A stretch of DNA of 53,691 nt, from positions 1-53,691 of the forward strand of contig NZ_JADCBK010000007.1 of NCBI RefSeq assembly GCF_020253525.1. Reading direction: 5' to 3'. This document shows, piece by piece, positions 1 through 53,691 of the stretch; within the stretch, counting starts at the first letter, position 1; every line of letters begins with the position of its first letter. The translations under genes were made by a program, and so were the position numbers. Origin of the DNA: Aquidulcibacter sp. Its GTDB lineage: Bacteria > Pseudomonadota > Alphaproteobacteria > Caulobacterales > Aquidulcibacteraceae. Below the pieces are notes generated by a model. The model saw only the letters and a program-made list of their open reading frames with translations, ran no database searches and was not told where the DNA came from.

Positions 1-45
1 CATTGCAGACTGAGGTGCAGTGTTCGTCCTAAAGGAGCGAAGAAT

Positions 46-597
46 ATGAAGGAAGCTCATCCAACTAGCCCTGTGAAGCTTGATCGCGCTCGCTTTGCCC
101 GTGCCGCTTTTGGATTGTCGGCTGCATCTTTGAGCGTGGCAGCCATGCTTGCTGCAATGCCAGCCCATGCGCAGAGCCGGGCCGGCTATGCCAATGAATT
201 CAGCCGTCCCTATGGCACCAATCCCGGCGACCAAAACCGCCCCTATGATGCCAGCACCCGCGACCTCAATGGCAACCGCGTCATTATCGATGGCCGCATC
301 GTTGTAGGCGATGACTTATCCTCTTTGCCTCTGGGCCTCTATAATAGTGGCTCTTCCGGCATGGGCTTCTCCGGCACAGGGGCCGCCATTGGCAACCAGC
401 TCAATGTCAACACCACCGGCAGCTTCAACACCGTGATCGTCAATTCAACCCAGATCAATAACGGCAACCAAACCGTCATCATCAACGGGCAAACCGCCTC
501 AACAACCACGGGCAACACCACGACCGCTGCGGCATCGGCTGTCCCTTCCACCAACAATAACGCCCAGCAGACGCTCAACGGGGGGCTCGACTTCTAA
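46..597 (+). CDS. hfaA: Holdfast anchor protein HfaA
   Basis: 183 residues. In Caulobacter, HfaA is an outer-membrane-associated fibre-forming protein that anchors the adhesive holdfast to the envelope. The sequence shows a signal peptide (about residues 20-42, ending AMPAHA), then an NEFSRPYG motif and a DASTRDLNGNRVIIDG segment typical of HfaA, followed by an Asn/Thr-rich, curlin-like region (residues 110-155) consistent with secretion and polymerisation. AAGGAG at 32-37 lies at good distance from the ATG. The stop codon overlaps the hfaB start as TAATG, so the two are translationally coupled. Assignment rests on motif recall plus the CsgG-like neighbour. Confidence is good. Confidence 0.82.
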   Translation: MKEAHPTSPVKLDRARFARAAFGLSAASLSVAAMLAAMPAHAQSRAGYANEFSRPYGTNPGDQNRPYDASTRDLNGNRVIIDGRIVVGDDLSSLPLGLYNSGSSGMGFSGTGAAIGNQLNVNTTGSFNTVIVNSTQINNGNQTVIINGQTASTTTGNTTTAAASAVPSTNNNAQQTLNGGLDF

Positions 598-1607
598 TGA
601 CCCAATCCACTCTCTTCGCTCGCGCTAAATGGGCCAGCCTCGCCCTTGCAGGCACCCTCGCCCTCACCGGCTGTATCTCGCCCACCGCCACACCAGCCGG
701 CAATTATGCCCGCCCCATCGGCAATGCGCCTGTCACCGCCAACCCAACCCCCTATTCGGCCGCTCTGGTCTGCTTGGGCAATTATGCCCGCTCCCAGAAT
801 ATCCGTGGGCCCCGTGTCGCTGTCGGTCGTATCTTGGATTACACCGGCAAGTCTGACTTTGAAGGCGGTCGCCAAGTCACCCAAGGCGCTTCCTTGATGG
901 CTATCTCGGCCTTCGCCAAATCCGGCGCGCGTCTGGTTGAGCGCTTCGATACCTCGGTGTCCGAGCTTGAACTCAAATATGCCAACAACCGTCTGATCGG
1001 GGAAGAAGGCCAAGACTTCCGTCGCATTCTTGCTGGCCAAGTCCCAGGCTCTGACTTCTATCTCATCGGCGGCATCACCGAGCTTAACTACAACATCCGC
1101 TCGGTCGGCACCGACACCTTCATCGGTGACCGTGACCCCACCAATGGCAAGGGCATCGTCAATGGCAAGCTCTATGTCATGAATGTCGGTCTCGACTTAC
1201 GCCTCATCGATACCAAGACGCTGGAAGTCGTCGATGTCATCTCTTACCAAAAGCAGATCATCGGCCGTGAAGTCGGTCTCGGCTACTTCCAATTCCTCGA
1301 CAATATCACCCTCGACCTCGGGGTTGGCGGCCGCAGCCAAGAGCCGGTCCAACTCGCCGTCCGCTCGGTCATTGAACGTGCTGTCGTCGAAATGATGTCC
1401 AACATCTACGGCGTTCCAGGCGCTAGCGCTTGCCAAGGGGCCTTCGGTCCAGGCGGCGATCCCATGGGCCCCATCGGCACCACCGGTGCCTTCGTCCCAC
1501 GATCCGACGCCACCGCAGCCGGGGCCGCCGCTCGCACCAACCCCAATAACTGGAACGACACACGCGATAAAGCCGTCTCCAAATCACTCCGCGGTACCCG
1601 GAATTAA
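597..1607 (+). CDS. hfaB: Holdfast anchoring lipoprotein HfaB (CsgG family)
   Basis: 336 residues. HfaB is the CsgG-like outer membrane lipoprotein needed for secretion and stability of HfaA and HfaD. A lipobox (LALTGC, Cys around residue 26) ends the signal peptide. The central region carries CsgG-family features: VAVGRILDYTGKS, QVTQGASLMAISAF, and the LYVMNVGLDLRLIDTKTLEVV strand region. The C-terminal tail (residues 280-336) is Gly/Ala/Asn-rich and probably flexible. Translation couples to hfaA through a one-base overlap. In Caulobacter the operon continues with hfaD; here the next gene is an unrelated VOC protein, so the anchor operon is two genes long. Confidence 0.85.
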   Translation: MTQSTLFARAKWASLALAGTLALTGCISPTATPAGNYARPIGNAPVTANPTPYSAALVCLGNYARSQNIRGPRVAVGRILDYTGKSDFEGGRQVTQGASLMAISAFAKSGARLVERFDTSVSELELKYANNRLIGEEGQDFRRILAGQVPGSDFYLIGGITELNYNIRSVGTDTFIGDRDPTNGKGIVNGKLYVMNVGLDLRLIDTKTLEVVDVISYQKQIIGREVGLGYFQFLDNITLDLGVGGRSQEPVQLAVRSVIERAVVEMMSNIYGVPGASACQGAFGPGGDPMGPIGTTGAFVPRSDATAAGAAARTNPNNWNDTRDKAVSKSLRGTRN

Positions 1608-1615
1608 ATCGAGAA

Positions 1616-1661
1616 GGCTCACAGCCTTGTGACCCAATTGGGCCACATCTGGCTGTGAGCC
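1616..1661 (+). terminator. Inverted repeat downstream of hfaB, possible terminator
   Basis: Perfect 11-base arms GGCTCACAGCC (1616-1626) and GGCTGTGAGCC (1651-1661) surround a smaller imperfect inner stem (TGTG...CACA). It sits 8 bases after the hfaB stop. No T-run follows, so it may act as an mRNA 3' stabiliser or a Rho-assisted end rather than a classic intrinsic terminator. Confidence 0.5.
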
Positions 1662-1699
1662 ACCTTGCGGCCGAACTTACCTAGGGTAAAAGCTGGGCC

Positions 1700-2209
1700 A
1701 TGTTCAAAATCCCGCCGCCCCTCGTAAGAGCCGCCATGATGGGCCCTTTAGGGTTCTGCCTTCTGGCCCTTGCAGCCTGTCAACAAGGCCAAACCAGCCC
1801 AGCGGGATCTTCACCCTTACCGCAGGAGCGCCCGGCCATGGCCAATCCGGTCTATCATTTCGAAATCCCCGTCACCGACATGGACCGCGCCATTGCTTTT
1901 TATGAAGCGGTCCTTGAACTGAAACTTAATCGGGAAACCGTCGATGGCTATGAGATGGCCTTCTTCCCCCGCGCCGATGGCAAGCCCGGCGCGAGTGGAG
2001 CCCTAGCAAAGGGTGACGTCTATGTCCCATCCAAGACCGGGGCCATTGTCTATTTTGATGTCGCCGATATTGACCCCGTCCTTGAACGTGCGGTCGCGCG
2101 GGGAAGTAAAATCCTCTACCCAAAGAAGCATATTGGGGCTGGCGGCTATGTAGCCGAAATAGAGGATAGCGAAGGTAATCGCCTCGCACTCAACGCCTTA
2201 GCTGACTAA
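1700..2209 (+). CDS. VOC/glyoxalase-like protein, possible lipoprotein
   Basis: 169 residues from the first ATG. Residues 47-169 form one vicinal-oxygen-chelate domain (start YHFEIPVTDMDRAIAFYEAV, end YVAEIEDSEGNRLALN), the single-domain glyoxalase/bleomycin-resistance fold related to COG3324. The first 46 residues contain a hydrophobic stretch ending LLALAAC, which reads as a lipobox. A second start at 1838 is preceded by CAGGAG about ten bases upstream and would give a cytosolic 123-residue protein of ordinary VOC length. Both starts are plausible. Substrate unknown. Confidence 0.7.
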   Translation: MFKIPPPLVRAAMMGPLGFCLLALAACQQGQTSPAGSSPLPQERPAMANPVYHFEIPVTDMDRAIAFYEAVLELKLNRETVDGYEMAFFPRADGKPGASGALAKGDVYVPSKTGAIVYFDVADIDPVLERAVARGSKILYPKKHIGAGGYVAEIEDSEGNRLALNALAD

Positions 2210-2215
2210 TCTAGT

Positions 2216-3244
2216 CTAGGTCCCGCCATAAAGGGCAGGCCGGGTCAAAATCGGCTTGAGACTGGGTTCTGCTAAGACCGTCGGCGCATCTTCAAAGGGC
2301 GCGATTTCAGATGTGACAGGACTGGGGTCAACAAGACCCCGCGCCACCCAATCGAGGGTCTCGGCCACATTGGGCCCGCCGCGCCCACGACCGGTGTAGA
2401 AGCGGACCCCTGTGCGATACATGTCGAACAAAGGCATAGGCACATCTGAGAAATGACCGCCAACTGACGACACGATCCCCTCTGGCTCAACCGACCGAAG
2501 GGCGCAAAGAAGCGAGGCCGCATTGGCGCTGGCGTCCACGACGATGGGAAAGCTGCCCGCATGGCGCGGCGGTGGACCTTCAATGACTTCCGCACCCAAT
2601 CTGGCCGCGACGTCAAGACGGTGAGGGTCCTCATCCCGATAAACAACGCGTCCAGCCCCTGCGGCCCGCGCAAACATAACCGCATAGAGCGCAATCGACC
2701 CGCAACCGCCCATCACCAGCACGTCTGCGCCGGGGGTTTGGCGGAGGTGCGGAACGGTGAATTCAAACGCAAAGGGCAAGTTGTCGGCACCACTTGCAAC
2801 CAGTTCCGGCGACACATGAGCTGGTACTTTGGTCAGGGCAAAGTCAGCCTCGACCACATGCAGGGATTCCGAAAAAGTCCCACCCCAATCGCCCAGCCCG
2901 GGTAAACCATACATGGCACCCTTTTGATGGGTACGGCAGGCATTGGGGCGCCCATCATGGCAGCGGTCGCACTGGGCGCACGAGATATGCCAATTGACAA
3001 TCACGACATCGCCCCGCTTGACCTTGACCACGGCATCACCGACCGAGACCACTTCGGCCACACACTCATGCCCGATCGCGAACGGGCCGCGAAACGGTGC
3101 CTCTCCACGAATAATCAGGCGGTCAAGATCACATGTGGTCGCTGCAATCGGGCGCACAATGGCGTCTCGCGGACCCTGCAGCGAGAGTTCAGGCTGCTCT
3201 TGCCACATCAGATGGCCAGGCTTGAGGAAAATAAGAGCACGCAT
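2216..3244 (-). CDS. Zinc-dependent alcohol dehydrogenase (MDR family)
   Basis: 342 residues; medium-chain dehydrogenase/reductase. Visible elements are the catalytic zinc residues (Cys in TTCDLDRL, His-Glu in GHECVAEV), a structural zinc cluster CAQCDRCHDGRPNAC, and a Rossmann glycine motif VMGGCGSIALYAV. This is the layout of NAD(P)-dependent zinc alcohol dehydrogenases, including glutathione-independent formaldehyde and threonine dehydrogenase-like members. The substrate cannot be assigned. AAGGAG precedes the ATG. It is transcribed divergently from the TetR gene, with an operator-like palindrome between them (3258-3273), so it is probably the regulator's target. Confidence 0.85.
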   Translation of the reverse strand: MRALIFLKPGHLMWQEQPELSLQGPRDAIVRPIAATTCDLDRLIIRGEAPFRGPFAIGHECVAEVVSVGDAVVKVKRGDVVIVNWHISCAQCDRCHDGRPNACRTHQKGAMYGLPGLGDWGGTFSESLHVVEADFALTKVPAHVSPELVASGADNLPFAFEFTVPHLRQTPGADVLVMGGCGSIALYAVMFARAAGAGRVVYRDEDPHRLDVAARLGAEVIEGPPPRHAGSFPIVVDASANAASLLCALRSVEPEGIVSSVGGHFSDVPMPLFDMYRTGVRFYTGRGRGGPNVAETLDWVARGLVDPSPVTSEIAPFEDAPTVLAEPSLKPILTRPALYGGT

Positions 3245-3257
3245 GCTTGACTCCTTT

Positions 3258-3273
3258 TATGACGATCACCATA
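3258..3273. promoter_or_regulatory. TetR-type operator between adh and tetR
   Basis: TATGACGATCACCATA. Its reverse complement, TATGGTGATCGTCATA, matches the site at 4018-4033 in 15 of 16 positions. It lies between two divergent genes, one encoding a TetR repressor, the usual place for an autoregulatory operator. Confidence 0.6.
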
Positions 3274-3319
3274 ATTCAGAGACTGGCGATGTCAATCAGG
3301 ATGTGCAATCGGATAGCTT

Positions 3320-3916
3320 ATGGGAAATTCAGAACATTCGCGCAGTTTGGCCGTCGCAACGGCCGAACGCCTATTCCGTCAGCAAGGCTATTCTGCGACA
3401 GGCCTTGCCCAGATCATCGCTGAAAGTGGCTCGCCGAAAGGCTCATTCTATTATCTGTTTCCAGACGGCAAAGCGGAACTCGCCTTGCAAGTTTTGGATC
3501 GCTATAGCGCGGCCGGCGCAAGCTTTCTCAAACATGCTGGAAAAGACCGGCCAAATGATGCAGGCCATTATATCCGAGCCGTTTGCGCAGGGCTTGGGGC
3601 AGAGATGGCCCAAAGTGGGTTCCAACTTGGCTGCGCCATGGCCAATATCGCCATGGATAAGGCCTTTGAAGAGCCTGCTCTTGCGGCGCGCTTGAAAGCG
3701 GGCTTCACGCAATGGCAGGAAGCCCTAGCCAGCCAACTCAGCACCCGCGGCTTATCCGAGACGGAGGCAGACAGGCTCGCTGCCGCGCTGCTTGCTGCCC
3801 TTGAGGGCGCACGAACACTGGCCCGCGTACAAGGCTCTGCCGCCCCTTTTGAGGCCGTCGCTGACCTCTTTACGAATATGGTTGATGCGCGGCACCCGCC
3901 GGGTCGATCTACCTGA
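3320..3916 (+). CDS. TetR/AcrR family transcriptional regulator
   Basis: 198 residues. The N-terminal helix-turn-helix is clear (AERLFRQQGYSATGLAQIIA then SPKGSFYYLF). The C-terminal domain, with FQLGCAMANIAMD and ALLAALEGARTLARV, resembles the LmrA/YxaF-type TetR ligand domain. It probably represses the divergent alcohol dehydrogenase, itself and the downstream tautomerase, because closely matching palindromes lie at 3258-3273, 4001-4016 and 4018-4033. The ligand is unknown; an aldehyde, enal or quinone-like compound would suit the neighbouring enzymes, but that is inference. Confidence 0.85.
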   Translation: MGNSEHSRSLAVATAERLFRQQGYSATGLAQIIAESGSPKGSFYYLFPDGKAELALQVLDRYSAAGASFLKHAGKDRPNDAGHYIRAVCAGLGAEMAQSGFQLGCAMANIAMDKAFEEPALAARLKAGFTQWQEALASQLSTRGLSETEADRLAAALLAALEGARTLARVQGSAAPFEAVADLFTNMVDARHPPGRST

Positions 3917-4000
3917 TCCGCCCATAATAGCCCAAACAAGCCAATAAAAACAACTAATTATTTAGGAAAGCGAATTCCCAGCTCAAGCCATTTGACAAAT

Positions 4001-4016
4001 TATACTGATCACCATA
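4001..4016. promoter_or_regulatory. TetR-type operator, distal copy
   Basis: TATACTGATCACCATA shares the GATC core and CCATA arm with the 4018-4033 site and lies immediately beside it. Together the two sites also form an inverted repeat (ATCACCAT, 3-base spacer, ATGGTGAT), suggesting cooperative binding of two dimers. Confidence 0.5.
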
Positions 4017-4017
4017 T

Positions 4018-4033
4018 TATGGTGATCGCCATA
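4018..4033. promoter_or_regulatory. TetR-type operator, proximal copy
   Basis: TATGGTGATCGCCATA is a near-perfect palindrome about GATC. It sits 37 bases before the tautomerase start and repeats the site in the adh-tetR intergenic region. Confidence 0.6.
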
Positions 4034-4070
4034 GACATTCGGTCTAGGTTTTAGCTCTAGGGATTAACAC

Positions 4071-4292
4071 ATGCCCCTCATTCAAATTTCCGTTCCCGCC
4101 GGTTCGCTCGATGCCGCGACCAAAGCCAAAATGATTGAACTGGTCACCGATGCCAGTGTGAAGGCTGAAGGCATTCCTGCTGCCCGCCAGTTCACTTGGG
4201 TCCATATCAATGAAGTGCCAGATGGCGGCTGGGGCATGGGTGGTCGTGCGCTCACGCTCGATATGATGAAAGCGGCCTTGGCCCCAAAATAA
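4071..4292 (+). CDS. 4-oxalocrotonate tautomerase family protein
   Basis: 73 residues, the size of a small tautomerase-superfamily subunit. The catalytic Pro follows the initiator Met (MPLIQISVP), and the beta-strand/turn WVHINEVPDGGWGMGG matches the family C-terminal half. These enzymes act as oligomers with Pro1 as general base or nucleophile, in keto-enol tautomerisation or related dehalogenation and hydration chemistry. Two TetR-like operators stand directly upstream, so it probably belongs to the same regulon as the zinc alcohol dehydrogenase. Its natural substrate is not evident. Confidence 0.85.
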   Translation: MPLIQISVPAGSLDAATKAKMIELVTDASVKAEGIPAARQFTWVHINEVPDGGWGMGGRALTLDMMKAALAPK

Positions 4293-4301
4293 GGAGCCAT
4301 T

Positions 4302-4592
4302 ATGGGCCATCCTCTCCCTCCCACAGAGATTAGCCGTCGTGGCCTGCTCGCCCAAGGGTTGGTGGCAAGCGTTCTGGTAAGCTTGCCACTGGAACAGGGC
4401 CAAGCTGCAGTCACCTCGCCCTTCCCTCTCACCCTGCGGATTGACCTCGATACGCCCTTTCAGAATGAGGCGGCACAAAACCAGATTGTGCGCATCACAG
4501 AGGCGATCGCAAAAATCACTGGAAACCTTCGGGTAAATTCGGCAATCTGGGTGCATGTTTACAGCCGCTATCCAGAGGGCAAGCAGGGCTAA
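4302..4592 (+). pseudogene. Exported tautomerase-like protein, probably truncated or frameshifted
   Basis: 96-residue reading frame with a strong AAGGAG site. Residues 11-35 (SRRGLLAQGLVASVLVSLP...) look like a Tat-type or Sec signal. The rest repeats the tautomerase pattern of the gene upstream (PLTLRIDL...AIWVHVYSRYPEG), but no Pro1 is available. The frame stops where the family GWGMGG turn is expected. The +1 frame just after the stop reads NKGYSGGQSFNALGF, resembling that turn. The original frame after the stop stays open to a TGA overlapping the next gene's ATG (4682), as an intact coupled gene would. This suggests decay or a sequence error; a short functional product cannot be excluded. 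Confidence 0.5.
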
Positions 4593-4681
4593 CAAGGGGT
4601 ATTCTGGTGGCCAAAGCTTCAACGCCTTGGGCTTTCGGCAGCGGTCACCAGCCTCTTCCAAAACAGATGGGGAGCAAAAAC

Positions 4682-5209
4682 ATGACCTTAAGGCAACAAC
4701 AGGGCCTAATCGGCCTGCAAATCTTGATCTCGGTGCCTTGCCAGATCGCCTTTACCTATTTTGCTTTCCATTCAGGGCTGTTTGCAGGTCCAGTTAGCGA
4801 TGATGTAGCCAGCCGGATCGGCTTTGCGCTGCAAAACCAGCTCTTTGCGATTTTGATATTATTGGCGATGATTGGCTTTATTGCCGGAGCTCGTCCATTA
4901 GCTAGCGATGTGATCGACGGGAATGATCAGGCCGAGCGCTTATCCGTACAAGTGCGCATCCAGCGCAATACGCTTGAGCAGTTCTTGTTGCTGGCGACAG
5001 CGCATCTAGCCTTGGCAACCACGCTCCCCACCAGCCTTCTGCCCGTTTTGCCGGTGCTGGTGACCCTCTTCATTTTGGCGCGCATCTTTTATTGGATTGG
5101 CTATACGATCAATCCGATCTATCGGACCTTTGGTTTTGTTGCGACCTTTTATCCAAACATCGCCGCGCTGATTTGGGCGACCACACTTGTGGTACAGCTC
5201 CGCTTCTGA
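4682..5209 (+). CDS. MAPEG family membrane protein
   Basis: 175 residues from the ATG at 4682, which has GGGGAG six bases upstream; a longer GTG-started form from 4607 has no good ribosome site. Four hydrophobic segments are visible. The family signatures are QRNTLEQFLLL in the middle and ARIFYWIGYTINPIYRTFGF near the end, as in MAPEG (membrane-associated eicosanoid/glutathione metabolism) proteins. Bacterial members are often glutathione transferase-like or of unknown role. It lies in line with the tautomerase genes and may share their transcript. Confidence 0.75.
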   Translation: MTLRQQQGLIGLQILISVPCQIAFTYFAFHSGLFAGPVSDDVASRIGFALQNQLFAILILLAMIGFIAGARPLASDVIDGNDQAERLSVQVRIQRNTLEQFLLLATAHLALATTLPTSLLPVLPVLVTLFILARIFYWIGYTINPIYRTFGFVATFYPNIAALIWATTLVVQLRF

Positions 5210-5216
5210 GCCACAC

Positions 5217-5570
5217 TTAAACCTTAGCCAATTCGTCTGCGACTTCTTCGCTTGAGGCCTCTTGCGCCTGCAAAGCCTCCCGCTCCTGCTGGAGGACTCG
5301 GAAGACGCGGGCAAGATATTCCTGTGTCCAAGCCCCACGCTCGTCAGCCTGCTGCTTGGTTGGTGTGAAGGTTTCAATTTCTTGGCGCGTAAGCACACCT
5401 GATTGCTCCAACAATCGTTCTAACGTGTCGGTCCGCTCGCGCACCACGGCCAATTCCTGGGCCAGCACGAGGACGATATTGGTCAGGCGCTCAACATCGG
5501 TATCCAAAAAGTACGGCCGCTTACCCTTTGACTTTGCGCCCGCGAGGACAAGGGGATCGATCTTGCTCAT
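5217..5570 (-). CDS. Hypothetical protein with predicted coiled coil
   Basis: 117 residues when started at MSKIDPLVL; a longer upstream reading is less likely because GGGAG precedes this ATG. The start overlaps the stop of the upstream methyltransferase as ATGA, so the two are coupled. Residues 25-60 (RLTNIVLVLAQELAVVRERT) and 85-115 (EYLARVFRVLQQEREALQAQ) are strongly helical and heptad-like. No catalytic motif is seen and I do not recognise the family. The coupling suggests a partner role to the methyltransferase. Confidence 0.6.
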   Translation of the reverse strand: MSKIDPLVLAGAKSKGKRPYFLDTDVERLTNIVLVLAQELAVVRERTDTLERLLEQSGVLTRQEIETFTPTKQQADERGAWTQEYLARVFRVLQQEREALQAQEASSEEVADELAKV

Positions 5571-6802
5571 TTTACCGCTCCCACCACATGCCAAGCGGCT
5601 TTGCGGCCATAATCTTCCTGCTTTGTATCTTGCGCCGCTTGCGGGAATACGTCTGGATCAACCACGGCAGCCACGCCACCATGGATCAATTTGTCGGGGG
5701 CAAAACCCGCTGCTACCATCCAGCTATCGAGGTCGACTTCATGCATTTTGGTCCAGAACGGCTCATTATTATAAAAGGCGTCCCAGTCGCGCATTGCCTG
5801 CTCAAACAACGGCATTTCCGGGGTATATTGCGGCTGCTCAACATGAAAGACGATCCCGCCCGGCTTCAATAAGCGATGGGTTTCCGCAAAAATTTTCGGC
5901 ATGGAGGCATAGGAAGTCTCATGCAGGAACATGCACGAATGGATCATGTCAAAGCTCTCATCGGCTAAATCCGATAGGTCGCTGACATCGCCTTGCACAA
6001 AGGTGATATTCTCGACGCCCATGGTTTTAGCCCGTGCCAAACCATAGCGCAGCATCGGTGCACCGACATCAACGGCGACGACCTCTGCCTCTGGAAAAGC
6101 TTGTGCAATCGGCACGACATTATGGCCAAGGCCCGCACCAATATCGAGAATGCGTTTGGGCTTTAAATCAGGCAGGGCCTCTTTGACCCAAGCTGCAATC
6201 GCTTGACCACCGCCATCATTATAGCGACCCAACATGCCGCCCGTGGTGGCAAAAATGCCAATATCATAATTGCAGGGTCCGGTGACATCGCCTTCAGCCA
6301 GCTCCGTATGATAGCTGCCGGGCATACAATGGTGGTCAATGGCCTCAACATAGCGGGGCAAGGGCAGGTCAGGGTTCAGCTTCAGGCGTTGATCATGTTC
6401 GGTCAGGGCCTTGGCTTTGGCGTTTAAGTGGTCAGCTTGGCGCAATGTCACCCAGCGACCAGCCTGTTGGCGGGTTTCCATCGTGGCACGGCGCAGCGCA
6501 CTCCACCATTGGAACATGGGATCCTTGAGAAGCGCTTTGCGAACTTCATGGCGATCCTTGAAGCCGCGGCCTTGGGTCGCGATGAATTTGGGCTCAACGC
6601 GCGCATCAAAGGCTTCTTTGACGCCCGGCATAATCTGCGTCGACAAATGCCGATTCATATGCGCCAAGAAGTTGAAGCGCGAAATCTCATCATGGCTCAG
6701 CTGAGGATACATGCCATGCTGGCCGACAACGCGGTAATCTGGTGGGCCGTCATAGGGACGGGCAGGCTGTGCTTTGGGCTTATCGCTGACGAGACTGGAC
6801 AT
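5567..6802 (-). CDS. Class I SAM-dependent methyltransferase
   Basis: 411 residues from the ATG at 6802 (GGGAG upstream). The frame runs open further upstream but there it antisenses the SDR gene and lacks protein character. Residues from about 200 contain SAM motif I (ILDIGAGLGHNVVPIAQ), motif II (VVAVDVG), VQGDVSDL, and LLKPGGIVFHVEQP. The N-terminal 180 residues form an extra domain of unknown function (rich in His, Arg and Trp), which makes the protein longer than a bare methyltransferase domain. Substrate unknown; a small molecule or lipid is more likely than a macromolecule, by inference. It is divergent from the SDR gene. Confidence 0.75.
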   Translation of the reverse strand: MSSLVSDKPKAQPARPYDGPPDYRVVGQHGMYPQLSHDEISRFNFLAHMNRHLSTQIMPGVKEAFDARVEPKFIATQGRGFKDRHEVRKALLKDPMFQWWSALRRATMETRQQAGRWVTLRQADHLNAKAKALTEHDQRLKLNPDLPLPRYVEAIDHHCMPGSYHTELAEGDVTGPCNYDIGIFATTGGMLGRYNDGGGQAIAAWVKEALPDLKPKRILDIGAGLGHNVVPIAQAFPEAEVVAVDVGAPMLRYGLARAKTMGVENITFVQGDVSDLSDLADESFDMIHSCMFLHETSYASMPKIFAETHRLLKPGGIVFHVEQPQYTPEMPLFEQAMRDWDAFYNNEPFWTKMHEVDLDSWMVAAGFAPDKLIHGGVAAVVDPDVFPQAAQDTKQEDYGRKAAWHVVGAVK

Positions 6803-6914
6803 GCTCACATCTCCCGAGCCACACGCTGTGGCCATTTCCGTTCTAAATGATATACCTATTGCCAGATGAAAAGAGCGTGGCAACCTGTCGCACAACATTT
6901 TTTCGGAGATCACT

Positions 6915-7757
6915 ATGGCAGACAAGCGTTTCTTAGGCAAAACAGCGGTTGTCACGGGGTCTGGACGGCGCAAAGGCTTAGGTGAAGCCATTGTGCGCCG
7001 ACTAGCCGCTGAAGGCGCAAATATCGTCCTTTCTGATATTGGCCGGGCGCGCGATGCGGCTACTGCGGCTGAGCATGTGGGCCAGGAAGACGAGATGGCC
7101 GCGATCGCAAAGGAGATCGCCGCCATGGGGGTGGGCGTTACGACCAAGGCCTGCGACGTCCGCATCCCTTCCGAGGTCGATGCCTTGGCCCAGCATGGGG
7201 TGGACACATTCGGCAGCCTAGACATCTGGGTCAATAATGCTGGGATCGGCTATATTATGAAGCCACTTCTGGACGTGACCGAGGGCGACTGGGACGCAGT
7301 GATCGATGTAAATCTGAAGGGCTGCTTCTTTGGCATTCAAGCCGCAGCCAAGCGGATGATTGCAGCCGGGAAAGGCGGGCGCATTATCAATATCGCCAGC
7401 CAAGCGGCAAAGTCAGGCTTCCCGCATGCCCAAGCCTATACCTCATCCAAACATGGCTTAGTTGGATTGGCACGCTCTGCCGCAGTTGAACTGGGCGCCC
7501 ATCAAATCACCGTCAACAATGTTTGCCCTAACCATGTAACGACAGGCCTTGGGGCTTGGCAGAATGAATATTTTTCCAAAGTCGTGGGTGCGGCCTCTGT
7601 CGAGGAGTATCTAAAAGCCATGGCGGCGCGCATTCCCTTGGGGCGGCCCGGGTTGCCTGAAGATACGGCTGCGGCGGTGGCCTTCCTGTGCAGTGCCGAT
7701 GCTGTCTATATTACTGGCGAGAGCATGAATGTGTCAGGCGGAGAAGAGCCTCACTAA
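6915..7757 (+). CDS. Short-chain dehydrogenase/reductase
   Basis: 280 residues; classical SDR. NAD(P) motif TGSGRRKGLG, NNAG at mid-protein, and a catalytic Ser/Tyr/Lys set in INIASQAAKSG and AYTSSKHG. An insertion after the second strand (about residues 40-60) makes it a little longer than the usual 250 residues. GGAG precedes the ATG. It is followed 20 bases later by a VOC gene and is divergent from the methyltransferase, so these may form a small pathway. Substrate unknown. Confidence 0.85.
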   Translation: MADKRFLGKTAVVTGSGRRKGLGEAIVRRLAAEGANIVLSDIGRARDAATAAEHVGQEDEMAAIAKEIAAMGVGVTTKACDVRIPSEVDALAQHGVDTFGSLDIWVNNAGIGYIMKPLLDVTEGDWDAVIDVNLKGCFFGIQAAAKRMIAAGKGGRIINIASQAAKSGFPHAQAYTSSKHGLVGLARSAAVELGAHQITVNNVCPNHVTTGLGAWQNEYFSKVVGAASVEEYLKAMAARIPLGRPGLPEDTAAAVAFLCSADAVYITGESMNVSGGEEPH

Positions 7758-7777
7758 TCATCGACTTAGGGGGTTCC

Positions 7778-8167
7778 ATGGCGTTCTTATCGGCGATTTC
7801 GATTCTGGTTGCAGACTATGATGAAGCGATTGCTTGGTACCGTTCCAAGCTTGGCTTTGAGCTGATCGTCGATACCCCCATGGGCGGGGGCAAACGGTGG
7901 GTCGTGGTCGCCCCGAGCGGTGACGCGCAAACACGCATCATTTTGGCCAAAGCGTCCGGACCAGAGCAGACCGCCTTAATCGGTCGACAAATGGGCGGAC
8001 GGGTCGGTTTCTTCCTGCAAACAGACCGGTTTGACGAGGATTATGCCGCCATGATCGAGGCGGGTGTGGTGTTTCGGGAAGCACCGCGGCATGAAGCCTA
8101 TGGGAAAGTCGTGGTGTTTGAAGATTGTTATGGCAATGGTTGGGACCTTATTGAGCCCGCCGACTAG
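7778..8167 (+). CDS. VOC family protein (glyoxalase/dioxygenase fold)
   Basis: 129 residues from the ATG at 7778, which has AGGGGG just upstream; the longer frame reaches into the SDR gene and is rejected. Single VOC domain: AISILVADYDEAIAWYRSKL, then KRWVVVAPSG and VVFEDCYGNGWDLIEP with the conserved metal-site Glu region. Such proteins are lactoylglutathione lyase-like or resistance proteins; function here is unassigned. It is probably co-transcribed with the SDR. Its last 20 bases overlap the convergent acyltransferase gene. Confidence 0.8.
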   Translation: MAFLSAISILVADYDEAIAWYRSKLGFELIVDTPMGGGKRWVVVAPSGDAQTRIILAKASGPEQTALIGRQMGGRVGFFLQTDRFDEDYAAMIEAGVVFREAPRHEAYGKVVVFEDCYGNGWDLIEPAD

Positions 8168-9233
8168 ATCCTCGTAGCCACAAGCGTGCGGGCTCCTCGA
8201 TCACATAATGGGCAAGCGCTGATACCAGCATCAATAGACCCGTCATAACGACAATCGTTAGAAGATTGATGGGTATTGGCGTGCCCAGAACCCCTGCAAG
8301 ATTCTGCATCGCCATAAAGACGGGCACATGCAGAATGAAGATCGCATAGGACCACCCACCCAGCTTGACCATGAGGGGTGCGTCTAGGCCGGTGCCGACA
8401 CCTGACCCGGGCTTTGTCACATCGCGCGCGGCCAAGCCAATCACCAAAAGCGCGCCCCCCAGAGCGACCATGGCTGTCGTCAAACCAAAGAAGGCGCCGC
8501 TGACCGCGATCAAGGCTCCCAACAACAAGAGCCGAAGCGCGTTGCGCGAGGACAAGTGCCACGTCTCAAAAACAACACGAGCTGCCACACCGACCAAAAT
8601 GACAGAGGCCCCGCGCAAAATGCCCAGATCAGCGGTGGATTGCGTCATGGTCCGGCCGAGAAGAAGACGAAAGCCCAGATCAATCAACAAGACCAGAGCC
8701 ACACTTAGGAAAAAGAACAACCAAGGCCGGTGCCGCAGCTTTGCAGCAATCCAAAGAAAAGCGGGAAATAGCAGATAGCCAAAAAATTCAGCGCTAATGG
8801 TCCAGCCCGGAAAATTCCAAACCCCGGCACCTGGAACGCCCCAAGCCTGCAACAAAAAGACGTTGGCGACGAGCCCGAGGGCCGTGAAATTACGGGCTTC
8901 GTCGCCTTTTCCGACGAGATGGGCCGCCAAAACCAAGCCTGCCAAAATGGCGAGCGCCAAAAGATGTAACGGATAGAGCCGCGCAACGCGGGCCCGCATG
9001 AAAGTTGGAAAGTGAAATTTCGCTTTGCTGCGTGCCCAATAAATATGGGCCAAGACAAAGCCGGACAGAACGAAGAATATGTCCACGCGCGCGACACCGG
9101 CCTTCATAATCGGCCAAGATCCAAAGCCTGCGTGATCGTACATGTCACCTAAATGGAAGACAGCAATCCAGATAGACAAAAGAAAGCGGAGCCCGGTCAA
9201 ACTGTCGAAAGTTTCGGGACGGGTGTTAGTCAA
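8148..9233 (-). CDS. Acyltransferase 3 family membrane protein
   Basis: About 361 residues if started at the TTG at 9233; the frame is open to an ATG at 9368, but the extra 45 residues are not hydrophobic and lie before the usual family start. Family hallmarks: LTGLRFLLSIWIAVFH with the catalytic His, VDIFFVLSGFVL, and RARVARLYPLHLLAL, followed by eight or more membrane helices. These proteins transfer acetyl or other acyl groups to exopolysaccharide, lipopolysaccharide or peptidoglycan across the inner membrane. The acceptor is unknown. It is divergent from a polysaccharide deacetylase-fold gene. Confidence 0.82.
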   Translation of the reverse strand: MTNTRPETFDSLTGLRFLLSIWIAVFHLGDMYDHAGFGSWPIMKAGVARVDIFFVLSGFVLAHIYWARSKAKFHFPTFMRARVARLYPLHLLALAILAGLVLAAHLVGKGDEARNFTALGLVANVFLLQAWGVPGAGVWNFPGWTISAEFFGYLLFPAFLWIAAKLRHRPWLFFFLSVALVLLIDLGFRLLLGRTMTQSTADLGILRGASVILVGVAARVVFETWHLSSRNALRLLLLGALIAVSGAFFGLTTAMVALGGALLVIGLAARDVTKPGSGVGTGLDAPLMVKLGGWSYAIFILHVPVFMAMQNLAGVLGTPIPINLLTIVVMTGLLMLVSALAHYVIEEPARLWLRGSSRRAQ

Positions 9234-9391
9234 AATAGGATTCCACAAATAGAATAATCGGATGGAGGAGCCATCCCTTGAGCTTAAGCCCTTGAAGAGG
9301 CATCCATCATGGTGCGGCGGGGTCTGCTTGACAAGGCCGCTGGCGGGCGGCAGGTCTGCGTCTTGCAATTCTAAGGCATAGGGCCGCGCTC

Positions 9392-10300
9392 ATGACTGTC
9401 ATCCCGTCCCATTTTCGTTGGCCAAATGGCACCAAGCTTGCCGTGTCTCTTGTAATCAATGTGGAAGAAGGTGCCGAACAAAACATCCGCGATGGCGATA
9501 AAGGGCCTGAACCCGTGGACGAATTAGGGGCCGTACCTAACAGGCCCATGCGCGTCTATGGGAATGAAAGCAATTATCACTATGGCATCAAGGCAGGTTG
9601 GCCCAGAATCCGCGACCTGTTTGACTCCTATCAATTTGCGCCCACGATCACAGCTGCCGCTTTGGCGCTGGAACGCGCACCGGAAGTCGCAGCCGATATT
9701 GTCGCGCGAAACTGGGAAGTTGCGGCCCATGGCTATCGCTGGAGCCACCAATTCTGGATGGATGAAGACAAAGAACGCGCCTTTATCACAAAGGCACGCG
9801 ATTCCCTGGAGAAGACGACGGGGCAAAGGCCAGTGGGTTGGCTCTCACGCTATCTTCTGACCGACCAGACACGGCGGATTTTGGCCGAAGAGGGCTTTAC
9901 CTATCATATGGATGATTATTCCGGCGATATGCCCTTTTGGGACCGTGTTGAGACCCAGCAGGGGATCAAGCCCATGCTGATTACGCCCTATGCCATCGAC
10001 ACCAATGATATGAAAATGTGGGTCGCCCCGGCCATGCAACCATGGGATTGGGCAGAGTATGCCATCCAGAGTTTCGACGCCCTGCTAGCTGAAGCCCGTC
10101 GCGGGCACGCGCGCGTCCTTAATATCGGCCTGCACTTGCGGATCGTGGGTCGCCCGGGGCGAATTGGTGCCCTGGACCGCATTCTGGCCCATATCAAAGC
10201 ACATGAGCACGAGGTTTTCGTGGCTGGTCGCAATACGCTTGCCGAAGCCTTTGCCGCGCAAGTTCCGTTTGGAACCTACACGCGCGCGCAACCTTGCTGA
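9392..10300 (+). CDS. Polysaccharide deacetylase family protein (PuuE-like)
   Basis: 302 residues. The opening SLVINVEEGAEQNI, the NYHYGIKAGWPRI segment, and VAAHGYRWSHQFW resemble the PuuE/allantoinase-like branch of the NodB-fold deacetylases rather than peptidoglycan deacetylases; no signal peptide is present. PuuE acts as a metal-independent allantoinase in ureide catabolism. The typical NodB metal Asp-Asp pair is replaced here by V-E-E, in line with that branch. No other purine genes are nearby, so the substrate stays open. Confidence 0.72.
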   Translation: MTVIPSHFRWPNGTKLAVSLVINVEEGAEQNIRDGDKGPEPVDELGAVPNRPMRVYGNESNYHYGIKAGWPRIRDLFDSYQFAPTITAAALALERAPEVAADIVARNWEVAAHGYRWSHQFWMDEDKERAFITKARDSLEKTTGQRPVGWLSRYLLTDQTRRILAEEGFTYHMDDYSGDMPFWDRVETQQGIKPMLITPYAIDTNDMKMWVAPAMQPWDWAEYAIQSFDALLAEARRGHARVLNIGLHLRIVGRPGRIGALDRILAHIKAHEHEVFVAGRNTLAEAFAAQVPFGTYTRAQPC

Positions 10301-10400
10301 AAAGTTACTTGACCGCAACGCGTGTGATCTCGTGACTACAAGCCAGTTTCCAATGCGCCAAAGGATAACCTCTGGCGTCCATTTTGAATGGAGCATTTAT

Positions 10401-13244
10401 ATGCGTCGATTGACAAAAGCCCTCTTGGTTTCCCTCATTGCACTGTCGGCGCAGCCAGCCTTGGCCCAAATCGCGCCCCTTCCGGGCTTTCCGCAGGACC
10501 GGTACAAGGACTTTAAGGCCGACCCAGCTGTGACCTATGGCACCCTGCCTAATGGGATGCGCTATGCGATCAAGAAATGGCCAACGCCAAAGGGCGAAGT
10601 CGCCATTCGCCTGCGGATTGCGGCCGGCTCGCTCAATGAAGAGGACAATCAGTCCGGCCTCGCCCACTTCCTTGAGCACATGGCGTTTAATGGCTCTGAA
10701 AATGTGCCTGAGAGTGAGTTTGACAAAATTCTCGCCCGGGAAGGCTTGGCCTTTGGCCCCGATACCAATGCCTATACCAGCTGGGACGAGACGGTTTATC
10801 AATTAGACATGCCCAAGGCGGAAAAGCTGGAATTGGGTCTGTCCATGATGCGCGAAACAGCCGGACGCCTGACCCTCAATCCAGAAGCGATTGATCGCGA
10901 GAGAGGGATTATCCAATCTGAAGAGCGGGCGCGTGAAAACCCGGGCTTCCGCCAGTTCCGCGCCTTTGCCGCGCAAGCCCTAGATGGCACCCGCATCCCA
11001 AGCCGCTTTCCCATTGGCGACATGAAGGTGGTGCGCGAAGCCCCAAGAGAGCGCTTTGTCGACCTCTACAAGCGTTTTTACACCCCTCAGCGTGCGTTTC
11101 TGGTTGTGGTGGGTGATGTCGACCCAAAGGCCGCTGAAGCTCTGATCAAGGCGCAATTCGCCAATTGGGAACAACCCAAAGACGCGGGCAAGGACCCCGA
11201 CTTGGGCACCCCAAAGCGCGAACCAGGCTCGGTGAAGATATTCTTGGAGCCCCAGCTCGCAACTGCTGTCAGCCTGTTCAATGTAAAGCCCTATGTCGCC
11301 GAACCAGACACCAGCGCCAATCGGCGCGAGGACCTGCTCTTGGCTCTCGCGCATCGCATGGTGAATACACGGCTAGAGCGGATTGCGCGGCGCGAGGGCT
11401 CACCCATCACAAGTGCGTCCATCAGCTCAGGCGCTTGGTTTGATGCGGCACGCATCGCGTCAATTGAAACCACGGCGACCACACCGGCCAAATGGCGTGA
11501 AGCGCTTGATATTGCAGATGGCGAGTTGCGCCGTGCTTTAAGCTTCGGCTTCACGGAGGATGAGTTTTCGGTCGCTTTGGCCGACACGCGGGAAGGATAT
11601 CGCCGAGCTGCTGCTCAAGCCGGGGCAGCCAGATCCGCTGATCTGGTCGATGAAATCCTTTCGAGTTTTGGTGAGGATGCGGTCCATACCACGCCAGCAG
11701 ATGATTTAGCATGGTTTGAAAAGGTGGCCAGCACGTTGAACCCGCAAGCGGCTTTGGCGGAGTTAAAGAAGGCCTGGGGCACAGATGTGCCAGAGCTATT
11801 TGTCTCAACAGGCGAGGCCATAGAGGGTGGTGAAGCCGCTGTTCAAACCGCCTACCAAGCCCTGCGCGCCAAACCGGTCAGCGCGCCTAAAGCAGAAGCC
11901 AAGGCACAGTGGGACTATGTGAACTTTGGTCCGAAAGGGACCGTGACAGAGGCAGTCCTCTTGGCCGACATGGGTGTCACCCAAATGCGCTTTGCCAATC
12001 AGGTGCGCCTCATCGTCAAGCCAACTAAGTTTGAGGAAGGCCGCGTCCGCGTCCAAGTCAATTTTGGCGAAGGACAATTGGCGCTTCCCGCAGACCAGCC
12101 GGGGCTGGCCTTCGCCATTGATGCAGCCTTTATCGCAGGCGGACTTGGCAAGTTAGATGCGGATGCACTGGAGCGAGCACTGGCTGGGCGCAGTGTTGGA
12201 CAGGGCTTCTTCATTGGCGAAGAAAGCTTCAGCTTCGCCAGCTCAACCACCGCTGCGGATTTGGGACTACAAATGCAGGTATTTGCCGCTTTCTTGACGG
12301 ATCCTGCATGGCGACCCAATGGCATTGCACGCCTAAAGGCCTCAAAAGACGCAATTTATCGCCAGATTGATACGACGCCGGGCAGCGTCTGGGGAACACA
12401 AGGCGAATATGTCCTGCTTGCCAACAACCCGCGCTTTGCCTTCCCAACTGCAGAACAATTTGACCAATTGACCTTGGAAAAGGCCAAGTCTGTGGTGGAT
12501 GCGGCGCGGAAAAATTCCGCGATTGAAATCCTGATCGTCGGGGACACCACGGTGGAGGCAGCCCGTGACGCCGTTGCCGCCACGTTCGGGGCTTTACCGG
12601 CTCGACTGGCCACGCCCCCTGCCCGTACGGAGGCCCGCAAAGTTGAATTCCCTGCAGGTCGAGGCACGACCATCCTGAACCACAAGGGTCGGCCAGATCA
12701 GTCACTCGCCATGGTCTATTGGCCTATGCGCGATTATGGCGATGGACGCGAGGCACGCGGTGTTCGCATCCTGACGGCCATTCTTCAAAACCGACTGACC
12801 GAGGTGATCCGGGAAGAATTGGGCGACACTTATTCGCCCGGTGTCGATTGGGCACCATCGCGTGTCTTCCCGGGCTATGGCCGAATTGGCGCACTCGCAG
12901 AAGTCAAACCAGAAGATAGCGATAAGGTCATTGCCGCTATGGAGGCGATTGCTGCAGATTTGGCCGCCGGAAAGATCGAGGATGACCTGTTCCAACGGGC
13001 ACGCCGGCCCTTGATCGCCGATTTTGATGAAACCACGGCCAATAATCCTTGGTGGCTGGGCGCTTTAGACCAAGCCAGCTTTGACCGGCAGCGCCTTGTT
13101 CGTATTCGTGAGGCGAAGGATCAATATGCTTCAACGACATTGGACGATGTGAAAGCTCTCGCCAAGCGCTATTTGGACCCATCCAAAGCCCGCTTGATCA
13201 AGGTTTTGCCGACCGCTGCCGCTAAAGAGGCCAAAAAGCCCTAA
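10401..13244 (+). CDS. M16 family zinc metallopeptidase, exported
   Basis: 947 residues from the ATG at 10401, with GGAG seven bases upstream; the frame extends further upstream but that part is not protein-like. Residues 1-22 are a signal peptide (LIALSAQPALA). The inverted zinc motif HFLEH is at residues 89-93, and the downstream Glu region ERGIIQSEERARENP fits the third ligand. Two tandem M16 halves (about 40-450 and 500-930) make up the pitrilysin-like clamshell; only the first has HxxEH, as usual. It probably degrades peptides in the periplasm or outer membrane. It overlaps epmA tail to tail by four bases. Confidence 0.88.
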   Translation: MRRLTKALLVSLIALSAQPALAQIAPLPGFPQDRYKDFKADPAVTYGTLPNGMRYAIKKWPTPKGEVAIRLRIAAGSLNEEDNQSGLAHFLEHMAFNGSENVPESEFDKILAREGLAFGPDTNAYTSWDETVYQLDMPKAEKLELGLSMMRETAGRLTLNPEAIDRERGIIQSEERARENPGFRQFRAFAAQALDGTRIPSRFPIGDMKVVREAPRERFVDLYKRFYTPQRAFLVVVGDVDPKAAEALIKAQFANWEQPKDAGKDPDLGTPKREPGSVKIFLEPQLATAVSLFNVKPYVAEPDTSANRREDLLLALAHRMVNTRLERIARREGSPITSASISSGAWFDAARIASIETTATTPAKWREALDIADGELRRALSFGFTEDEFSVALADTREGYRRAAAQAGAARSADLVDEILSSFGEDAVHTTPADDLAWFEKVASTLNPQAALAELKKAWGTDVPELFVSTGEAIEGGEAAVQTAYQALRAKPVSAPKAEAKAQWDYVNFGPKGTVTEAVLLADMGVTQMRFANQVRLIVKPTKFEEGRVRVQVNFGEGQLALPADQPGLAFAIDAAFIAGGLGKLDADALERALAGRSVGQGFFIGEESFSFASSTTAADLGLQMQVFAAFLTDPAWRPNGIARLKASKDAIYRQIDTTPGSVWGTQGEYVLLANNPRFAFPTAEQFDQLTLEKAKSVVDAARKNSAIEILIVGDTTVEAARDAVAATFGALPARLATPPARTEARKVEFPAGRGTTILNHKGRPDQSLAMVYWPMRDYGDGREARGVRILTAILQNRLTEVIREELGDTYSPGVDWAPSRVFPGYGRIGALAEVKPEDSDKVIAAMEAIAADLAAGKIEDDLFQRARRPLIADFDETTANNPWWLGALDQASFDRQRLVRIREAKDQYASTTLDDVKALAKRYLDPSKARLIKVLPTAAAKEAKKP

Positions 13245-14293
13245 ACAACACCCGTCCATAAAACGTCTTCAAGGCGTCGGGCACCACTTGCCAAGACCGC
13301 CAAACGATCAAAGCCCAGGGCCACACCGCTGGCCTTGGGCATTTTTGTAAGGGCAGCCAGAAAATCCTCATCTAAAGGATAGCGCTCGCCATAAATGGCT
13401 TGTTTTGCATCCATATCCGCTTCAAAGCGGGTGCGTTGCTCAACCGCATCGGTCAGTTCGCCAAAGCCATTGGCAAGCTCTACCCCACAGACATAGAGCT
13501 CAAAACGTTCTGCCACCCGCGGATCAGAGGGGTTTCTGCGGGCCAGAGCGGCCTCACTCATGGGATAGGAATGCAAGACGCATGGGGCGTCAAAACCCAG
13601 ATTGGGTTCGATCTTTTGCACCAGAATTTTGGAAAAGAGATCAGACCATGTGTCTGACTCATCCGTCGAGACCCCGGTCTGGATGGCTTGGGCGCGCAAA
13701 TGGCTTGCATCTTCTTGGCCATCCAAACCGATACTGGCCAGAAGGTCGATTTGGGTGTAGCGATCAAAGGCTTCTGCCAAGCTTAAACGTATGGGTTCGG
13801 CGGCAAAAGGCACGTGATGGCCGCGCCATGTGAAGTGGTCGGTTGGAACGGCCAAGGCCGCAACCCGCAATAGGGCAAGGCAATCTTCAATCACAATCTG
13901 CCAATCAGCACCTGCCCGATACCATTCCAGCATGGTGAACTCAGTTGCATGCAAGGGGCCCGCCTCGCGATTGCGAAACACGCGGGCAAAATCAAAGATT
14001 TTTTCCTCGCCCGCCGCCAAAAGTTTCTTGCAGGCAAATTCCGGGCTTGTGTGCAGATAGAGCGGTGTTGGCACCCCGTCTGGGGCAAGCCTTGTTGTTG
14101 CAAGACCATGCAAATGGGTCTCATTGCCGGGGGAAACCTGCAATTGTCCGGCCTCGATTTCACAAAAGCCCTCAGCCTCAAACCAGGCGCGCATCGCCTT
14201 CTTGATCCGGTTGCGCGCCAGAAGAAAGGGCCTGCGATCGGCATGGCGACTGGCCTCCCACCATGGGCTCTGCGGCACATCTGATCGACTCAT
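13241..14293 (-). CDS. epmA: Elongation factor P beta-lysyl transferase EpmA (GenX/PoxA)
   Basis: 350 residues; class II lysyl-tRNA-synthetase-like catalytic core without anticodon-binding domain. Motif 2 (ARVFRNREAGPLHATEFTMLEWY) and motif 3 (GVALGFDRLAVL) are clear. EpmA ligates (R)-beta-lysine or lysine to the conserved Lys of EF-P. The gene is divergent from efp with about 110 bases between starts, which supports the assignment. No epmB (lysine 2,3-aminomutase) lies in the window. Confidence 0.9.
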   Translation of the reverse strand: MSRSDVPQSPWWEASRHADRRPFLLARNRIKKAMRAWFEAEGFCEIEAGQLQVSPGNETHLHGLATTRLAPDGVPTPLYLHTSPEFACKKLLAAGEEKIFDFARVFRNREAGPLHATEFTMLEWYRAGADWQIVIEDCLALLRVAALAVPTDHFTWRGHHVPFAAEPIRLSLAEAFDRYTQIDLLASIGLDGQEDASHLRAQAIQTGVSTDESDTWSDLFSKILVQKIEPNLGFDAPCVLHSYPMSEAALARRNPSDPRVAERFELYVCGVELANGFGELTDAVEQRTRFEADMDAKQAIYGERYPLDEDFLAALTKMPKASGVALGFDRLAVLASGARRLEDVLWTGVV

Positions 14294-14403
14294 GCGTCAC
14301 CCATTTGGCGGATTGAGCGAGAAAGGTTAGAAGGCGCCCACATCACAAGATTTCCATGCTTTGGGCCGAAGTCGGATCAAAGCTCAGCACTGAAAGACAG
14401 ATT

Positions 14404-14976
14404 ATGGTCAAGGTCATCGCCTCCAGCCTTCGCAAAGGCAATGTTGTCGAACATACAGACGGCAAACTCTATGTCATTTTGACAACCCAGAACATCCATC
14501 CCGGCAAAGGCACGCCGGTGACCCAGGTCGAAATGCGTCGCATCACCGACGGCATCAAAATGACCGAGCGCTTTAAGACCACGGACCAAGTGGAAAAGGC
14601 CTTCGTGGAAGAAAGCAAGTTCAACTATCTTTATGACGATGGCACCGCCCACGTCTTCATGAACCCAGACAATTATGAGCAGGTTTTGGTTCCCCATGCG
14701 GTCTTGGGCGACGACGCAGCCTATCTGCAAGAAAACATGGAAGTTTATCTGACCATCTTCAACGAAACCCCGCTGGCAGCTGTTTTGCCAACCCGCGTGA
14801 CTTTGGAAATCGTCGATACCGAGCCTACCATGAAGGGCCAAACCGCTTCTTCGTCCTACAAGCCTGCTATGCTTTCAAACGGCGTGCGCACCATGGTGCC
14901 TCCTTATATTGCAACCGGCACACGCATTGTCGTTCTCACTGAGGATGGCTCTTACGTTGAGCGCGCAAAGGACTAA
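14404..14976 (+). CDS. efp: Translation elongation factor P
   Basis: 190 residues from the ATG at 14404; a longer frame from 14356 adds an unconserved leader. EF-P relieves ribosome stalling at consecutive prolines. The KOW-like N-domain carries the loop HPGKGTP with Lys35, the residue modified by EpmA in the E. coli-type pathway. The C-terminal OB domains end with [17 protein letters not shown]. The neighbouring epmA implies Lys modification. The 25-proline tract in the protease at the right edge of this window would be a demanding EF-P client. Confidence 0.95.
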
Positions 14977-15010
14977 GCTGCAAGCTTGCTATTAGGGTGG
15001 AGGGGATAAT

Positions 15011-16762
15011 ATGCGCCAAATTCTAGTTTCCGGTTTGGCGCTCTGCCTCGCAGCCTGTGCGGCAAGTCCAGCCGCCACACCCCCAATAGCTCTCAAGCCT
15101 GCTGCCACGATGCCGGAGGCCAAGCCTGCAGGCGTGTGGACCCATGGCGGCATGATTGCCGCAGCCAACCCGTTGGCGGTGGAAGCTGGTCTTGAAATCC
15201 TGCGCGCTGGCGGGTCGGCGGTTGATGCGGCAATCGCCGTACAAACAGCCTTGGGTTTGGTGGAGCCCCAATCCAGCGGCATAGGTGGCGGCTCCTTCAT
15301 GCTACATTATGACGCTGAGACAGGCGATGTAGTGGCCTATGATGGCCGCGAAGTTGCCCCAGCCGCAGCTACCGACCGCTTGTTTCTAGACGATGCAGGC
15401 AACCCCTTGCCCTTCTGGACGGCGGTTAAGTCCGGTCGCTCGCAAGGTGTGCCCGGGGCAGTCGCGATGCTGCATATGGCGTGGAAAGAGCATGGCAAAT
15501 TGCCATGGAGCCGCAGCTTTCAACCCGCGATTAAACTGGCAAGCGACGGATTTAAGATTTCACCGCGCTTGAACGGAGTTGCCACCCAGCTCAAGCGTAT
15601 CACCGAACCCGGTCCTGATGTGATGTCCTATCTGATGGATAGCACTGGCACACCTTTGCCTGCCGGCACGCTTTTGAAAAATGCGGCCTATGCCGACACG
15701 CTAACCCAAATTGCCAATCAAGGGCCAAAGGCCTTTTATGAGGGCCCGATTGCTGCCGACATCGTTGCGCGGTCTGGACAAGCGCCGATGCCCGGCACCT
15801 TGTCACTGGAAGATTTGAAAGCCTATAAACCCAACAAGCTTGAGCCGATTTGCCGCGCTTATCGGGAGCGCAAAGTGTGCGGGATGGGGCCACCGTCTTC
15901 TGGCGGGATTGGCGTGATGGCCACCTTGGGCATTTTGGAAAACTTCGACATGGGCGCGACCGGCCCGAATGATCCCCTTGGCTGGCATCGCTTTATTGAA
16001 GCCCAGCGCTTGGCCTATGTGGATCGCGACACCTATGTTGCAGATGACCGCTATGTGGCTGTGCCCATCGCAGGCCTGCTCGATGCAACCTATCTGAAGA
16101 GCCGCGCCGCCCTCATCTCTGACACCGCAACCATGAAGACGGTTGAACCTGGCGAGCCACCCGGCGCGGTTAAGCGCGGTCGGGATGCAACTGGCAACGT
16201 CTTTGGCACGACCCATTTCGTAATCGTCGATCAACGCGGCAATGTTGTGTCGATGACCACAACGGTTGAAAGCCTATTTGGCTCGCAACGCATGGTGCGC
16301 GGCTTCTTTCTGAACAACCAATTGACCGACTTTTCCTTCCGCAATGTCGATGCGAAGGGCGAACCAATCGCCAACGCGCCAGCAGGCGGCAAGAAGCCCC
16401 GCTCAAGCATGGCCCCCACTATCGTTTTCGATAAGGACGGCCATTTTGAACTGGCCGTAGGCTCACCCGGCGGCAATGCCATCATCGCTTATGTGGCCAA
16501 AGCCATGGTGGGCATGCTGGATTGGAACATGTCGCCCCAAGATGCAGTCGCGCTGCCCAATATTGTCGCACGTTCTAGCCCTGTGGCACTCGACCGCACG
16601 CGGGCAAGCCCCGAATTGATTAAGGGCCTAGAAGCCTTGGGCCAAACCTTCCGGGATGGCGGCGGGGCTGAGGGCTCTGGCCTGCATGTGGTTCGCTTGA
16701 CGCCACAAGGCCTAGTTGGTGGTGCTGATCCCCGCCGTGAAGGGGTGGCCCGCAAGCCTTAA
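15011..16762 (+). CDS. ggt: Gamma-glutamyltransferase, lipoprotein or periplasmic
   Basis: 583 residues. The N-terminus has a lipobox-like LCLAACAAS. The heavy-chain part holds GGSAVDAAIAVQTALGLVEP and the oxyanion and substrate segments; the autocleavage site is at GTTHFVIVD, where the Thr becomes the N-terminal nucleophile. SMTTTVESLFGS and the small-subunit SSMAPTIVFDKDG and GSPGGNAI motifs follow. The enzyme cleaves gamma-glutamyl bonds of glutathione and related peptides. GGAGGGG lies just ahead of the ATG. Probably periplasmic or membrane-tethered. Confidence 0.92.
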   Translation: MRQILVSGLALCLAACAASPAATPPIALKPAATMPEAKPAGVWTHGGMIAAANPLAVEAGLEILRAGGSAVDAAIAVQTALGLVEPQSSGIGGGSFMLHYDAETGDVVAYDGREVAPAAATDRLFLDDAGNPLPFWTAVKSGRSQGVPGAVAMLHMAWKEHGKLPWSRSFQPAIKLASDGFKISPRLNGVATQLKRITEPGPDVMSYLMDSTGTPLPAGTLLKNAAYADTLTQIANQGPKAFYEGPIAADIVARSGQAPMPGTLSLEDLKAYKPNKLEPICRAYRERKVCGMGPPSSGGIGVMATLGILENFDMGATGPNDPLGWHRFIEAQRLAYVDRDTYVADDRYVAVPIAGLLDATYLKSRAALISDTATMKTVEPGEPPGAVKRGRDATGNVFGTTHFVIVDQRGNVVSMTTTVESLFGSQRMVRGFFLNNQLTDFSFRNVDAKGEPIANAPAGGKKPRSSMAPTIVFDKDGHFELAVGSPGGNAIIAYVAKAMVGMLDWNMSPQDAVALPNIVARSSPVALDRTRASPELIKGLEALGQTFRDGGGAEGSGLHVVRLTPQGLVGGADPRREGVARKP

Positions 16763-16863
16763 GCATGACAGCTCTGGGCTAGCTTTAAGACCATGATAGC
16801 AAAGCCCCCGGATTTGCTCTAGGATGTTGATTGGCGGCGGCTTTCGCCCCATTGGGGGCGGCT

Positions 16864-18060
16864 ATGGCGCGACATCAACCACACTTTATCGCCACAGCTT
16901 TGGCTGGTCTCTGTCTGTTGTCAGGCTGTGTCACTGGCGCGCCTAGAGGTCAAAACCTAGCCGGAACGCTCGACACGCTTGTCCCAGCAGCCATGACCGC
17001 GACTGGGGCACGCGGCGTTGCAATTGCAGTTGTCTCGGACGGTAAGGTAACGCTGACGAAGACCTATGGCGTTCGAAATGCCGCTGGCGACCCCTTGGCT
17101 CCCGACACCATCATGTATGGAGCCTCATTGACCAAGGCGGCATTTGGCTATTTTGTTATGCAATTGGTTGATGAAGGCAAGCTCGATCTTGATACCACAA
17201 TTGACCATTATCTACCCCAGCCTTTGCCAAGCTATGATTCAGAAAGCGATGCAAACCGCTATGTGCCTTGGGCAGGGCTTGCCGAGGATGGGCGTTGGCG
17301 CAAAATCACACCGCGCATGTTGCTCACGCACAGTGCAGGCTTCCACAACTTCGCCTTTCTCGAGCCAGACGGAAAACTTCGAATCCATTTCGATCCAGGC
17401 GAGCGTTATGCCTATTCGGGCGCAGGGATCTTGTTACTCCAATTCGTGCTCGAACGCGGACTCGGTCTGGATGTCGGTGCTGAAATGCAGAGGCGGATTT
17501 TTGATCCTCAAGGCATGACCCGAACCAGCTTGATCTGGCGAACGGACTTCCGACCAAATCTCGCCAATGGGTTCGGCCAAGACGGCCAAGTCGAAGAACA
17601 TGATGAGCGCAGCAAGGTTCGCGCCTCAGGCTCGATGGACACCACAATTGAGGATATGGGGAAGTTGGCGGCGGCCTATGTGCGCGGTGACAAACTAAGC
17701 CCCAAGGCCCGCCAAGAGATGGTCAAAGGTCAGTTGCCAATTTCAACAAAGACCCAATTTCCTTCCCTTCAAACGCCTTTAGAACAAGCTCCATTCCCGA
17801 CCCTATCAGCAGGCCTTGGTGTGATCGCCTTCAATGGCCCGCAGGGACCTGGCTTTTACAAGGGCGGGCATAATGACACGACGGGCAATACCTGGATTTG
17901 CCTTGAAGCTGGGCGCAAATGTGTGGTTCTTTTGGCCAATGATGTGCGCGCAGAAGCAGCGTTTCCGGCGATTGTACAGGCAGTTCTGGGTGAAACCGGT
18001 GTGCCATGGGCTTGGGAATATGGGGACATGAAGTTTTTCCGACCGTCCGCCGCGAAATGA
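16864..18060 (+). CDS. Serine hydrolase, beta-lactamase/class C-like, lipoprotein
   Basis: 398 residues from the ATG at 16864; a TTG at 16831 with AGGA upstream is an alternative adding 11 residues. The signal ends with a lipobox CLLSGC. The nucleophile motif SLTK lies in YGASLTKAAFGY; the second motif is YAYSGAG (Tyr general base, in place of YxN); GGHNDT is near the third motif. This is the esterase / D-aminopeptidase / penicillin-binding-like group, not a proven beta-lactamase. LTHSAGFHNFAF is the familiar LTHTSG-type element of the family. Substrate unknown. Confidence 0.85.
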   Translation: MARHQPHFIATALAGLCLLSGCVTGAPRGQNLAGTLDTLVPAAMTATGARGVAIAVVSDGKVTLTKTYGVRNAAGDPLAPDTIMYGASLTKAAFGYFVMQLVDEGKLDLDTTIDHYLPQPLPSYDSESDANRYVPWAGLAEDGRWRKITPRMLLTHSAGFHNFAFLEPDGKLRIHFDPGERYAYSGAGILLLQFVLERGLGLDVGAEMQRRIFDPQGMTRTSLIWRTDFRPNLANGFGQDGQVEEHDERSKVRASGSMDTTIEDMGKLAAAYVRGDKLSPKARQEMVKGQLPISTKTQFPSLQTPLEQAPFPTLSAGLGVIAFNGPQGPGFYKGGHNDTTGNTWICLEAGRKCVVLLANDVRAEAAFPAIVQAVLGETGVPWAWEYGDMKFFRPSAAK

Positions 18061-18169
18061 CCAAAGCCCGACTGAAGTCTTGGCCTAAATGCAGAAACAC
18101 CTGCTTGTACATTGACCCTTATGCGCACTAGGGTCGGTCGTAAAACAAACTAGCCGAGGAAATGCCATC

Positions 18170-18955
18170 ATGTTTGAGAAATTGTTTTCACTGGAAGGGC
18201 GTGTTGCCTTGGTTACGGGTGGATCGAAAGGCATTGGCCGCATGATCGCCGAGGGCTTTTTGGCCCAAGGCGCTAAAGTCTATATCACCGCGCGCAAAGC
18301 CGACCAGTGCTTGGCCGCGGCCGAAGAAATGTCCAAAGGTGGGCGTAGCTGCACCGCTATTCCGGGCGATATCTCAACCCTCGAAGGGGTGAAGGCTCTG
18401 GCAGACACCATTGCGAAACTGGAAGATCATCTCGACATTCTGGTCAATAATGCCGGCACGATCTGGATGGCCCCACTGGATTCCTACCCCGAAAAGGGCT
18501 GGGACAAGGTGATGGACCTGAATGTCAAAAGCCCCTTTTTCTTGGTCCAAGCCTTGTTGGGTCATTTGAAGGCCGCCGCTAAACCCGGCCAACCCGCTAA
18601 GGTCATCAATATCACGTCGATCGATGGCATCACGGTCAATTCCGTCGACACCTTTGCCTATCAGGCCAGTAAAGCCGCCTTCGCCCATCTAACCAAGCGG
18701 CTCGCGGCAGACCTGATCAAGCACAATATCGTGGTTTCAGCCTTAGCACCCGGGGCCTTTGCCTCAGACCTCAATACGATTGCGCGTGACCATGGCGACA
18801 TGGTGGCTGCAGCCATACCTGCCAAAAGGGTCGGCACGACCGAAGATATGGCAGGTACGGCGATTTACCTCGCCTCCCGCGCAGGGGACTATATGGTCGG
18901 CGAAGCCGTCATTATTGACGGGGGTCTGACAGCGATTGGCCGCGGTCAAGGGTGA
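18170..18955 (+). CDS. Short-chain dehydrogenase/reductase, FabG-like
   Basis: 261 residues; classical SDR with TGGSKGIGRM, LVNNAG, catalytic Ser in INITSIDG and Tyr/Lys in FAYQASKAAF. The Arg in ITARKADQ after strand 2 suggests NADP(H). The C-terminus VIIDGGLTA is standard. It is monocistronic, with a weak GAGG site upstream. Related enzymes reduce 3-oxoacyl substrates or act on polyols; the exact role is unknown. Confidence 0.85.
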   Translation: MFEKLFSLEGRVALVTGGSKGIGRMIAEGFLAQGAKVYITARKADQCLAAAEEMSKGGRSCTAIPGDISTLEGVKALADTIAKLEDHLDILVNNAGTIWMAPLDSYPEKGWDKVMDLNVKSPFFLVQALLGHLKAAAKPGQPAKVINITSIDGITVNSVDTFAYQASKAAFAHLTKRLAADLIKHNIVVSALAPGAFASDLNTIARDHGDMVAAAIPAKRVGTTEDMAGTAIYLASRAGDYMVGEAVIIDGGLTAIGRGQG

Positions 18956-19164
18956 GAACCCGCGACCACGGCTCGCAAGAAAATTTCCATGTGTCTCGGC
19001 GGAACTCGCGCCACTTTATCTGGGCGGTCTTTGCCCGCGGCAATGCCTTGGCAGGGGCCGCGCGACGCGCGTCGGGGAAGCCGCCCTTGACTCCCGAAAT
19101 CGCGAAAAAAGAAGAAGAACAAGGGTTCCATGCAAGCAAAGCGTTGCATTGAACCATTCCAAAG

Positions 19165-20367
19165 CTAAACTTCTTCTGAAGCCGCCATCGCCAGCCGTTC
19201 CTTCATGGCAACGCTAGCGCGGGTTTTCACGCTTTCGCTGCGCAATTGTCCGCAGGCAGCCAAGATATCGCGCCCGCGCGGCGTACGAATGGGTGCCGAA
19301 TAGCCCGCCCGGTTCACAATATCGGCAAAGGCATGAATGGTTTTCCAGTCCGAGCACTCATAAGCTGTTCCCGGCCACGGATTGAATGGGATTAAGTTCA
19401 CCTTAGCCGGGATGCCGGAGAGCAATTTCACCAAAGCACGCGCTTCGGCAGGGCTATCATTGACGCCTTTCAGCATCACATATTCAAACGTCACGCGCTT
19501 AGCATTGTTCAAGCCCGGATAGGCTCGGATCCCCGCCATCAATTCTTCAAGGGGGTATTTCTTGTTGAGCGGAACCAAGACATCGCGCAATTCATCATTC
19601 GTCGCATGAAGGCTGATCGCCAGCATCGCGCCTGTCTTGGTGCCCAGCTCTTCAAGCTTTGGCACCACGCCCGACGTCGACACCGTGATCCGGCGACGGC
19701 CAATCGAAATACCTTCACCATCGCTGATGAGATCAATCGCCTTGGCCACTTCATCAAGATTATAAAGCGGCTCACCCATGCCCATGAAAACAATATTGGT
19801 CAAAGCGCGACCATCTGTTGTCGAAGGCCATTCGTCCAAATCATCACGTGCGATCATGACTTGGGCGACGATTTCAGCTGCCGTTAAATTACGCACCAAT
19901 TTCTGCGTACCGGTGTGACAGAAGGTGCAGGTCAAGGTGCAGCCGACTTGGCTCGACACACACAAGGCACCAGAACGCGCTACATCTGGGATGAAAACCG
20001 TCTCAAACTCCACGCCTGGGGCAGAGCGGATCAACCATTTGCGGGTGCCATCGGCAGAAACCAGACGCTCAATCACTTCGGGTCGATCAAGACTATGGCG
20101 GGTTTCCAGCAAAGCGCGCAAATCTTTGCCTATGTCGGTCATCACGTCAAAATCGCGCGCACCAAAGAAATAGACCCAACGCCAGATTTGCTGCGCCCGC
20201 ATCTTGGCCTTTTTAGGCTCCACGCCCAACGCAATCACCGCTTCGCGCATTTCGGCCAAAGTCAGTCCGACAAGCGAAGTCCGCGTCGACATGGGTGTCG
20301 AAACAGGGTCGGCCGCCGCGCTGGGCCGATGGGAAAGATCGAGGGTTACGGTCATGGGCGGGCCCAT
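19165..20367 (-). CDS. rlmN: Dual-specificity RNA methyltransferase RlmN
   Basis: 400 residues; radical-SAM enzyme that methylates C2 of A2503 in 23S rRNA and A37 in some tRNAs. The radical-SAM cluster motif is [11 protein letters not shown], with the flanking [20 protein letters not shown] and SLHATND are family blocks. The methyl-carrying Cys lies in DILAACGQL near the C-terminus. An internal ATG at 20355 could also start the protein, because neither has a strong ribosome site. It is divergent from the phn operon. Confidence 0.95.
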
Positions 20368-20407
20368 AGCACGGAAACAGCAGCGCTAAAAGCTGGCCGC
20401 GCCGTCG

Positions 20408-20425
20408 CTGTCACAGAACCGTCAT
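20408..20425 (+). promoter_or_regulatory. Pho box (PhoB-type binding site)
   Basis: CTGTCACAGAACCGTCAT: two 7-base direct repeats (CTGTCAC and CCGTCAT) separated by four bases, the standard PhoB half-site arrangement. It lies 68 bases before the transporter ATG, so the importer is probably induced by phosphate starvation. Confidence 0.7.
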
Positions 20426-20492
20426 ACAGTGACCTCGTGACTCTGACGACAAACCCGCTAAACAGGCTGGGCATGATCGCTTGTGGGGAAGT

Positions 20493-22385
20493 ATGACAGC
20501 TCCAGTTCTTGAGGCCAAAGGCCTGTTTCGAACCTATGGTGCCCGTAAGGCACTGAATAATGTATCTATTACGGTCCAGCCCGGGGAAATGGTGGCCCTT
20601 ATCGGACCGTCTGGCTCTGGCAAGTCCACCTTGCTTCGTAATGCAACTGGCCTGATCACCACCGACGAAGGTACGGGCGAAGTCAATTTGCTTGGCATTT
20701 CGGTACAGAAGAACGGCAAATTGTCAGAATCGGTGCGCCAAGCCCGGGCGCGGGTCGGCTTTGTCTTTCAGCAATTCAACTTAGTTGGCCGTCTCAGCCT
20801 GTTTCAAAACGTCATGCTGGGTTCTCTGGGGCGTCTGCCCTTCGTCCAAGGCTTCTTTGGCCAATGGCCGCAAGCCGATCAAGAACGCGCCATGCAGGCT
20901 TTGGCCCGCGTGGGTGTTGCCGATTATGCCGCCCAGCGCGCCAACACTTTGTCGGGTGGCCAGCAACAACGTGGCGCAATTGCGCGGGCCTTAGTGCAAG
21001 GGGCCGAAGCCATTTTCTTGGATGAGCCTGTCGCGTCACTAGACCCCGTATCGGCACGCAAAGTGATGGAGCTCTTGCGCGACCTTAATCAGCGCGATGG
21101 CGTCACCGTGATCGTCACGCTGCACCAAATCGATTATGCGACAAAATTCTGCGACCGAATTGTCGCGCTCAAAGCCGGACAGATTGTCTATGACGGGCCC
21201 AAAGACGGCCTCACCCGTGACCGCCTGATTGAAATTTATGGCGCAGAGTTTGACGAAGAAACCGGCGACGCGGCCCCAAAGGAGGAGCCCGTTCCCGAAG
21301 TGGCCAAAGTGGGTCATCGGAACCTTCTCGAGAAAACTGTACAATGGGGCTTGGCTTTGGCCATGGTCATCGGCGGTTCCTATGCCTTGTGGCAGCAAGC
21401 CAAGCCAAAGGTTGAGGCCGATATCATTTTCTCCATTCTCGCCACTGAAAACAGCCAGAATCTCGGGGCCCGCTGGAAGCCCTTATTGGCGGATATGGAA
21501 AAGCAAACGGGCCTAACAATTAAGCCCTATTTCCAAACTGGTTACGCACCCTTGGTGACCGCGATGCAATTTGGTCAAACCCAAGTCGGCTGGTTCTCGA
21601 ACAAGCCCGGCTGGGAGGTTGTCAGTACCGGCGCAGCAGAAGTGTTCCTCCGCTCGTCCGACCCGTCGGGTGTGGACGGCTATAATTCGGTGGTGATCGT
21701 CAACAAGAAGTCCACCTTGACCATTGATCAATTATTGACCTGTGATCGAAGCAAGGACTTTGGCATGGGGGATGCGAGTTCGACATCCGGCACCTTAGCG
21801 CCGATGACCTATTTGTTTGCACCCCGCAACATCAACCCGTCCAATTGCTTTAAAACCGTGCGTTCGGCCAATCATGAGGCCAATGTGCGATCAGTAGCAG
21901 CGGGCCTCTTGGATGCGGCAACCAATAATTCCACTTCTCTGCAAATCTTGGGCGTACAAGATCCAAAATTGATCAACGGGGTCAAAGTCATTTGGACATC
22001 ACCAACTCTGCCCGAAGACCCCATCATTTGGCGCAAGGATTTGGACCCCGTTAAGAAGAAGAAAATCAAAGACTTCTTCTTGAATTATGGCCGGCAAGGC
22101 GACAAGGCACAACAAGATCGCGAACGGGCTATTCTCGCTTCGCTCAGCTTCGGTCTGTTCCAGCCAGCCAATAATGACCACTTGCTGCCTGTCCGGCAGA
22201 TGCAAGCAACTGAAGACCTGATGCAAGCCCAGCAATCGGGCGATGTCGGCAGAATTGCCAAGGCCAAAGAAGCCTTCGATGCCATCCAAGCAGAAGCAGA
22301 AGCCGCCAAAAGCCGTGCTCTGCCCCTGCTTCCGACAACCCCAACTGAAGGCTATGCCGTTGAAGGAAAGGCGGTCAAGAAATGA
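20493..22385 (+). CDS. Fused phosphonate/phosphate ABC transporter: PhnC-type ATPase plus PhnD-type binding protein
   Basis: 630 residues; two transporter parts in one chain. Residues 1-260 are a PhnC-type ATPase: Walker A GPSGSGKST at 38-46, Q-loop FVFQQFNL, signature LSGGQQQRGAIARAL, Walker B AIFLDEP, and LHQ switch. Residues about 283-301 form one membrane helix (VQWGLALAMVIGGSYALW) after a basic stretch. Residues 310-600 are a PhnD-type binding domain: SILATENSQNLGARWKPLL, MQFGQTQVGWFSNKPG, GYNSVVIVNKKS. The topology would put the ATPase inside and the binding domain in the periplasm. It overlaps phnE by four bases and follows a Pho box. Ligand could be phosphonate, phosphite or phosphate. 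Confidence 0.88.
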   Translation: MTAPVLEAKGLFRTYGARKALNNVSITVQPGEMVALIGPSGSGKSTLLRNATGLITTDEGTGEVNLLGISVQKNGKLSESVRQARARVGFVFQQFNLVGRLSLFQNVMLGSLGRLPFVQGFFGQWPQADQERAMQALARVGVADYAAQRANTLSGGQQQRGAIARALVQGAEAIFLDEPVASLDPVSARKVMELLRDLNQRDGVTVIVTLHQIDYATKFCDRIVALKAGQIVYDGPKDGLTRDRLIEIYGAEFDEETGDAAPKEEPVPEVAKVGHRNLLEKTVQWGLALAMVIGGSYALWQQAKPKVEADIIFSILATENSQNLGARWKPLLADMEKQTGLTIKPYFQTGYAPLVTAMQFGQTQVGWFSNKPGWEVVSTGAAEVFLRSSDPSGVDGYNSVVIVNKKSTLTIDQLLTCDRSKDFGMGDASSTSGTLAPMTYLFAPRNINPSNCFKTVRSANHEANVRSVAAGLLDAATNNSTSLQILGVQDPKLINGVKVIWTSPTLPEDPIIWRKDLDPVKKKKIKDFFLNYGRQGDKAQQDRERAILASLSFGLFQPANNDHLLPVRQMQATEDLMQAQQSGDVGRIAKAKEAFDAIQAEAEAAKSRALPLLPTTPTEGYAVEGKAVKK

Positions 22386-23212
22386 GTTCGACCCCAATGA
22401 AAGCCAGCGGTGCCGTTTCGCTGGGCCATGTGCCCGCACCGCCAACCCGCACTGCAGCCGACAAGCTCTATGACCTTTTGGTTTGGGGTGGGATTTTTCT
22501 GTTGTTGGTGATCAGTTTTGGCCCCGCAGAGATTTCCAAGGTCACCCGCCTCTTCACCAATTCGGAGAATATGCAGACCTTCACGACGCGGCTGATCAAT
22601 CCCGACTTCTCGGAATGGCGTGTCTATGTCCGGGAAATGTGGCTGACGGTACAAGTCGCCATCTGGGGCACCTGCTTGGCCGTGATCATGGCCATTCCAT
22701 TCGGCTTTATGTGCGCCTCCAACGTAGCCCCGTCTTGGCTTGTATGGCCGATGCGTCGCTTGATGGACTTCTTGCGCTCGGTGAATGAATTGGTGCTAGG
22801 CCTGATCTTTATTGTGGCGGTTGGCCTTGGTCCGTTGGCTGGGGTGTTGGCAATCGCGCTGCATACGGCAGGGGTTTTGGCCAAATTATTCTCTGAAGCC
22901 GTGGAATCGATCGACAGCCGCCCTGTTGAAGGCGTGCGCGCGACAGGGGCTGCAAAGCTGCATGAGATTATGTGGGGCGTCTTGCCGCAAGTTGCGCCGC
23001 TATGGACGTCCTATGCGCTCTACCGCTTTGAATCCAATTCCCGTTCGGCCACTGTTTTGGGCCTGATCGGTGCGGGCGGTATTGGCATGAAGCTGATGGA
23101 AAGCATGAACAGCTTCCAGTACGAGCAGACGGCAGCCATCGGGATCATCATCGTGGTGGCCGTTACATTGATCGATATGCTGAGCCAAGCCATGCGTTCC
23201 AGACTTCTGTAA
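22382..23212 (+). CDS. phnE: Phosphonate-type ABC transporter permease PhnE
   Basis: 276 residues; inner membrane permease with about six helices. The ATPase-docking EAA loop is visible as EGVRATGAAKLHEIMWGVLP. GLIGAGGIGMKLMESM near the C-terminus is typical of PhnE/PtxC-type permeases. ATGA overlap with the fused ATPase-binding protein gene means coupled synthesis. With that fusion, two genes suffice for a complete importer. No carbon-phosphorus lyase or phosphite dehydrogenase gene is adjacent. Confidence 0.9.
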   Translation: MSSTPMKASGAVSLGHVPAPPTRTAADKLYDLLVWGGIFLLLVISFGPAEISKVTRLFTNSENMQTFTTRLINPDFSEWRVYVREMWLTVQVAIWGTCLAVIMAIPFGFMCASNVAPSWLVWPMRRLMDFLRSVNELVLGLIFIVAVGLGPLAGVLAIALHTAGVLAKLFSEAVESIDSRPVEGVRATGAAKLHEIMWGVLPQVAPLWTSYALYRFESNSRSATVLGLIGAGGIGMKLMESMNSFQYEQTAAIGIIIVVAVTLIDMLSQAMRSRLL

Positions 23213-23246
23213 ACGCAGGCTTGGTAACCGCAGGATTAGATCAGGT

Positions 23247-23924
23247 TTAGTCGAACAAAGCGTCCAAGTCGCTTTGATCCATCGATGCGCCTTCCGTACC
23301 GAAGAGGGCATCAATATCGTCTTGAGCGACCTCTGGGCCGTTGAGCGCAGGGCCGTTGAGCAGGTTCTCGCGCTTGCGCTTATCTTCTGCCGTCTCTTCA
23401 AGCTCAGCATCTTCAACGCCCATCACACTGGCGAAGCGCTCGAGACGCTGCTCGATATGGGTCAAGGTGTCGACCACCTTTTTGATCCGTTGACCGGTAA
23501 TGTCTTGGAACGTGCAGGCCTCAAAGATCTCCATCATCTTTTCCGACACAAAGGCCTGATAAGCGGCAGGATCGCTTGTGTCTGCTGCCATCACATCTTC
23601 TGCAACAGCCATGATAAGATTGGTGGCTTCGGCCGTGTGTTGGACAACTGCGTGAAGCTCTGCACCGGCGCCTGGAATACGATCTTCACTCAGATCGTTT
23701 GGACGCAGATTAGAAATCTCAAGCCGCGTGCGCTGAATATAGGATGAGATATAGCGCATCTCATCAAACAGGCTGCGATCGATTGAGCTGAAAAACATCT
23801 GCATGGCTTCGCTCATTTGCGACGCCAAGGTCAGCACTTCGCCCAAGCGAGGGTCTTTAAGGTCTGCGCCCTTTAGCGCTGTGATCGCGTCACGAACCTT
23901 GGTAGCAACTTCTGGTGACGGCAT
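23247..23924 (-). CDS. cheZ: Protein phosphatase CheZ
   Basis: 225 residues. CheZ dephosphorylates CheY-P in chemotaxis. The active-site helix motif is FEACTFQDITGQRIKKVVDTL (about residues 135-155), containing the Asp and Gln needed for catalysis, within a long helical hairpin. The C-terminus carries two acidic-hydrophobic repeats, DDIDALFG and SDLDALFD, resembling the CheY-binding peptide at the FliM N-terminus. AGGGGGG precedes the ATG. A CheY-like gene lies directly upstream on the same strand. Confidence 0.85.
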   Translation of the reverse strand: MPSPEVATKVRDAITALKGADLKDPRLGEVLTLASQMSEAMQMFFSSIDRSLFDEMRYISSYIQRTRLEISNLRPNDLSEDRIPGAGAELHAVVQHTAEATNLIMAVAEDVMAADTSDPAAYQAFVSEKMMEIFEACTFQDITGQRIKKVVDTLTHIEQRLERFASVMGVEDAELEETAEDKRKRENLLNGPALNGPEVAQDDIDALFGTEGASMDQSDLDALFD

Positions 23925-23952
23925 CGTCAGCCCCCCTTTTTACAAGCAATGC

Positions 23953-24339
23953 TTAGAAATCGCCCAGAACAGAAGCGATCTTAGCTTTCAGGGTTTGGGC
24001 GTTGAACGGCTTGACGATATAGTTGTTTACACCAGCCTTTTTCGCAGCAATCACGTTTTCCGTTTTAGATTCCGCGGTCACCATGATGAACGGGGTTGGC
24101 TTCAGGATTTCATCGGCACGAACTTCGCGCAAAAGCTCATAGCCCGTCATCGGCTCCATGTTCCAGTCCGAGATCACGAGGCCATATTTGGTCTTCTTCA
24201 TTTTCTCGAGAGCTTCGCGCCCATCGGCGGCTTCATCGACATTTTCAAAGCCAAGCTGCTTCAAAAGATTGCGAATGATGCGAACCATTGTCTGATAATC
24301 ATCGACGACCAATACTGGCGCGTTCATATCCACTGCCAT
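23953..24339 (-). CDS. Single-domain response regulator, CheY-like
   Basis: 128 residues from the ATG at 24339 with AAGGAG upstream; the longer open frame is rejected. Receiver domain only: acidic pair in LVVDDYQTM, phospho-acceptor Asp in VISDWNMEPMTG, Thr in MVTAESKTE and Lys in YIVKPFN. WNMEPMTG and the linked cheZ favour a chemotaxis CheY over a cell-cycle regulator such as DivK. Expected to bind the flagellar switch when phosphorylated and to be reset by the adjacent CheZ. Confidence 0.88.
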   Translation of the reverse strand: MAVDMNAPVLVVDDYQTMVRIIRNLLKQLGFENVDEAADGREALEKMKKTKYGLVISDWNMEPMTGYELLREVRADEILKPTPFIMVTAESKTENVIAAKKAGVNNYIVKPFNAQTLKAKIASVLGDF

Positions 24340-24445
24340 ACGACTTCTCCTTTGGTGGCTTCGGCCACTCTCACCCCACGGTTGACAACCCTCTACCAGT
24401 TGAGCGCTAAAGAAGCGTGAATCACGTTCCAAAAAAGGACATCAG

Positions 24446-24880
24446 ATGCCAAATCCTGCAGCAGGCTTTTATTTCGAAGAATTGAGTGTAGGCCAGACAG
24501 CCGAATCTTCGCGCACAGTAACCGAAGCAGACATACTTATGTTTGGTGCTGCATCAGGCGATATGAACCCGGTTCATTTCGACTCAGAATTTGCCGCAAC
24601 GACCCGGTTTGAAGAGCGGATCGCCCATGGCATGCTAACGGCCAGCCATGTCTCAGCCCTCATTGGTATGCGTCTGCCAGGCCCCGGCTCGGTCTATGTA
24701 AGCCAAACCTTGCAGTTTAAGCGCCCGGTCAAAATCGGGGCCACCGTGACGAGCCGGGTTGAGATCACCCAACTCGACCCTGCGAAAGGCTTTGTCACCC
24801 TGTCGACAACCTGCTTGATCGCTGGCAAAGCAGTCCTGAGTGGTGAAGCTGTTGTGATGGTCGCAAAGCGCGAGGGCTAA
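24446..24880 (+). CDS. MaoC-like (R)-specific enoyl-CoA hydratase
   Basis: 144 residues; single hot-dog domain. The hydratase-2 motif is intact: DMNPVHFDSEFAA followed by RFEERIAHGMLTAS, giving the catalytic Asp and His. Enzymes of this type (PhaJ-like) hydrate trans-2-enoyl-CoA to (R)-3-hydroxyacyl-CoA, feeding polyhydroxyalkanoate synthesis or fatty acid use. AAAGGA precedes the ATG. Its stop overlaps the ribF start (TAATG), an odd functional pairing but clear coupling. Confidence 0.88.
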   Translation: MPNPAAGFYFEELSVGQTAESSRTVTEADILMFGAASGDMNPVHFDSEFAATTRFEERIAHGMLTASHVSALIGMRLPGPGSVYVSQTLQFKRPVKIGATVTSRVEITQLDPAKGFVTLSTTCLIAGKAVLSGEAVVMVAKREG

Positions 24881-25815
24881 TGCTGAGTTTCGATACCCGG
24901 TCTCTCATTCCCACCGAAGCTCAAGGCGCAAGTGTCGCGCTGGGGGCATTTGATGGATTGCATCTGGGCCATGTCGCTGTGCTGCGCGCTGCCCAAGAAG
25001 CGTGCCCGGAACGCCCACTCGCCGTAGCCGCCTTTGAACCACCACCGAAATGTTTCTTTGCCGGACCCGACACCCCATCTTTCCGCCTCAACACACCAAG
25101 ACTGCGGGCAGAGCGCGCAGCTGATGTGGGTGCGGAGATCATGTTCGAAATCCCATTTGATGCCAGTATGGCAAGTATGGCGGCTGAGGATTTCATTACC
25201 GACATTCTGGTTGGCAAGCTAAAGCCACGCCATGTCACAGTTGGTCATGATTTCCGCTTTGGCTGTGATCGCCGCGGCGATGGTTCCATGCTGCAGGCCA
25301 TGGGCAAAGATTTGGGATTTGGCGTCAGTATTGTCGAACCTGTACTGGACCATAGTGGGGTGCGCTATTCCTCAACCCGTGTGCGCGAGGCCTTGAAAGC
25401 CGGACATCTGGCCATGGTTACCGCCCTGCTCGGACGGCCTTGGCGGGTGGAAGGTGTTGTTCAACACGGGGAAAAGCGCGGTCGTACGATCGGATTCCCA
25501 ACCGCAAACTTCCATTTGGAAGACCAACTGGCACCACGTTTTGGCGTCTATGCCGTGCGGGTCAATCGTGTGGGCGATGAGGCTTGGTATAGCGGTGTCG
25601 CCAATTTTGGCCGCACCCCCACAACCGGCCTGCGACAACCCTTGTTTGAGGTCAATATCTTTGACTTTGAGGGCGATCTTTATGGCAGCCGCCTTGAAGT
25701 CGGCTTGCACGCCTTCCTGCGGCCGGAGATGAAGTTTGCTGGCTTGCCTGAACTGGTTGCGCAAATTGGACGTGACGCTGAAGAAGCGGCCCAAATTCTC
25801 TCGGTGGTCGCTTAG
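24880..25815 (+). CDS. ribF: Bifunctional riboflavin kinase/FAD synthetase
   Basis: 311 residues. The N-terminal adenylyltransferase domain has LGAFDGLHLGHVAVLRAA and YSSTRVREALKAG; the C-terminal flavokinase domain (from about 185) has GRTIGFPTANFHLE and the GVYAVRV strand. It makes FMN and FAD from riboflavin. Length fits the family. Translation is coupled to maoC by a one-base overlap. It meets the DUF971 gene tail to tail with a three-base overlap. Confidence 0.93.
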   Translation: MLSFDTRSLIPTEAQGASVALGAFDGLHLGHVAVLRAAQEACPERPLAVAAFEPPPKCFFAGPDTPSFRLNTPRLRAERAADVGAEIMFEIPFDASMASMAAEDFITDILVGKLKPRHVTVGHDFRFGCDRRGDGSMLQAMGKDLGFGVSIVEPVLDHSGVRYSSTRVREALKAGHLAMVTALLGRPWRVEGVVQHGEKRGRTIGFPTANFHLEDQLAPRFGVYAVRVNRVGDEAWYSGVANFGRTPTTGLRQPLFEVNIFDFEGDLYGSRLEVGLHAFLRPEMKFAGLPELVAQIGRDAEEAAQILSVVA

Positions 25816-26177
25816 GCTCTTATCGCCCGGCGATAATCGGCCAAAAGGGCATCCTGGTCACGGCCGAGGCGATAGAGCCAATCCCACGTGTAGATGCCGC
25901 TGTCGTGGCCATCATCAAAAACAAGGCGGAGTGCATAGCGACCGACCTGTTCTGCCCGCTCGATGCCGACATCCTGTTTACCCGTCACCCATTTTTTGCC
26001 GGCTGCTGAATGGCCCTGCACCTCAGCAGAAGGGCTCTCCACGCGCAAAAGCTCGTATGGGATATCGAAGCACGCCCCGTCGTCAAAACGGGCCCTGAGG
26101 CGCTTGGCACCTGCCTGAAAGACCAGTTCCACAGGCCAAGGCCGGTCAGAACTGCCACCAGCCATCTCAGGCATCAT
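25812..26177 (-). CDS. DUF971 domain protein
   Basis: 121 residues. The DUF971 (gamma-butyrobetaine hydroxylase N-terminal-like) pattern is visible: [30 protein letters not shown], then [25 protein letters not shown]. The fold is often found alone in proteobacteria or next to iron-sulfur biogenesis proteins; the role is not established. It is the last gene of the cnoX-LON-Trm112-DUF971 operon and overlaps the Trm112-like gene by 11 bases. Confidence 0.85.
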
Positions 26178-26379
26178 TCAACTCACGCGCTTCGCCCGCT
26201 AACATGATCGGCACGCCATCGCGGATGGGATAGGCTAAGCGCGCTGCCTTCGACACCAATTCACCGCGATCACGATCATAGGTCAAACGGGTGCGCGTGA
26301 CGGGGCAGACAAGGATTTCCAGCAAACGGGGATCAATCTCACGCCCTTCCGTGGCAGTGCTTTTGGCGGCATCGGTCAT
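26167..26379 (-). CDS. Trm112 family protein
   Basis: 70 residues. The core [17 protein letters not shown] and [12 protein letters not shown] is the YcaR/Trm112-like small zinc-ribbon-type fold, with only one of the usual Cys kept. Bacterial members are small and of uncertain function; eukaryotic Trm112 activates methyltransferases. Overlaps both operon neighbours (four bases with the LON gene, 11 with the DUF971 gene). Confidence 0.85.
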
Positions 26380-27050
26380 TGCAGGGGTCTCTCCTCATCA
26401 TCGGAATCGTCGTCACGGTCACCTTGATCCATGTCCAGTAAGGCAATCAATGCGTCGCGTCGATCCTCGATAGTTGGTGCTTCCAGCAGAGCTTGCTTCT
26501 CAATCGGCACAAAGGGGCACAGCGCCGATAGCGCATTCACCAAAGGCTCGGCTTGGGCTTGGTCGATTGAACTCCAGTCCGCCTTGAGATTATTGCGCTC
26601 GAGATAGGCGCGTAAAGCATTCAAGAGGCCGGTTCGATCAAAACCGACCATCGAGCTGGGCGGCTTTAAATCATCCGCAAAGCTCTGCCAGTCCGCCGTC
26701 ACTTGACGATAAGGCGTGGTGACTTGGTACTCACGGGCGACTTTAAAACGGCAGATCCCGGTCAGCGTTATGAGATACCGACCATCGTCAGTCTCTGAAA
26801 ACGAGGTGAGCTTTCCAACGCAACCAACCCGCGATAACCCCGGCTTTTCGGGGTCTCCCGTTCCATCCGGCTGGATCATCCCGATCAACCGATTCCCAGC
26901 CAAGGCGTCATCAATCATATTCAGATAACGCGGCTCAAAAATATTCAGGGGTAATTGGCCGCGCGGGAACAAAAGCGCACCGGTCAACGGAAACACAGGA
27001 ATGGTTGCCGGAAGGTCTGATGGTTTGCGGTAGACATAGCCTGCCACCAT
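26376..27050 (-). CDS. LON peptidase substrate-binding domain protein
   Basis: 224 residues from the ATG at 27050 (GAGGG upstream); a TTG at 27068 is possible. The chain is a stand-alone Lon N-terminal domain: [34 protein letters not shown], followed by the helical C-terminal half. No AAA or protease domain is present. The tail is very acidic ([13 protein letters not shown]). The neighbouring holdase CnoX suggests a protein quality-control role, which is inference. Confidence 0.9.
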
Positions 27051-27082
27051 GACTTTGCCCTCGTTCAAGCGCCGTTGTGGGA

Positions 27083-28006
27083 TTAAGAAAACAGAATGGC
27101 CGACAATTTACGCCGCCCTTGCCGCGTAACCTCGGCCATCGGCCCTGCCGCATCAAACACTTTCAACAATTGCTTGCGGGCGGCATCTTCCTGCCAAGTG
27201 CGGTCTGTTTTGATGATGAAGAGCAAATGCTCGACTGCGCCTTCAAAGTCGCCTGCGGCAATATGGGCTTTGGCCAATTCAAATCGGGCTGCCAGGTCTT
27301 CTGGCGCATCGGCCAACGTCTCCGTCAAGGCAGCGGCATCGCCCGCCTCAGCCACATCCAGGATCAGATCGATCTGGGCTTGCACGCTGATGACATCACT
27401 GTCTTTGGCTTTAGCCTTGGGAATTGAAGCCAAAATCTCTTGGGCCTTTTCTAACTCCCCGCCCATTACATAAACGCGGGCCAGACCGGCCAAGGCCTTT
27501 GGGTTTTCTGGATCCAGACTGGCTGCTTGCGCATAGGATTGGGCAGCACCACCCAGATCTCCTAGGTCCAGACTTTCCTTTGCCGCGGCCAAAAGCTCGT
27601 CCACACCGGCAGGCTGGGCACCGACCAGTCGATCAACCAAAGCCTTGATTTGGCTCTCGGGTTGGGCCCCCATAAAGCCGTCAACGGGGCGGCCCTTATC
27701 AAAGGCAAAAACCGCTGGAATGGACTGTACACGTAACTGCCCCGCGATGGCAGGATGCTCATCTATATTGATTTTGACTAGACGTATTTTGCCATTTGCT
27801 GCGCGAACCACTTTCTCCAAGGTTGGCGTTAGCGTCCGACATGGGCCACACCACGGGGCCCAGAAATCGACCAGAACCGGTGTTTCCATCGAAACATCGA
27901 TCACGTCAGCCTTAAAGGTTTGATCGCTGCCATCCTTGATAAGTCCGGTTGGATCGGCGGTACCGCCTGATTTGGGTTTTGAACTGCCTAAGCCAATAAG
28001 GGCCAT
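27083..28006 (-). CDS. cnoX: Thioredoxin-domain co-chaperone CnoX/YbbN
   Basis: 307 residues from MALIGLG. Residues 25-130 are a thioredoxin domain with active site WAPWCGPC; the rest (140-305) consists of TPR-like helices (AAQSYAQAASLDPENPKALAGLARVYV and later repeats). E. coli CnoX has lost the first Cys; the CxxC kept here is as in Caulobacter CnoX, which is both a redox-active thioredoxin and a constitutive holdase. It is first in a four-gene operon. Confidence 0.9.
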   Translation of the reverse strand: MALIGLGSSKPKSGGTADPTGLIKDGSDQTFKADVIDVSMETPVLVDFWAPWCGPCRTLTPTLEKVVRAANGKIRLVKINIDEHPAIAGQLRVQSIPAVFAFDKGRPVDGFMGAQPESQIKALVDRLVGAQPAGVDELLAAAKESLDLGDLGGAAQSYAQAASLDPENPKALAGLARVYVMGGELEKAQEILASIPKAKAKDSDVISVQAQIDLILDVAEAGDAAALTETLADAPEDLAARFELAKAHIAAGDFEGAVEHLLFIIKTDRTWQEDAARKQLLKVFDAAGPMAEVTRQGRRKLSAILFS

Positions 28007-28125
28007 GGATGTGTCCGTGCGGGGCCGCACGCTCCTCTCACATTGCGTCCGTGAAAAATCGTCTCACGTTTAGAAATGGGCTTACCCCAGTCAGGTTGCA
28101 AGCCGCTGCCTGTGTTTCCTAAAGC

Positions 28126-28665
28126 TCATGTCCAAGGTTCGGCCTGCGGCAAATCACCTGAGAAGTCACAGCGATACACCCGACCGCCCCAGTTACGGAT
28201 AAAGACTGCCAGATCGGCCTGCGAGATTGCGGTCGTGGCATTATTCTTCAGCGGGTGGAAATTGATCGGCTCTGCAGCCAAGAGGGCCTCATCCAGCACC
28301 AAAGTAACCCTCCGGTCTGGATCATTGATGAGTGCAAAAAGCGTCACAGAGCCCGGTGTGACACCCAAGAGTTCCAACAGATGCTCTTCGCTACCGAAGC
28401 TTAAGCGGGCGCAGCCGAGGGTCTTATGCAGCTGATTGAGACGGACTTGCGTCTGTCCCAAAGCGCAGACGAGAAAAAATGCGCCATCCTTGTCTTTCAG
28501 AAATAGGTTTTTCGTATGCCCGCCTGGCAGGGCAGCCTTGATATCTGCCCCCTCCTCCACCGTGAAAACAGGGCGATGATCCAACGTATGGTGCGCGATG
28601 CCCAAGTGGTCGAAAAGCTTGAAGAGATCAGCGCGGCTGGCGGGTTTCGAAGGCGTTTTCATCAT
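28126..28665 (-). CDS. Prolyl-tRNA editing protein (ProXp/PrdX type, YbaK fold)
   Basis: About 179 residues from MMKTPSK; the true start among several Met codons (28701-28662) is uncertain. The YbaK-like deacylase features are the [19 protein letters not shown] strand region, the invariant Lys, and [13 protein letters not shown] close to the end. Proteins with this tail (PrdX/ProXp-ala) hydrolyse mischarged Ala-tRNA(Pro), a stand-alone substitute for the editing domain missing from alphaproteobacterial ProRS. It lies about 120 bases from tRNA-Gly. Confidence 0.85.
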
Positions 28666-28788
28666 GGCCCTGCTGTAACCCATGGCACCTAGCTGCATCA
28701 AGCAGGCCTCACCCCCCTTGCACTTCAGTCAGCTCTAAGGCATATGCGCCGTCCTTACGGAGGACTTGTCCCTTCGGTACCCAAGGAC

Positions 28789-28860
28789 GCGGGCGTAGCT
28801 CAGGGGTAGAGCGCCACCTTGCCAAGGTGGATGTCGTGAGTTCGAATCTCATCGCCCGCT
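28789..28860 (+). tRNA. tRNA-Gly (GCC anticodon)
   Basis: 72-nt cloverleaf: acceptor GCGGGCG pairs with CGCCCGC (28853-28859), D-arm GCTCAGGGGTAGAGC, anticodon stem CCACC/GGTGG with loop TTGCCAA and anticodon GCC at 28821-28823, T-arm with GTTCGAATC. CCA is encoded at 28861-28863. Confidence 0.97.
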
Positions 28861-28863
28861 CCA

Positions 28864-29190
28864 TTTTTTAATCTCCCAAAACCTAAATGGCATAGTCTGG
28901 CTGTTGGCTAGGCTTGTGACGCCGCGACTGTCACTCCGGTCGATCTAAGCGCAAGATTGAGCGCGCCTATGTCTGCTGACGCACAGTCTATGTCGGTGGG
29001 GGCTGGCTGACACGATGGACTGGCGTGCTTTATCTCTGCCTTTCACACACCCACGTCTCGCAACCATGTGATCACACAATGGCAGGCTTCTGCTTACGCC
29101 CCCCTGACATCTGTTATGTGATAATGTAACAATCCGTCATTAAAGTGTTTGAACACTTATGCCAACCCATTTCAGAGGCACCGAGGCACG
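28864..29190. other. Intergenic region between tRNA-Gly and TonB receptor
   Basis: About 327 bases with no convincing gene. It begins with a T-run (TTTTTTAA just after the tRNA), likely its terminator. The middle shows no clear motif. The right end is AT-rich (TTATGTGATAATGTAAC at 29114-29130) and contains an inverted repeat at 29143-29158, so it probably holds the receptor promoter. Confidence 0.5.
29143..29158. promoter_or_regulatory. Inverted repeat upstream of TonB receptor
   Basis: AAGTGTT-TG-AACACTT: perfect 7-base arms with a two-base centre, 32 bases before the receptor ATG. It overlaps a possible TTG start, which argues for the downstream ATG. The binding protein is unknown; it is not an obvious Fur or RirA site. 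Confidence 0.4.
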
Positions 29191-31317
29191 ATGACAACCC
29201 GCCGAATTTCTTTTTTGACCAGCACCCTCATTGCTGCTGCATTACTTCCCGTTCCTGCCTTTGCTGCCCCAGAAACCGACGAAACAGTCGTCGTCACAGC
29301 CCAACGCCAAGCCTATCGGGCTGATATTCCTTTAAAACTGACGCCACAATCCGTCGACATTTTGGAGGCGGACACCTTGGAAGAGGTTGGCATCACCCGA
29401 TTGTCGGATGCGTTGGACTTGTCAGCCTCCATGGCGCGCCAGAATAATTTCGGTGGCCTGTGGGATAATTTCGCGGTGCGTGGCTTTGCGGGCGATGAGA
29501 ATTTGCCAAGTGGCTATCTCGTCAATGGCTTTAATGCTGGCAGGGGCTTTGGCGGCCCCCGCGATATTGTTGGGATTGAGCGGATTGAGATTTTGAAGGG
29601 CCCCTCAGCAGCCGTCTTCGGCCGGGGGGAACCGGGAGGCACCATCAATCTTGTCACAAAGAAACCCGAGTTTGAGTCGGAAGGTACGATTGGCCTCGCG
29701 CTGGGCAGCTTTGACAAAGTCCGATTGGACGGCGACTGGACGGGACCCTTAAGCGACAACGTGGCGGTGCGCTTGGGCGGCTTTTACGAGCAAAGCGACA
29801 GCTTTCGCGACACACTTGAAACCACACGCTCGGGTATATTTCCTGTCGCACAATGGCGCATTACGCCACGAACCAGCCTGTCCTATGAAGGCGAAATCAC
29901 CCGCCAGGAACTTCCCTTTGATCGTGGCGTGGTCTCTCTCAACAATCAGTTGGGTGTAATCCCAAGCTCGCGCTTTTTGGGCGAGCCGGGCGATGGGCCA
30001 CTGCAAGCAGATGCGACTGGCCACCAACTTCAGCTTCAACATGATTTAAATGACGACTGGAGCCTTTTACTTGGCGCAGGCTATCGCGCCACCGATCTAG
30101 AGGGCTTCTCAACGGAAGCCGAACTGGCCACGGCGCGGCAACGCTTGTTTGTGGATGGTCAAACCCTGTCCCGCCAGCGTCGCTTCCGCGATTATGAGGC
30201 CGAACATATCGTTTATCGCGCCGAAATCAGTGGGCGGTTTGAGACCGGCGCCCTTGAGCACCGAATCTTGGCGGGGTTTGACTATGACCAATTTTCCAAC
30301 GACCAGCTGTTTTTGCGCTTTCGGCCGCCTTCGCTTGCCGGAAACCCGAGCGCCGCTGCAGGCAATGTGATCAATATCTTCAATCCGGCCTATGGCCAGT
30401 TTCCGCTTCCAACACCGGGTCCCCAGATCAATCGCTTGGATGAGCAAGAGGCTTGGGGGCTTTACATCCAAGACCAGATCAAACTGGGGGATAGACTGCA
30501 TATCCGCATAGGCGGGCGCTATGATGATTTTTCTGCCGACGGACTGAACCGAGCGAACAATAGCACGACCTCGTTCAGCGATACCAAATTCAGCCCACAA
30601 GTTGGTTTTGTCTTTGAAGCCAATGAGGCCTTCACCCTTTATGGGTCATATGGACAGGGCTTTAGGGCCAATTCGGGAACAGATTTTGCCGGCAAGGCCT
30701 TTGCCCCAGAGGAATCTGAATCCTTCGAAGTGGGCAGTAAGATCACGCTTCTCGATGGCGATTTGGAGGCGACACTTGCAGCCTTCTCCATGACAAAGAC
30801 GAACATCCTAACGGCAGACCCAGTCAATGCGGGCTTTTCTCTCGCCATCGGCGAGGCCGAGAGCCGTGGCCTTGAAATTGACGTGACCGCAGAACTACCG
30901 GGCGAGCTCGATCTGAGAGTCTCCTATGCCTATGTGGACGCGCAAGTGACCAAGGATGGGCTTGATCCCAATTTTGCTGCGCTCATTAGAAAGGGCGACC
31001 GCCTGATCAATGTACCCGAGCATACGGTGAGTGCGCTTGTCTCGAAAGAGTTTGAGTTAGGCGGGCGCGAGTTAGAGCTTGGCGGCGGATTACTCTATGT
31101 GGGCGAACGTCTCGGAGAAACGGCAACGACCTTTGAGTTGCCCGCCTATACGACGCTGCGCTTGTTTGCGACCTATGACCTAACCGATGATTTGGAATTA
31201 TCAGGCCAAGTCAATAATGTCGCCGACACCACTTTCTACACCAATTCATTCAGCAGGCTTTGGGTTGCCCCAGGGGCCCCACGAAGTGTGACTTTGGCTT
31301 TGCGTTACAGCTTCTAA
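29191..31317 (+). CDS. TonB-dependent siderophore-type receptor
   Basis: 708 residues from the ATG at 29191. Signal peptide ends PVPAFAA; a TonB-box-like DETVVVTAQR follows. The plug domain contains NFAVRGFAGDEN, GIERIEILKGPSAAVFGRGEPGGTINLVTKKP, typical of FhuA/FecA-like ferrisiderophore receptors. The 22-strand barrel ends with Phe (SVTLALRYSF). It lies 11 bases before an ABC exporter-type operon, an unusual pairing, since siderophore uptake normally uses an importer. Ligand unknown. Confidence 0.88.
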   Translation: MTTRRISFLTSTLIAAALLPVPAFAAPETDETVVVTAQRQAYRADIPLKLTPQSVDILEADTLEEVGITRLSDALDLSASMARQNNFGGLWDNFAVRGFAGDENLPSGYLVNGFNAGRGFGGPRDIVGIERIEILKGPSAAVFGRGEPGGTINLVTKKPEFESEGTIGLALGSFDKVRLDGDWTGPLSDNVAVRLGGFYEQSDSFRDTLETTRSGIFPVAQWRITPRTSLSYEGEITRQELPFDRGVVSLNNQLGVIPSSRFLGEPGDGPLQADATGHQLQLQHDLNDDWSLLLGAGYRATDLEGFSTEAELATARQRLFVDGQTLSRQRRFRDYEAEHIVYRAEISGRFETGALEHRILAGFDYDQFSNDQLFLRFRPPSLAGNPSAAAGNVINIFNPAYGQFPLPTPGPQINRLDEQEAWGLYIQDQIKLGDRLHIRIGGRYDDFSADGLNRANNSTTSFSDTKFSPQVGFVFEANEAFTLYGSYGQGFRANSGTDFAGKAFAPEESESFEVGSKITLLDGDLEATLAAFSMTKTNILTADPVNAGFSLAIGEAESRGLEIDVTAELPGELDLRVSYAYVDAQVTKDGLDPNFAALIRKGDRLINVPEHTVSALVSKEFELGGRELELGGGLLYVGERLGETATTFELPAYTTLRLFATYDLTDDLELSGQVNNVADTTFYTNSFSRLWVAPGAPRSVTLALRYSF

Positions 31318-31328
31318 GGGGCGATCGG

Positions 31329-32066
31329 ATGGGGGACGAGGGTTTATCGCTGCGGGATGTGGTGGTTCGGCGCGGCTCGAAAACCGTGCTCGATGGTCTG
31401 ACCCTGACAGTACCAGCGGGGCAAATCTATGCGCTTTTGGGCGGCAATGGCGCAGGAAAGTCCACAGCCTTGTTTGCCACGTTGGGCCTTTTGCCCCTCA
31501 CAAGCGGGCAGGTTCTGGTTGATGGCAAAGACCCCGCCAATCGACCCGATGCTGTGCGGGACGCGATCGCCTATTTGCCGGAAACGATAGCCCTTTATGA
31601 ACATCTGACCGCGCGGGAGAATGTGGAGTATTTCCTGAGCCTTGCCGGGCAATCACGGCCTAAAGCCCAAATTGACGCGGCCTTTGCACAAGTCCGGCTG
31701 GCTCCTGCCGCCCATGATCAACGATTATCCACTTTCTCCAAGGGGATGCGCCAGAAAACAGCGATCGCGCTGGCCCTGCTACGCCGTACCCCCGTGCTCC
31801 TATTGGATGAACCGACGAGCGGGCTCGACCCACAAGCCACACAGGATTTCCATGCCCTCTTGGTGGACCTCAAGACCAAGGATGTGGCGATCTTGATGGT
31901 GACGCATGACTTGTTGGGTGCCATTGATGTCGCTGACACGATCGGCTTGATGGTGGATGGAAAACTGGCATCCCAATGGCAAGCCCAACAGGCGAGTCCA
32001 AGGTTTGACTTGCAATCCCTCTATGGTGCCTTCACCCAAGCGCGCCTCGGAAACACCCCTGCATGA
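31329..32066 (+). CDS. ABC-2 type transporter ATP-binding protein
   Basis: 245 residues from the ATG at 31329 (AAGGGG upstream). Walker A GGNGAGKST, signature LSTFSKGMRQKTAIALAL, Walker B PVLLLDEPTSGLDP, and His switch MVTHDLL. The KGMRQK signature is that of ABC-2/NosF-like exporters rather than importers. ATGA overlap couples it to the first permease, and it lies just after the TonB receptor gene. Confidence 0.9.
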   Translation: MGDEGLSLRDVVVRRGSKTVLDGLTLTVPAGQIYALLGGNGAGKSTALFATLGLLPLTSGQVLVDGKDPANRPDAVRDAIAYLPETIALYEHLTARENVEYFLSLAGQSRPKAQIDAAFAQVRLAPAAHDQRLSTFSKGMRQKTAIALALLRRTPVLLLDEPTSGLDPQATQDFHALLVDLKTKDVAILMVTHDLLGAIDVADTIGLMVDGKLASQWQAQQASPRFDLQSLYGAFTQARLGNTPA

Positions 32067-33511
32067 AACGCGCCCACTTGATTGCACGGGCGGAACTTGC
32101 CCTCATGATACGTTCACGCGTGGCCTTGATTGGCGTGATCGCCTTAGTGCTTTTGTCGACAATCGCCGCGGCGAGCTCGCACGCCCATATGGCACAGGAA
32201 CGACAAAACCGCCTTGCCAATCAGACACAGACGGACGCGCTGTTTGAGGCCCAGCCTGCCCGCCACCCGCACCGAATGGTGCATTATGGCAGCTATGTTT
32301 ATCGTCCGATTGGCTCACTTGCCGGGTTTGATCCGGGAATTGACCCGTTTAGCGGCACAACGCTTTATCTCGAGGGCCATCGTCAGAACAGTGCAACCAT
32401 TTCGGCTGTGCGCGAGAATTCCAGTCTGCTGCGCTTTGGTCAATTGACGCCGGCCTTTGTTCTGCAAACGCTCGCCCCACTTCTGTTGATCTTTCTAGGC
32501 TTCTCGATGATCACGCGGGAGCGCACGCAAGGTAGCCTCCGTCTGCTTTTGTCTTCTGGTGTGACGCCCGGAGATTTGGTCCTTGGCAAGACACTTGCAC
32601 TTGGTGTGGTTGGTTTTGCTGCGCTAACGCCGGCCTGGTTGGCCCTCATTCTGATGGCGATCGCGATGCCGAGCGAAGCCGTTGCTGCTGCCATGATCGG
32701 ACTTGGCTACGGCCTTTATGTGGCGATCTGGGTTCTTGGGATTGTTTCCGCTTCAGCTCTAGCTCGATCAGGGCAAGCCGCTTTGTTGATCCTGATTGGA
32801 ATATGGTGCTTTGTCGCCATCATTGCCCCGCGCGGGGCCGCCGAACTGGCAAGCCGCTTGGTGCCATTAGACAGCCGTGCCGCAACCGATTTGAGGATCC
32901 AAGCAGAGCTGCGCGAGTTGGGCGATAGCCATAATCCAGACGATCCCTTCTTTGCCGCCTTTAAAGCTCGGACATTGGCCCGGTATGGCGTGACGAAGAT
33001 TGAGGACCTCCCCTTCAATTTCCGAGGGGCCGTTTCTGCCGAAGGGGAGGCGCTGACCTCCAGACTGTTCGACAAGTATTTTTCCAAATTGGCCGCAACC
33101 CAACGCGCTCAAAGCCAAATCGTGTCGCATCTTTCGATTTTAAGCCCAGCCTTGGCGGTTCGCCGCGTCTCGATGGCAGGAGCGGGAACCGATCTTGAAA
33201 CCCATTTGCGCTTTCTGCAGCAAAGCGAGGCCCATCGCTTCGCCATGGTCCAATATCTCAACGGTCTCCACCGCGATAAACTAAGGCTTGCCGATGATGC
33301 GGCGCGCTCTAAGGATCGGCAAGCCGAGCAACGCACCCGCATCGCTTCAGACTATTGGGCCAAAGCCCCTGACTTTATGTTCAAACCCACCAGCACCGCC
33401 GAGCGCTTCTCTGCTGCCATCTCCCCAATCCTGAAGCTCGCAGCCTGGCTTGCTGGCTTGGTCGTTTTAGCAGGCTTTAGTGCCCGCACCTTGGGAGCCA
33501 GGGCGCTATGA
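32063..33511 (+). CDS. ABC-2 type permease, DUF3526-like (first)
   Basis: 482 residues. One N-terminal helix (about 20-38), then a long extracytoplasmic loop (about 40-125), followed by a five-helix block (130-260) with MITRERTQGSLRLLLSSGVTPGDLVLGK, a typical ABC-2 coupling segment. A second soluble stretch (270-440) and a last helix follow. This layout fits the DUF3526 family of paired permeases annotated as maturation or efflux ABC systems. It is coupled to the ATPase before it and the second permease after it by ATGA overlaps. Confidence 0.8.
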   Translation: MKRAHLIARAELALMIRSRVALIGVIALVLLSTIAAASSHAHMAQERQNRLANQTQTDALFEAQPARHPHRMVHYGSYVYRPIGSLAGFDPGIDPFSGTTLYLEGHRQNSATISAVRENSSLLRFGQLTPAFVLQTLAPLLLIFLGFSMITRERTQGSLRLLLSSGVTPGDLVLGKTLALGVVGFAALTPAWLALILMAIAMPSEAVAAAMIGLGYGLYVAIWVLGIVSASALARSGQAALLILIGIWCFVAIIAPRGAAELASRLVPLDSRAATDLRIQAELRELGDSHNPDDPFFAAFKARTLARYGVTKIEDLPFNFRGAVSAEGEALTSRLFDKYFSKLAATQRAQSQIVSHLSILSPALAVRRVSMAGAGTDLETHLRFLQQSEAHRFAMVQYLNGLHRDKLRLADDAARSKDRQAEQRTRIASDYWAKAPDFMFKPTSTAERFSAAISPILKLAAWLAGLVVLAGFSARTLGARAL

Positions 33512-34752
33512 GGCATTTCTGGCGAGAAATTGGCTTTCTGTTGCGCCAGCGGGCAAGCCTTTGGGCGATTGCACTCCTAGCCGCCTTAGCGGCCGGGTCC
33601 GTTTGGCTTGGGCTACAGGAAGTTGCCAAACAAAGGGCCGCCATCACCGAAGTTATCGCGCTGCAAGACAAGGATACGGCCGCAATCAAAGTCTTTGCGA
33701 CAGAGGCGGGTGACGCGGCCTATTATCGCTTTCACCCCACCTGGGACCCGCCAGCCCCGCTTGCTTTTGCTGCCCTTGGCCAGCGCGATATTGCCCCCTC
33801 TGTGCTGCGTATTCGGGCTTTGGCTTTGGAGGGTCAAATTCATGAGAATGAAGCGCAAAACCCCGAGCTGACGCTGCCCGGCCGCTTCGATTTTGCCTTC
33901 GTACTGATCTATTTAGCGCCTTTGGTGCTGATTGTTCTCTTCTATGACCTGTGGTCTGGGGAACGCGAGGCAGGACGCCTGTCGAGCTTGCAAGTCATGC
34001 CAAAAGCCCGAACCCGCCTTTGGATTCCCCGCATTGCGGCGCGCTTTGGTTTGGTCAGCGCAATTCTCCTATTGGTCTTCTGGATCGGTGCTGTCGTAAG
34101 CGGTGCTGGACTTGGCGAGACGCTCGCCTTCACTGCACTCATCCTTGTCTTTCTTGGGTTTTGGACCTTCATTGCAACCCTCGTCGCACAAGCTGGATCA
34201 AGCTCGCCAACCAATGCCGCCATGCTGGCCACCATCTGGTTTGTCATCACGTTGATTGCGCCCGCCGGCTCCAATCTCGTCATCAATGCCACAACGCCCA
34301 TTCCAGATGGGGCTGCGATCATGCGCGAAAATCGCGAGGCAGTGCATGATGCTTGGGATCTAGATCGCGAAGCGACCCTACAGCGCTTTTACAAGCTCTA
34401 TCCGGAATTTGCTGAATCACCGCCTATGCAAAGACCATTTGAGTGGAAGTGGTACTATGCTTTCCAGCATTTAGGCGATGAACAGGTTGCGCCAATGTCG
34501 CGTGCCTATCGCGAAGGGATCGCCACGCGTGATGCCCGGGCGGGACTTGTCGCCCTCGCTCTACCGCCTATTGCGATCCAGCGCGGCCTGCACCGCATTG
34601 CGCGCACAGATGTAGCCGCACACTTGGCTTATCAAGAGCGCGTACGGGCCTTTCACACCCAGCTTCGAACCTATTATTACCCATTCCTCTTCACCGATAA
34701 GCCTTTCACGCCGGCCGACTTTGACGCAGCCCCAAAGTTCGTCGGCCAGTAA
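33508..34752 (+). CDS. ABC-2 type permease, DUF3526-like (second)
   Basis: 414 residues; paralogue of the preceding permease. N-terminal helix WAIALLAALAAGSVWLG, large outside loop to about residue 125, then a helical block with DLWSGEREAGRLSSLQVMPKARTRLWIPR as the coupling region and FWTFIATLVAQAGSSS. The C-terminal part lies in one long soluble domain plus a final membrane-adjacent segment. It forms a heteromeric exporter with the upstream permease and ATPase. The exported or extracted substrate is unknown. Confidence 0.8.
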   Translation: MRHFWREIGFLLRQRASLWAIALLAALAAGSVWLGLQEVAKQRAAITEVIALQDKDTAAIKVFATEAGDAAYYRFHPTWDPPAPLAFAALGQRDIAPSVLRIRALALEGQIHENEAQNPELTLPGRFDFAFVLIYLAPLVLIVLFYDLWSGEREAGRLSSLQVMPKARTRLWIPRIAARFGLVSAILLLVFWIGAVVSGAGLGETLAFTALILVFLGFWTFIATLVAQAGSSSPTNAAMLATIWFVITLIAPAGSNLVINATTPIPDGAAIMRENREAVHDAWDLDREATLQRFYKLYPEFAESPPMQRPFEWKWYYAFQHLGDEQVAPMSRAYREGIATRDARAGLVALALPPIAIQRGLHRIARTDVAAHLAYQERVRAFHTQLRTYYYPFLFTDKPFTPADFDAAPKFVGQ

Positions 34753-34920
34753 GATCCGCACTCTCAAGCTGGATAGGGGTGATCCAAGCAAGGCCGCGAT
34801 CAAGGCGATATCGGTCTGCGGGCATGAGAATAATCCAACTGATCCCTAACGCGCAGAGAAGGGGAAAATCGAAAGCTGGCTTGCCTCGCCCTGCGTGTGC
34901 CACCTCAATAGGGGCGCGCC

Positions 34921-35655
34921 TCACTCAATAAGTGTGGTCTCTTGCACAATTTTGTCGCCCACCAGGTGCAGGCACGTGCTGCCAGCAACGCGGTCTCGAC
35001 GCCCATCGACATCAATACGGGCCCATTGCCAGAGAAGGGCTCTATGATTTTCGAAACTCAGTTCTCGTTCAAACACAATGTGGGACTGCGGAAACGCCAA
35101 GAATTGGGCGAGCCACCAGCTTTTGAGGTCTGACAGCCCCCCCTCTAAGCCGGGGCCAGTCCAGCGTGCTTCATCATCATAAAGCGCGTTTAGGAGCCCA
35201 ATCTGCCTGCCGTTCCAAATCTTGTGTAGATTTTGAGCGATCAAGCTGAACCCAACAAGCTCACCCGGCCCGACTTGCCCGTGACCTGAATCTAATTCGC
35301 CAAGTAGCTGATGATGTTGCTGAATTGGTGCTGGATGAAGCGGACGCGAAATCACTCTATCGGCCGATATTCGGCCATTTTCCAGTATGATCCAGTAGTG
35401 CCGTCGCACAGTTGCGCCATCAGGCGATAACCACTCAACATCTGCAAACGCGTCTGTGCTGGCGTTGATTTGGAAGCGCCAGCCTGAAAACTCGGCGAGG
35501 TCGGCAAGGGCCTGCTGTCGGATGGCGTCTCGCCCGAAGATAAGTTCGCCGCGGCTACGTCGGGTGGCCCGATGCAGATAGAGTCGTTCAAGCGCGCCGA
35601 CATTTTCGTTGACATAGAGTTCAGTCAACATCTCGCCGAAGGTCATGGCGCTCAT
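34921..35655 (-). CDS. Double NTF2/SnoaL-like protein (third of its operon)
   Basis: 244 residues from the ATG at 35655, which overlaps the upstream gene's stop as ATGA. Two NTF2-like domains: residues 1-110 (MLTELYVNENVGALERLYLH, GRDAIRQQALADLAEFSGW) and 130-244 (IWNGRQIGLLNALYDDEARWTGP, WARIDVDGRRDRVAGST, VQETTLIE). Proteins of the SnoaL/scytalone dehydratase/ester cyclase fold catalyse cyclisation, dehydration or isomerisation in a conical pocket, or merely bind ligands. No catalytic residues can be assigned. Operon with cupin and a second NTF2-like gene. Confidence 0.7.
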   Translation of the reverse strand: MSAMTFGEMLTELYVNENVGALERLYLHRATRRSRGELIFGRDAIRQQALADLAEFSGWRFQINASTDAFADVEWLSPDGATVRRHYWIILENGRISADRVISRPLHPAPIQQHHQLLGELDSGHGQVGPGELVGFSLIAQNLHKIWNGRQIGLLNALYDDEARWTGPGLEGGLSDLKSWWLAQFLAFPQSHIVFERELSFENHRALLWQWARIDVDGRRDRVAGSTCLHLVGDKIVQETTLIE

Positions 35656-36716
35656 GCTCCACCGCTCAATTGATGCCACAGGGCGATCTCGTCAAAAATG
35701 GTGGTTTCTTCGACAATGACACCGCCCAAGGTGCGCCAATGGCTAATCGCTAAAATATAGAGCGGCACACCTGTTGGCGGGCCGTACAGCCCCGTGCTGT
35801 TATGGGTCCCGGCAAAGCTCCAGCGCACCGCGATGTCGGTGAAGGGCCCTTCGGTGACGGATCCAACATGGTCAACGCGAATGCGTGCACCTTTAGACAT
35901 GGACAAGAGCGCGCCAATCCATCCCGCTATTTCGCCATGGCCAAACAGCAACCGGGCATCCGGCCCGGCCCAATGGGCATGGGGGGCATAGATTTCCCTC
36001 ACCCGCGATAAGCGACGCAAGTTCCAAATTTGCTGAAAAACGAGGTGGGCAAACTCATCGGGATCTTGAGCGGGATCGGGAAATGATGGGTCTTTAAAGT
36101 CCAATGGCCCCTGGCCAAGAATGTCATCAATAAGCTTTGCCCGCCAGTCTGCGATCCCGGCATTGGCCGCTGGTAAAACCTTGGCTTGCGCCTGCCCTAA
36201 AGCCTTCGCGCTCGTCCCCAAATCACGGGCAATCTTGGCATTGTCTCGGACAAGCCATTCTTCAACGATGCGGTTTTCAAGGCACAAGCAATCGGCAATG
36301 GTTGTGAAACAAACCCTGCGCCCAGTCGCAGGCCCAAATTCGCCGTCGCCTTGATGGGTAGCGTGGCTCGTGATGCGATGGGATGAATGATAGCCATCGG
36401 TCTCATTACCCGACCAGATAACTGCCTCGCCCACCAAGGTTCGATCCGGAAAGCTGTTCAAGGTTTTGAGCGTGCCCGCGATCACACCCTCAACGCCCGC
36501 GACATCGCCACTCATCAAATGGATCGGACAATCGGGACTATAATGGGTGGCGATAAGACCAATGTCCTTTTCCTCCCAAATTCGGTGCGTACAGCGAATG
36601 ATATAGTCAATGATGTCCACATAAATCGGGTCAAAGCCCTGCATGGGCTGTCGGCGTGCACCTTGAGGCGCAAGGAGGTCGGCAATGTCTCGACCATAAA
36701 GGCCCAAAGCGCTCAT
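35652..36716 (-). CDS. Double NTF2/SnoaL-like ester cyclase-type protein
   Basis: 354 residues from the ATG at 36716; the longer frame overlaps the cupin gene. Domain 1 (about 30-165) has IYVDIIDYIIRCTHRIWEEKD, YSPDCPIHLMSGDVAGVEGV and FTTIADCLCLENRIVEEWLVRDNAKIARDLG, the SnoaL-like ester cyclase pattern. Domain 2 (about 215-350) has LVFQQIWNLRRLSRVREIYAPHAHWAGP and VIVEETTIFDEIALWHQL. It starts seven bases after the cupin stop. Role likely in the catabolic regulon bounded by the LacI-like operators; chemistry unknown. Confidence 0.72.
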   Translation of the reverse strand: MSALGLYGRDIADLLAPQGARRQPMQGFDPIYVDIIDYIIRCTHRIWEEKDIGLIATHYSPDCPIHLMSGDVAGVEGVIAGTLKTLNSFPDRTLVGEAVIWSGNETDGYHSSHRITSHATHQGDGEFGPATGRRVCFTTIADCLCLENRIVEEWLVRDNAKIARDLGTSAKALGQAQAKVLPAANAGIADWRAKLIDDILGQGPLDFKDPSFPDPAQDPDEFAHLVFQQIWNLRRLSRVREIYAPHAHWAGPDARLLFGHGEIAGWIGALLSMSKGARIRVDHVGSVTEGPFTDIAVRWSFAGTHNSTGLYGPPTGVPLYILAISHWRTLGGVIVEETTIFDEIALWHQLSGGA

Positions 36717-36723
36717 TGTGGCC

Positions 36724-37674
36724 CTATAATTTTTTGACGACGTGGATAACGCTGTCTTGGTTGGCAATTATTTTGGGCGTTTCTTCCCGAGGAACAGACA
36801 ATGTATCGCCAATCTCTAAAGGCAAGGGACCGTCTTCACACGTCAGGGTCAGCGCGCCTCGATGAACAAACAGCACCGCACCAGCTATCTCTTGAAGCTC
36901 TTGGCCCGCTTTGAGCGAGACTTGCGACAGGCTGAAACCATGCTCACCGCGCAAGATGCCGTCTTTATGGATGATCGGGTAGGTGCCCGGCTTTGCTTTT
37001 GCAACAAAAGATGCCGCCTCCGCCGGCGTGACAACGCGAAGTGAGGCAACTTGCTCTGCGGTTGTTTCGGGCATGATGGCGGCATCAGGAGGTACCATTT
37101 GCCCAGCCACCGTGTCGATCAACTGACCCGTCTCCAACAGGACAAGTCCATGCTTTCGGGCCAATTTGAAAACATCTGGCGCCCAAAGAACACGACCGGG
37201 ATCATCCTGGCCCAGAACCGCCCACAGGAAGCCTATGTCTTCGCCAATATTGGTAAATCCGCGAAACATGCCCGTCGGTATCGAAATGACATCCCCAGGC
37301 CCCATTTCAACCTGAGCATCTTGACCCTTTTCACCCAAATCAAAGCGCCAATGCCCCGTATGAACGAGAAATACTTCTGCCGTATCGTGACTATGCTGAG
37401 AGTTCACACATGCGGGTGGTTGGCGGGCACCCCCAATATTGAAACCATGCGGCTCAGCAATATGGACATATTGATCGGGATTTTCAGAAACCCCGGGGCC
37501 AATAATGGTGAAATTCTCTTTTGCTTCCGACCCCGGTGAACGACAGTCGATGAAAGCATTATAGCACGGACGCAAATCTACGTAGCGCACCAAACGCGCT
37601 TCCCAATCTTCTGCGCGCCTGGGGCGCAGACCTTCGCGGGACATAGAAGCAAAATCCTGATCCACCCCAACCAT
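36724..37674 (-). CDS. Two-domain cupin protein
   Basis: 316 residues. First cupin (about 85-160): SQHSHDTAEVFLVHTGHWRFDLG with metal-binding His-His-Glu, then PGDVISIPTGMFRGFTNIG. Second cupin (about 240-310): GFSLSQVSLKAGQELQEI, LFVHRGALTLTCEDG, IGDTLSVPREE; its metal ligands are mostly missing. The first domain could be a dioxygenase, isomerase or ligand sensor. First gene of a three-gene minus-strand operon, about 80 bases from the LacI-like operator at 37755-37768. Confidence 0.75.
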   Translation of the reverse strand: MVGVDQDFASMSREGLRPRRAEDWEARLVRYVDLRPCYNAFIDCRSPGSEAKENFTIIGPGVSENPDQYVHIAEPHGFNIGGARQPPACVNSQHSHDTAEVFLVHTGHWRFDLGEKGQDAQVEMGPGDVISIPTGMFRGFTNIGEDIGFLWAVLGQDDPGRVLWAPDVFKLARKHGLVLLETGQLIDTVAGQMVPPDAAIMPETTAEQVASLRVVTPAEAASFVAKAKPGTYPIIHKDGILRGEHGFSLSQVSLKAGQELQEIAGAVLFVHRGALTLTCEDGPLPLEIGDTLSVPREETPKIIANQDSVIHVVKKL

Positions 37675-37754
37675 CCAATCATCAGAACCTGGCGATCGAC
37701 AGATTCTTCAACACCCTAAAAGCCACTTGCTTCAAAATAAGGGTTTACGACCGT

Positions 37755-37768
37755 TGCATTCGAAGTCA
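37755..37768. promoter_or_regulatory. LacI-like operator, copy A
   Basis: TGCATTCGAAGTCA with a central TTCGAA, identical to the site at 40563-40576 and close to TGACTTCGCAGTCA at 44122-44135. It lies between the divergent cupin and NTF2-like genes, overlapping a possible promoter (TTTACG at 37744, CAATAT at 37767, spacing 17). Confidence 0.72.
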
Positions 37769-37779
37769 ATATGCTTTGG

Positions 37780-38790
37780 ATGAACGAACCGAAAAACCTC
37801 AAGCCGGACTACTGGCGCGCAATCGATGCGGCGCGCGACTTAAGCCTCTGTGCGTCCAACCTCTTGAACGAACTCTATGCCCCAAACTGTGTCATGTCGG
37901 TGTGTGCCCCATTTGACCGCGCCACGGGGGATCGTTTGGTTGGTCGAGACGCGATTTATGAGGGCTTCTTCGCCCCTTTAGTGGCGTCTTTCTCCGACCT
38001 CGAACGCCGCACCGACATCTTGATGCAGGGTGTTTTCAAATCGGGTGATTGGATTGCCAGTTACGGTTGGCTCGTTGGCAGGTTTGAAAAGGACTTCTTT
38101 GGGATTGCCGCAACCCATCGTCCTCACTGGCTTCGCTTTGGCTGGTTTGAGCGACTGGAATATGGTCAAGTTGTTGAAAGTATTGTTATCCTAGACATTG
38201 CACGGCTGATGATAGAATGTGGCGTTTGGCCGGTTCGAGCACAATTGGGTGAATCCTGGTCGCCTGCACCAGCCACCCAAGACGGCCTATACCTTGGCTT
38301 GTCGGAGGCTTCTGAGAGCGAGAAGAGCCTGAAACTGGTTGAAGCCATGATTGCCGGTCTCATGAGTTATGACGGCAAGTCGCTAAAGAGCATGGGCATG
38401 ACCCGCTTTTGGACCCCTCAGTTTCATTGGTATGGGCCCGGCGGCATTGGCAGTGCCCGCGGGCATCAGGATTATGAACGGGCGCACCAACAACCCTTTT
38501 TGACCGCGTTTCCAGACCGTATCGGCGGCAATCACCGGTGTCGCATTGGGGATGGTGCTTTTGTCGCATCCTCAGGCTGGCCCAGCATAAACGCGACGCA
38601 TCTGGGCGATGGGTGGTTAGGGCTTCCGGCAACCAACAAGCGCATAACCATGCGCGTTATGGATTTCTGGCGTCGCGATGGCGACTTCCTGAGTGAAAAT
38701 TGGGTCTTTATCGATATGATCGACCTGCTCAAGCAGTTCGATTTAGATGTGTTTGCAGGCCCTTTGGCTAAAGCAAAAGCGGGGGCATGA
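37780..38790 (+). CDS. Double NTF2/SnoaL-like protein (divergent copy)
   Basis: 336 residues from ATG 37780, or 339 from ATG 37771; neither has a ribosome-binding site, and the promoter inferred from the operator places the transcript start near 37780, so the mRNA may be leaderless. Domain 1 (about 15-140): LLNELYAPNCVMSVCAP, GRDAIYEGFFAPLVASF, ESIVILDIARLM. Domain 2 (about 185-330): MTRFWTPQFHWYGPGGIGSARG, PFLTAFPDR, NWVFIDMIDLLKQF. Architecture parallels the two minus-strand neighbours. The Na+ symporter starts one base after its stop, so they form an operon. Confidence 0.7.
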   Translation: MNEPKNLKPDYWRAIDAARDLSLCASNLLNELYAPNCVMSVCAPFDRATGDRLVGRDAIYEGFFAPLVASFSDLERRTDILMQGVFKSGDWIASYGWLVGRFEKDFFGIAATHRPHWLRFGWFERLEYGQVVESIVILDIARLMIECGVWPVRAQLGESWSPAPATQDGLYLGLSEASESEKSLKLVEAMIAGLMSYDGKSLKSMGMTRFWTPQFHWYGPGGIGSARGHQDYERAHQQPFLTAFPDRIGGNHRCRIGDGAFVASSGWPSINATHLGDGWLGLPATNKRITMRVMDFWRRDGDFLSENWVFIDMIDLLKQFDLDVFAGPLAKAKAGA

Positions 38791-38791
38791 C

Positions 38792-40396
38792 ATGAAGTTT
38801 GACGCACTTGATTGGGCAATCGTCATCGCCTTTTTGATTGGCAATCTGGTGCTTGGTTATGTCTTGGGTCGTAAAGTCACGACTGCCAAGGAGTTTAACC
38901 TCGGAAGCGGTTCAACACCGTGGTGGGCAATCGGTCTGTCGGTGATTGCCACCTATATCAGTGCGCTTTCCTTTTTGGGCGCGCCCGCCTGGGCCTATAA
39001 GGATGGACTGGCGGCCTTAGCCATTCATTTGAATTATCCCATCGTCATTATTCTGGTCACAGGCTTCTTCCTACCCTTCTTTTATATGAGTGGGGTTGCC
39101 TCAATTTATGAGTATCAAGAACGTCGGTTTGGGCAATTAAGTCGGGCCGTCATGTCGATTATTTTCTTGGTGACACAAGGCCTATCAACGGGCGCGATCC
39201 TGTTTGCGACTGCCCTTGTTTTGAAGTTCATTACTGGGATGTCCATCCCCATGGCCGTGGTGATCGTGACCATTATGGCTCTCATCTATACAACGATGGG
39301 CGGCATGTTGGCCGTTATCTGGACCGATGTCTTCCAAGCAGCGGTTTTGTTTGGTGGCGCGATCGTCATTCTCATTGCGCTTTTTGTTTCCATGCCGACA
39401 CCAGTTGGTGAGGTCTTGGCAAACCTCAAGGAATTGGGGCGGTTGAGTGCGATTGATTTCACACCCGACCCAAGTGTGGCGACGACCATTTATTCGGGCC
39501 TGTTTGGCATGACGTTGTTTCACATCACCGTTTATGGTGCGAACCAGATGATGGTTCAGCGTACCTTAGGGGCGAAGAACATAGGTGACGCCAAAAAATC
39601 CTATCTTTTAATGGGCTATGCCGCCTTTCCGATCTATTTTCTGTTCTTCTTCATCGGCGTGCTTGCCTATGGCTATTATGACGGCAAGCCTTTCGACCAG
39701 CCCAATCAAATCATCTTGCAATTTGCCTCAGAGTCTGGGGTGCCGGGGTTGCTCGGTATCTTGGCAGCAGCGGTTTTGGCGGCCTCCATGTCGACCTTAA
39801 GCTCTGCCTTCAATTCGATGGCGACGGCCAGCGTGGTCGACTTCTATCAACGCTATTTCAAAAAAGATGGAGATGACGCACATTATCTCCGCGCAACCCG
39901 TATAGCGACGGTCATTTGGGCGGTCATCATCATTGGCCCTGCAATCCTCTACGATCAATCCAACGGCTCCATTCTGGAAGTTTTGAGCAAGATTGGCAGC
40001 TATTTTGTTGGGGCAAAGCTTGGCATGTATGGCTTGGGCTTCTTCTCAAAGCACACAACTGAGCGCGGCCTGATGGCTGGTGTGGTCGCAGGTTTTGCCA
40101 TCATTTGGTTCGTCGCAAATTACACCGATGTTGCTTGGCCTTGGTTCTGCTTGATCGGCGGGGCGGCAACCATCATTGTCGGCTGGACCGCAAGCCGCAT
40201 CTTGGACGGCAAGCAAGCCGAATGGTCCCCTTATTCCGTGCCGGGTCAACAAGCCCGGTTTGCAGCGGAAGGCCGGCCGCTCAAGGATGGTAATTGGAAT
40301 ACGATGCCGGGCGCAATTGATAAGCAGAGCCTGTGGTTGCTGGCCTATCTTGTCGCCACCTTGATCGCCTTGGCTCTGTTTGAATATCTCGTCTGA
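38792..40396 (+). CDS. Sodium:solute symporter family transporter
   Basis: 534 residues from the ATG at 38792; the longer frame runs into the preceding gene. About 13 hydrophobic helices. Family elements include FNLGSGSTPWWAIGLSVIATYISALSFLGAPAWAY near the N-terminus, the Na+-site region, and FNSMATASVVDFYQRYFKK in the C-terminal half. SSS transporters import sugars, amino acids, organic acids or osmolytes with Na+. Here it would move the regulon's substrate over the inner membrane after uptake through the TonB receptor that follows. Confidence 0.9.
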   Translation: MKFDALDWAIVIAFLIGNLVLGYVLGRKVTTAKEFNLGSGSTPWWAIGLSVIATYISALSFLGAPAWAYKDGLAALAIHLNYPIVIILVTGFFLPFFYMSGVASIYEYQERRFGQLSRAVMSIIFLVTQGLSTGAILFATALVLKFITGMSIPMAVVIVTIMALIYTTMGGMLAVIWTDVFQAAVLFGGAIVILIALFVSMPTPVGEVLANLKELGRLSAIDFTPDPSVATTIYSGLFGMTLFHITVYGANQMMVQRTLGAKNIGDAKKSYLLMGYAAFPIYFLFFFIGVLAYGYYDGKPFDQPNQIILQFASESGVPGLLGILAAAVLAASMSTLSSAFNSMATASVVDFYQRYFKKDGDDAHYLRATRIATVIWAVIIIGPAILYDQSNGSILEVLSKIGSYFVGAKLGMYGLGFFSKHTTERGLMAGVVAGFAIIWFVANYTDVAWPWFCLIGGAATIIVGWTASRILDGKQAEWSPYSVPGQQARFAAEGRPLKDGNWNTMPGAIDKQSLWLLAYLVATLIALALFEYLV

Positions 40397-40399
40397 AGG

Positions 40400-40439
40400 C
40401 GACTCAGTTTTGCATGCGCATGCGAGATGGGCTGAGTCG
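40400..40439. repeat. Hairpin with internal palindrome after symporter gene
   Basis: Outer arms CGACTCAG (40400-40407) and CTGAGTCG (40432-40439) enclose GCATGCGCATGC (40412-40423), itself a perfect palindrome. No T-run follows. It may end or stabilise the symporter mRNA. Confidence 0.45.
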
Positions 40440-40562
40440 TGCCTGCCTCATAGAGCAGAGCATTAGACCAGTTTGCGGGCATTTCTGCCACACTTGGACA
40501 TTTCTCGCGCAGCAAGGTCATAAATTACGCCCAGACGGCGCATGACCCTGTTAAATTCTGCT

Positions 40563-40576
40563 TGCATTCGAAGTCA
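40563..40576. promoter_or_regulatory. LacI-like operator, copy B
   Basis: TGCATTCGAAGTCA, identical to copy A over 15 bases including the preceding T. It abuts a possible -10 (CATAAT, 40575-40580) and lies 46 bases ahead of the TonB receptor ATG. Confidence 0.72.
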
Positions 40577-40621
40577 TAATACAATCATATTATCTTTCGA
40601 AAAATCGAGGGGGTCCTTGCG

Positions 40622-43270
40622 ATGCTGAATAATTTCGTCACTCACGCGACAAAAACAACACTTTTAGCAACCATATCCAGCTTGGCCTTTATGGTCGCGA
40701 CGCCGAGCTTCGCGCAACAAAGTCCCTCGGATGCAACAGCCGAGCCTGAGCGTGGCATTGAAACCGTTGTGGTGACGGCACAGCGGCGCGAGGAAAACCT
40801 GCAGAATGTGCCCCTGTCTGTATCCGCCTTTAGCGCTGCCCAAATTCAAGCGCGCGGCCTTACCGACATGTCGCGCCTCGAAAACTCGGTACCCGGCCTA
40901 ACATTTGGGCGTTCGGGTGTTGATGCGCGTCCCGCCATTCGCGGCGTTCGTACCGAAAATGTCGGCGTAAATGGCGATACCACAATCGGCTTCTTCATTG
41001 ATGGCGTGTATCAATCGCGCGCCCAGCAGGCGACTTTAGGCTTCGTTGATCTTGATCGCGTTGAAGTGTTGCGTGGCCCACAGGGAACCCTTTATGGCCG
41101 CAACACATTTGGCGGCAATATCTCCATCGCGACCGCCCAGCCACGCATGGGACAGTTCAAAAGCGGGCTAGACGTCACAATCGGCGAGAACAACAAAGTT
41201 CGCATCGAGTCATTTGTGAACATCCCCATTAGCGACAATGCCGCTTTGCGCATCAGTGGGGCTTCAGAAGATGATGATGGCTATGTCAAGAACGTCAATC
41301 CAAACGGCAATAATCTGTTTGACGAAAAGACGCGCTATTTGCGGGCAGCTTTACTTCTGAAGCCAACAGACAAGCTGACAGCGACCATTAAGATCGACCA
41401 AGGAACCCGTGGTGGCGCGGGGGGCTCGGCCTTTGGCTATAAGCTTGTCGGCACTTTCTTCGACGTCCCTTCAAATCAGCAATTGTTCAATGCAACCCCG
41501 ATCCGCAATTTGAATACGCGTGGCGGGAATCGCGATGGGGTGGTCGATGCGCCACTCACCATTGATGCTGGCATTCCGCTGTTTGCTGCCGGTGACCCAT
41601 ACACCATTGATACCGACCAAAAGACCATTTTGGACCTAAGCTCCACAGGGGCTAGCGCCAACATTGCCTATGAGTTTGACGCCTTCACCCTCAAGTCCAT
41701 CACCGGCTTTGCGGACTTTGAGGCCGTGCGCACCTCTGACACGGATTTTTCCGCCAGCACAATCGGTACAGACTATCAGCTAACGTCGGCGAAGACGTTC
41801 AGCCAGGAATTCCAGATCTTGTCACGCGGGGAAGGCCCGCTGAGCTATGTTGTGGGTGCCTATTATTTTGATGACGAATTGCGCGGCGTCTTTATCAACG
41901 AGCAAGTACCACGGACCATTCGTGGGGTGGGGGCACCCGTCACTTTGCCTGTTGCCGGGGCCGGTTTCTATGATGAGCAACGCGCTGATACGACGTCGAT
42001 TGCAGCCTATGCCCAAGGCACCTATGCGGTGAACGAAGCCTTGAAGCTGACGGCTGGCCTTCGATTTACCCGTGACACGAAGGACTTCAAATTCGCCAAT
42101 GCGGCATCCGTGCTTCCCCTGACCGGGACACCCCCAACGCCAGTGGGGACCGCGATCACCTTGGCCACCGGCGGCATTCCAGCCAGTGCCTTTGGGTCCA
42201 AGGGTGCGCCTACCAATTGCGTGTTTGCGGCAACCGCAATCCAGCCACGTCCGGGCTTTGCCTGTTTGGCCGCCAATACGGCAGTGCTGACTGGGGCGAC
42301 CTATGATACGGCTGAGTTTGAGAAGCTGACCTGGCGCTTGGCCGCCGATTATCAGCTGAGTGAAGACAGCCTGCTTTACGGCTCTGTTTCAACGGGTTTC
42401 CGTTCAGGCGGGTTTAACTCGGGTCAGAACCAAGCCGCTCTGACCCCAACCTTCAAACCCGAAGAAGTCACCGCATTTGAAATCGGTAGCAAAAATCGCT
42501 TCTTGGACAATACGCTGCAATTGAACATTGCTGCTTTCTTCAACCAATATGACAGCCTGCAAGAGCAGCGGCAGATCCCGGCAGGCAATACGACCCTGTC
42601 GATCATCGAGAACAGCGGTAAAGCCGAAGCCACTGGTGCTGAAATTGAGGCCATCTGGCGTCCGATTGATGATTTGACGCTGAACTTCTCGCTCTCGGTC
42701 CTAGATGCGAAATACACCGACTATACCAATGTGCCCTTGCCATTCGGGACCTCGATTGTTGTGGCAGACGCAACTCAACTCACCCCGACAATTGTCAACG
42801 GCATCACGATTGCCAATGCTGGGCAGCGTCGCATTTTCGCACCGGGCTATAATTGTGGCCCAGTTCCAGGAACCGGGACTGGCGCTCCAGGTGCCCCAGC
42901 CTTGGCCTTTGGCTGTGATCTGACGGGCAAGAAACTGCCATATGCATCTGACTATTCGGGCAGTTTCTCGGCTCAATATGTCTTTGACCTCGGCGGTCTG
43001 GGCCAAGTCACGCCCTTAGCCGTCCTGACGTTCAATAGCGGTTTCTATGGCCAACCTGCCAACTCAATCTTGGACAAGCAGGACGCTTACACGAAACTGG
43101 ACTTGCGCGTTACGTGGGATCTGAATGACAATCTGTCTTTGGGTGCCTTTGTCAACAATGTGACCGATGAAGCAACGGCGACCCGCTTCGTTTGGGGCGG
43201 CGGCGGTGCCCTCCAAGCCAGCTATGCGCCACCTAAGCTCTGGGGCATTAAGGCAAATCTGCGCTTCTGA
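40622..43270 (+). CDS. TonB-dependent receptor (outer membrane active transporter)
   Basis: 882 residues. Signal peptide ends ATPSFAQ; TonB-box-like IETVVVTAQRREENLQNVP, then the plug: RPAIRGVRTENVGVNGDT, GFFIDGVYQ, VEVLRGPQGTLYGRNTFGGNISIATAQP. The barrel ends in Phe (GIKANLRF). This type (IroN/CirA-like with REENLQNVP) is common in sphingomonads and caulobacters and takes up varied carbon substrates as well as siderophores. GAGGGGG precedes the ATG. The LacI-like operator overlapping its promoter links it to the catabolic genes. Confidence 0.9.
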   Translation: MLNNFVTHATKTTLLATISSLAFMVATPSFAQQSPSDATAEPERGIETVVVTAQRREENLQNVPLSVSAFSAAQIQARGLTDMSRLENSVPGLTFGRSGVDARPAIRGVRTENVGVNGDTTIGFFIDGVYQSRAQQATLGFVDLDRVEVLRGPQGTLYGRNTFGGNISIATAQPRMGQFKSGLDVTIGENNKVRIESFVNIPISDNAALRISGASEDDDGYVKNVNPNGNNLFDEKTRYLRAALLLKPTDKLTATIKIDQGTRGGAGGSAFGYKLVGTFFDVPSNQQLFNATPIRNLNTRGGNRDGVVDAPLTIDAGIPLFAAGDPYTIDTDQKTILDLSSTGASANIAYEFDAFTLKSITGFADFEAVRTSDTDFSASTIGTDYQLTSAKTFSQEFQILSRGEGPLSYVVGAYYFDDELRGVFINEQVPRTIRGVGAPVTLPVAGAGFYDEQRADTTSIAAYAQGTYAVNEALKLTAGLRFTRDTKDFKFANAASVLPLTGTPPTPVGTAITLATGGIPASAFGSKGAPTNCVFAATAIQPRPGFACLAANTAVLTGATYDTAEFEKLTWRLAADYQLSEDSLLYGSVSTGFRSGGFNSGQNQAALTPTFKPEEVTAFEIGSKNRFLDNTLQLNIAAFFNQYDSLQEQRQIPAGNTTLSIIENSGKAEATGAEIEAIWRPIDDLTLNFSLSVLDAKYTDYTNVPLPFGTSIVVADATQLTPTIVNGITIANAGQRRIFAPGYNCGPVPGTGTGAPGAPALAFGCDLTGKKLPYASDYSGSFSAQYVFDLGGLGQVTPLAVLTFNSGFYGQPANSILDKQDAYTKLDLRVTWDLNDNLSLGAFVNNVTDEATATRFVWGGGGALQASYAPPKLWGIKANLRF

Positions 43271-43293
43271 TCTCGCGCCAACTTAAGAATGAC

Positions 43294-43327
43294 GGGCTGA
43301 AGTGGAAACGCTTCAGCCCTTTTTCTT
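43294..43327 (+). terminator. Rho-independent terminator after TonB receptor
   Basis: GGGCTGAAG (43294-43302) and CTTCAGCCC (43311-43319) form a 9-base stem with an 8-base loop, followed by TTTTTCTT. Confidence 0.88.
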
Positions 43328-43329
43328 GC

Positions 43330-44085
43330 CTATTGCGCTGTCCAGCCTCCATCAACGAGCAGGCTAGTGCCCGTCACCATGCCGGAGGCAGGACTTGCAA
43401 GATACAAGACCGCCGCCGCAACATCTTCCACCTGCCCAATCTTGCCCATTGGGATCATGCCCTTAACAAAACTAAGGAACGCGGGATCGTCCAACATGGG
43501 CTTGGTCATCGCGGTTTCGATAAAGGTCGGTGCCACCGAGTTTACGCGTATGCCTTGGGGGGCAAGCTCTACCGCCATCGCCTTGGTCAAACCTTCTAAC
43601 GCATGTTTGGTCATGCAATAGACCGTGCGCCTTGGCGAGCCGACATGACCCATTTGACTGGTGATATTGATGATTGAGCCGCCACGCCCATGGGCCAACA
43701 TCGATTTTACGGCGGCTTGGGCGACTAAATAGGCAGCGCGTACATTGAGGTCTAGCATTCTATCGAGTGTCTCTGGTTCGACCTCTTGGATTGGAAGCGG
43801 GCGGTTCATGCCGGCATTATTGACAAGGATGTCGATCTCGAGCTTGCCCAAATCGGCAATAAATTCAGGATCGGTCAGATCGCCGACCATCGGTAGAATA
43901 TTGGCGTTTTGATCAGCCAGCTCTTGCAAATCGACCGCGTTACGCGCCACGGCATGCACCTTGGCACCCGCCTCCGCGAGATAAACTGCGATGCTCGACC
44001 CGAGCCCCCGACTAGCCCCGGTTACGACAGCTTGTCGCCCTGAAAGCCCCTGTGCCCAAACTGGAAGCATCGTGCTTTTTCCCAT
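43330..44085 (-). CDS. Short-chain dehydrogenase/reductase
   Basis: 251 residues from ATG 44085; ATG 44070 is also possible, while the open frame to 44157 covers the operator and is unlikely. TGASRGLGSS, LVNNAGMNRP, INITSQMGHVGSPRRTVYCMTKHALEG with Ser/Tyr/Lys, and LVDGGWTAQ. Similar to 2-deoxy-D-gluconate 3-dehydrogenase or gluconate dehydrogenase-like SDRs by general pattern. It is divergent from the histidinol-dehydrogenase-family gene, with a LacI-like operator between. Confidence 0.85.
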   Translation of the reverse strand: MGKSTMLPVWAQGLSGRQAVVTGASRGLGSSIAVYLAEAGAKVHAVARNAVDLQELADQNANILPMVGDLTDPEFIADLGKLEIDILVNNAGMNRPLPIQEVEPETLDRMLDLNVRAAYLVAQAAVKSMLAHGRGGSIINITSQMGHVGSPRRTVYCMTKHALEGLTKAMAVELAPQGIRVNSVAPTFIETAMTKPMLDDPAFLSFVKGMIPMGKIGQVEDVAAAVLYLASPASGMVTGTSLLVDGGWTAQ

Positions 44086-44121
44086 CACTGTATCCCATTC
44101 TTGTTTCCGCAATTTGGTCTT

Positions 44122-44135
44122 TGACTTCGCAGTCA
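44122..44135. promoter_or_regulatory. LacI-like operator, copy C
   Basis: TGACTTCGCAGTCA has perfect TGACT/AGTCA arms. It combines with copies A and B to suggest the symmetric consensus TGACTTCGAAGTCA. It lies between the divergent SDR and hisD-family genes. Confidence 0.65.
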
Positions 44136-44189
44136 TTTCCGTTAGCGTAGCGTGCAATCGAGCTAAGTAGCAAGCGTTGGGAGGCTGAT

Positions 44190-45479
44190 TTGGCCAAGTA
44201 TCTGAAAACCGGAATCAGTGAAACGGCAGCTGAGGAAGCCGATGCGGGCGTTCGGGCAACCGTTGAGGCCATCATTCAAGACATCAAGGCCAGAGGTGAT
44301 GATGCTGTGCGCTATTGGTCGTCGAAATTCGACAATTGGGCACCCGATGATTTCAGACTGGGCCCAGATGCGATCGATGCTGCCTATCGCGCACTAAGCC
44401 TACAGACGATTGAAGATATTCGGTTCGCGCAAACACAGGTACGCAATTTTGCCCAAATCCAAAGAGACGCCCTCAAGGATGTTGAAGTCGAAACTTTGCC
44501 CGGCGTCGTTCTGGGGCATAAGAATTTGCCAGTGAACAGTGTGGGTTGCTATGTCCCCGGCGGCAAATATCCTTTGGTCGCATCTGCTCATATGAGTGTG
44601 GTGACTGCAAAAGTTGCAGGCGTGAAGCGGATTGTCTCGGTCGCCCCACCCTATCAAGGCGTGCCTAATCCAGCCATTGTAGTTGCGATGCACATGGCGG
44701 GTGCAGACGAAATCTATTGTATCGGCGGGGTGCAGGCGGTTGCCGCTATGGCGCTTGGAACCTCAACCATTGCCCCGGTTGATATGATCGTGGGTCCGGG
44801 CAACGCCTATGTCGCAGAAGCCAAGCGCCAACTTTTTGGCCGCATCGGCATCGACCTATTGGCCGGTCCGACCGAGACCCTCGTCATTGCCGATGAGAGC
44901 GTCGATGGCGAGCTATGTGCCGCTGACCTGTTAGGTCAGGCCGAACATGGCCCCAATTCACCGGCAGTCTTGCTGACCAATAGCGAGAAACTGGCGCGCG
45001 ATACGATGGCAGAGATCGAGCGACAGCTGACAATCCTGCCAACAGCGGCGATCGCGGGAAAAGCGTGGGCCGATTATGGCCAAGTCATCGTTGCTGATAG
45101 CTATGAAGAGATGGTCACAATCGCCGACCAAATTGCCTCGGAACATGTCCAAGTCATGACCCGTGATCCTGACTATTTCTTGAAAAACATGACCAATTAT
45201 GGCGCGCTCTTTTTGGGCTCTCGCACCAATGTCAGCTATGGGGACAAAGTAATCGGCACCAACCACACTTTACCAACGCGCGGCAATGCTCGCTTTACCG
45301 GCGGGCTGTGGGTTGGGAAATTCATCAAGACCTGCACTTATCAACGTGTCTTGACCGATGAGGCCAGTGTGATGATAGGTGAATATTGCTCACGCCTTTG
45401 CGCCATAGAAGGCTTTGCAGGCCATAAAGAGCAGGCAGATATTCGGGTGCGACGTTATGGCAAAAAAGAAGCCGCTTGA
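44190..45479 (+). CDS. Histidinol dehydrogenase family enzyme, HpsN-like
   Basis: 429 residues; TTG start with GGGAGG six bases upstream. Family blocks: [63 protein letters not shown] (zinc ligands Gln and His), ASEHVQV, and the C-terminal [12 protein letters not shown] His. The family includes HisD, which oxidises histidinol in two steps, and sulfopropanediol 3-dehydrogenase HpsN. No other his genes are present, the regulator is LacI-type and the cluster looks catabolic, so an HpsN-like oxidation of an alcohol to a carboxylate is the better guess. Overlaps the LacI gene. Confidence 0.85.
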
Positions 45480-46491
45480 TCAAACCACACAAGAGAAGAC
45501 TGGGGTGACATCCTATGATGTTGCACGTCGCGCCGGCGTGTCCCAGTCCGCCGTCAGCCGGGCCTTCAGGAAAGGCGCTTCCGTCGCACCGGCTACCCGG
45601 GCTCGCATTGTCGAGGCCGCTCAAGCGCTAGGCTATGAGCCCAATGCCATTGCACAAGGCTTGATTACCAAGCGCTCCAACCTCGTTGCCATCATTATTT
45701 CCAATCTAACAAACCTCTATTATCCAGAGGTCTTGGCCGAGCTCACCCAACGTTTGTCCCAACATGGGGTGCGCGTCCTTTTGTTTAGTTTGGCCGCAGA
45801 ATCTGATGTTGAGGAAGTTCTAGGTCAGGTCTGGCGTTACCGCGTCGATGGCGCGATTGTCGCCGCCCGTCTGTCTACGGATCAATTGGTTGCCTTCTCT
45901 AACCGCGGGGTCCCCTTGGTGCTCTATAACCGCGTTGGTGAAGGGGTGCCGGTCGCCAGCGTCTGTTGTGATTCAGACTTGGGCGAGCGTGCTTTGGTGG
46001 ACGGTTTGGTGCAAGCTGGCCATCGGTGCTTTGGAATTATCGGTGGGCCCGCTGATTCCTATGTCGGCGAAGAACGCGCCAATGCAGCGATGAATCGCCT
46101 CGCCCATCATGGCATTCAAGCCCAATTTGTCCGGGGTCGGTTCGATTATGAAAGTGGCGGTGCCGGCCTAAAGACACTGATGGACCTTACAGAGGGCAAG
46201 CTGGATGCGCTGATTTGCGTCAATGATTTAATGGCGATTGGGGCCATGGACACGGCGCGGAATATTATTGGCAAAAAGGTTCCAAACGAATTGTCGATCA
46301 CGGGCTTTGATGGCGTGAGCCCTGCAACTTGGGAGGCCTATCAACTCACGACGATCCGCCAGCCCGTGCGGCGCATGACCCAAGCGGCTGTCGCCATGCT
46401 GTTGGAGCGAATTGAAAGCCCAGACATTTCTCCAGAACAACGTTTGTTCGCGGGGGAATTGCTGTCCGGCCGGTCGGCACGTCTGTTGTGA
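45457..46491 (+). CDS. LacI family transcriptional regulator
   Basis: 344 residues from ATG 45457, inside the last 23 bases of the preceding gene. N-terminal helix-turn-helix with hinge: [20 protein letters not shown] ... [13 protein letters not shown]. The effector domain (about 75-340) has the periplasmic-binding-protein-like fold ([37 protein letters not shown]). It is the natural candidate for binding the three operator copies at 37755, 40563 and 44122. Its stop overlaps the next gene as GTGA. Confidence 0.9.
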
Positions 46492-47225
46492 CGGCACCTC
46501 CATCCCTCGTTTGGATCCCGGGCCACATGTGCGACCACAGACTGTGGCAGGATGTGGGGCCAATCACTGGCTACCCAAATGAGTTTGCTGACCTAACCCA
46601 GTCAGATCATGTTGAGAGCTTGGCCCATAATATCTTGGAGAGAGTTACAGGGCCCATTATCCCAATCGGCTTTTCTATGGGGGCTATTGTGGGGCTGATG
46701 ATGGCCAAGCTCGCACCTGAGCGCTTGGTTGGGATGGTGCTTTCCAGCACCAATTGCACGGCAGATTTACCCGAAAGATCGGCTGCCCGCCTAGCCCAAC
46801 AAGCCCAAGTTCGAGACGGCCACTTGCTCGAGATCGTACGAGACGAGCTTAAGCCACATTATCTAAGCCCTGCCTCGCTTGGCCAAAAGCGTGCAGAAAT
46901 CCTCGACCTAACTTTGAAAATGGGAATGGATCTTGGGCCAGACGTGTTTTTGCGCCAAAGCGAGGCACTTCGCACCCGACCAGCCCTATGCGACGTGATT
47001 GGCGGCTTCAAGGGCCCAATCCTTATCCTTGCTGGCGCAGACGACCGCCTATGTCCACCGGCCTGGCACGCCCAAATGGCTGCCCGTAATCGCCATGCCA
47101 GCCTTATCCAGATTGAAGGTGCCGGGCATTTGGTGCCGCTAGAGCAGCCATCAGCCTTCCTTCGGGCCATTTCAGACTGGCTAACCACCCTAAAAACAAC
47201 GCCAAAGCAGGAGATGAACGCATGA
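46488..47225 (+). CDS. Alpha/beta hydrolase
   Basis: 245 residues; GTG start overlapping the LacI stop. Ser nucleophile in IGFSMGAIVG, Asp in LILAGADDRLCPP, His in IEGAGHLVPLEQP. No signal peptide, so cytosolic. The fold suggests an ester or thioester hydrolase, or C-C hydrolase (MhpC-like); PGHMCDHRLW forms the oxyanion region. It overlaps the following MetE-like gene by ATGA. It is part of a tightly coupled four- or five-gene operon, consistent with a cleavage step in the same pathway. Confidence 0.85.
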   Translation: MTAPPSLVWIPGHMCDHRLWQDVGPITGYPNEFADLTQSDHVESLAHNILERVTGPIIPIGFSMGAIVGLMMAKLAPERLVGMVLSSTNCTADLPERSAARLAQQAQVRDGHLLEIVRDELKPHYLSPASLGQKRAEILDLTLKMGMDLGPDVFLRQSEALRTRPALCDVIGGFKGPILILAGADDRLCPPAWHAQMAARNRHASLIQIEGAGHLVPLEQPSAFLRAISDWLTTLKTTPKQEMNA

Positions 47226-48373
47226 GCGACCGCATTCTAACTACCCATGTCGGTTCATTGCCGCGCTCCAAAGCCGTCACGGACCTGATTTTTGCTGCAG
47301 AACGCGGCGACCCGATTGACCAAGCCCAATTTGACGAAGTGATTGGTAGAGCAGTTGATGAGACCGTCGCGAACCAAGTTCGGGTTGGGATCGATTTGGT
47401 TTCAGACGGCGAAATGTCCAAGATTTCCTATGCGACCTATATCAAGGACCGGATCACAGGCTTTGACGGCGATAGTCCACGAACCCCGCCTTCTGACCTC
47501 GAAGCCTTTCCAAGCTTTCTGCAACGCCAAGCCAGTGGTGGCGGTACGCCAACCTATCGGCGCCCAAAATGTATCGGTCCGGTTGCCGTGAAGTCGATGG
47601 AACCCCTCAAGGCCGACCTGCGCTTCATGGCAGTGGCCATCGCGAAGCATCAGCCTGTTGCGGGCTTCATGAATGCTGCTTCGCCCGGCGTCATCGCGCT
47701 CTTCCAACCTAATGAGCATTACCCAACACAGGATGATTATCTTGAGGCCCTCGCCGAGGCCATGCGGCCAGAGTATGAGACAATCGTCGCGGCTGGCCTG
47801 ATCTTGCAACTCGACAGCCCAGATTTAGGGCTCGGGCGGCATATGATGTATAAAGATCGTAGCGATGAGGACTATCTCAAACTCATCGGCACCCATGTTG
47901 ATGTGCTGAACCATGCACTGCGCAATGTACCAGCAGACCGTGTTCGTATGCATGTCTGTTGGGGCAATTATGAAGGGCCGCACCATCATGATGTTGAGAT
48001 GGGCGTGATCCTGCCAACACTGATGAAGGCCAAGCCAGCAGGCCTATTGTTCGAGACCTCCAATCCACGTCACCAGCACGACTGGAATTATTTTGTTGAA
48101 ATGCTGGCGATCATTCCAGACGACAAAATCCTGATCCCGGGCGTTATTGATTCGACGACTAATTTCATTGAGCATCCCCGGGTTGTGGCAGAACGCCTCG
48201 AGCGGTTTGCTGGAATCATTGGTCGAGAGCGCGTGATTGCAGGCACCGATTGCGGTTTCTCGACCTTTGCAGGGTTTGGGGCGGTTGATCCTGAAATTGT
48301 CTGGGCTAAACTCAAAACATTGGTTGATGGTGCCGAATTGGCGAGCAGCAAACTATGGAGCCAAGCCGCGTGA
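47222..48373 (+). CDS. Cobalamin-independent methionine synthase (MetE C-terminal)-like enzyme
   Basis: 383 residues: only the catalytic barrel of the MetE/UROD-like superfamily, as in epoxyalkane:CoM transferase and MetE C-terminal paralogues. TTHVGSLPRSKAV opens the barrel. Zinc ligands are visible: His and Cys in RMHVCWGNYEG, Glu in LLFETSNPRH and Cys in AGTDCGFSTF, so thiol activation is plausible. The folate-binding N-terminal half of true MetE is absent. It may transfer or remove an alkyl group on sulfur, or perform lyase chemistry. Coupled to the hydrolase before and the aldolase after. Confidence 0.82.
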   Translation: MSDRILTTHVGSLPRSKAVTDLIFAAERGDPIDQAQFDEVIGRAVDETVANQVRVGIDLVSDGEMSKISYATYIKDRITGFDGDSPRTPPSDLEAFPSFLQRQASGGGTPTYRRPKCIGPVAVKSMEPLKADLRFMAVAIAKHQPVAGFMNAASPGVIALFQPNEHYPTQDDYLEALAEAMRPEYETIVAAGLILQLDSPDLGLGRHMMYKDRSDEDYLKLIGTHVDVLNHALRNVPADRVRMHVCWGNYEGPHHHDVEMGVILPTLMKAKPAGLLFETSNPRHQHDWNYFVEMLAIIPDDKILIPGVIDSTTNFIEHPRVVAERLERFAGIIGRERVIAGTDCGFSTFAGFGAVDPEIVWAKLKTLVDGAELASSKLWSQAA

Positions 48374-49119
48374 GTGCGTTTCGAGATAAGCTGCGCGCGG
48401 GTGACGTGATTGCAGCAACTTGGGTCAAAACACCTAGCCCAATGATTGTCGAGGTCTTGAGCCTGAGTTCGCTGGACTGCTTAGTCCTCGATGCCGAACA
48501 TGCCCCGTTTGACCGGACGAGCTTAGACTTATGCATTTTGGCCGCACGAGCCTATGCAAAACCCGTACTTGTGAGGCCTGCATCGAGCAGTCATGAGCAC
48601 ATTCTCAATGCCCTTGATTGTGGTGCCGATGGCGTCGTCCTTCCCCATATTCGCAGTGCCGAGGAGGCCGCCGAAGCCGTGAAAGCCTGCCACTATGGCC
48701 GGGGCGGTCGCGGTTATGCCGGTTCTAGCCGCTCAGCAGGTTATACAACCAAGGGCATGGCGAAACATCGTGAGACCGCCAAAAATGTCATCGTCATTGC
48801 ACAGATCGAAGACGTTGAAGCCGTTGAAGAATGTGAGGCAATCGCGCGGGTAGAGGGAATTGACGCGCTATTTATTGGTCGTGCGGACCTGACCGTCGCC
48901 TATGGCGCGACAACGCCCGATGATGAGATCGTCGTGGCAGCTGTCGAGCGGATCGTTGCCGCTGGAAAAGCCGCAGGACGGGTCACGGGGTTGTTCCTTG
49001 CGCGGACTAGCGATGTGCCCCTTTGGCGTGAAAAAGGGGCGAGCCTTTTTGTCTTAAGCTCAGATCACGATTTCATCCTGCAAGGCGCTGCTGCCCTCAG
49101 CCAAGCCATTCGAGGCTGA
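48370..49119 (+). CDS. HpcH/HpaI family aldolase/lyase
   Basis: 249 residues from GTG 48370 (GTGA overlap with the MetE-like stop, GGAG upstream); ATG 48355 is an alternative. The class II aldolase pattern: LDCLVLDAEHAPFD, KPVLVRPASSSHEHILNALDCGADGVVLPH, IAQIEDVEAVEECEAI with the metal Glu, and DALFIGRADLTVAYG with the metal Asp. Family members cleave 2-keto-3-deoxy or 4-hydroxy-2-oxo acids to pyruvate plus an aldehyde, so this may be the final cleavage step of the pathway. Confidence 0.88.
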   Translation: MSAFRDKLRAGDVIAATWVKTPSPMIVEVLSLSSLDCLVLDAEHAPFDRTSLDLCILAARAYAKPVLVRPASSSHEHILNALDCGADGVVLPHIRSAEEAAEAVKACHYGRGGRGYAGSSRSAGYTTKGMAKHRETAKNVIVIAQIEDVEAVEECEAIARVEGIDALFIGRADLTVAYGATTPDDEIVVAAVERIVAAGKAAGRVTGLFLARTSDVPLWREKGASLFVLSSDHDFILQGAAALSQAIRG

Positions 49120-49150
49120 ATGTGCGGGTCTGGAAGGCTGAAACGCCCTG

Positions 49151-50422
49151 TCACCGTACCAAGCGTTTGCGAAAGTAAAGCGCGGAGGCGCAAATGCCGA
49201 GGAAGCCGATAAAACCAACGCCATAGGCAGCTTGGACAAAAAATGGCACCCAAGCGAGATGGATATTGCCCAGATTCTTGGTCAGAAGTAGGCTGATACT
49301 GCCAATATAGCCAACCGAATCAGCAACATAGATTAGAAACCCGGCCGTGGCGACACGGCCACTGGCCGCCACCAGTCGGTCAAACAGGACCGTATTGAAC
49401 GGGGTATAAGCCGCATAAAGCCCTGCGCCCACCAAAATCATCCAGAGAATGGGACCAATCAGCCCAAGCTGGAAAGCCAAAGTCGACAGGCCGATACAGG
49501 CAAAGCCTGCCGCTAAAATGCCATGCACAACGAGAAAGGCGATCCGATTATCCTTGATTACCATAAGGGAGGCTAAGATGGCCAAAGCCACAACAGCAAC
49601 CGGCAGCTCAGATAGGGTAAAGATCGCGGCACCATTGGCCTGGCCAAGGTCGCGCCAAATCTCGGCGGCGAAATTGTCGCGGAAATCGCGAAAGGCGGTC
49701 AGAAAGACATAGGCACCGACAAGAAGGATAAGGCCGGGCGCATAGGCCAACATAAAGCCATTACGCTCTTTGGGCTGCATGGGCGCGCGACGGACGCGTT
49801 GGGCCTGATCCTCCTCTGAGGGAGGTGGCAAGAGGGATAGGCCCCAGACGGCCAAAAACAACAGCGGAAAGAATAATGCCCCAGCTGCCGCTGGCATCCA
49901 GAACGGGCTGATGGCAAACTGGCTCATCAAAAGGCTTCCGACAGTTTTCACAATGCCAGAAGAGACAATGAAGCTGACACAGAGGATTGCGCCAAGAGCC
50001 TCAGAGGTTCTGCGCCCCTCCAAAAAACTGAAAACCAAGCCCCAAATCAGCCCCAGAGGCAGCCCATTGAGAAACAGTGCCGCGACATTCCAAGGGGCTG
50101 GAACAAGCGCGAATAGGATGAGGGCAAACCAAGAAAAGCCGATCAGGGCCAAGATTGCGACCCCCCGTTTGGCCCCATCTAATTCCGCAATGACCTTGAT
50201 ACCGATGAATTTCGAGACGGCATAACCCAGCACTTGGGCTATTACCAAGGCGACCTTGTAATCGAGAATAAAGCCCCAGCCCGCGACATCTTCATAGGTC
50301 GCCGCCGAAAACGGCTTGCGAAACGCAAACATCGAAAAATAGGCGCAAAAAGCAACAAGGCCACCATAGGCAATGAAAGCCGCCGGATGGGCACGCGATA
50401 ACCAAGATTGAACCCGCCCCAT
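49151..50422 (-). CDS. Major facilitator-type transporter (DUF5690-like)
   Basis: 423 residues with 12 hydrophobic segments. GGLVAFCAYFSMFAFRKPFSAATYED near the N-terminus is characteristic of the DUF5690 group within the MFS. A cytosolic loop is at about residues 205-230 (EEDQAQRVRRAPMQPKERNG). Function of the group is not known to me. It is convergent with the aldolase gene and may export or import an intermediate of the nearby pathway, but no LacI-like operator is seen at its promoter. Confidence 0.78.
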   Translation of the reverse strand: MGRVQSWLSRAHPAAFIAYGGLVAFCAYFSMFAFRKPFSAATYEDVAGWGFILDYKVALVIAQVLGYAVSKFIGIKVIAELDGAKRGVAILALIGFSWFALILFALVPAPWNVAALFLNGLPLGLIWGLVFSFLEGRRTSEALGAILCVSFIVSSGIVKTVGSLLMSQFAISPFWMPAAAGALFFPLLFLAVWGLSLLPPPSEEDQAQRVRRAPMQPKERNGFMLAYAPGLILLVGAYVFLTAFRDFRDNFAAEIWRDLGQANGAAIFTLSELPVAVVALAILASLMVIKDNRIAFLVVHGILAAGFACIGLSTLAFQLGLIGPILWMILVGAGLYAAYTPFNTVLFDRLVAASGRVATAGFLIYVADSVGYIGSISLLLTKNLGNIHLAWVPFFVQAAYGVGFIGFLGICASALYFRKRLVR

Positions 50423-50593
50423 ATGCCCCCCAGTGTCCCATCCGCCCCCGGACTTTGCTATCCAAGACTACTTCTTGAATGCCCGCAATAGCTTGGCCTG
50501 AGTGTTGAAATTCATAAGTGGGCGTAAGTCAGCCTAAGTGCCCCCATCTAAGGCGCGGCGGAATTCCAAGTGACCCCCCAAGCAGCCCAAGAA

Positions 50594-50625
50594 AAAGCCC
50601 TTCCCCATAAATGGGGAAGGGCTTT
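50594..50625 (-). terminator. Rho-independent terminator of trcR
   Basis: AAAGCCCTTCCCC (50594-50606) and GGGGAAGGGCTTT (50613-50625) form a perfect 13-base stem. Read on the minus strand it ends in a T-run (50592-50596), 33 bases after the trcR stop. Confidence 0.88.
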
Positions 50626-50657
50626 GACATGTACCAATCTCGCCTTTCGGCTAGAGA

Positions 50658-51284
50658 TCAATATTCGCTCTCATCGACATAGAAGCTGGGCTTTGACGCG
50701 GGCTGCAGGCTTGGACCTTCTTCCGGATCAATAATGCCAGCTTCAGCCGCGGCTTTTGCACGGCGCGAAGAAGAAGCTTTGACCAAAGCGTCCAGCTCAA
50801 TCTGCGTGCACAGGCCGATCGTTACGGGGTCAACCGGCTTAATCTGCGCACTGTTCCAATGGGTGCGGCTGCGCACGCTTTCGATGGTCGACTTGGTGGT
50901 GCCAATCAACTTGCCCATCTGGGCGTCAGTGATTTCTGGATGGTAGCGCAAGAACCAAGCAATCGCGTCTGGGCGGTCTTGGCGACGCGATACCGGCGTA
51001 TAGCGACCACCCCGCTTCTTGACCGGTGGCAAGTCTAACTTGCGGCCTTCCAGCGGCTTAATCTTATAATTTGGGTCGGCTTCACCGCGCGCAATCTCCT
51101 CACGCGACAATTGCGAATTGGCGATTGGGTCCAACCCGCGCACACCGGTTGCGACATCGCCATCGGCAATCCCTTTAACTTCCAGCGGATGCAGGCCGCA
51201 GAAAGCTGCGATCTGGTCGAATGTCAGGCCGGTATTGTCGATCAACCACACGGCAGTGGCTTTGGGCATCAAGATCTCGTACAT
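50658..51284 (-). CDS. trcR: TrcR-type cell-cycle transcriptional regulator (DUF1013)
   Basis: 208 residues from ATG 51284 (MYEILMPK), preceded by TGGAGG; the frame is open to 51377 but the extra part lies over the structured leader. The DUF1013 region is clear: ATAVWLIDNTGLTFDQIAAFCGLHPLEVKGIADG, then KRGGRYTPVSRRQDRPDAIAWFLRYHPEITDAQMGKLIGTT, a helix-turn-helix-like unit. This family is nearly restricted to Alphaproteobacteria and is named TrcR in cell-cycle studies. Own terminator downstream and its own leader, so monocistronic. Confidence 0.88.
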   Translation of the reverse strand: MYEILMPKATAVWLIDNTGLTFDQIAAFCGLHPLEVKGIADGDVATGVRGLDPIANSQLSREEIARGEADPNYKIKPLEGRKLDLPPVKKRGGRYTPVSRRQDRPDAIAWFLRYHPEITDAQMGKLIGTTKSTIESVRSRTHWNSAQIKPVDPVTIGLCTQIELDALVKASSSRRAKAAAEAGIIDPEEGPSLQPASKPSFYVDESEY

Positions 51285-51310
51285 GATTTCTGGCCTCCAG
51301 ATACAAAATC

Positions 51311-51362
51311 GCCCGGCGCGACGGCCGGGCAAGGGGTCGCGGGCCCCTTCACTTAAGGGCCC
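51311..51362 (-). promoter_or_regulatory. GC-rich stem-loops in trcR 5' leader
   Basis: Two inverted repeats: GCCCGGC/GCCGGGC (51311-51317 and 51324-51330) and GGGCCC/GGGCCC (51341-51346 and 51357-51362), with AGGGG/CCCCT as an alternative pairing. They stand 27-78 bases before the trcR ATG and could shape translation or reflect a regulator site. Confidence 0.45.
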
Positions 51363-51450
51363 TATAGGCACAGACATAACGGTCTCTTGCGAATTTTGGA
51401 AGCCCGATGACTGTTAGTTGGTGTGCAATCGGGCCTACACTTAATCGGTA

Positions 51451-53691
51451 TTAGAACCGCGTCGACGCGCGCACCCGCATCAGGGTTTGTGACGAGGCGT
51501 CGGCGATATGGTTGGGCTCGTGAATGTGGGTCAATTCAACGCCCAGCCACGCGGAAGTCTCAGATGCACCCCCCAAGAGCCAGTCCCGGCTTGCCGTCAA
51601 ACGCAACTCCCGGCCCGTTGGTGCCACATCAAAGCGGCGCTCTGACCAAGTCTGAGCACTGCCCCAAGTTAGGTAGGGATCGGCTAAACGGTAACGCAGG
51701 CTGCCCTGCTCTACCCGCAAAGGCTGCTCCAGCCCGAAGCGCCACCAGCCATTGGATAGGCTTTGGGCATAAACCAGCGATGCCGCGCTGGCGTAAATTG
51801 GGGCTCCTGCCGCGAAAGCCTTGTTGCCGGAAAAGTCAGACAGCCGCGCGCCTTGAAGCCGCGCGGTTACACTGGCTGTCTCGGTCAAAGCCCAATCAAA
51901 CTGTAGCCCCAAAAACCGGCTTTGGGCCCGGGTCCCGTCGACTTGTCGGGTTTCAACCAGAGACGCGCCATCATTCCAACGAGAGCCCAAGAAGCTGCCC
52001 TGCTCTGCCAAACTGCCCAGTTCCAGCACACTGGTAAGGCGTGCACCTTGATGTGCCAGTTGGACAAGGGAAGCATTCTGGCGGGTCTCAGCTAAGGTCC
52101 GCACACGGCTGGCACCACCGGTCGCATTGAATGCATGCAAACTGAAAGCATCTTTCGAAAAAATCAGGCCTTGGAAGGATTGGAATTGCCCAAGGCCCAT
52201 TAGGCCAAACTGAGTGCCACCGCCTGCCGCATCTCCCGCCAGACCATAGGGTCGCGTTGCGGCATCTGAACCCGACTGCGCTAACGATAGGGCCAGGCTG
52301 CCGCCCCATGGCGTTGTTGAAGCGGGCATCAAAGCGCGAATAATCGGTGTTTGTGCATGGACCCGATCATCTTGCACGCCCCAAGCGGCACTGGCAGGCG
52401 TGCGACGGCTAAAGCTCAAAAGGCTATCGCCGATCTGGGCGGCCTGTTGTGGCTCAGAAGCATAGGTTTCTGCACTGAAGCCCAAATCCGATTGAGGACG
52501 TAGGCGGTAACCGAGTGAGACATTGAAAGGACGCTGATATTCATCCAGCACGGCAGTCGACAGGCCATCCTGCATAAAGGCATCGCCAAAGGCTTGGCCT
52601 GCAATCCCATCGAATAAGTCGACGCGCACGGCTTCGCCGCTAGAACTGGTGGTCGCCGTCGCCCCGACGGGCGCGAACGCGCGTTCAAGGTCGATAATGC
52701 CACGCCCAAATGTGTCATCAATGCCGGTTGTGCCTAGATCGCGCGCCGTGCGGTAAAGGATATCGACCGCCTGTACACCGGTCAGATTAGGGAAAGCTTG
52801 GAACAAAAGGGCCAAGGAACCACTGATATGCGGGGCCGAAAAAGAGGTTCCCGACACGCGCCAGCAGGAAGTTGTGTCGCAATCCGCAATGATATCCGTA
52901 CCGGGTGCCACCAAATAATTGGTGCGCGTTACCCCGGCCTTTGCGCTAAAGGTCGAAAGCGCCTCAGCCGTATCGGTCGAACCTGCCGCGATGATCAGAC
53001 CACGGAATCGCGGATCAATCGACAATTGCGCCGGGAATTCTGGATCCGCCGTCGCATCATTCCCAGCCGAAGCCACAATAACGATCCCTGCATTGGTTGC
53101 ACGCAACAGGGCAGCGGTTAGCGTCGACCCAGTTGACGTTGACCCACCAAGGGATAGATTGATCACACGGACGCCGTCTGCAATGGCAGAATCGACACCG
53201 CGTGCAATATTGGTCTCTGGCAGTTTACAGCCTTTGTCCGCACCCACTTCCTCACACGTGCCCTCGCGGTCTGCGCGATAGCTGATGATGGTAGACTTGA
53301 AGGCAACGCCCACCGTGCCTTGGCCATTGAACTCATGGGCAATCACACCCGATACGCGTGTCCCGTGACGCTCTTCTGCCGCGATGGTCTGATTGGGGCG
53401 GCCGGTTTCCATATCGCGCGACAAAGGCGAAATATTATTCCTGAGATCAATCTGCTGAAGATCGATCCCAGTATCGATAACGCCGACACGAACGCCCGCG
53501 CCAGTTGCGCCATACTCCCATGCCTTCACTGCCTTAATGCCGGCCAGACCCCAGCTGCGCGTATATTCGCGCGATGTCGCTGACGGATAGTCCACACCGG
53601 CAACCAGTGCCGGAGGCGGCGGCGGGGGTGGCGGGGGGGGTGGCGGCGGTGGCGGGGGCGGCGGCGGGGGTGGGGGGGGTGGAGGAGCCGG
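51451..53691 (-). CDS. S8 (subtilisin-like) autotransporter serine protease, N-terminus beyond window
   Basis: At least 746 residues; the start lies off the right edge. At the edge the chain has PA followed by 25 consecutive prolines, then ALVAGVDYPSATSREY. The S8 catalytic triad is complete: Asp in VGVIDTGID, His in EERHGTRVSG and Ser in SGTSFSAPHISG. The C-terminal part (about 400 residues) is a beta-barrel-like autotransporter domain ending in Phe (RVRASTRF). The protease would be exported by type V secretion and displayed or released outside. Proline linker probably separates the signal or prodomain from the protease. Confidence 0.88.
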   Translation of the reverse strand, partial: PAPPPPPPPPPPPPPPPPPPPPPPPPPALVAGVDYPSATSREYTRSWGLAGIKAVKAWEYGATGAGVRVGVIDTGIDLQQIDLRNNISPLSRDMETGRPNQTIAAEERHGTRVSGVIAHEFNGQGTVGVAFKSTIISYRADREGTCEEVGADKGCKLPETNIARGVDSAIADGVRVINLSLGGSTSTGSTLTAALLRATNAGIVIVASAGNDATADPEFPAQLSIDPRFRGLIIAAGSTDTAEALSTFSAKAGVTRTNYLVAPGTDIIADCDTTSCWRVSGTSFSAPHISGSLALLFQAFPNLTGVQAVDILYRTARDLGTTGIDDTFGRGIIDLERAFAPVGATATTSSSGEAVRVDLFDGIAGQAFGDAFMQDGLSTAVLDEYQRPFNVSLGYRLRPQSDLGFSAETYASEPQQAAQIGDSLLSFSRRTPASAAWGVQDDRVHAQTPIIRALMPASTTPWGGSLALSLAQSGSDAATRPYGLAGDAAGGGTQFGLMGLGQFQSFQGLIFSKDAFSLHAFNATGGASRVRTLAETRQNASLVQLAHQGARLTSVLELGSLAEQGSFLGSRWNDGASLVETRQVDGTRAQSRFLGLQFDWALTETASVTARLQGARLSDFSGNKAFAAGAPIYASAASLVYAQSLSNGWWRFGLEQPLRVEQGSLRYRLADPYLTWGSAQTWSERRFDVAPTGRELRLTASRDWLLGGASETSAWLGVELTHIHEPNHIADASSQTLMRVRASTRF

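Follow-up and report, generated by a model that had tools for sequence, protein, structure and literature searches.

The locus at 34921-50422 of our window (a 53,691-nucleotide stretch of contig NZ_JADCBK010000007.1 from Aquidulcibacter sp.) raises the question of whether its genes serve a single catabolic pathway and, if so, for what kind of substrate. We think it probable that 34921-49119 is one LacI-regulated catabolic unit for a methylated, polyhydroxylated, carbohydrate-like compound, with LacI probably acting as a repressor; that about 12 genes, found together across many unrelated bacteria, form one co-regulated pathway is well supported. Pfam and NCBIfam assignments bore out the gene families proposed in an earlier sequence-only reading (Table 1). 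Its description of three double NTF2-like proteins holds for NTF2b and NTF2c, and NTF2a has one SnoaL domain by Pfam. The MFS gene that it had placed in the cluster, which encodes a DUF5690 protein, does not belong there: within the genus it is present in the window, L125 and L023 (the last two apparently one strain) and absent from L121-L124, and it was found in 0 of 79 related loci (from the best 80 of 584 relatives). Since the listed SDR reading frame overlaps the third operator copy, the true start of this gene is probably further downstream.

Table 1. Features of the putative catabolic unit and its flank (positions in the window)
Feature	Positions	Strand	Basis
NTF2a, SnoaL_2 protein, 252 aa; genus-level accessory	34921..35679	-	Pfam SnoaL_2
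NTF2b, double SnoaL/NTF2 protein, 371 aa	35652..36767	-	Pfam; AF2 model
Bicupin, 316 aa; invariant H94, H96, E100 in domain 1	36724..37674	-	Pfam, alignments, AF2
Operator TTGCATTCGAAGTCA, precedes NTF2c	37754..37768	+	Exact match; conserved in siblings and Sphingomonadales
NTF2c, double SnoaL/NTF2 protein, 339 aa	37771..38790	+	Pfam
SSF sodium:solute symporter	38747..40396	+	Pfam; TIGR00813 above cut-off
Operator TTGCATTCGAAGTCA, precedes TonB receptor	40562..40576	+	Exact match; conserved
TonB-dependent receptor, 882 aa	40622..43270	+	Pfam
SDR oxidoreductase	43330..44157	-	Pfam
Third operator copy, degenerate, in SDR/HisD divergent region	44121..44135	+	3 mismatches
HisD-like dehydrogenase, GKYPL type (motif of neither HisD nor HpsN)	44190..45479	+	Pfam, PDB alignments, motif counts
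LacI-family regulator	45415..46491	+	Pfam LacI HTH and Peripla_BP_3
Alpha/beta hydrolase	46488..47225	+	Pfam
MetE-like zinc methyltransferase without folate N-terminal domain	47222..48373	+	Pfam Meth_synt_2 only
HpcH/HpaI aldolase	48355..49119	+	Pfam
DUF5690 gene, outside the unit	49151-50422		Pfam "unknown function"

We examined gene neighbourhoods in the best 80 of 584 relatives, a set seeded with the MetE-like protein so that recurrence counts are conditional on it; removal of the same-genus locus L023 before counting left 79 loci, and open reading frames were called simply as the longest ones. Among the 52 of these loci that span at least 17 kb, HisD recurred in 46, the cupin and LacI in 42 each, NTF2b and SDR in 40 each, NTF2c in 35 and the alpha/beta hydrolase in 31, whereas of 25 other window genes used as controls, 22 recurred in none. 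The neighbourhood is conserved, and the lack of co-occurrence that the sequence-only reading had named as evidence against a single pathway was not seen. In annotated roseobacter plasmids, most of the cluster genes form a compact operon together with a sugar-type CUT1 ABC transporter. NTF2a had no relatives at E≤1e-20 in the 79 loci (best 80 of 584), though weak matches exist, and is kept within the genus (L121-L125); in Sinorhizobium L135 the HisD gene is split into two unannotated pieces. Counting against the favored explanation, 16 of the 79 loci (best 80 of 584), several of them short contigs, held neither HisD nor cupin, and only 29 of 51 cupin-seeded loci held a MetE-like gene (51 loci fetched, leaving out the short, weak matches G306 and G201, the host and G005).

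The regulator combines a LacI helix-turn-helix with a domain of sugar-binding type, and we infer that it binds the palindromic operators which precede transcription units and are confined to the cluster. The shared operator, TTGCATTCGAAGTCA / TGCATnCGnATGCA, gave 107 sites in 52 of the 79 loci (best 80 of 584), none of them inside a labelled gene, and the reversed pattern used as control had no match in these loci. Exact sites in 101 relatives lay within the cluster in 16 of 17 cases. Shared operators, as previously proposed, are upheld by two exact 15-mers and a third copy conserved in L121-L124; matches at 3 mismatches in the window (4 against 1.9 expected) are not significant, and we count the third copy because it has only 0-1 mismatches in L121-L124 (3 in L125 and L023). 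A search of 20 genomes found no match in three (those of L064, L051 and L045), and the reversed control matched in two. A slightly wider palindrome is present in Devosia. In 44 loci with CUT1 transporters, a set that includes non-roseobacters, the asymmetric form occurred in none and the palindrome in one, and a roseobacter operator was not found.

Replacement of one gene family by another also fits a single pathway. Across 117 cupin loci, the HpcH/HpaI and RraA pyruvate aldolases, which occupy the same place in the cluster, seldom occurred together (HpcH only, 52; RraA only, 31; both, 3); the 31 loci with neither, which may reflect partial contigs or the threshold, count against this explanation. 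HMG/CHA activity is known in both families. Similarly, CUT1 transporters were present in 44 and TonB receptors in 38 of these loci, both in none and neither in 35; transporters of carbohydrate type predominate. TRAP transporters, which usually carry acids, stood instead in 6 of 51 cupin-seeded loci, which counts against the favored explanation, and the solute-binding protein, taken as a substrate guide, gave one weak PDB match (5iai). The CUT1 transporters and the SSF symporter would also suit breakdown of a methylated sugar, sugar acid or cyclitol through lactones (by SDR, a COG3618-type lactonase and the alpha/beta hydrolase) to a 2-keto-3-deoxy acid. Consistent with this route, the HpcH protein is nearest to 2-dehydro-3-deoxyglucarate aldolases, an amidohydrolase family found in 23 loci has as its nearest solved entry 4dlf, which we take to be a lactonase, and a related three-gene module adjoins an acid-sugar kinase-like protein. 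We regard this route as possible though unlikely, as it leaves the cupin, the NTF2 proteins and the HisD-like enzyme unexplained, and no sugar dehydratase was among the recurrent families.

In the MetE-like enzyme, the zinc- and homocysteine-binding residues (HCEC; S433/E484/D599), the criteria for core methionine synthases in the available text of PMC7857596, were kept in 97 of 97 sequences. Because these residues are intact while the host encodes its own MetH, the enzyme likely demethylates the substrate, and the same residues strengthen the earlier suggestion of a methoxylated natural product; a role as the host's sole methionine synthase is disfavored by MetH. Like the core methionine synthases (MesA-D, core-MetE, Mes-like), the protein consists of the MetE catalytic domain only, but at most of the loci examined its gene has catabolic neighbours. 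In Phaeobacter inhibens, deletion of the "Mes-like" gene PGA1_c27430 gave a mutant that grew and still showed shortening of the lag phase by DMSP, in keeping with our explanation. The authors raised the possibility that residual growth of their Δbmt strain depends on Mes-like acting as an additional methionine synthase (PMC12366255, as far as its text was available); this would favor a biosynthetic role and counts against our explanation. The knock-out primers for PGA1_c27430 matched the cupin and RraA genes of the operon in relatives (4 mismatches allowed; unrelated genes also matched at 3-4), suggesting that this gene lies in the P. inhibens version of the operon. In PMC12478193, the role of core-MetE homologues from marine bacteria, among them P. 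inhibens, is described as questionable. Bulk transfer of methyl groups to homocysteine would need C1 or methionine-recycling genes, so the finding of no such family among the recurrent operon genes counts against our explanation. MetE paralogs at about 48% did not serve as a functional guide, since those inspected (gene names, by eye) lie in other surroundings; in N. pentaromativorans, one of them neighbours genes for aminomethyltransferase, metF, purU and ligA. Mutual replacement of MetE and an amidase was rejected as well (117 cupin loci: both, 5; amidase alone, 5); the amidase was accompanied by HisD-B in 8 of 10 loci.

In the bicupin, H94, H96 and E100 were invariant in alignments of 23 and 21 sequences, in which only HxHx3E was evident and a fourth metal histidine was not found (the folded cupin alignment left out L032, which holds X, and L079). 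The AF2 model (pLDDT 86) had no single closest enzyme by VIA-align: quercetin 2,3-dioxygenase, pirin and oxalate decarboxylase, at about 10-15% identity, were tied with seed storage bicupins (vicilins). This predicted likeness to quercetin dioxygenases would accommodate catabolism of the UV sunscreens mycosporines, mycosporine-like amino acids (MAAs) or gadusols. By the chemistry of these compounds, HisD would oxidise the ring CH2OH, the MetE-like enzyme would remove the 2-O-methyl group, the cupin would open the reductone to 4-carboxy-4-hydroxy-2-oxoadipate (CHA), and HpcH or RraA would cleave CHA to pyruvate and oxaloacetate. Such substrates account for a methyl group, a CH2OH beside a tertiary OH, the cupin and the HpcH/RraA swap, and the second HisD and the amidase could serve amino-alcohol mycosporines of fungi. 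Recorded sources of carriers include leaf (Leaf339, Leaf420), a bloom (L032), a lichen MAG (L039, holding MetE-like and HpcH only) and coral; Octadecabacter presumably came from sea ice and Marinovum from a dinoflagellate. However, few records state a habitat and these habitats suit many other compounds, the proposal rests on chemistry without a diagnostic gene, the fourth metal histidine was not found, and we know of no sugar ABC transporter that imports MAAs. We hold a sunscreen substrate, the boldest of the candidates, to be doubtful, and give an outside chance to its fullest form: a widespread pathway with a B12-free zinc/homocysteine O-demethylase, bicupin reductone opening and CHA cleavage, to which HisD-B and the amidase add fungal amino-alcohol mycosporines. 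In the available portions of the open-licence PMC literature, we found no description of MAA degradation or of this gene cluster, which is not the subject of PMC8305402, PMC10418091 or, beyond its core-MetE remark, PMC12478193.

The NTF2b model (pLDDT 87) has the SnoaL family and 3rga as its nearest folds, and in L293 the alpha/beta hydrolase and a double NTF2 protein form a single fusion. In other systems SnoaL proteins act as polyketide cyclases, and the SnoaL/ester-cyclase annotation could speak for biosynthesis of a small natural product. Given the importers, the pyruvate aldolase and LacI control, and since neither the cluster genes nor the recurrent families include a synthase or carrier protein, we judge this very improbable.

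The HisD-like enzyme has HpsN as its nearest solved structure (392 against 281 bits in the PDB) and keeps the zinc and catalytic residues of HpsN (Gln248, His251, Glu318, His319, Asp352 and His411). It carries GKYPL where biosynthetic HisD has GSAPL, and the host has a separate HisD (G000:C96, 39% identical). HpsN has a GRY(A/S)H motif whose His126 binds the sulfonate (PMC11382572, available text). All 112 readable copies at 60% identity or more have G(K/R)(Y/F)P(L/M/I) in place of this motif, and the HpsN histidine occurred in 0 of 112, which makes a sulfonate substrate unlikely and does not support the organosulfur hint previously drawn from the likeness to HpsN. As in the DHPS system (hpsRNOUP-suyAB), a HisD-fold NAD dehydrogenase adjoins SDR genes, with an MFS gene nearby in some loci, but MetE-like, cupin, NTF2 and aldolase genes are further members of the present cluster. 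Organosulfonate catabolism of DHPS or sulfoquinovose type, despite sulfatase-like genes in 5 loci (judged by sequence start), is very improbable given the motif replacement and four roseobacter stretches (annotation incomplete) in which neither sulfolactate lyase nor SuyAB was annotated.

From the observed co-occurrence, shared operators, residue conservation and swaps, we infer the type of substrate (a probably methylated, carbohydrate-like compound), each reaction, the sequence of steps and whether LacI represses or activates. The TonB receptor and SSF symporter would import the substrate, the HisD-like enzyme would oxidise a CH(OH)-CH2OH group to the acid, and SDR a secondary alcohol. The MetE-like enzyme would then transfer the substrate methyl to zinc-bound homocysteine; the bicupin, alpha/beta hydrolase and double NTF2 proteins may act on the carbon skeleton by opening, isomerising or hydrolysing it; and HpcH (RraA elsewhere) would release pyruvate by retro-aldol cleavage. 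LacI would act at TGCATnCGnATGCA-type operators until released by either the substrate or an intermediate. The sequence-only reading had anticipated one co-regulated pathway in which a compound is taken up, an alcohol is oxidised to an acid and a pyruvate aldolase cleaves a C-C bond, and co-occurrence, operator and the HpcH/RraA and TonB/CUT1 swaps all fit it.

Of 385 Alphaproteobacteria sampled, 31, the host among them, carried the cupin marker; some of these carriers combine a genome size of 1.4-2 Mb with a completeness of at least 90%, and the substrate of the cluster is therefore probably common. The cluster joins a HisD subfamily that differs from HisD as well as from HpsN with a MetE-like enzyme, and the names "hisD", "hpsN" or "methionine synthase" given to genes of these operons are probably wrong. 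A MetE-like family that keeps all zinc and homocysteine residues in a catabolic setting suggests cobalamin-free demethylation of the substrate, an idea that could be put to the test with ES138, the Δmes-like strain of P. inhibens already described.

Pfam and NCBIfam assignments bore out the gene list of the LacI-controlled catabolic cluster that the sequence-only reading had placed at 34921 to 50422. In the genus, a gene for the MetE-like protein is present in six of nine genomes (including the host, with a genome of 3.49 Mb) at 90-100% identity, and in all six carriers the genes from NTF2a to HpcH adjoin it. Apart from the window, the DUF5690 gene adjoins the cluster only in the nearest same-genus relative (L125 and L023, apparently one strain), and we therefore place the end of the unit at the last base of HpcH; the genes of the proposed range are all present, but the DUF5690 gene is not retained as a member. 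The features that flank the cluster are included in the table.

Coordinates of the cluster, its operator copies and neighboring features in the window
Feature	Position	Remark
Siderophore-type TonB receptor, then an ABC ATPase and two DUF3526/ABC2 membrane proteins	29149-34752	
Cluster	34921-49119	NTF2a to HpcH
Operator 15-mer TTGCATTCGAAGTCA	37754	Exact; before NTF2c
Operator 15-mer TTGCATTCGAAGTCA	40562	Exact; before the TonB receptor
Copy of TTGCATTCGAAGTCA	44121	Degenerate
DUF5690 gene	49151-50422	
TrcR-family cell-cycle regulator	50658-51377	PF06242
Subtilase	51451-53595	

Taking the best 80 of 584 MetE-like relatives from named genomes, and leaving out L023, we obtained 79 loci, of which the 52 that were at least 17 kb long were searched by tblastn (1e-20). 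The genes of the cluster recur together in these genomes, as would be looked for in a single pathway: HisD in 46 of the 52 loci, cupin and LacI in 42 each, NTF2b and SDR in 40 each, NTF2c in 35, HpcH in 33, the TonB receptor in 32, the alpha/beta hydrolase (ABH) in 31 and SSF in 26, with NTF2a and DUF5690 in none. Among 25 other window genes that served as our control, 22 were absent from all 52 loci, one occurred in a single locus, and two were found in 36 and 28 loci because both are SDR proteins, paralogous with that of the cluster. Neither HisD nor cupin was found in 16 of the 79 loci, several of which are short contigs. The cupin is present in 31 of 385 genomes of a class sample and 24 of 398 of a partly overlapping phylum sample; the 51 loci fetched from these samples contained NTF2b (40), LacI (38), HisD (37), SDR (36), ABH (30), a sugar-type ABC transporter (CUT1; 30), MetE (29), the RraA-family aldolase (20) and HpcH (12). 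Annotated plasmids of Ruegeria, Octadecabacter and Marinovum carry a compact operon of most cluster genes with a sugar ABC transporter. Separately, three loci of Microbacterium and Nakamurella (L040, L043, L044) encode MetE-like proteins 73-79% identical to that of the window, with neither HisD nor cupin in the vicinity; L043 has a glycerate kinase gene ~5 kb away. One genome of the host's family (G023) holds 13 matches to the MetE-like protein, several of them adjacent.

Aldolase and importer are both swapped among versions of the cluster. Of 117 cupin-containing loci, 52 have HpcH but not RraA, 31 have RraA but not HpcH, 3 have both and 31 have neither; CUT1 is found in 44 and the TonB receptor in 38, never together, with neither in 35. 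Smaller versions in Klebsiella (L131), Pantoea (L143) and Labrenzia (L137) lack MetE and keep HisD, SDR, cupin, ABH and an aldolase, and in eight of ten amidase loci the amidase is paired with a further HisD (HisD-B, ~45% identity) as an accessory module. In Sphingomonas glacialis (L293, 7615-9534) ABH is fused in frame with a double NTF2 protein, which ties the ABH and NTF2 steps together; Sphingomonas sp. KR1UV-12 has a probable second such fusion (L294, ~4231-6084). One further locus (L242) has a three-gene cupin-HpcH-ABH module with a CUT1 transporter, adjoining an acid-sugar kinase-like protein (PF07005/PF17042) and a xylose-isomerase-like TIM barrel. The NTF2b model has a double SnoaL fold, and the cupin model (pLDDT 86) ties among quercetin dioxygenases, pirin, oxalate decarboxylase and vicilins.

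The shared operators seen by the sequence-only reading held up, in that the two exact copies are conserved and nearly confined to the cluster. Allowing up to three mismatches, TTGCATTCGAAGTCA has four window matches versus 1.9 expected, and 12 of 100 shuffles reach four. Taken alone, the degenerate copy does not beat chance; we count it as an operator because the same-genus loci L121-L124 keep it at 0-1 mismatches. Exact TTGCATTCGMAGTCA sites number 17 in 101 relatives, 16 of them inside the cluster of six cluster-bearing genomes and the other beside an Omp85 gene in a stretch without cluster genes (G091); none occurs in the three genomes of the genus that lack the cluster. An extended pattern, which also takes in the palindrome TGCATnCGnATGCA, gave 107 sites in 52 of the 79 named loci (48 of 59 having a LacI gene versus 4 of 20 without one). 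None of the 107 falls within labelled genes, though these make up 55% of the bases, and a reversed control pattern gave no site in the 79 loci. In 20 whole genomes, where contig identity was judged by coordinates and three genomes had no match, we found 32 strict palindromes, 31 of them inside a cluster locus or no more than 6 kb from it; among these 31 is the operator of a second whole-cluster copy (L291) in a Hyphomonadaceae MAG (G831, also the source of L050), and the 32nd lies near GAPDH in a stretch without cluster genes (L292). The operator is not shared by roseobacter-type CUT1 loci. Its distribution reads as a single-locus LacI regulon.

The best match of the HisD-like protein is the sulfopropanediol 3-dehydrogenase HpsN (392 bits; nearest HisD, 281 bits), whose zinc and catalytic residues it keeps in the alignment. 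HpsN has the motif GRY(A/S)H, the His126 of which holds the sulfonate, according to the part of PMC11382572 consulted, whereas the HisD-like protein has GKYPL in its place. Of 119 relatives at ≥60% identity in 157 loci, 112 were readable at the motif, and all 112 have G(K/R)(Y/F)P(L/M/I). With the sulfonate-binding histidine motif replaced throughout, the organosulfur substrate hinted at from the HpsN likeness is not borne out. By analogy with HpsN and HisD, in which the 2-hydroxyl or 2-amino group of the substrate coordinates zinc, the substrate would carry CH(OH)-CH2OH without a sulfonate. Of the copies at lower identity, 20 were readable and one of these, an HpsN-like paralog, has GRYSH; near one cluster copy among the 157 loci there may therefore be a true HpsN homologue.

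The MetE-like protein is without a folate domain. Its S12, E64, D198, H244, C246, E278 and C344 are retained in all 97 sequences; these are the residues by which Price et al. judge core methionine synthases in the part of PMC7857596 consulted. The host has MetH, and the MetE-like protein is its sole match to the MetE catalytic domain. In P. inhibens, as reported in the section of PMC12366255 consulted, deletion of the 'Mes-like' gene PGA1_c27430 indicated that it is not involved in DMSP lag-phase shortening, and its authors left a back-up role in methionine synthesis possible. The knock-out primers match, with one mismatch, cupin genes in six loci (L134, L207, L232, L234, L237, L238) and RraA in L238; because cupin and RraA flank MetE in the operon, PGA1_c27430 probably belongs to this cluster. 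A 48% MetE-like paralog on N. pentaromativorans pLA3 (L107) lies with an NTF2 gene near aminomethyltransferase, metF, purU, folD and ligA, which is an O-demethylation setting.

The analysis directly shows that the genes are linked, that they bear a signature of co-regulation, that key residues are conserved and that genes are swapped; from this we infer the reactions of the pathway, their order and the class of its substrate. Homocysteine could be the methyl acceptor of the MetE-like step; the operons show no recurrent recycling genes, and it is here that a demethylation reading is weakest. The boldest candidate substrate, a mycosporine, strikes us as improbable; its chemistry would presumably involve the reductone, 4-carboxy-4-hydroxy-2-oxoadipate and amino-alcohol mycosporines. 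Among the open-licence papers that our searches listed, none describes the cluster or its substrate, and PMC12366255, in the part consulted, deals with one cluster gene alone. The cluster is of a known type, a LacI-controlled catabolic operon, but its set of enzymes is unfamiliar.
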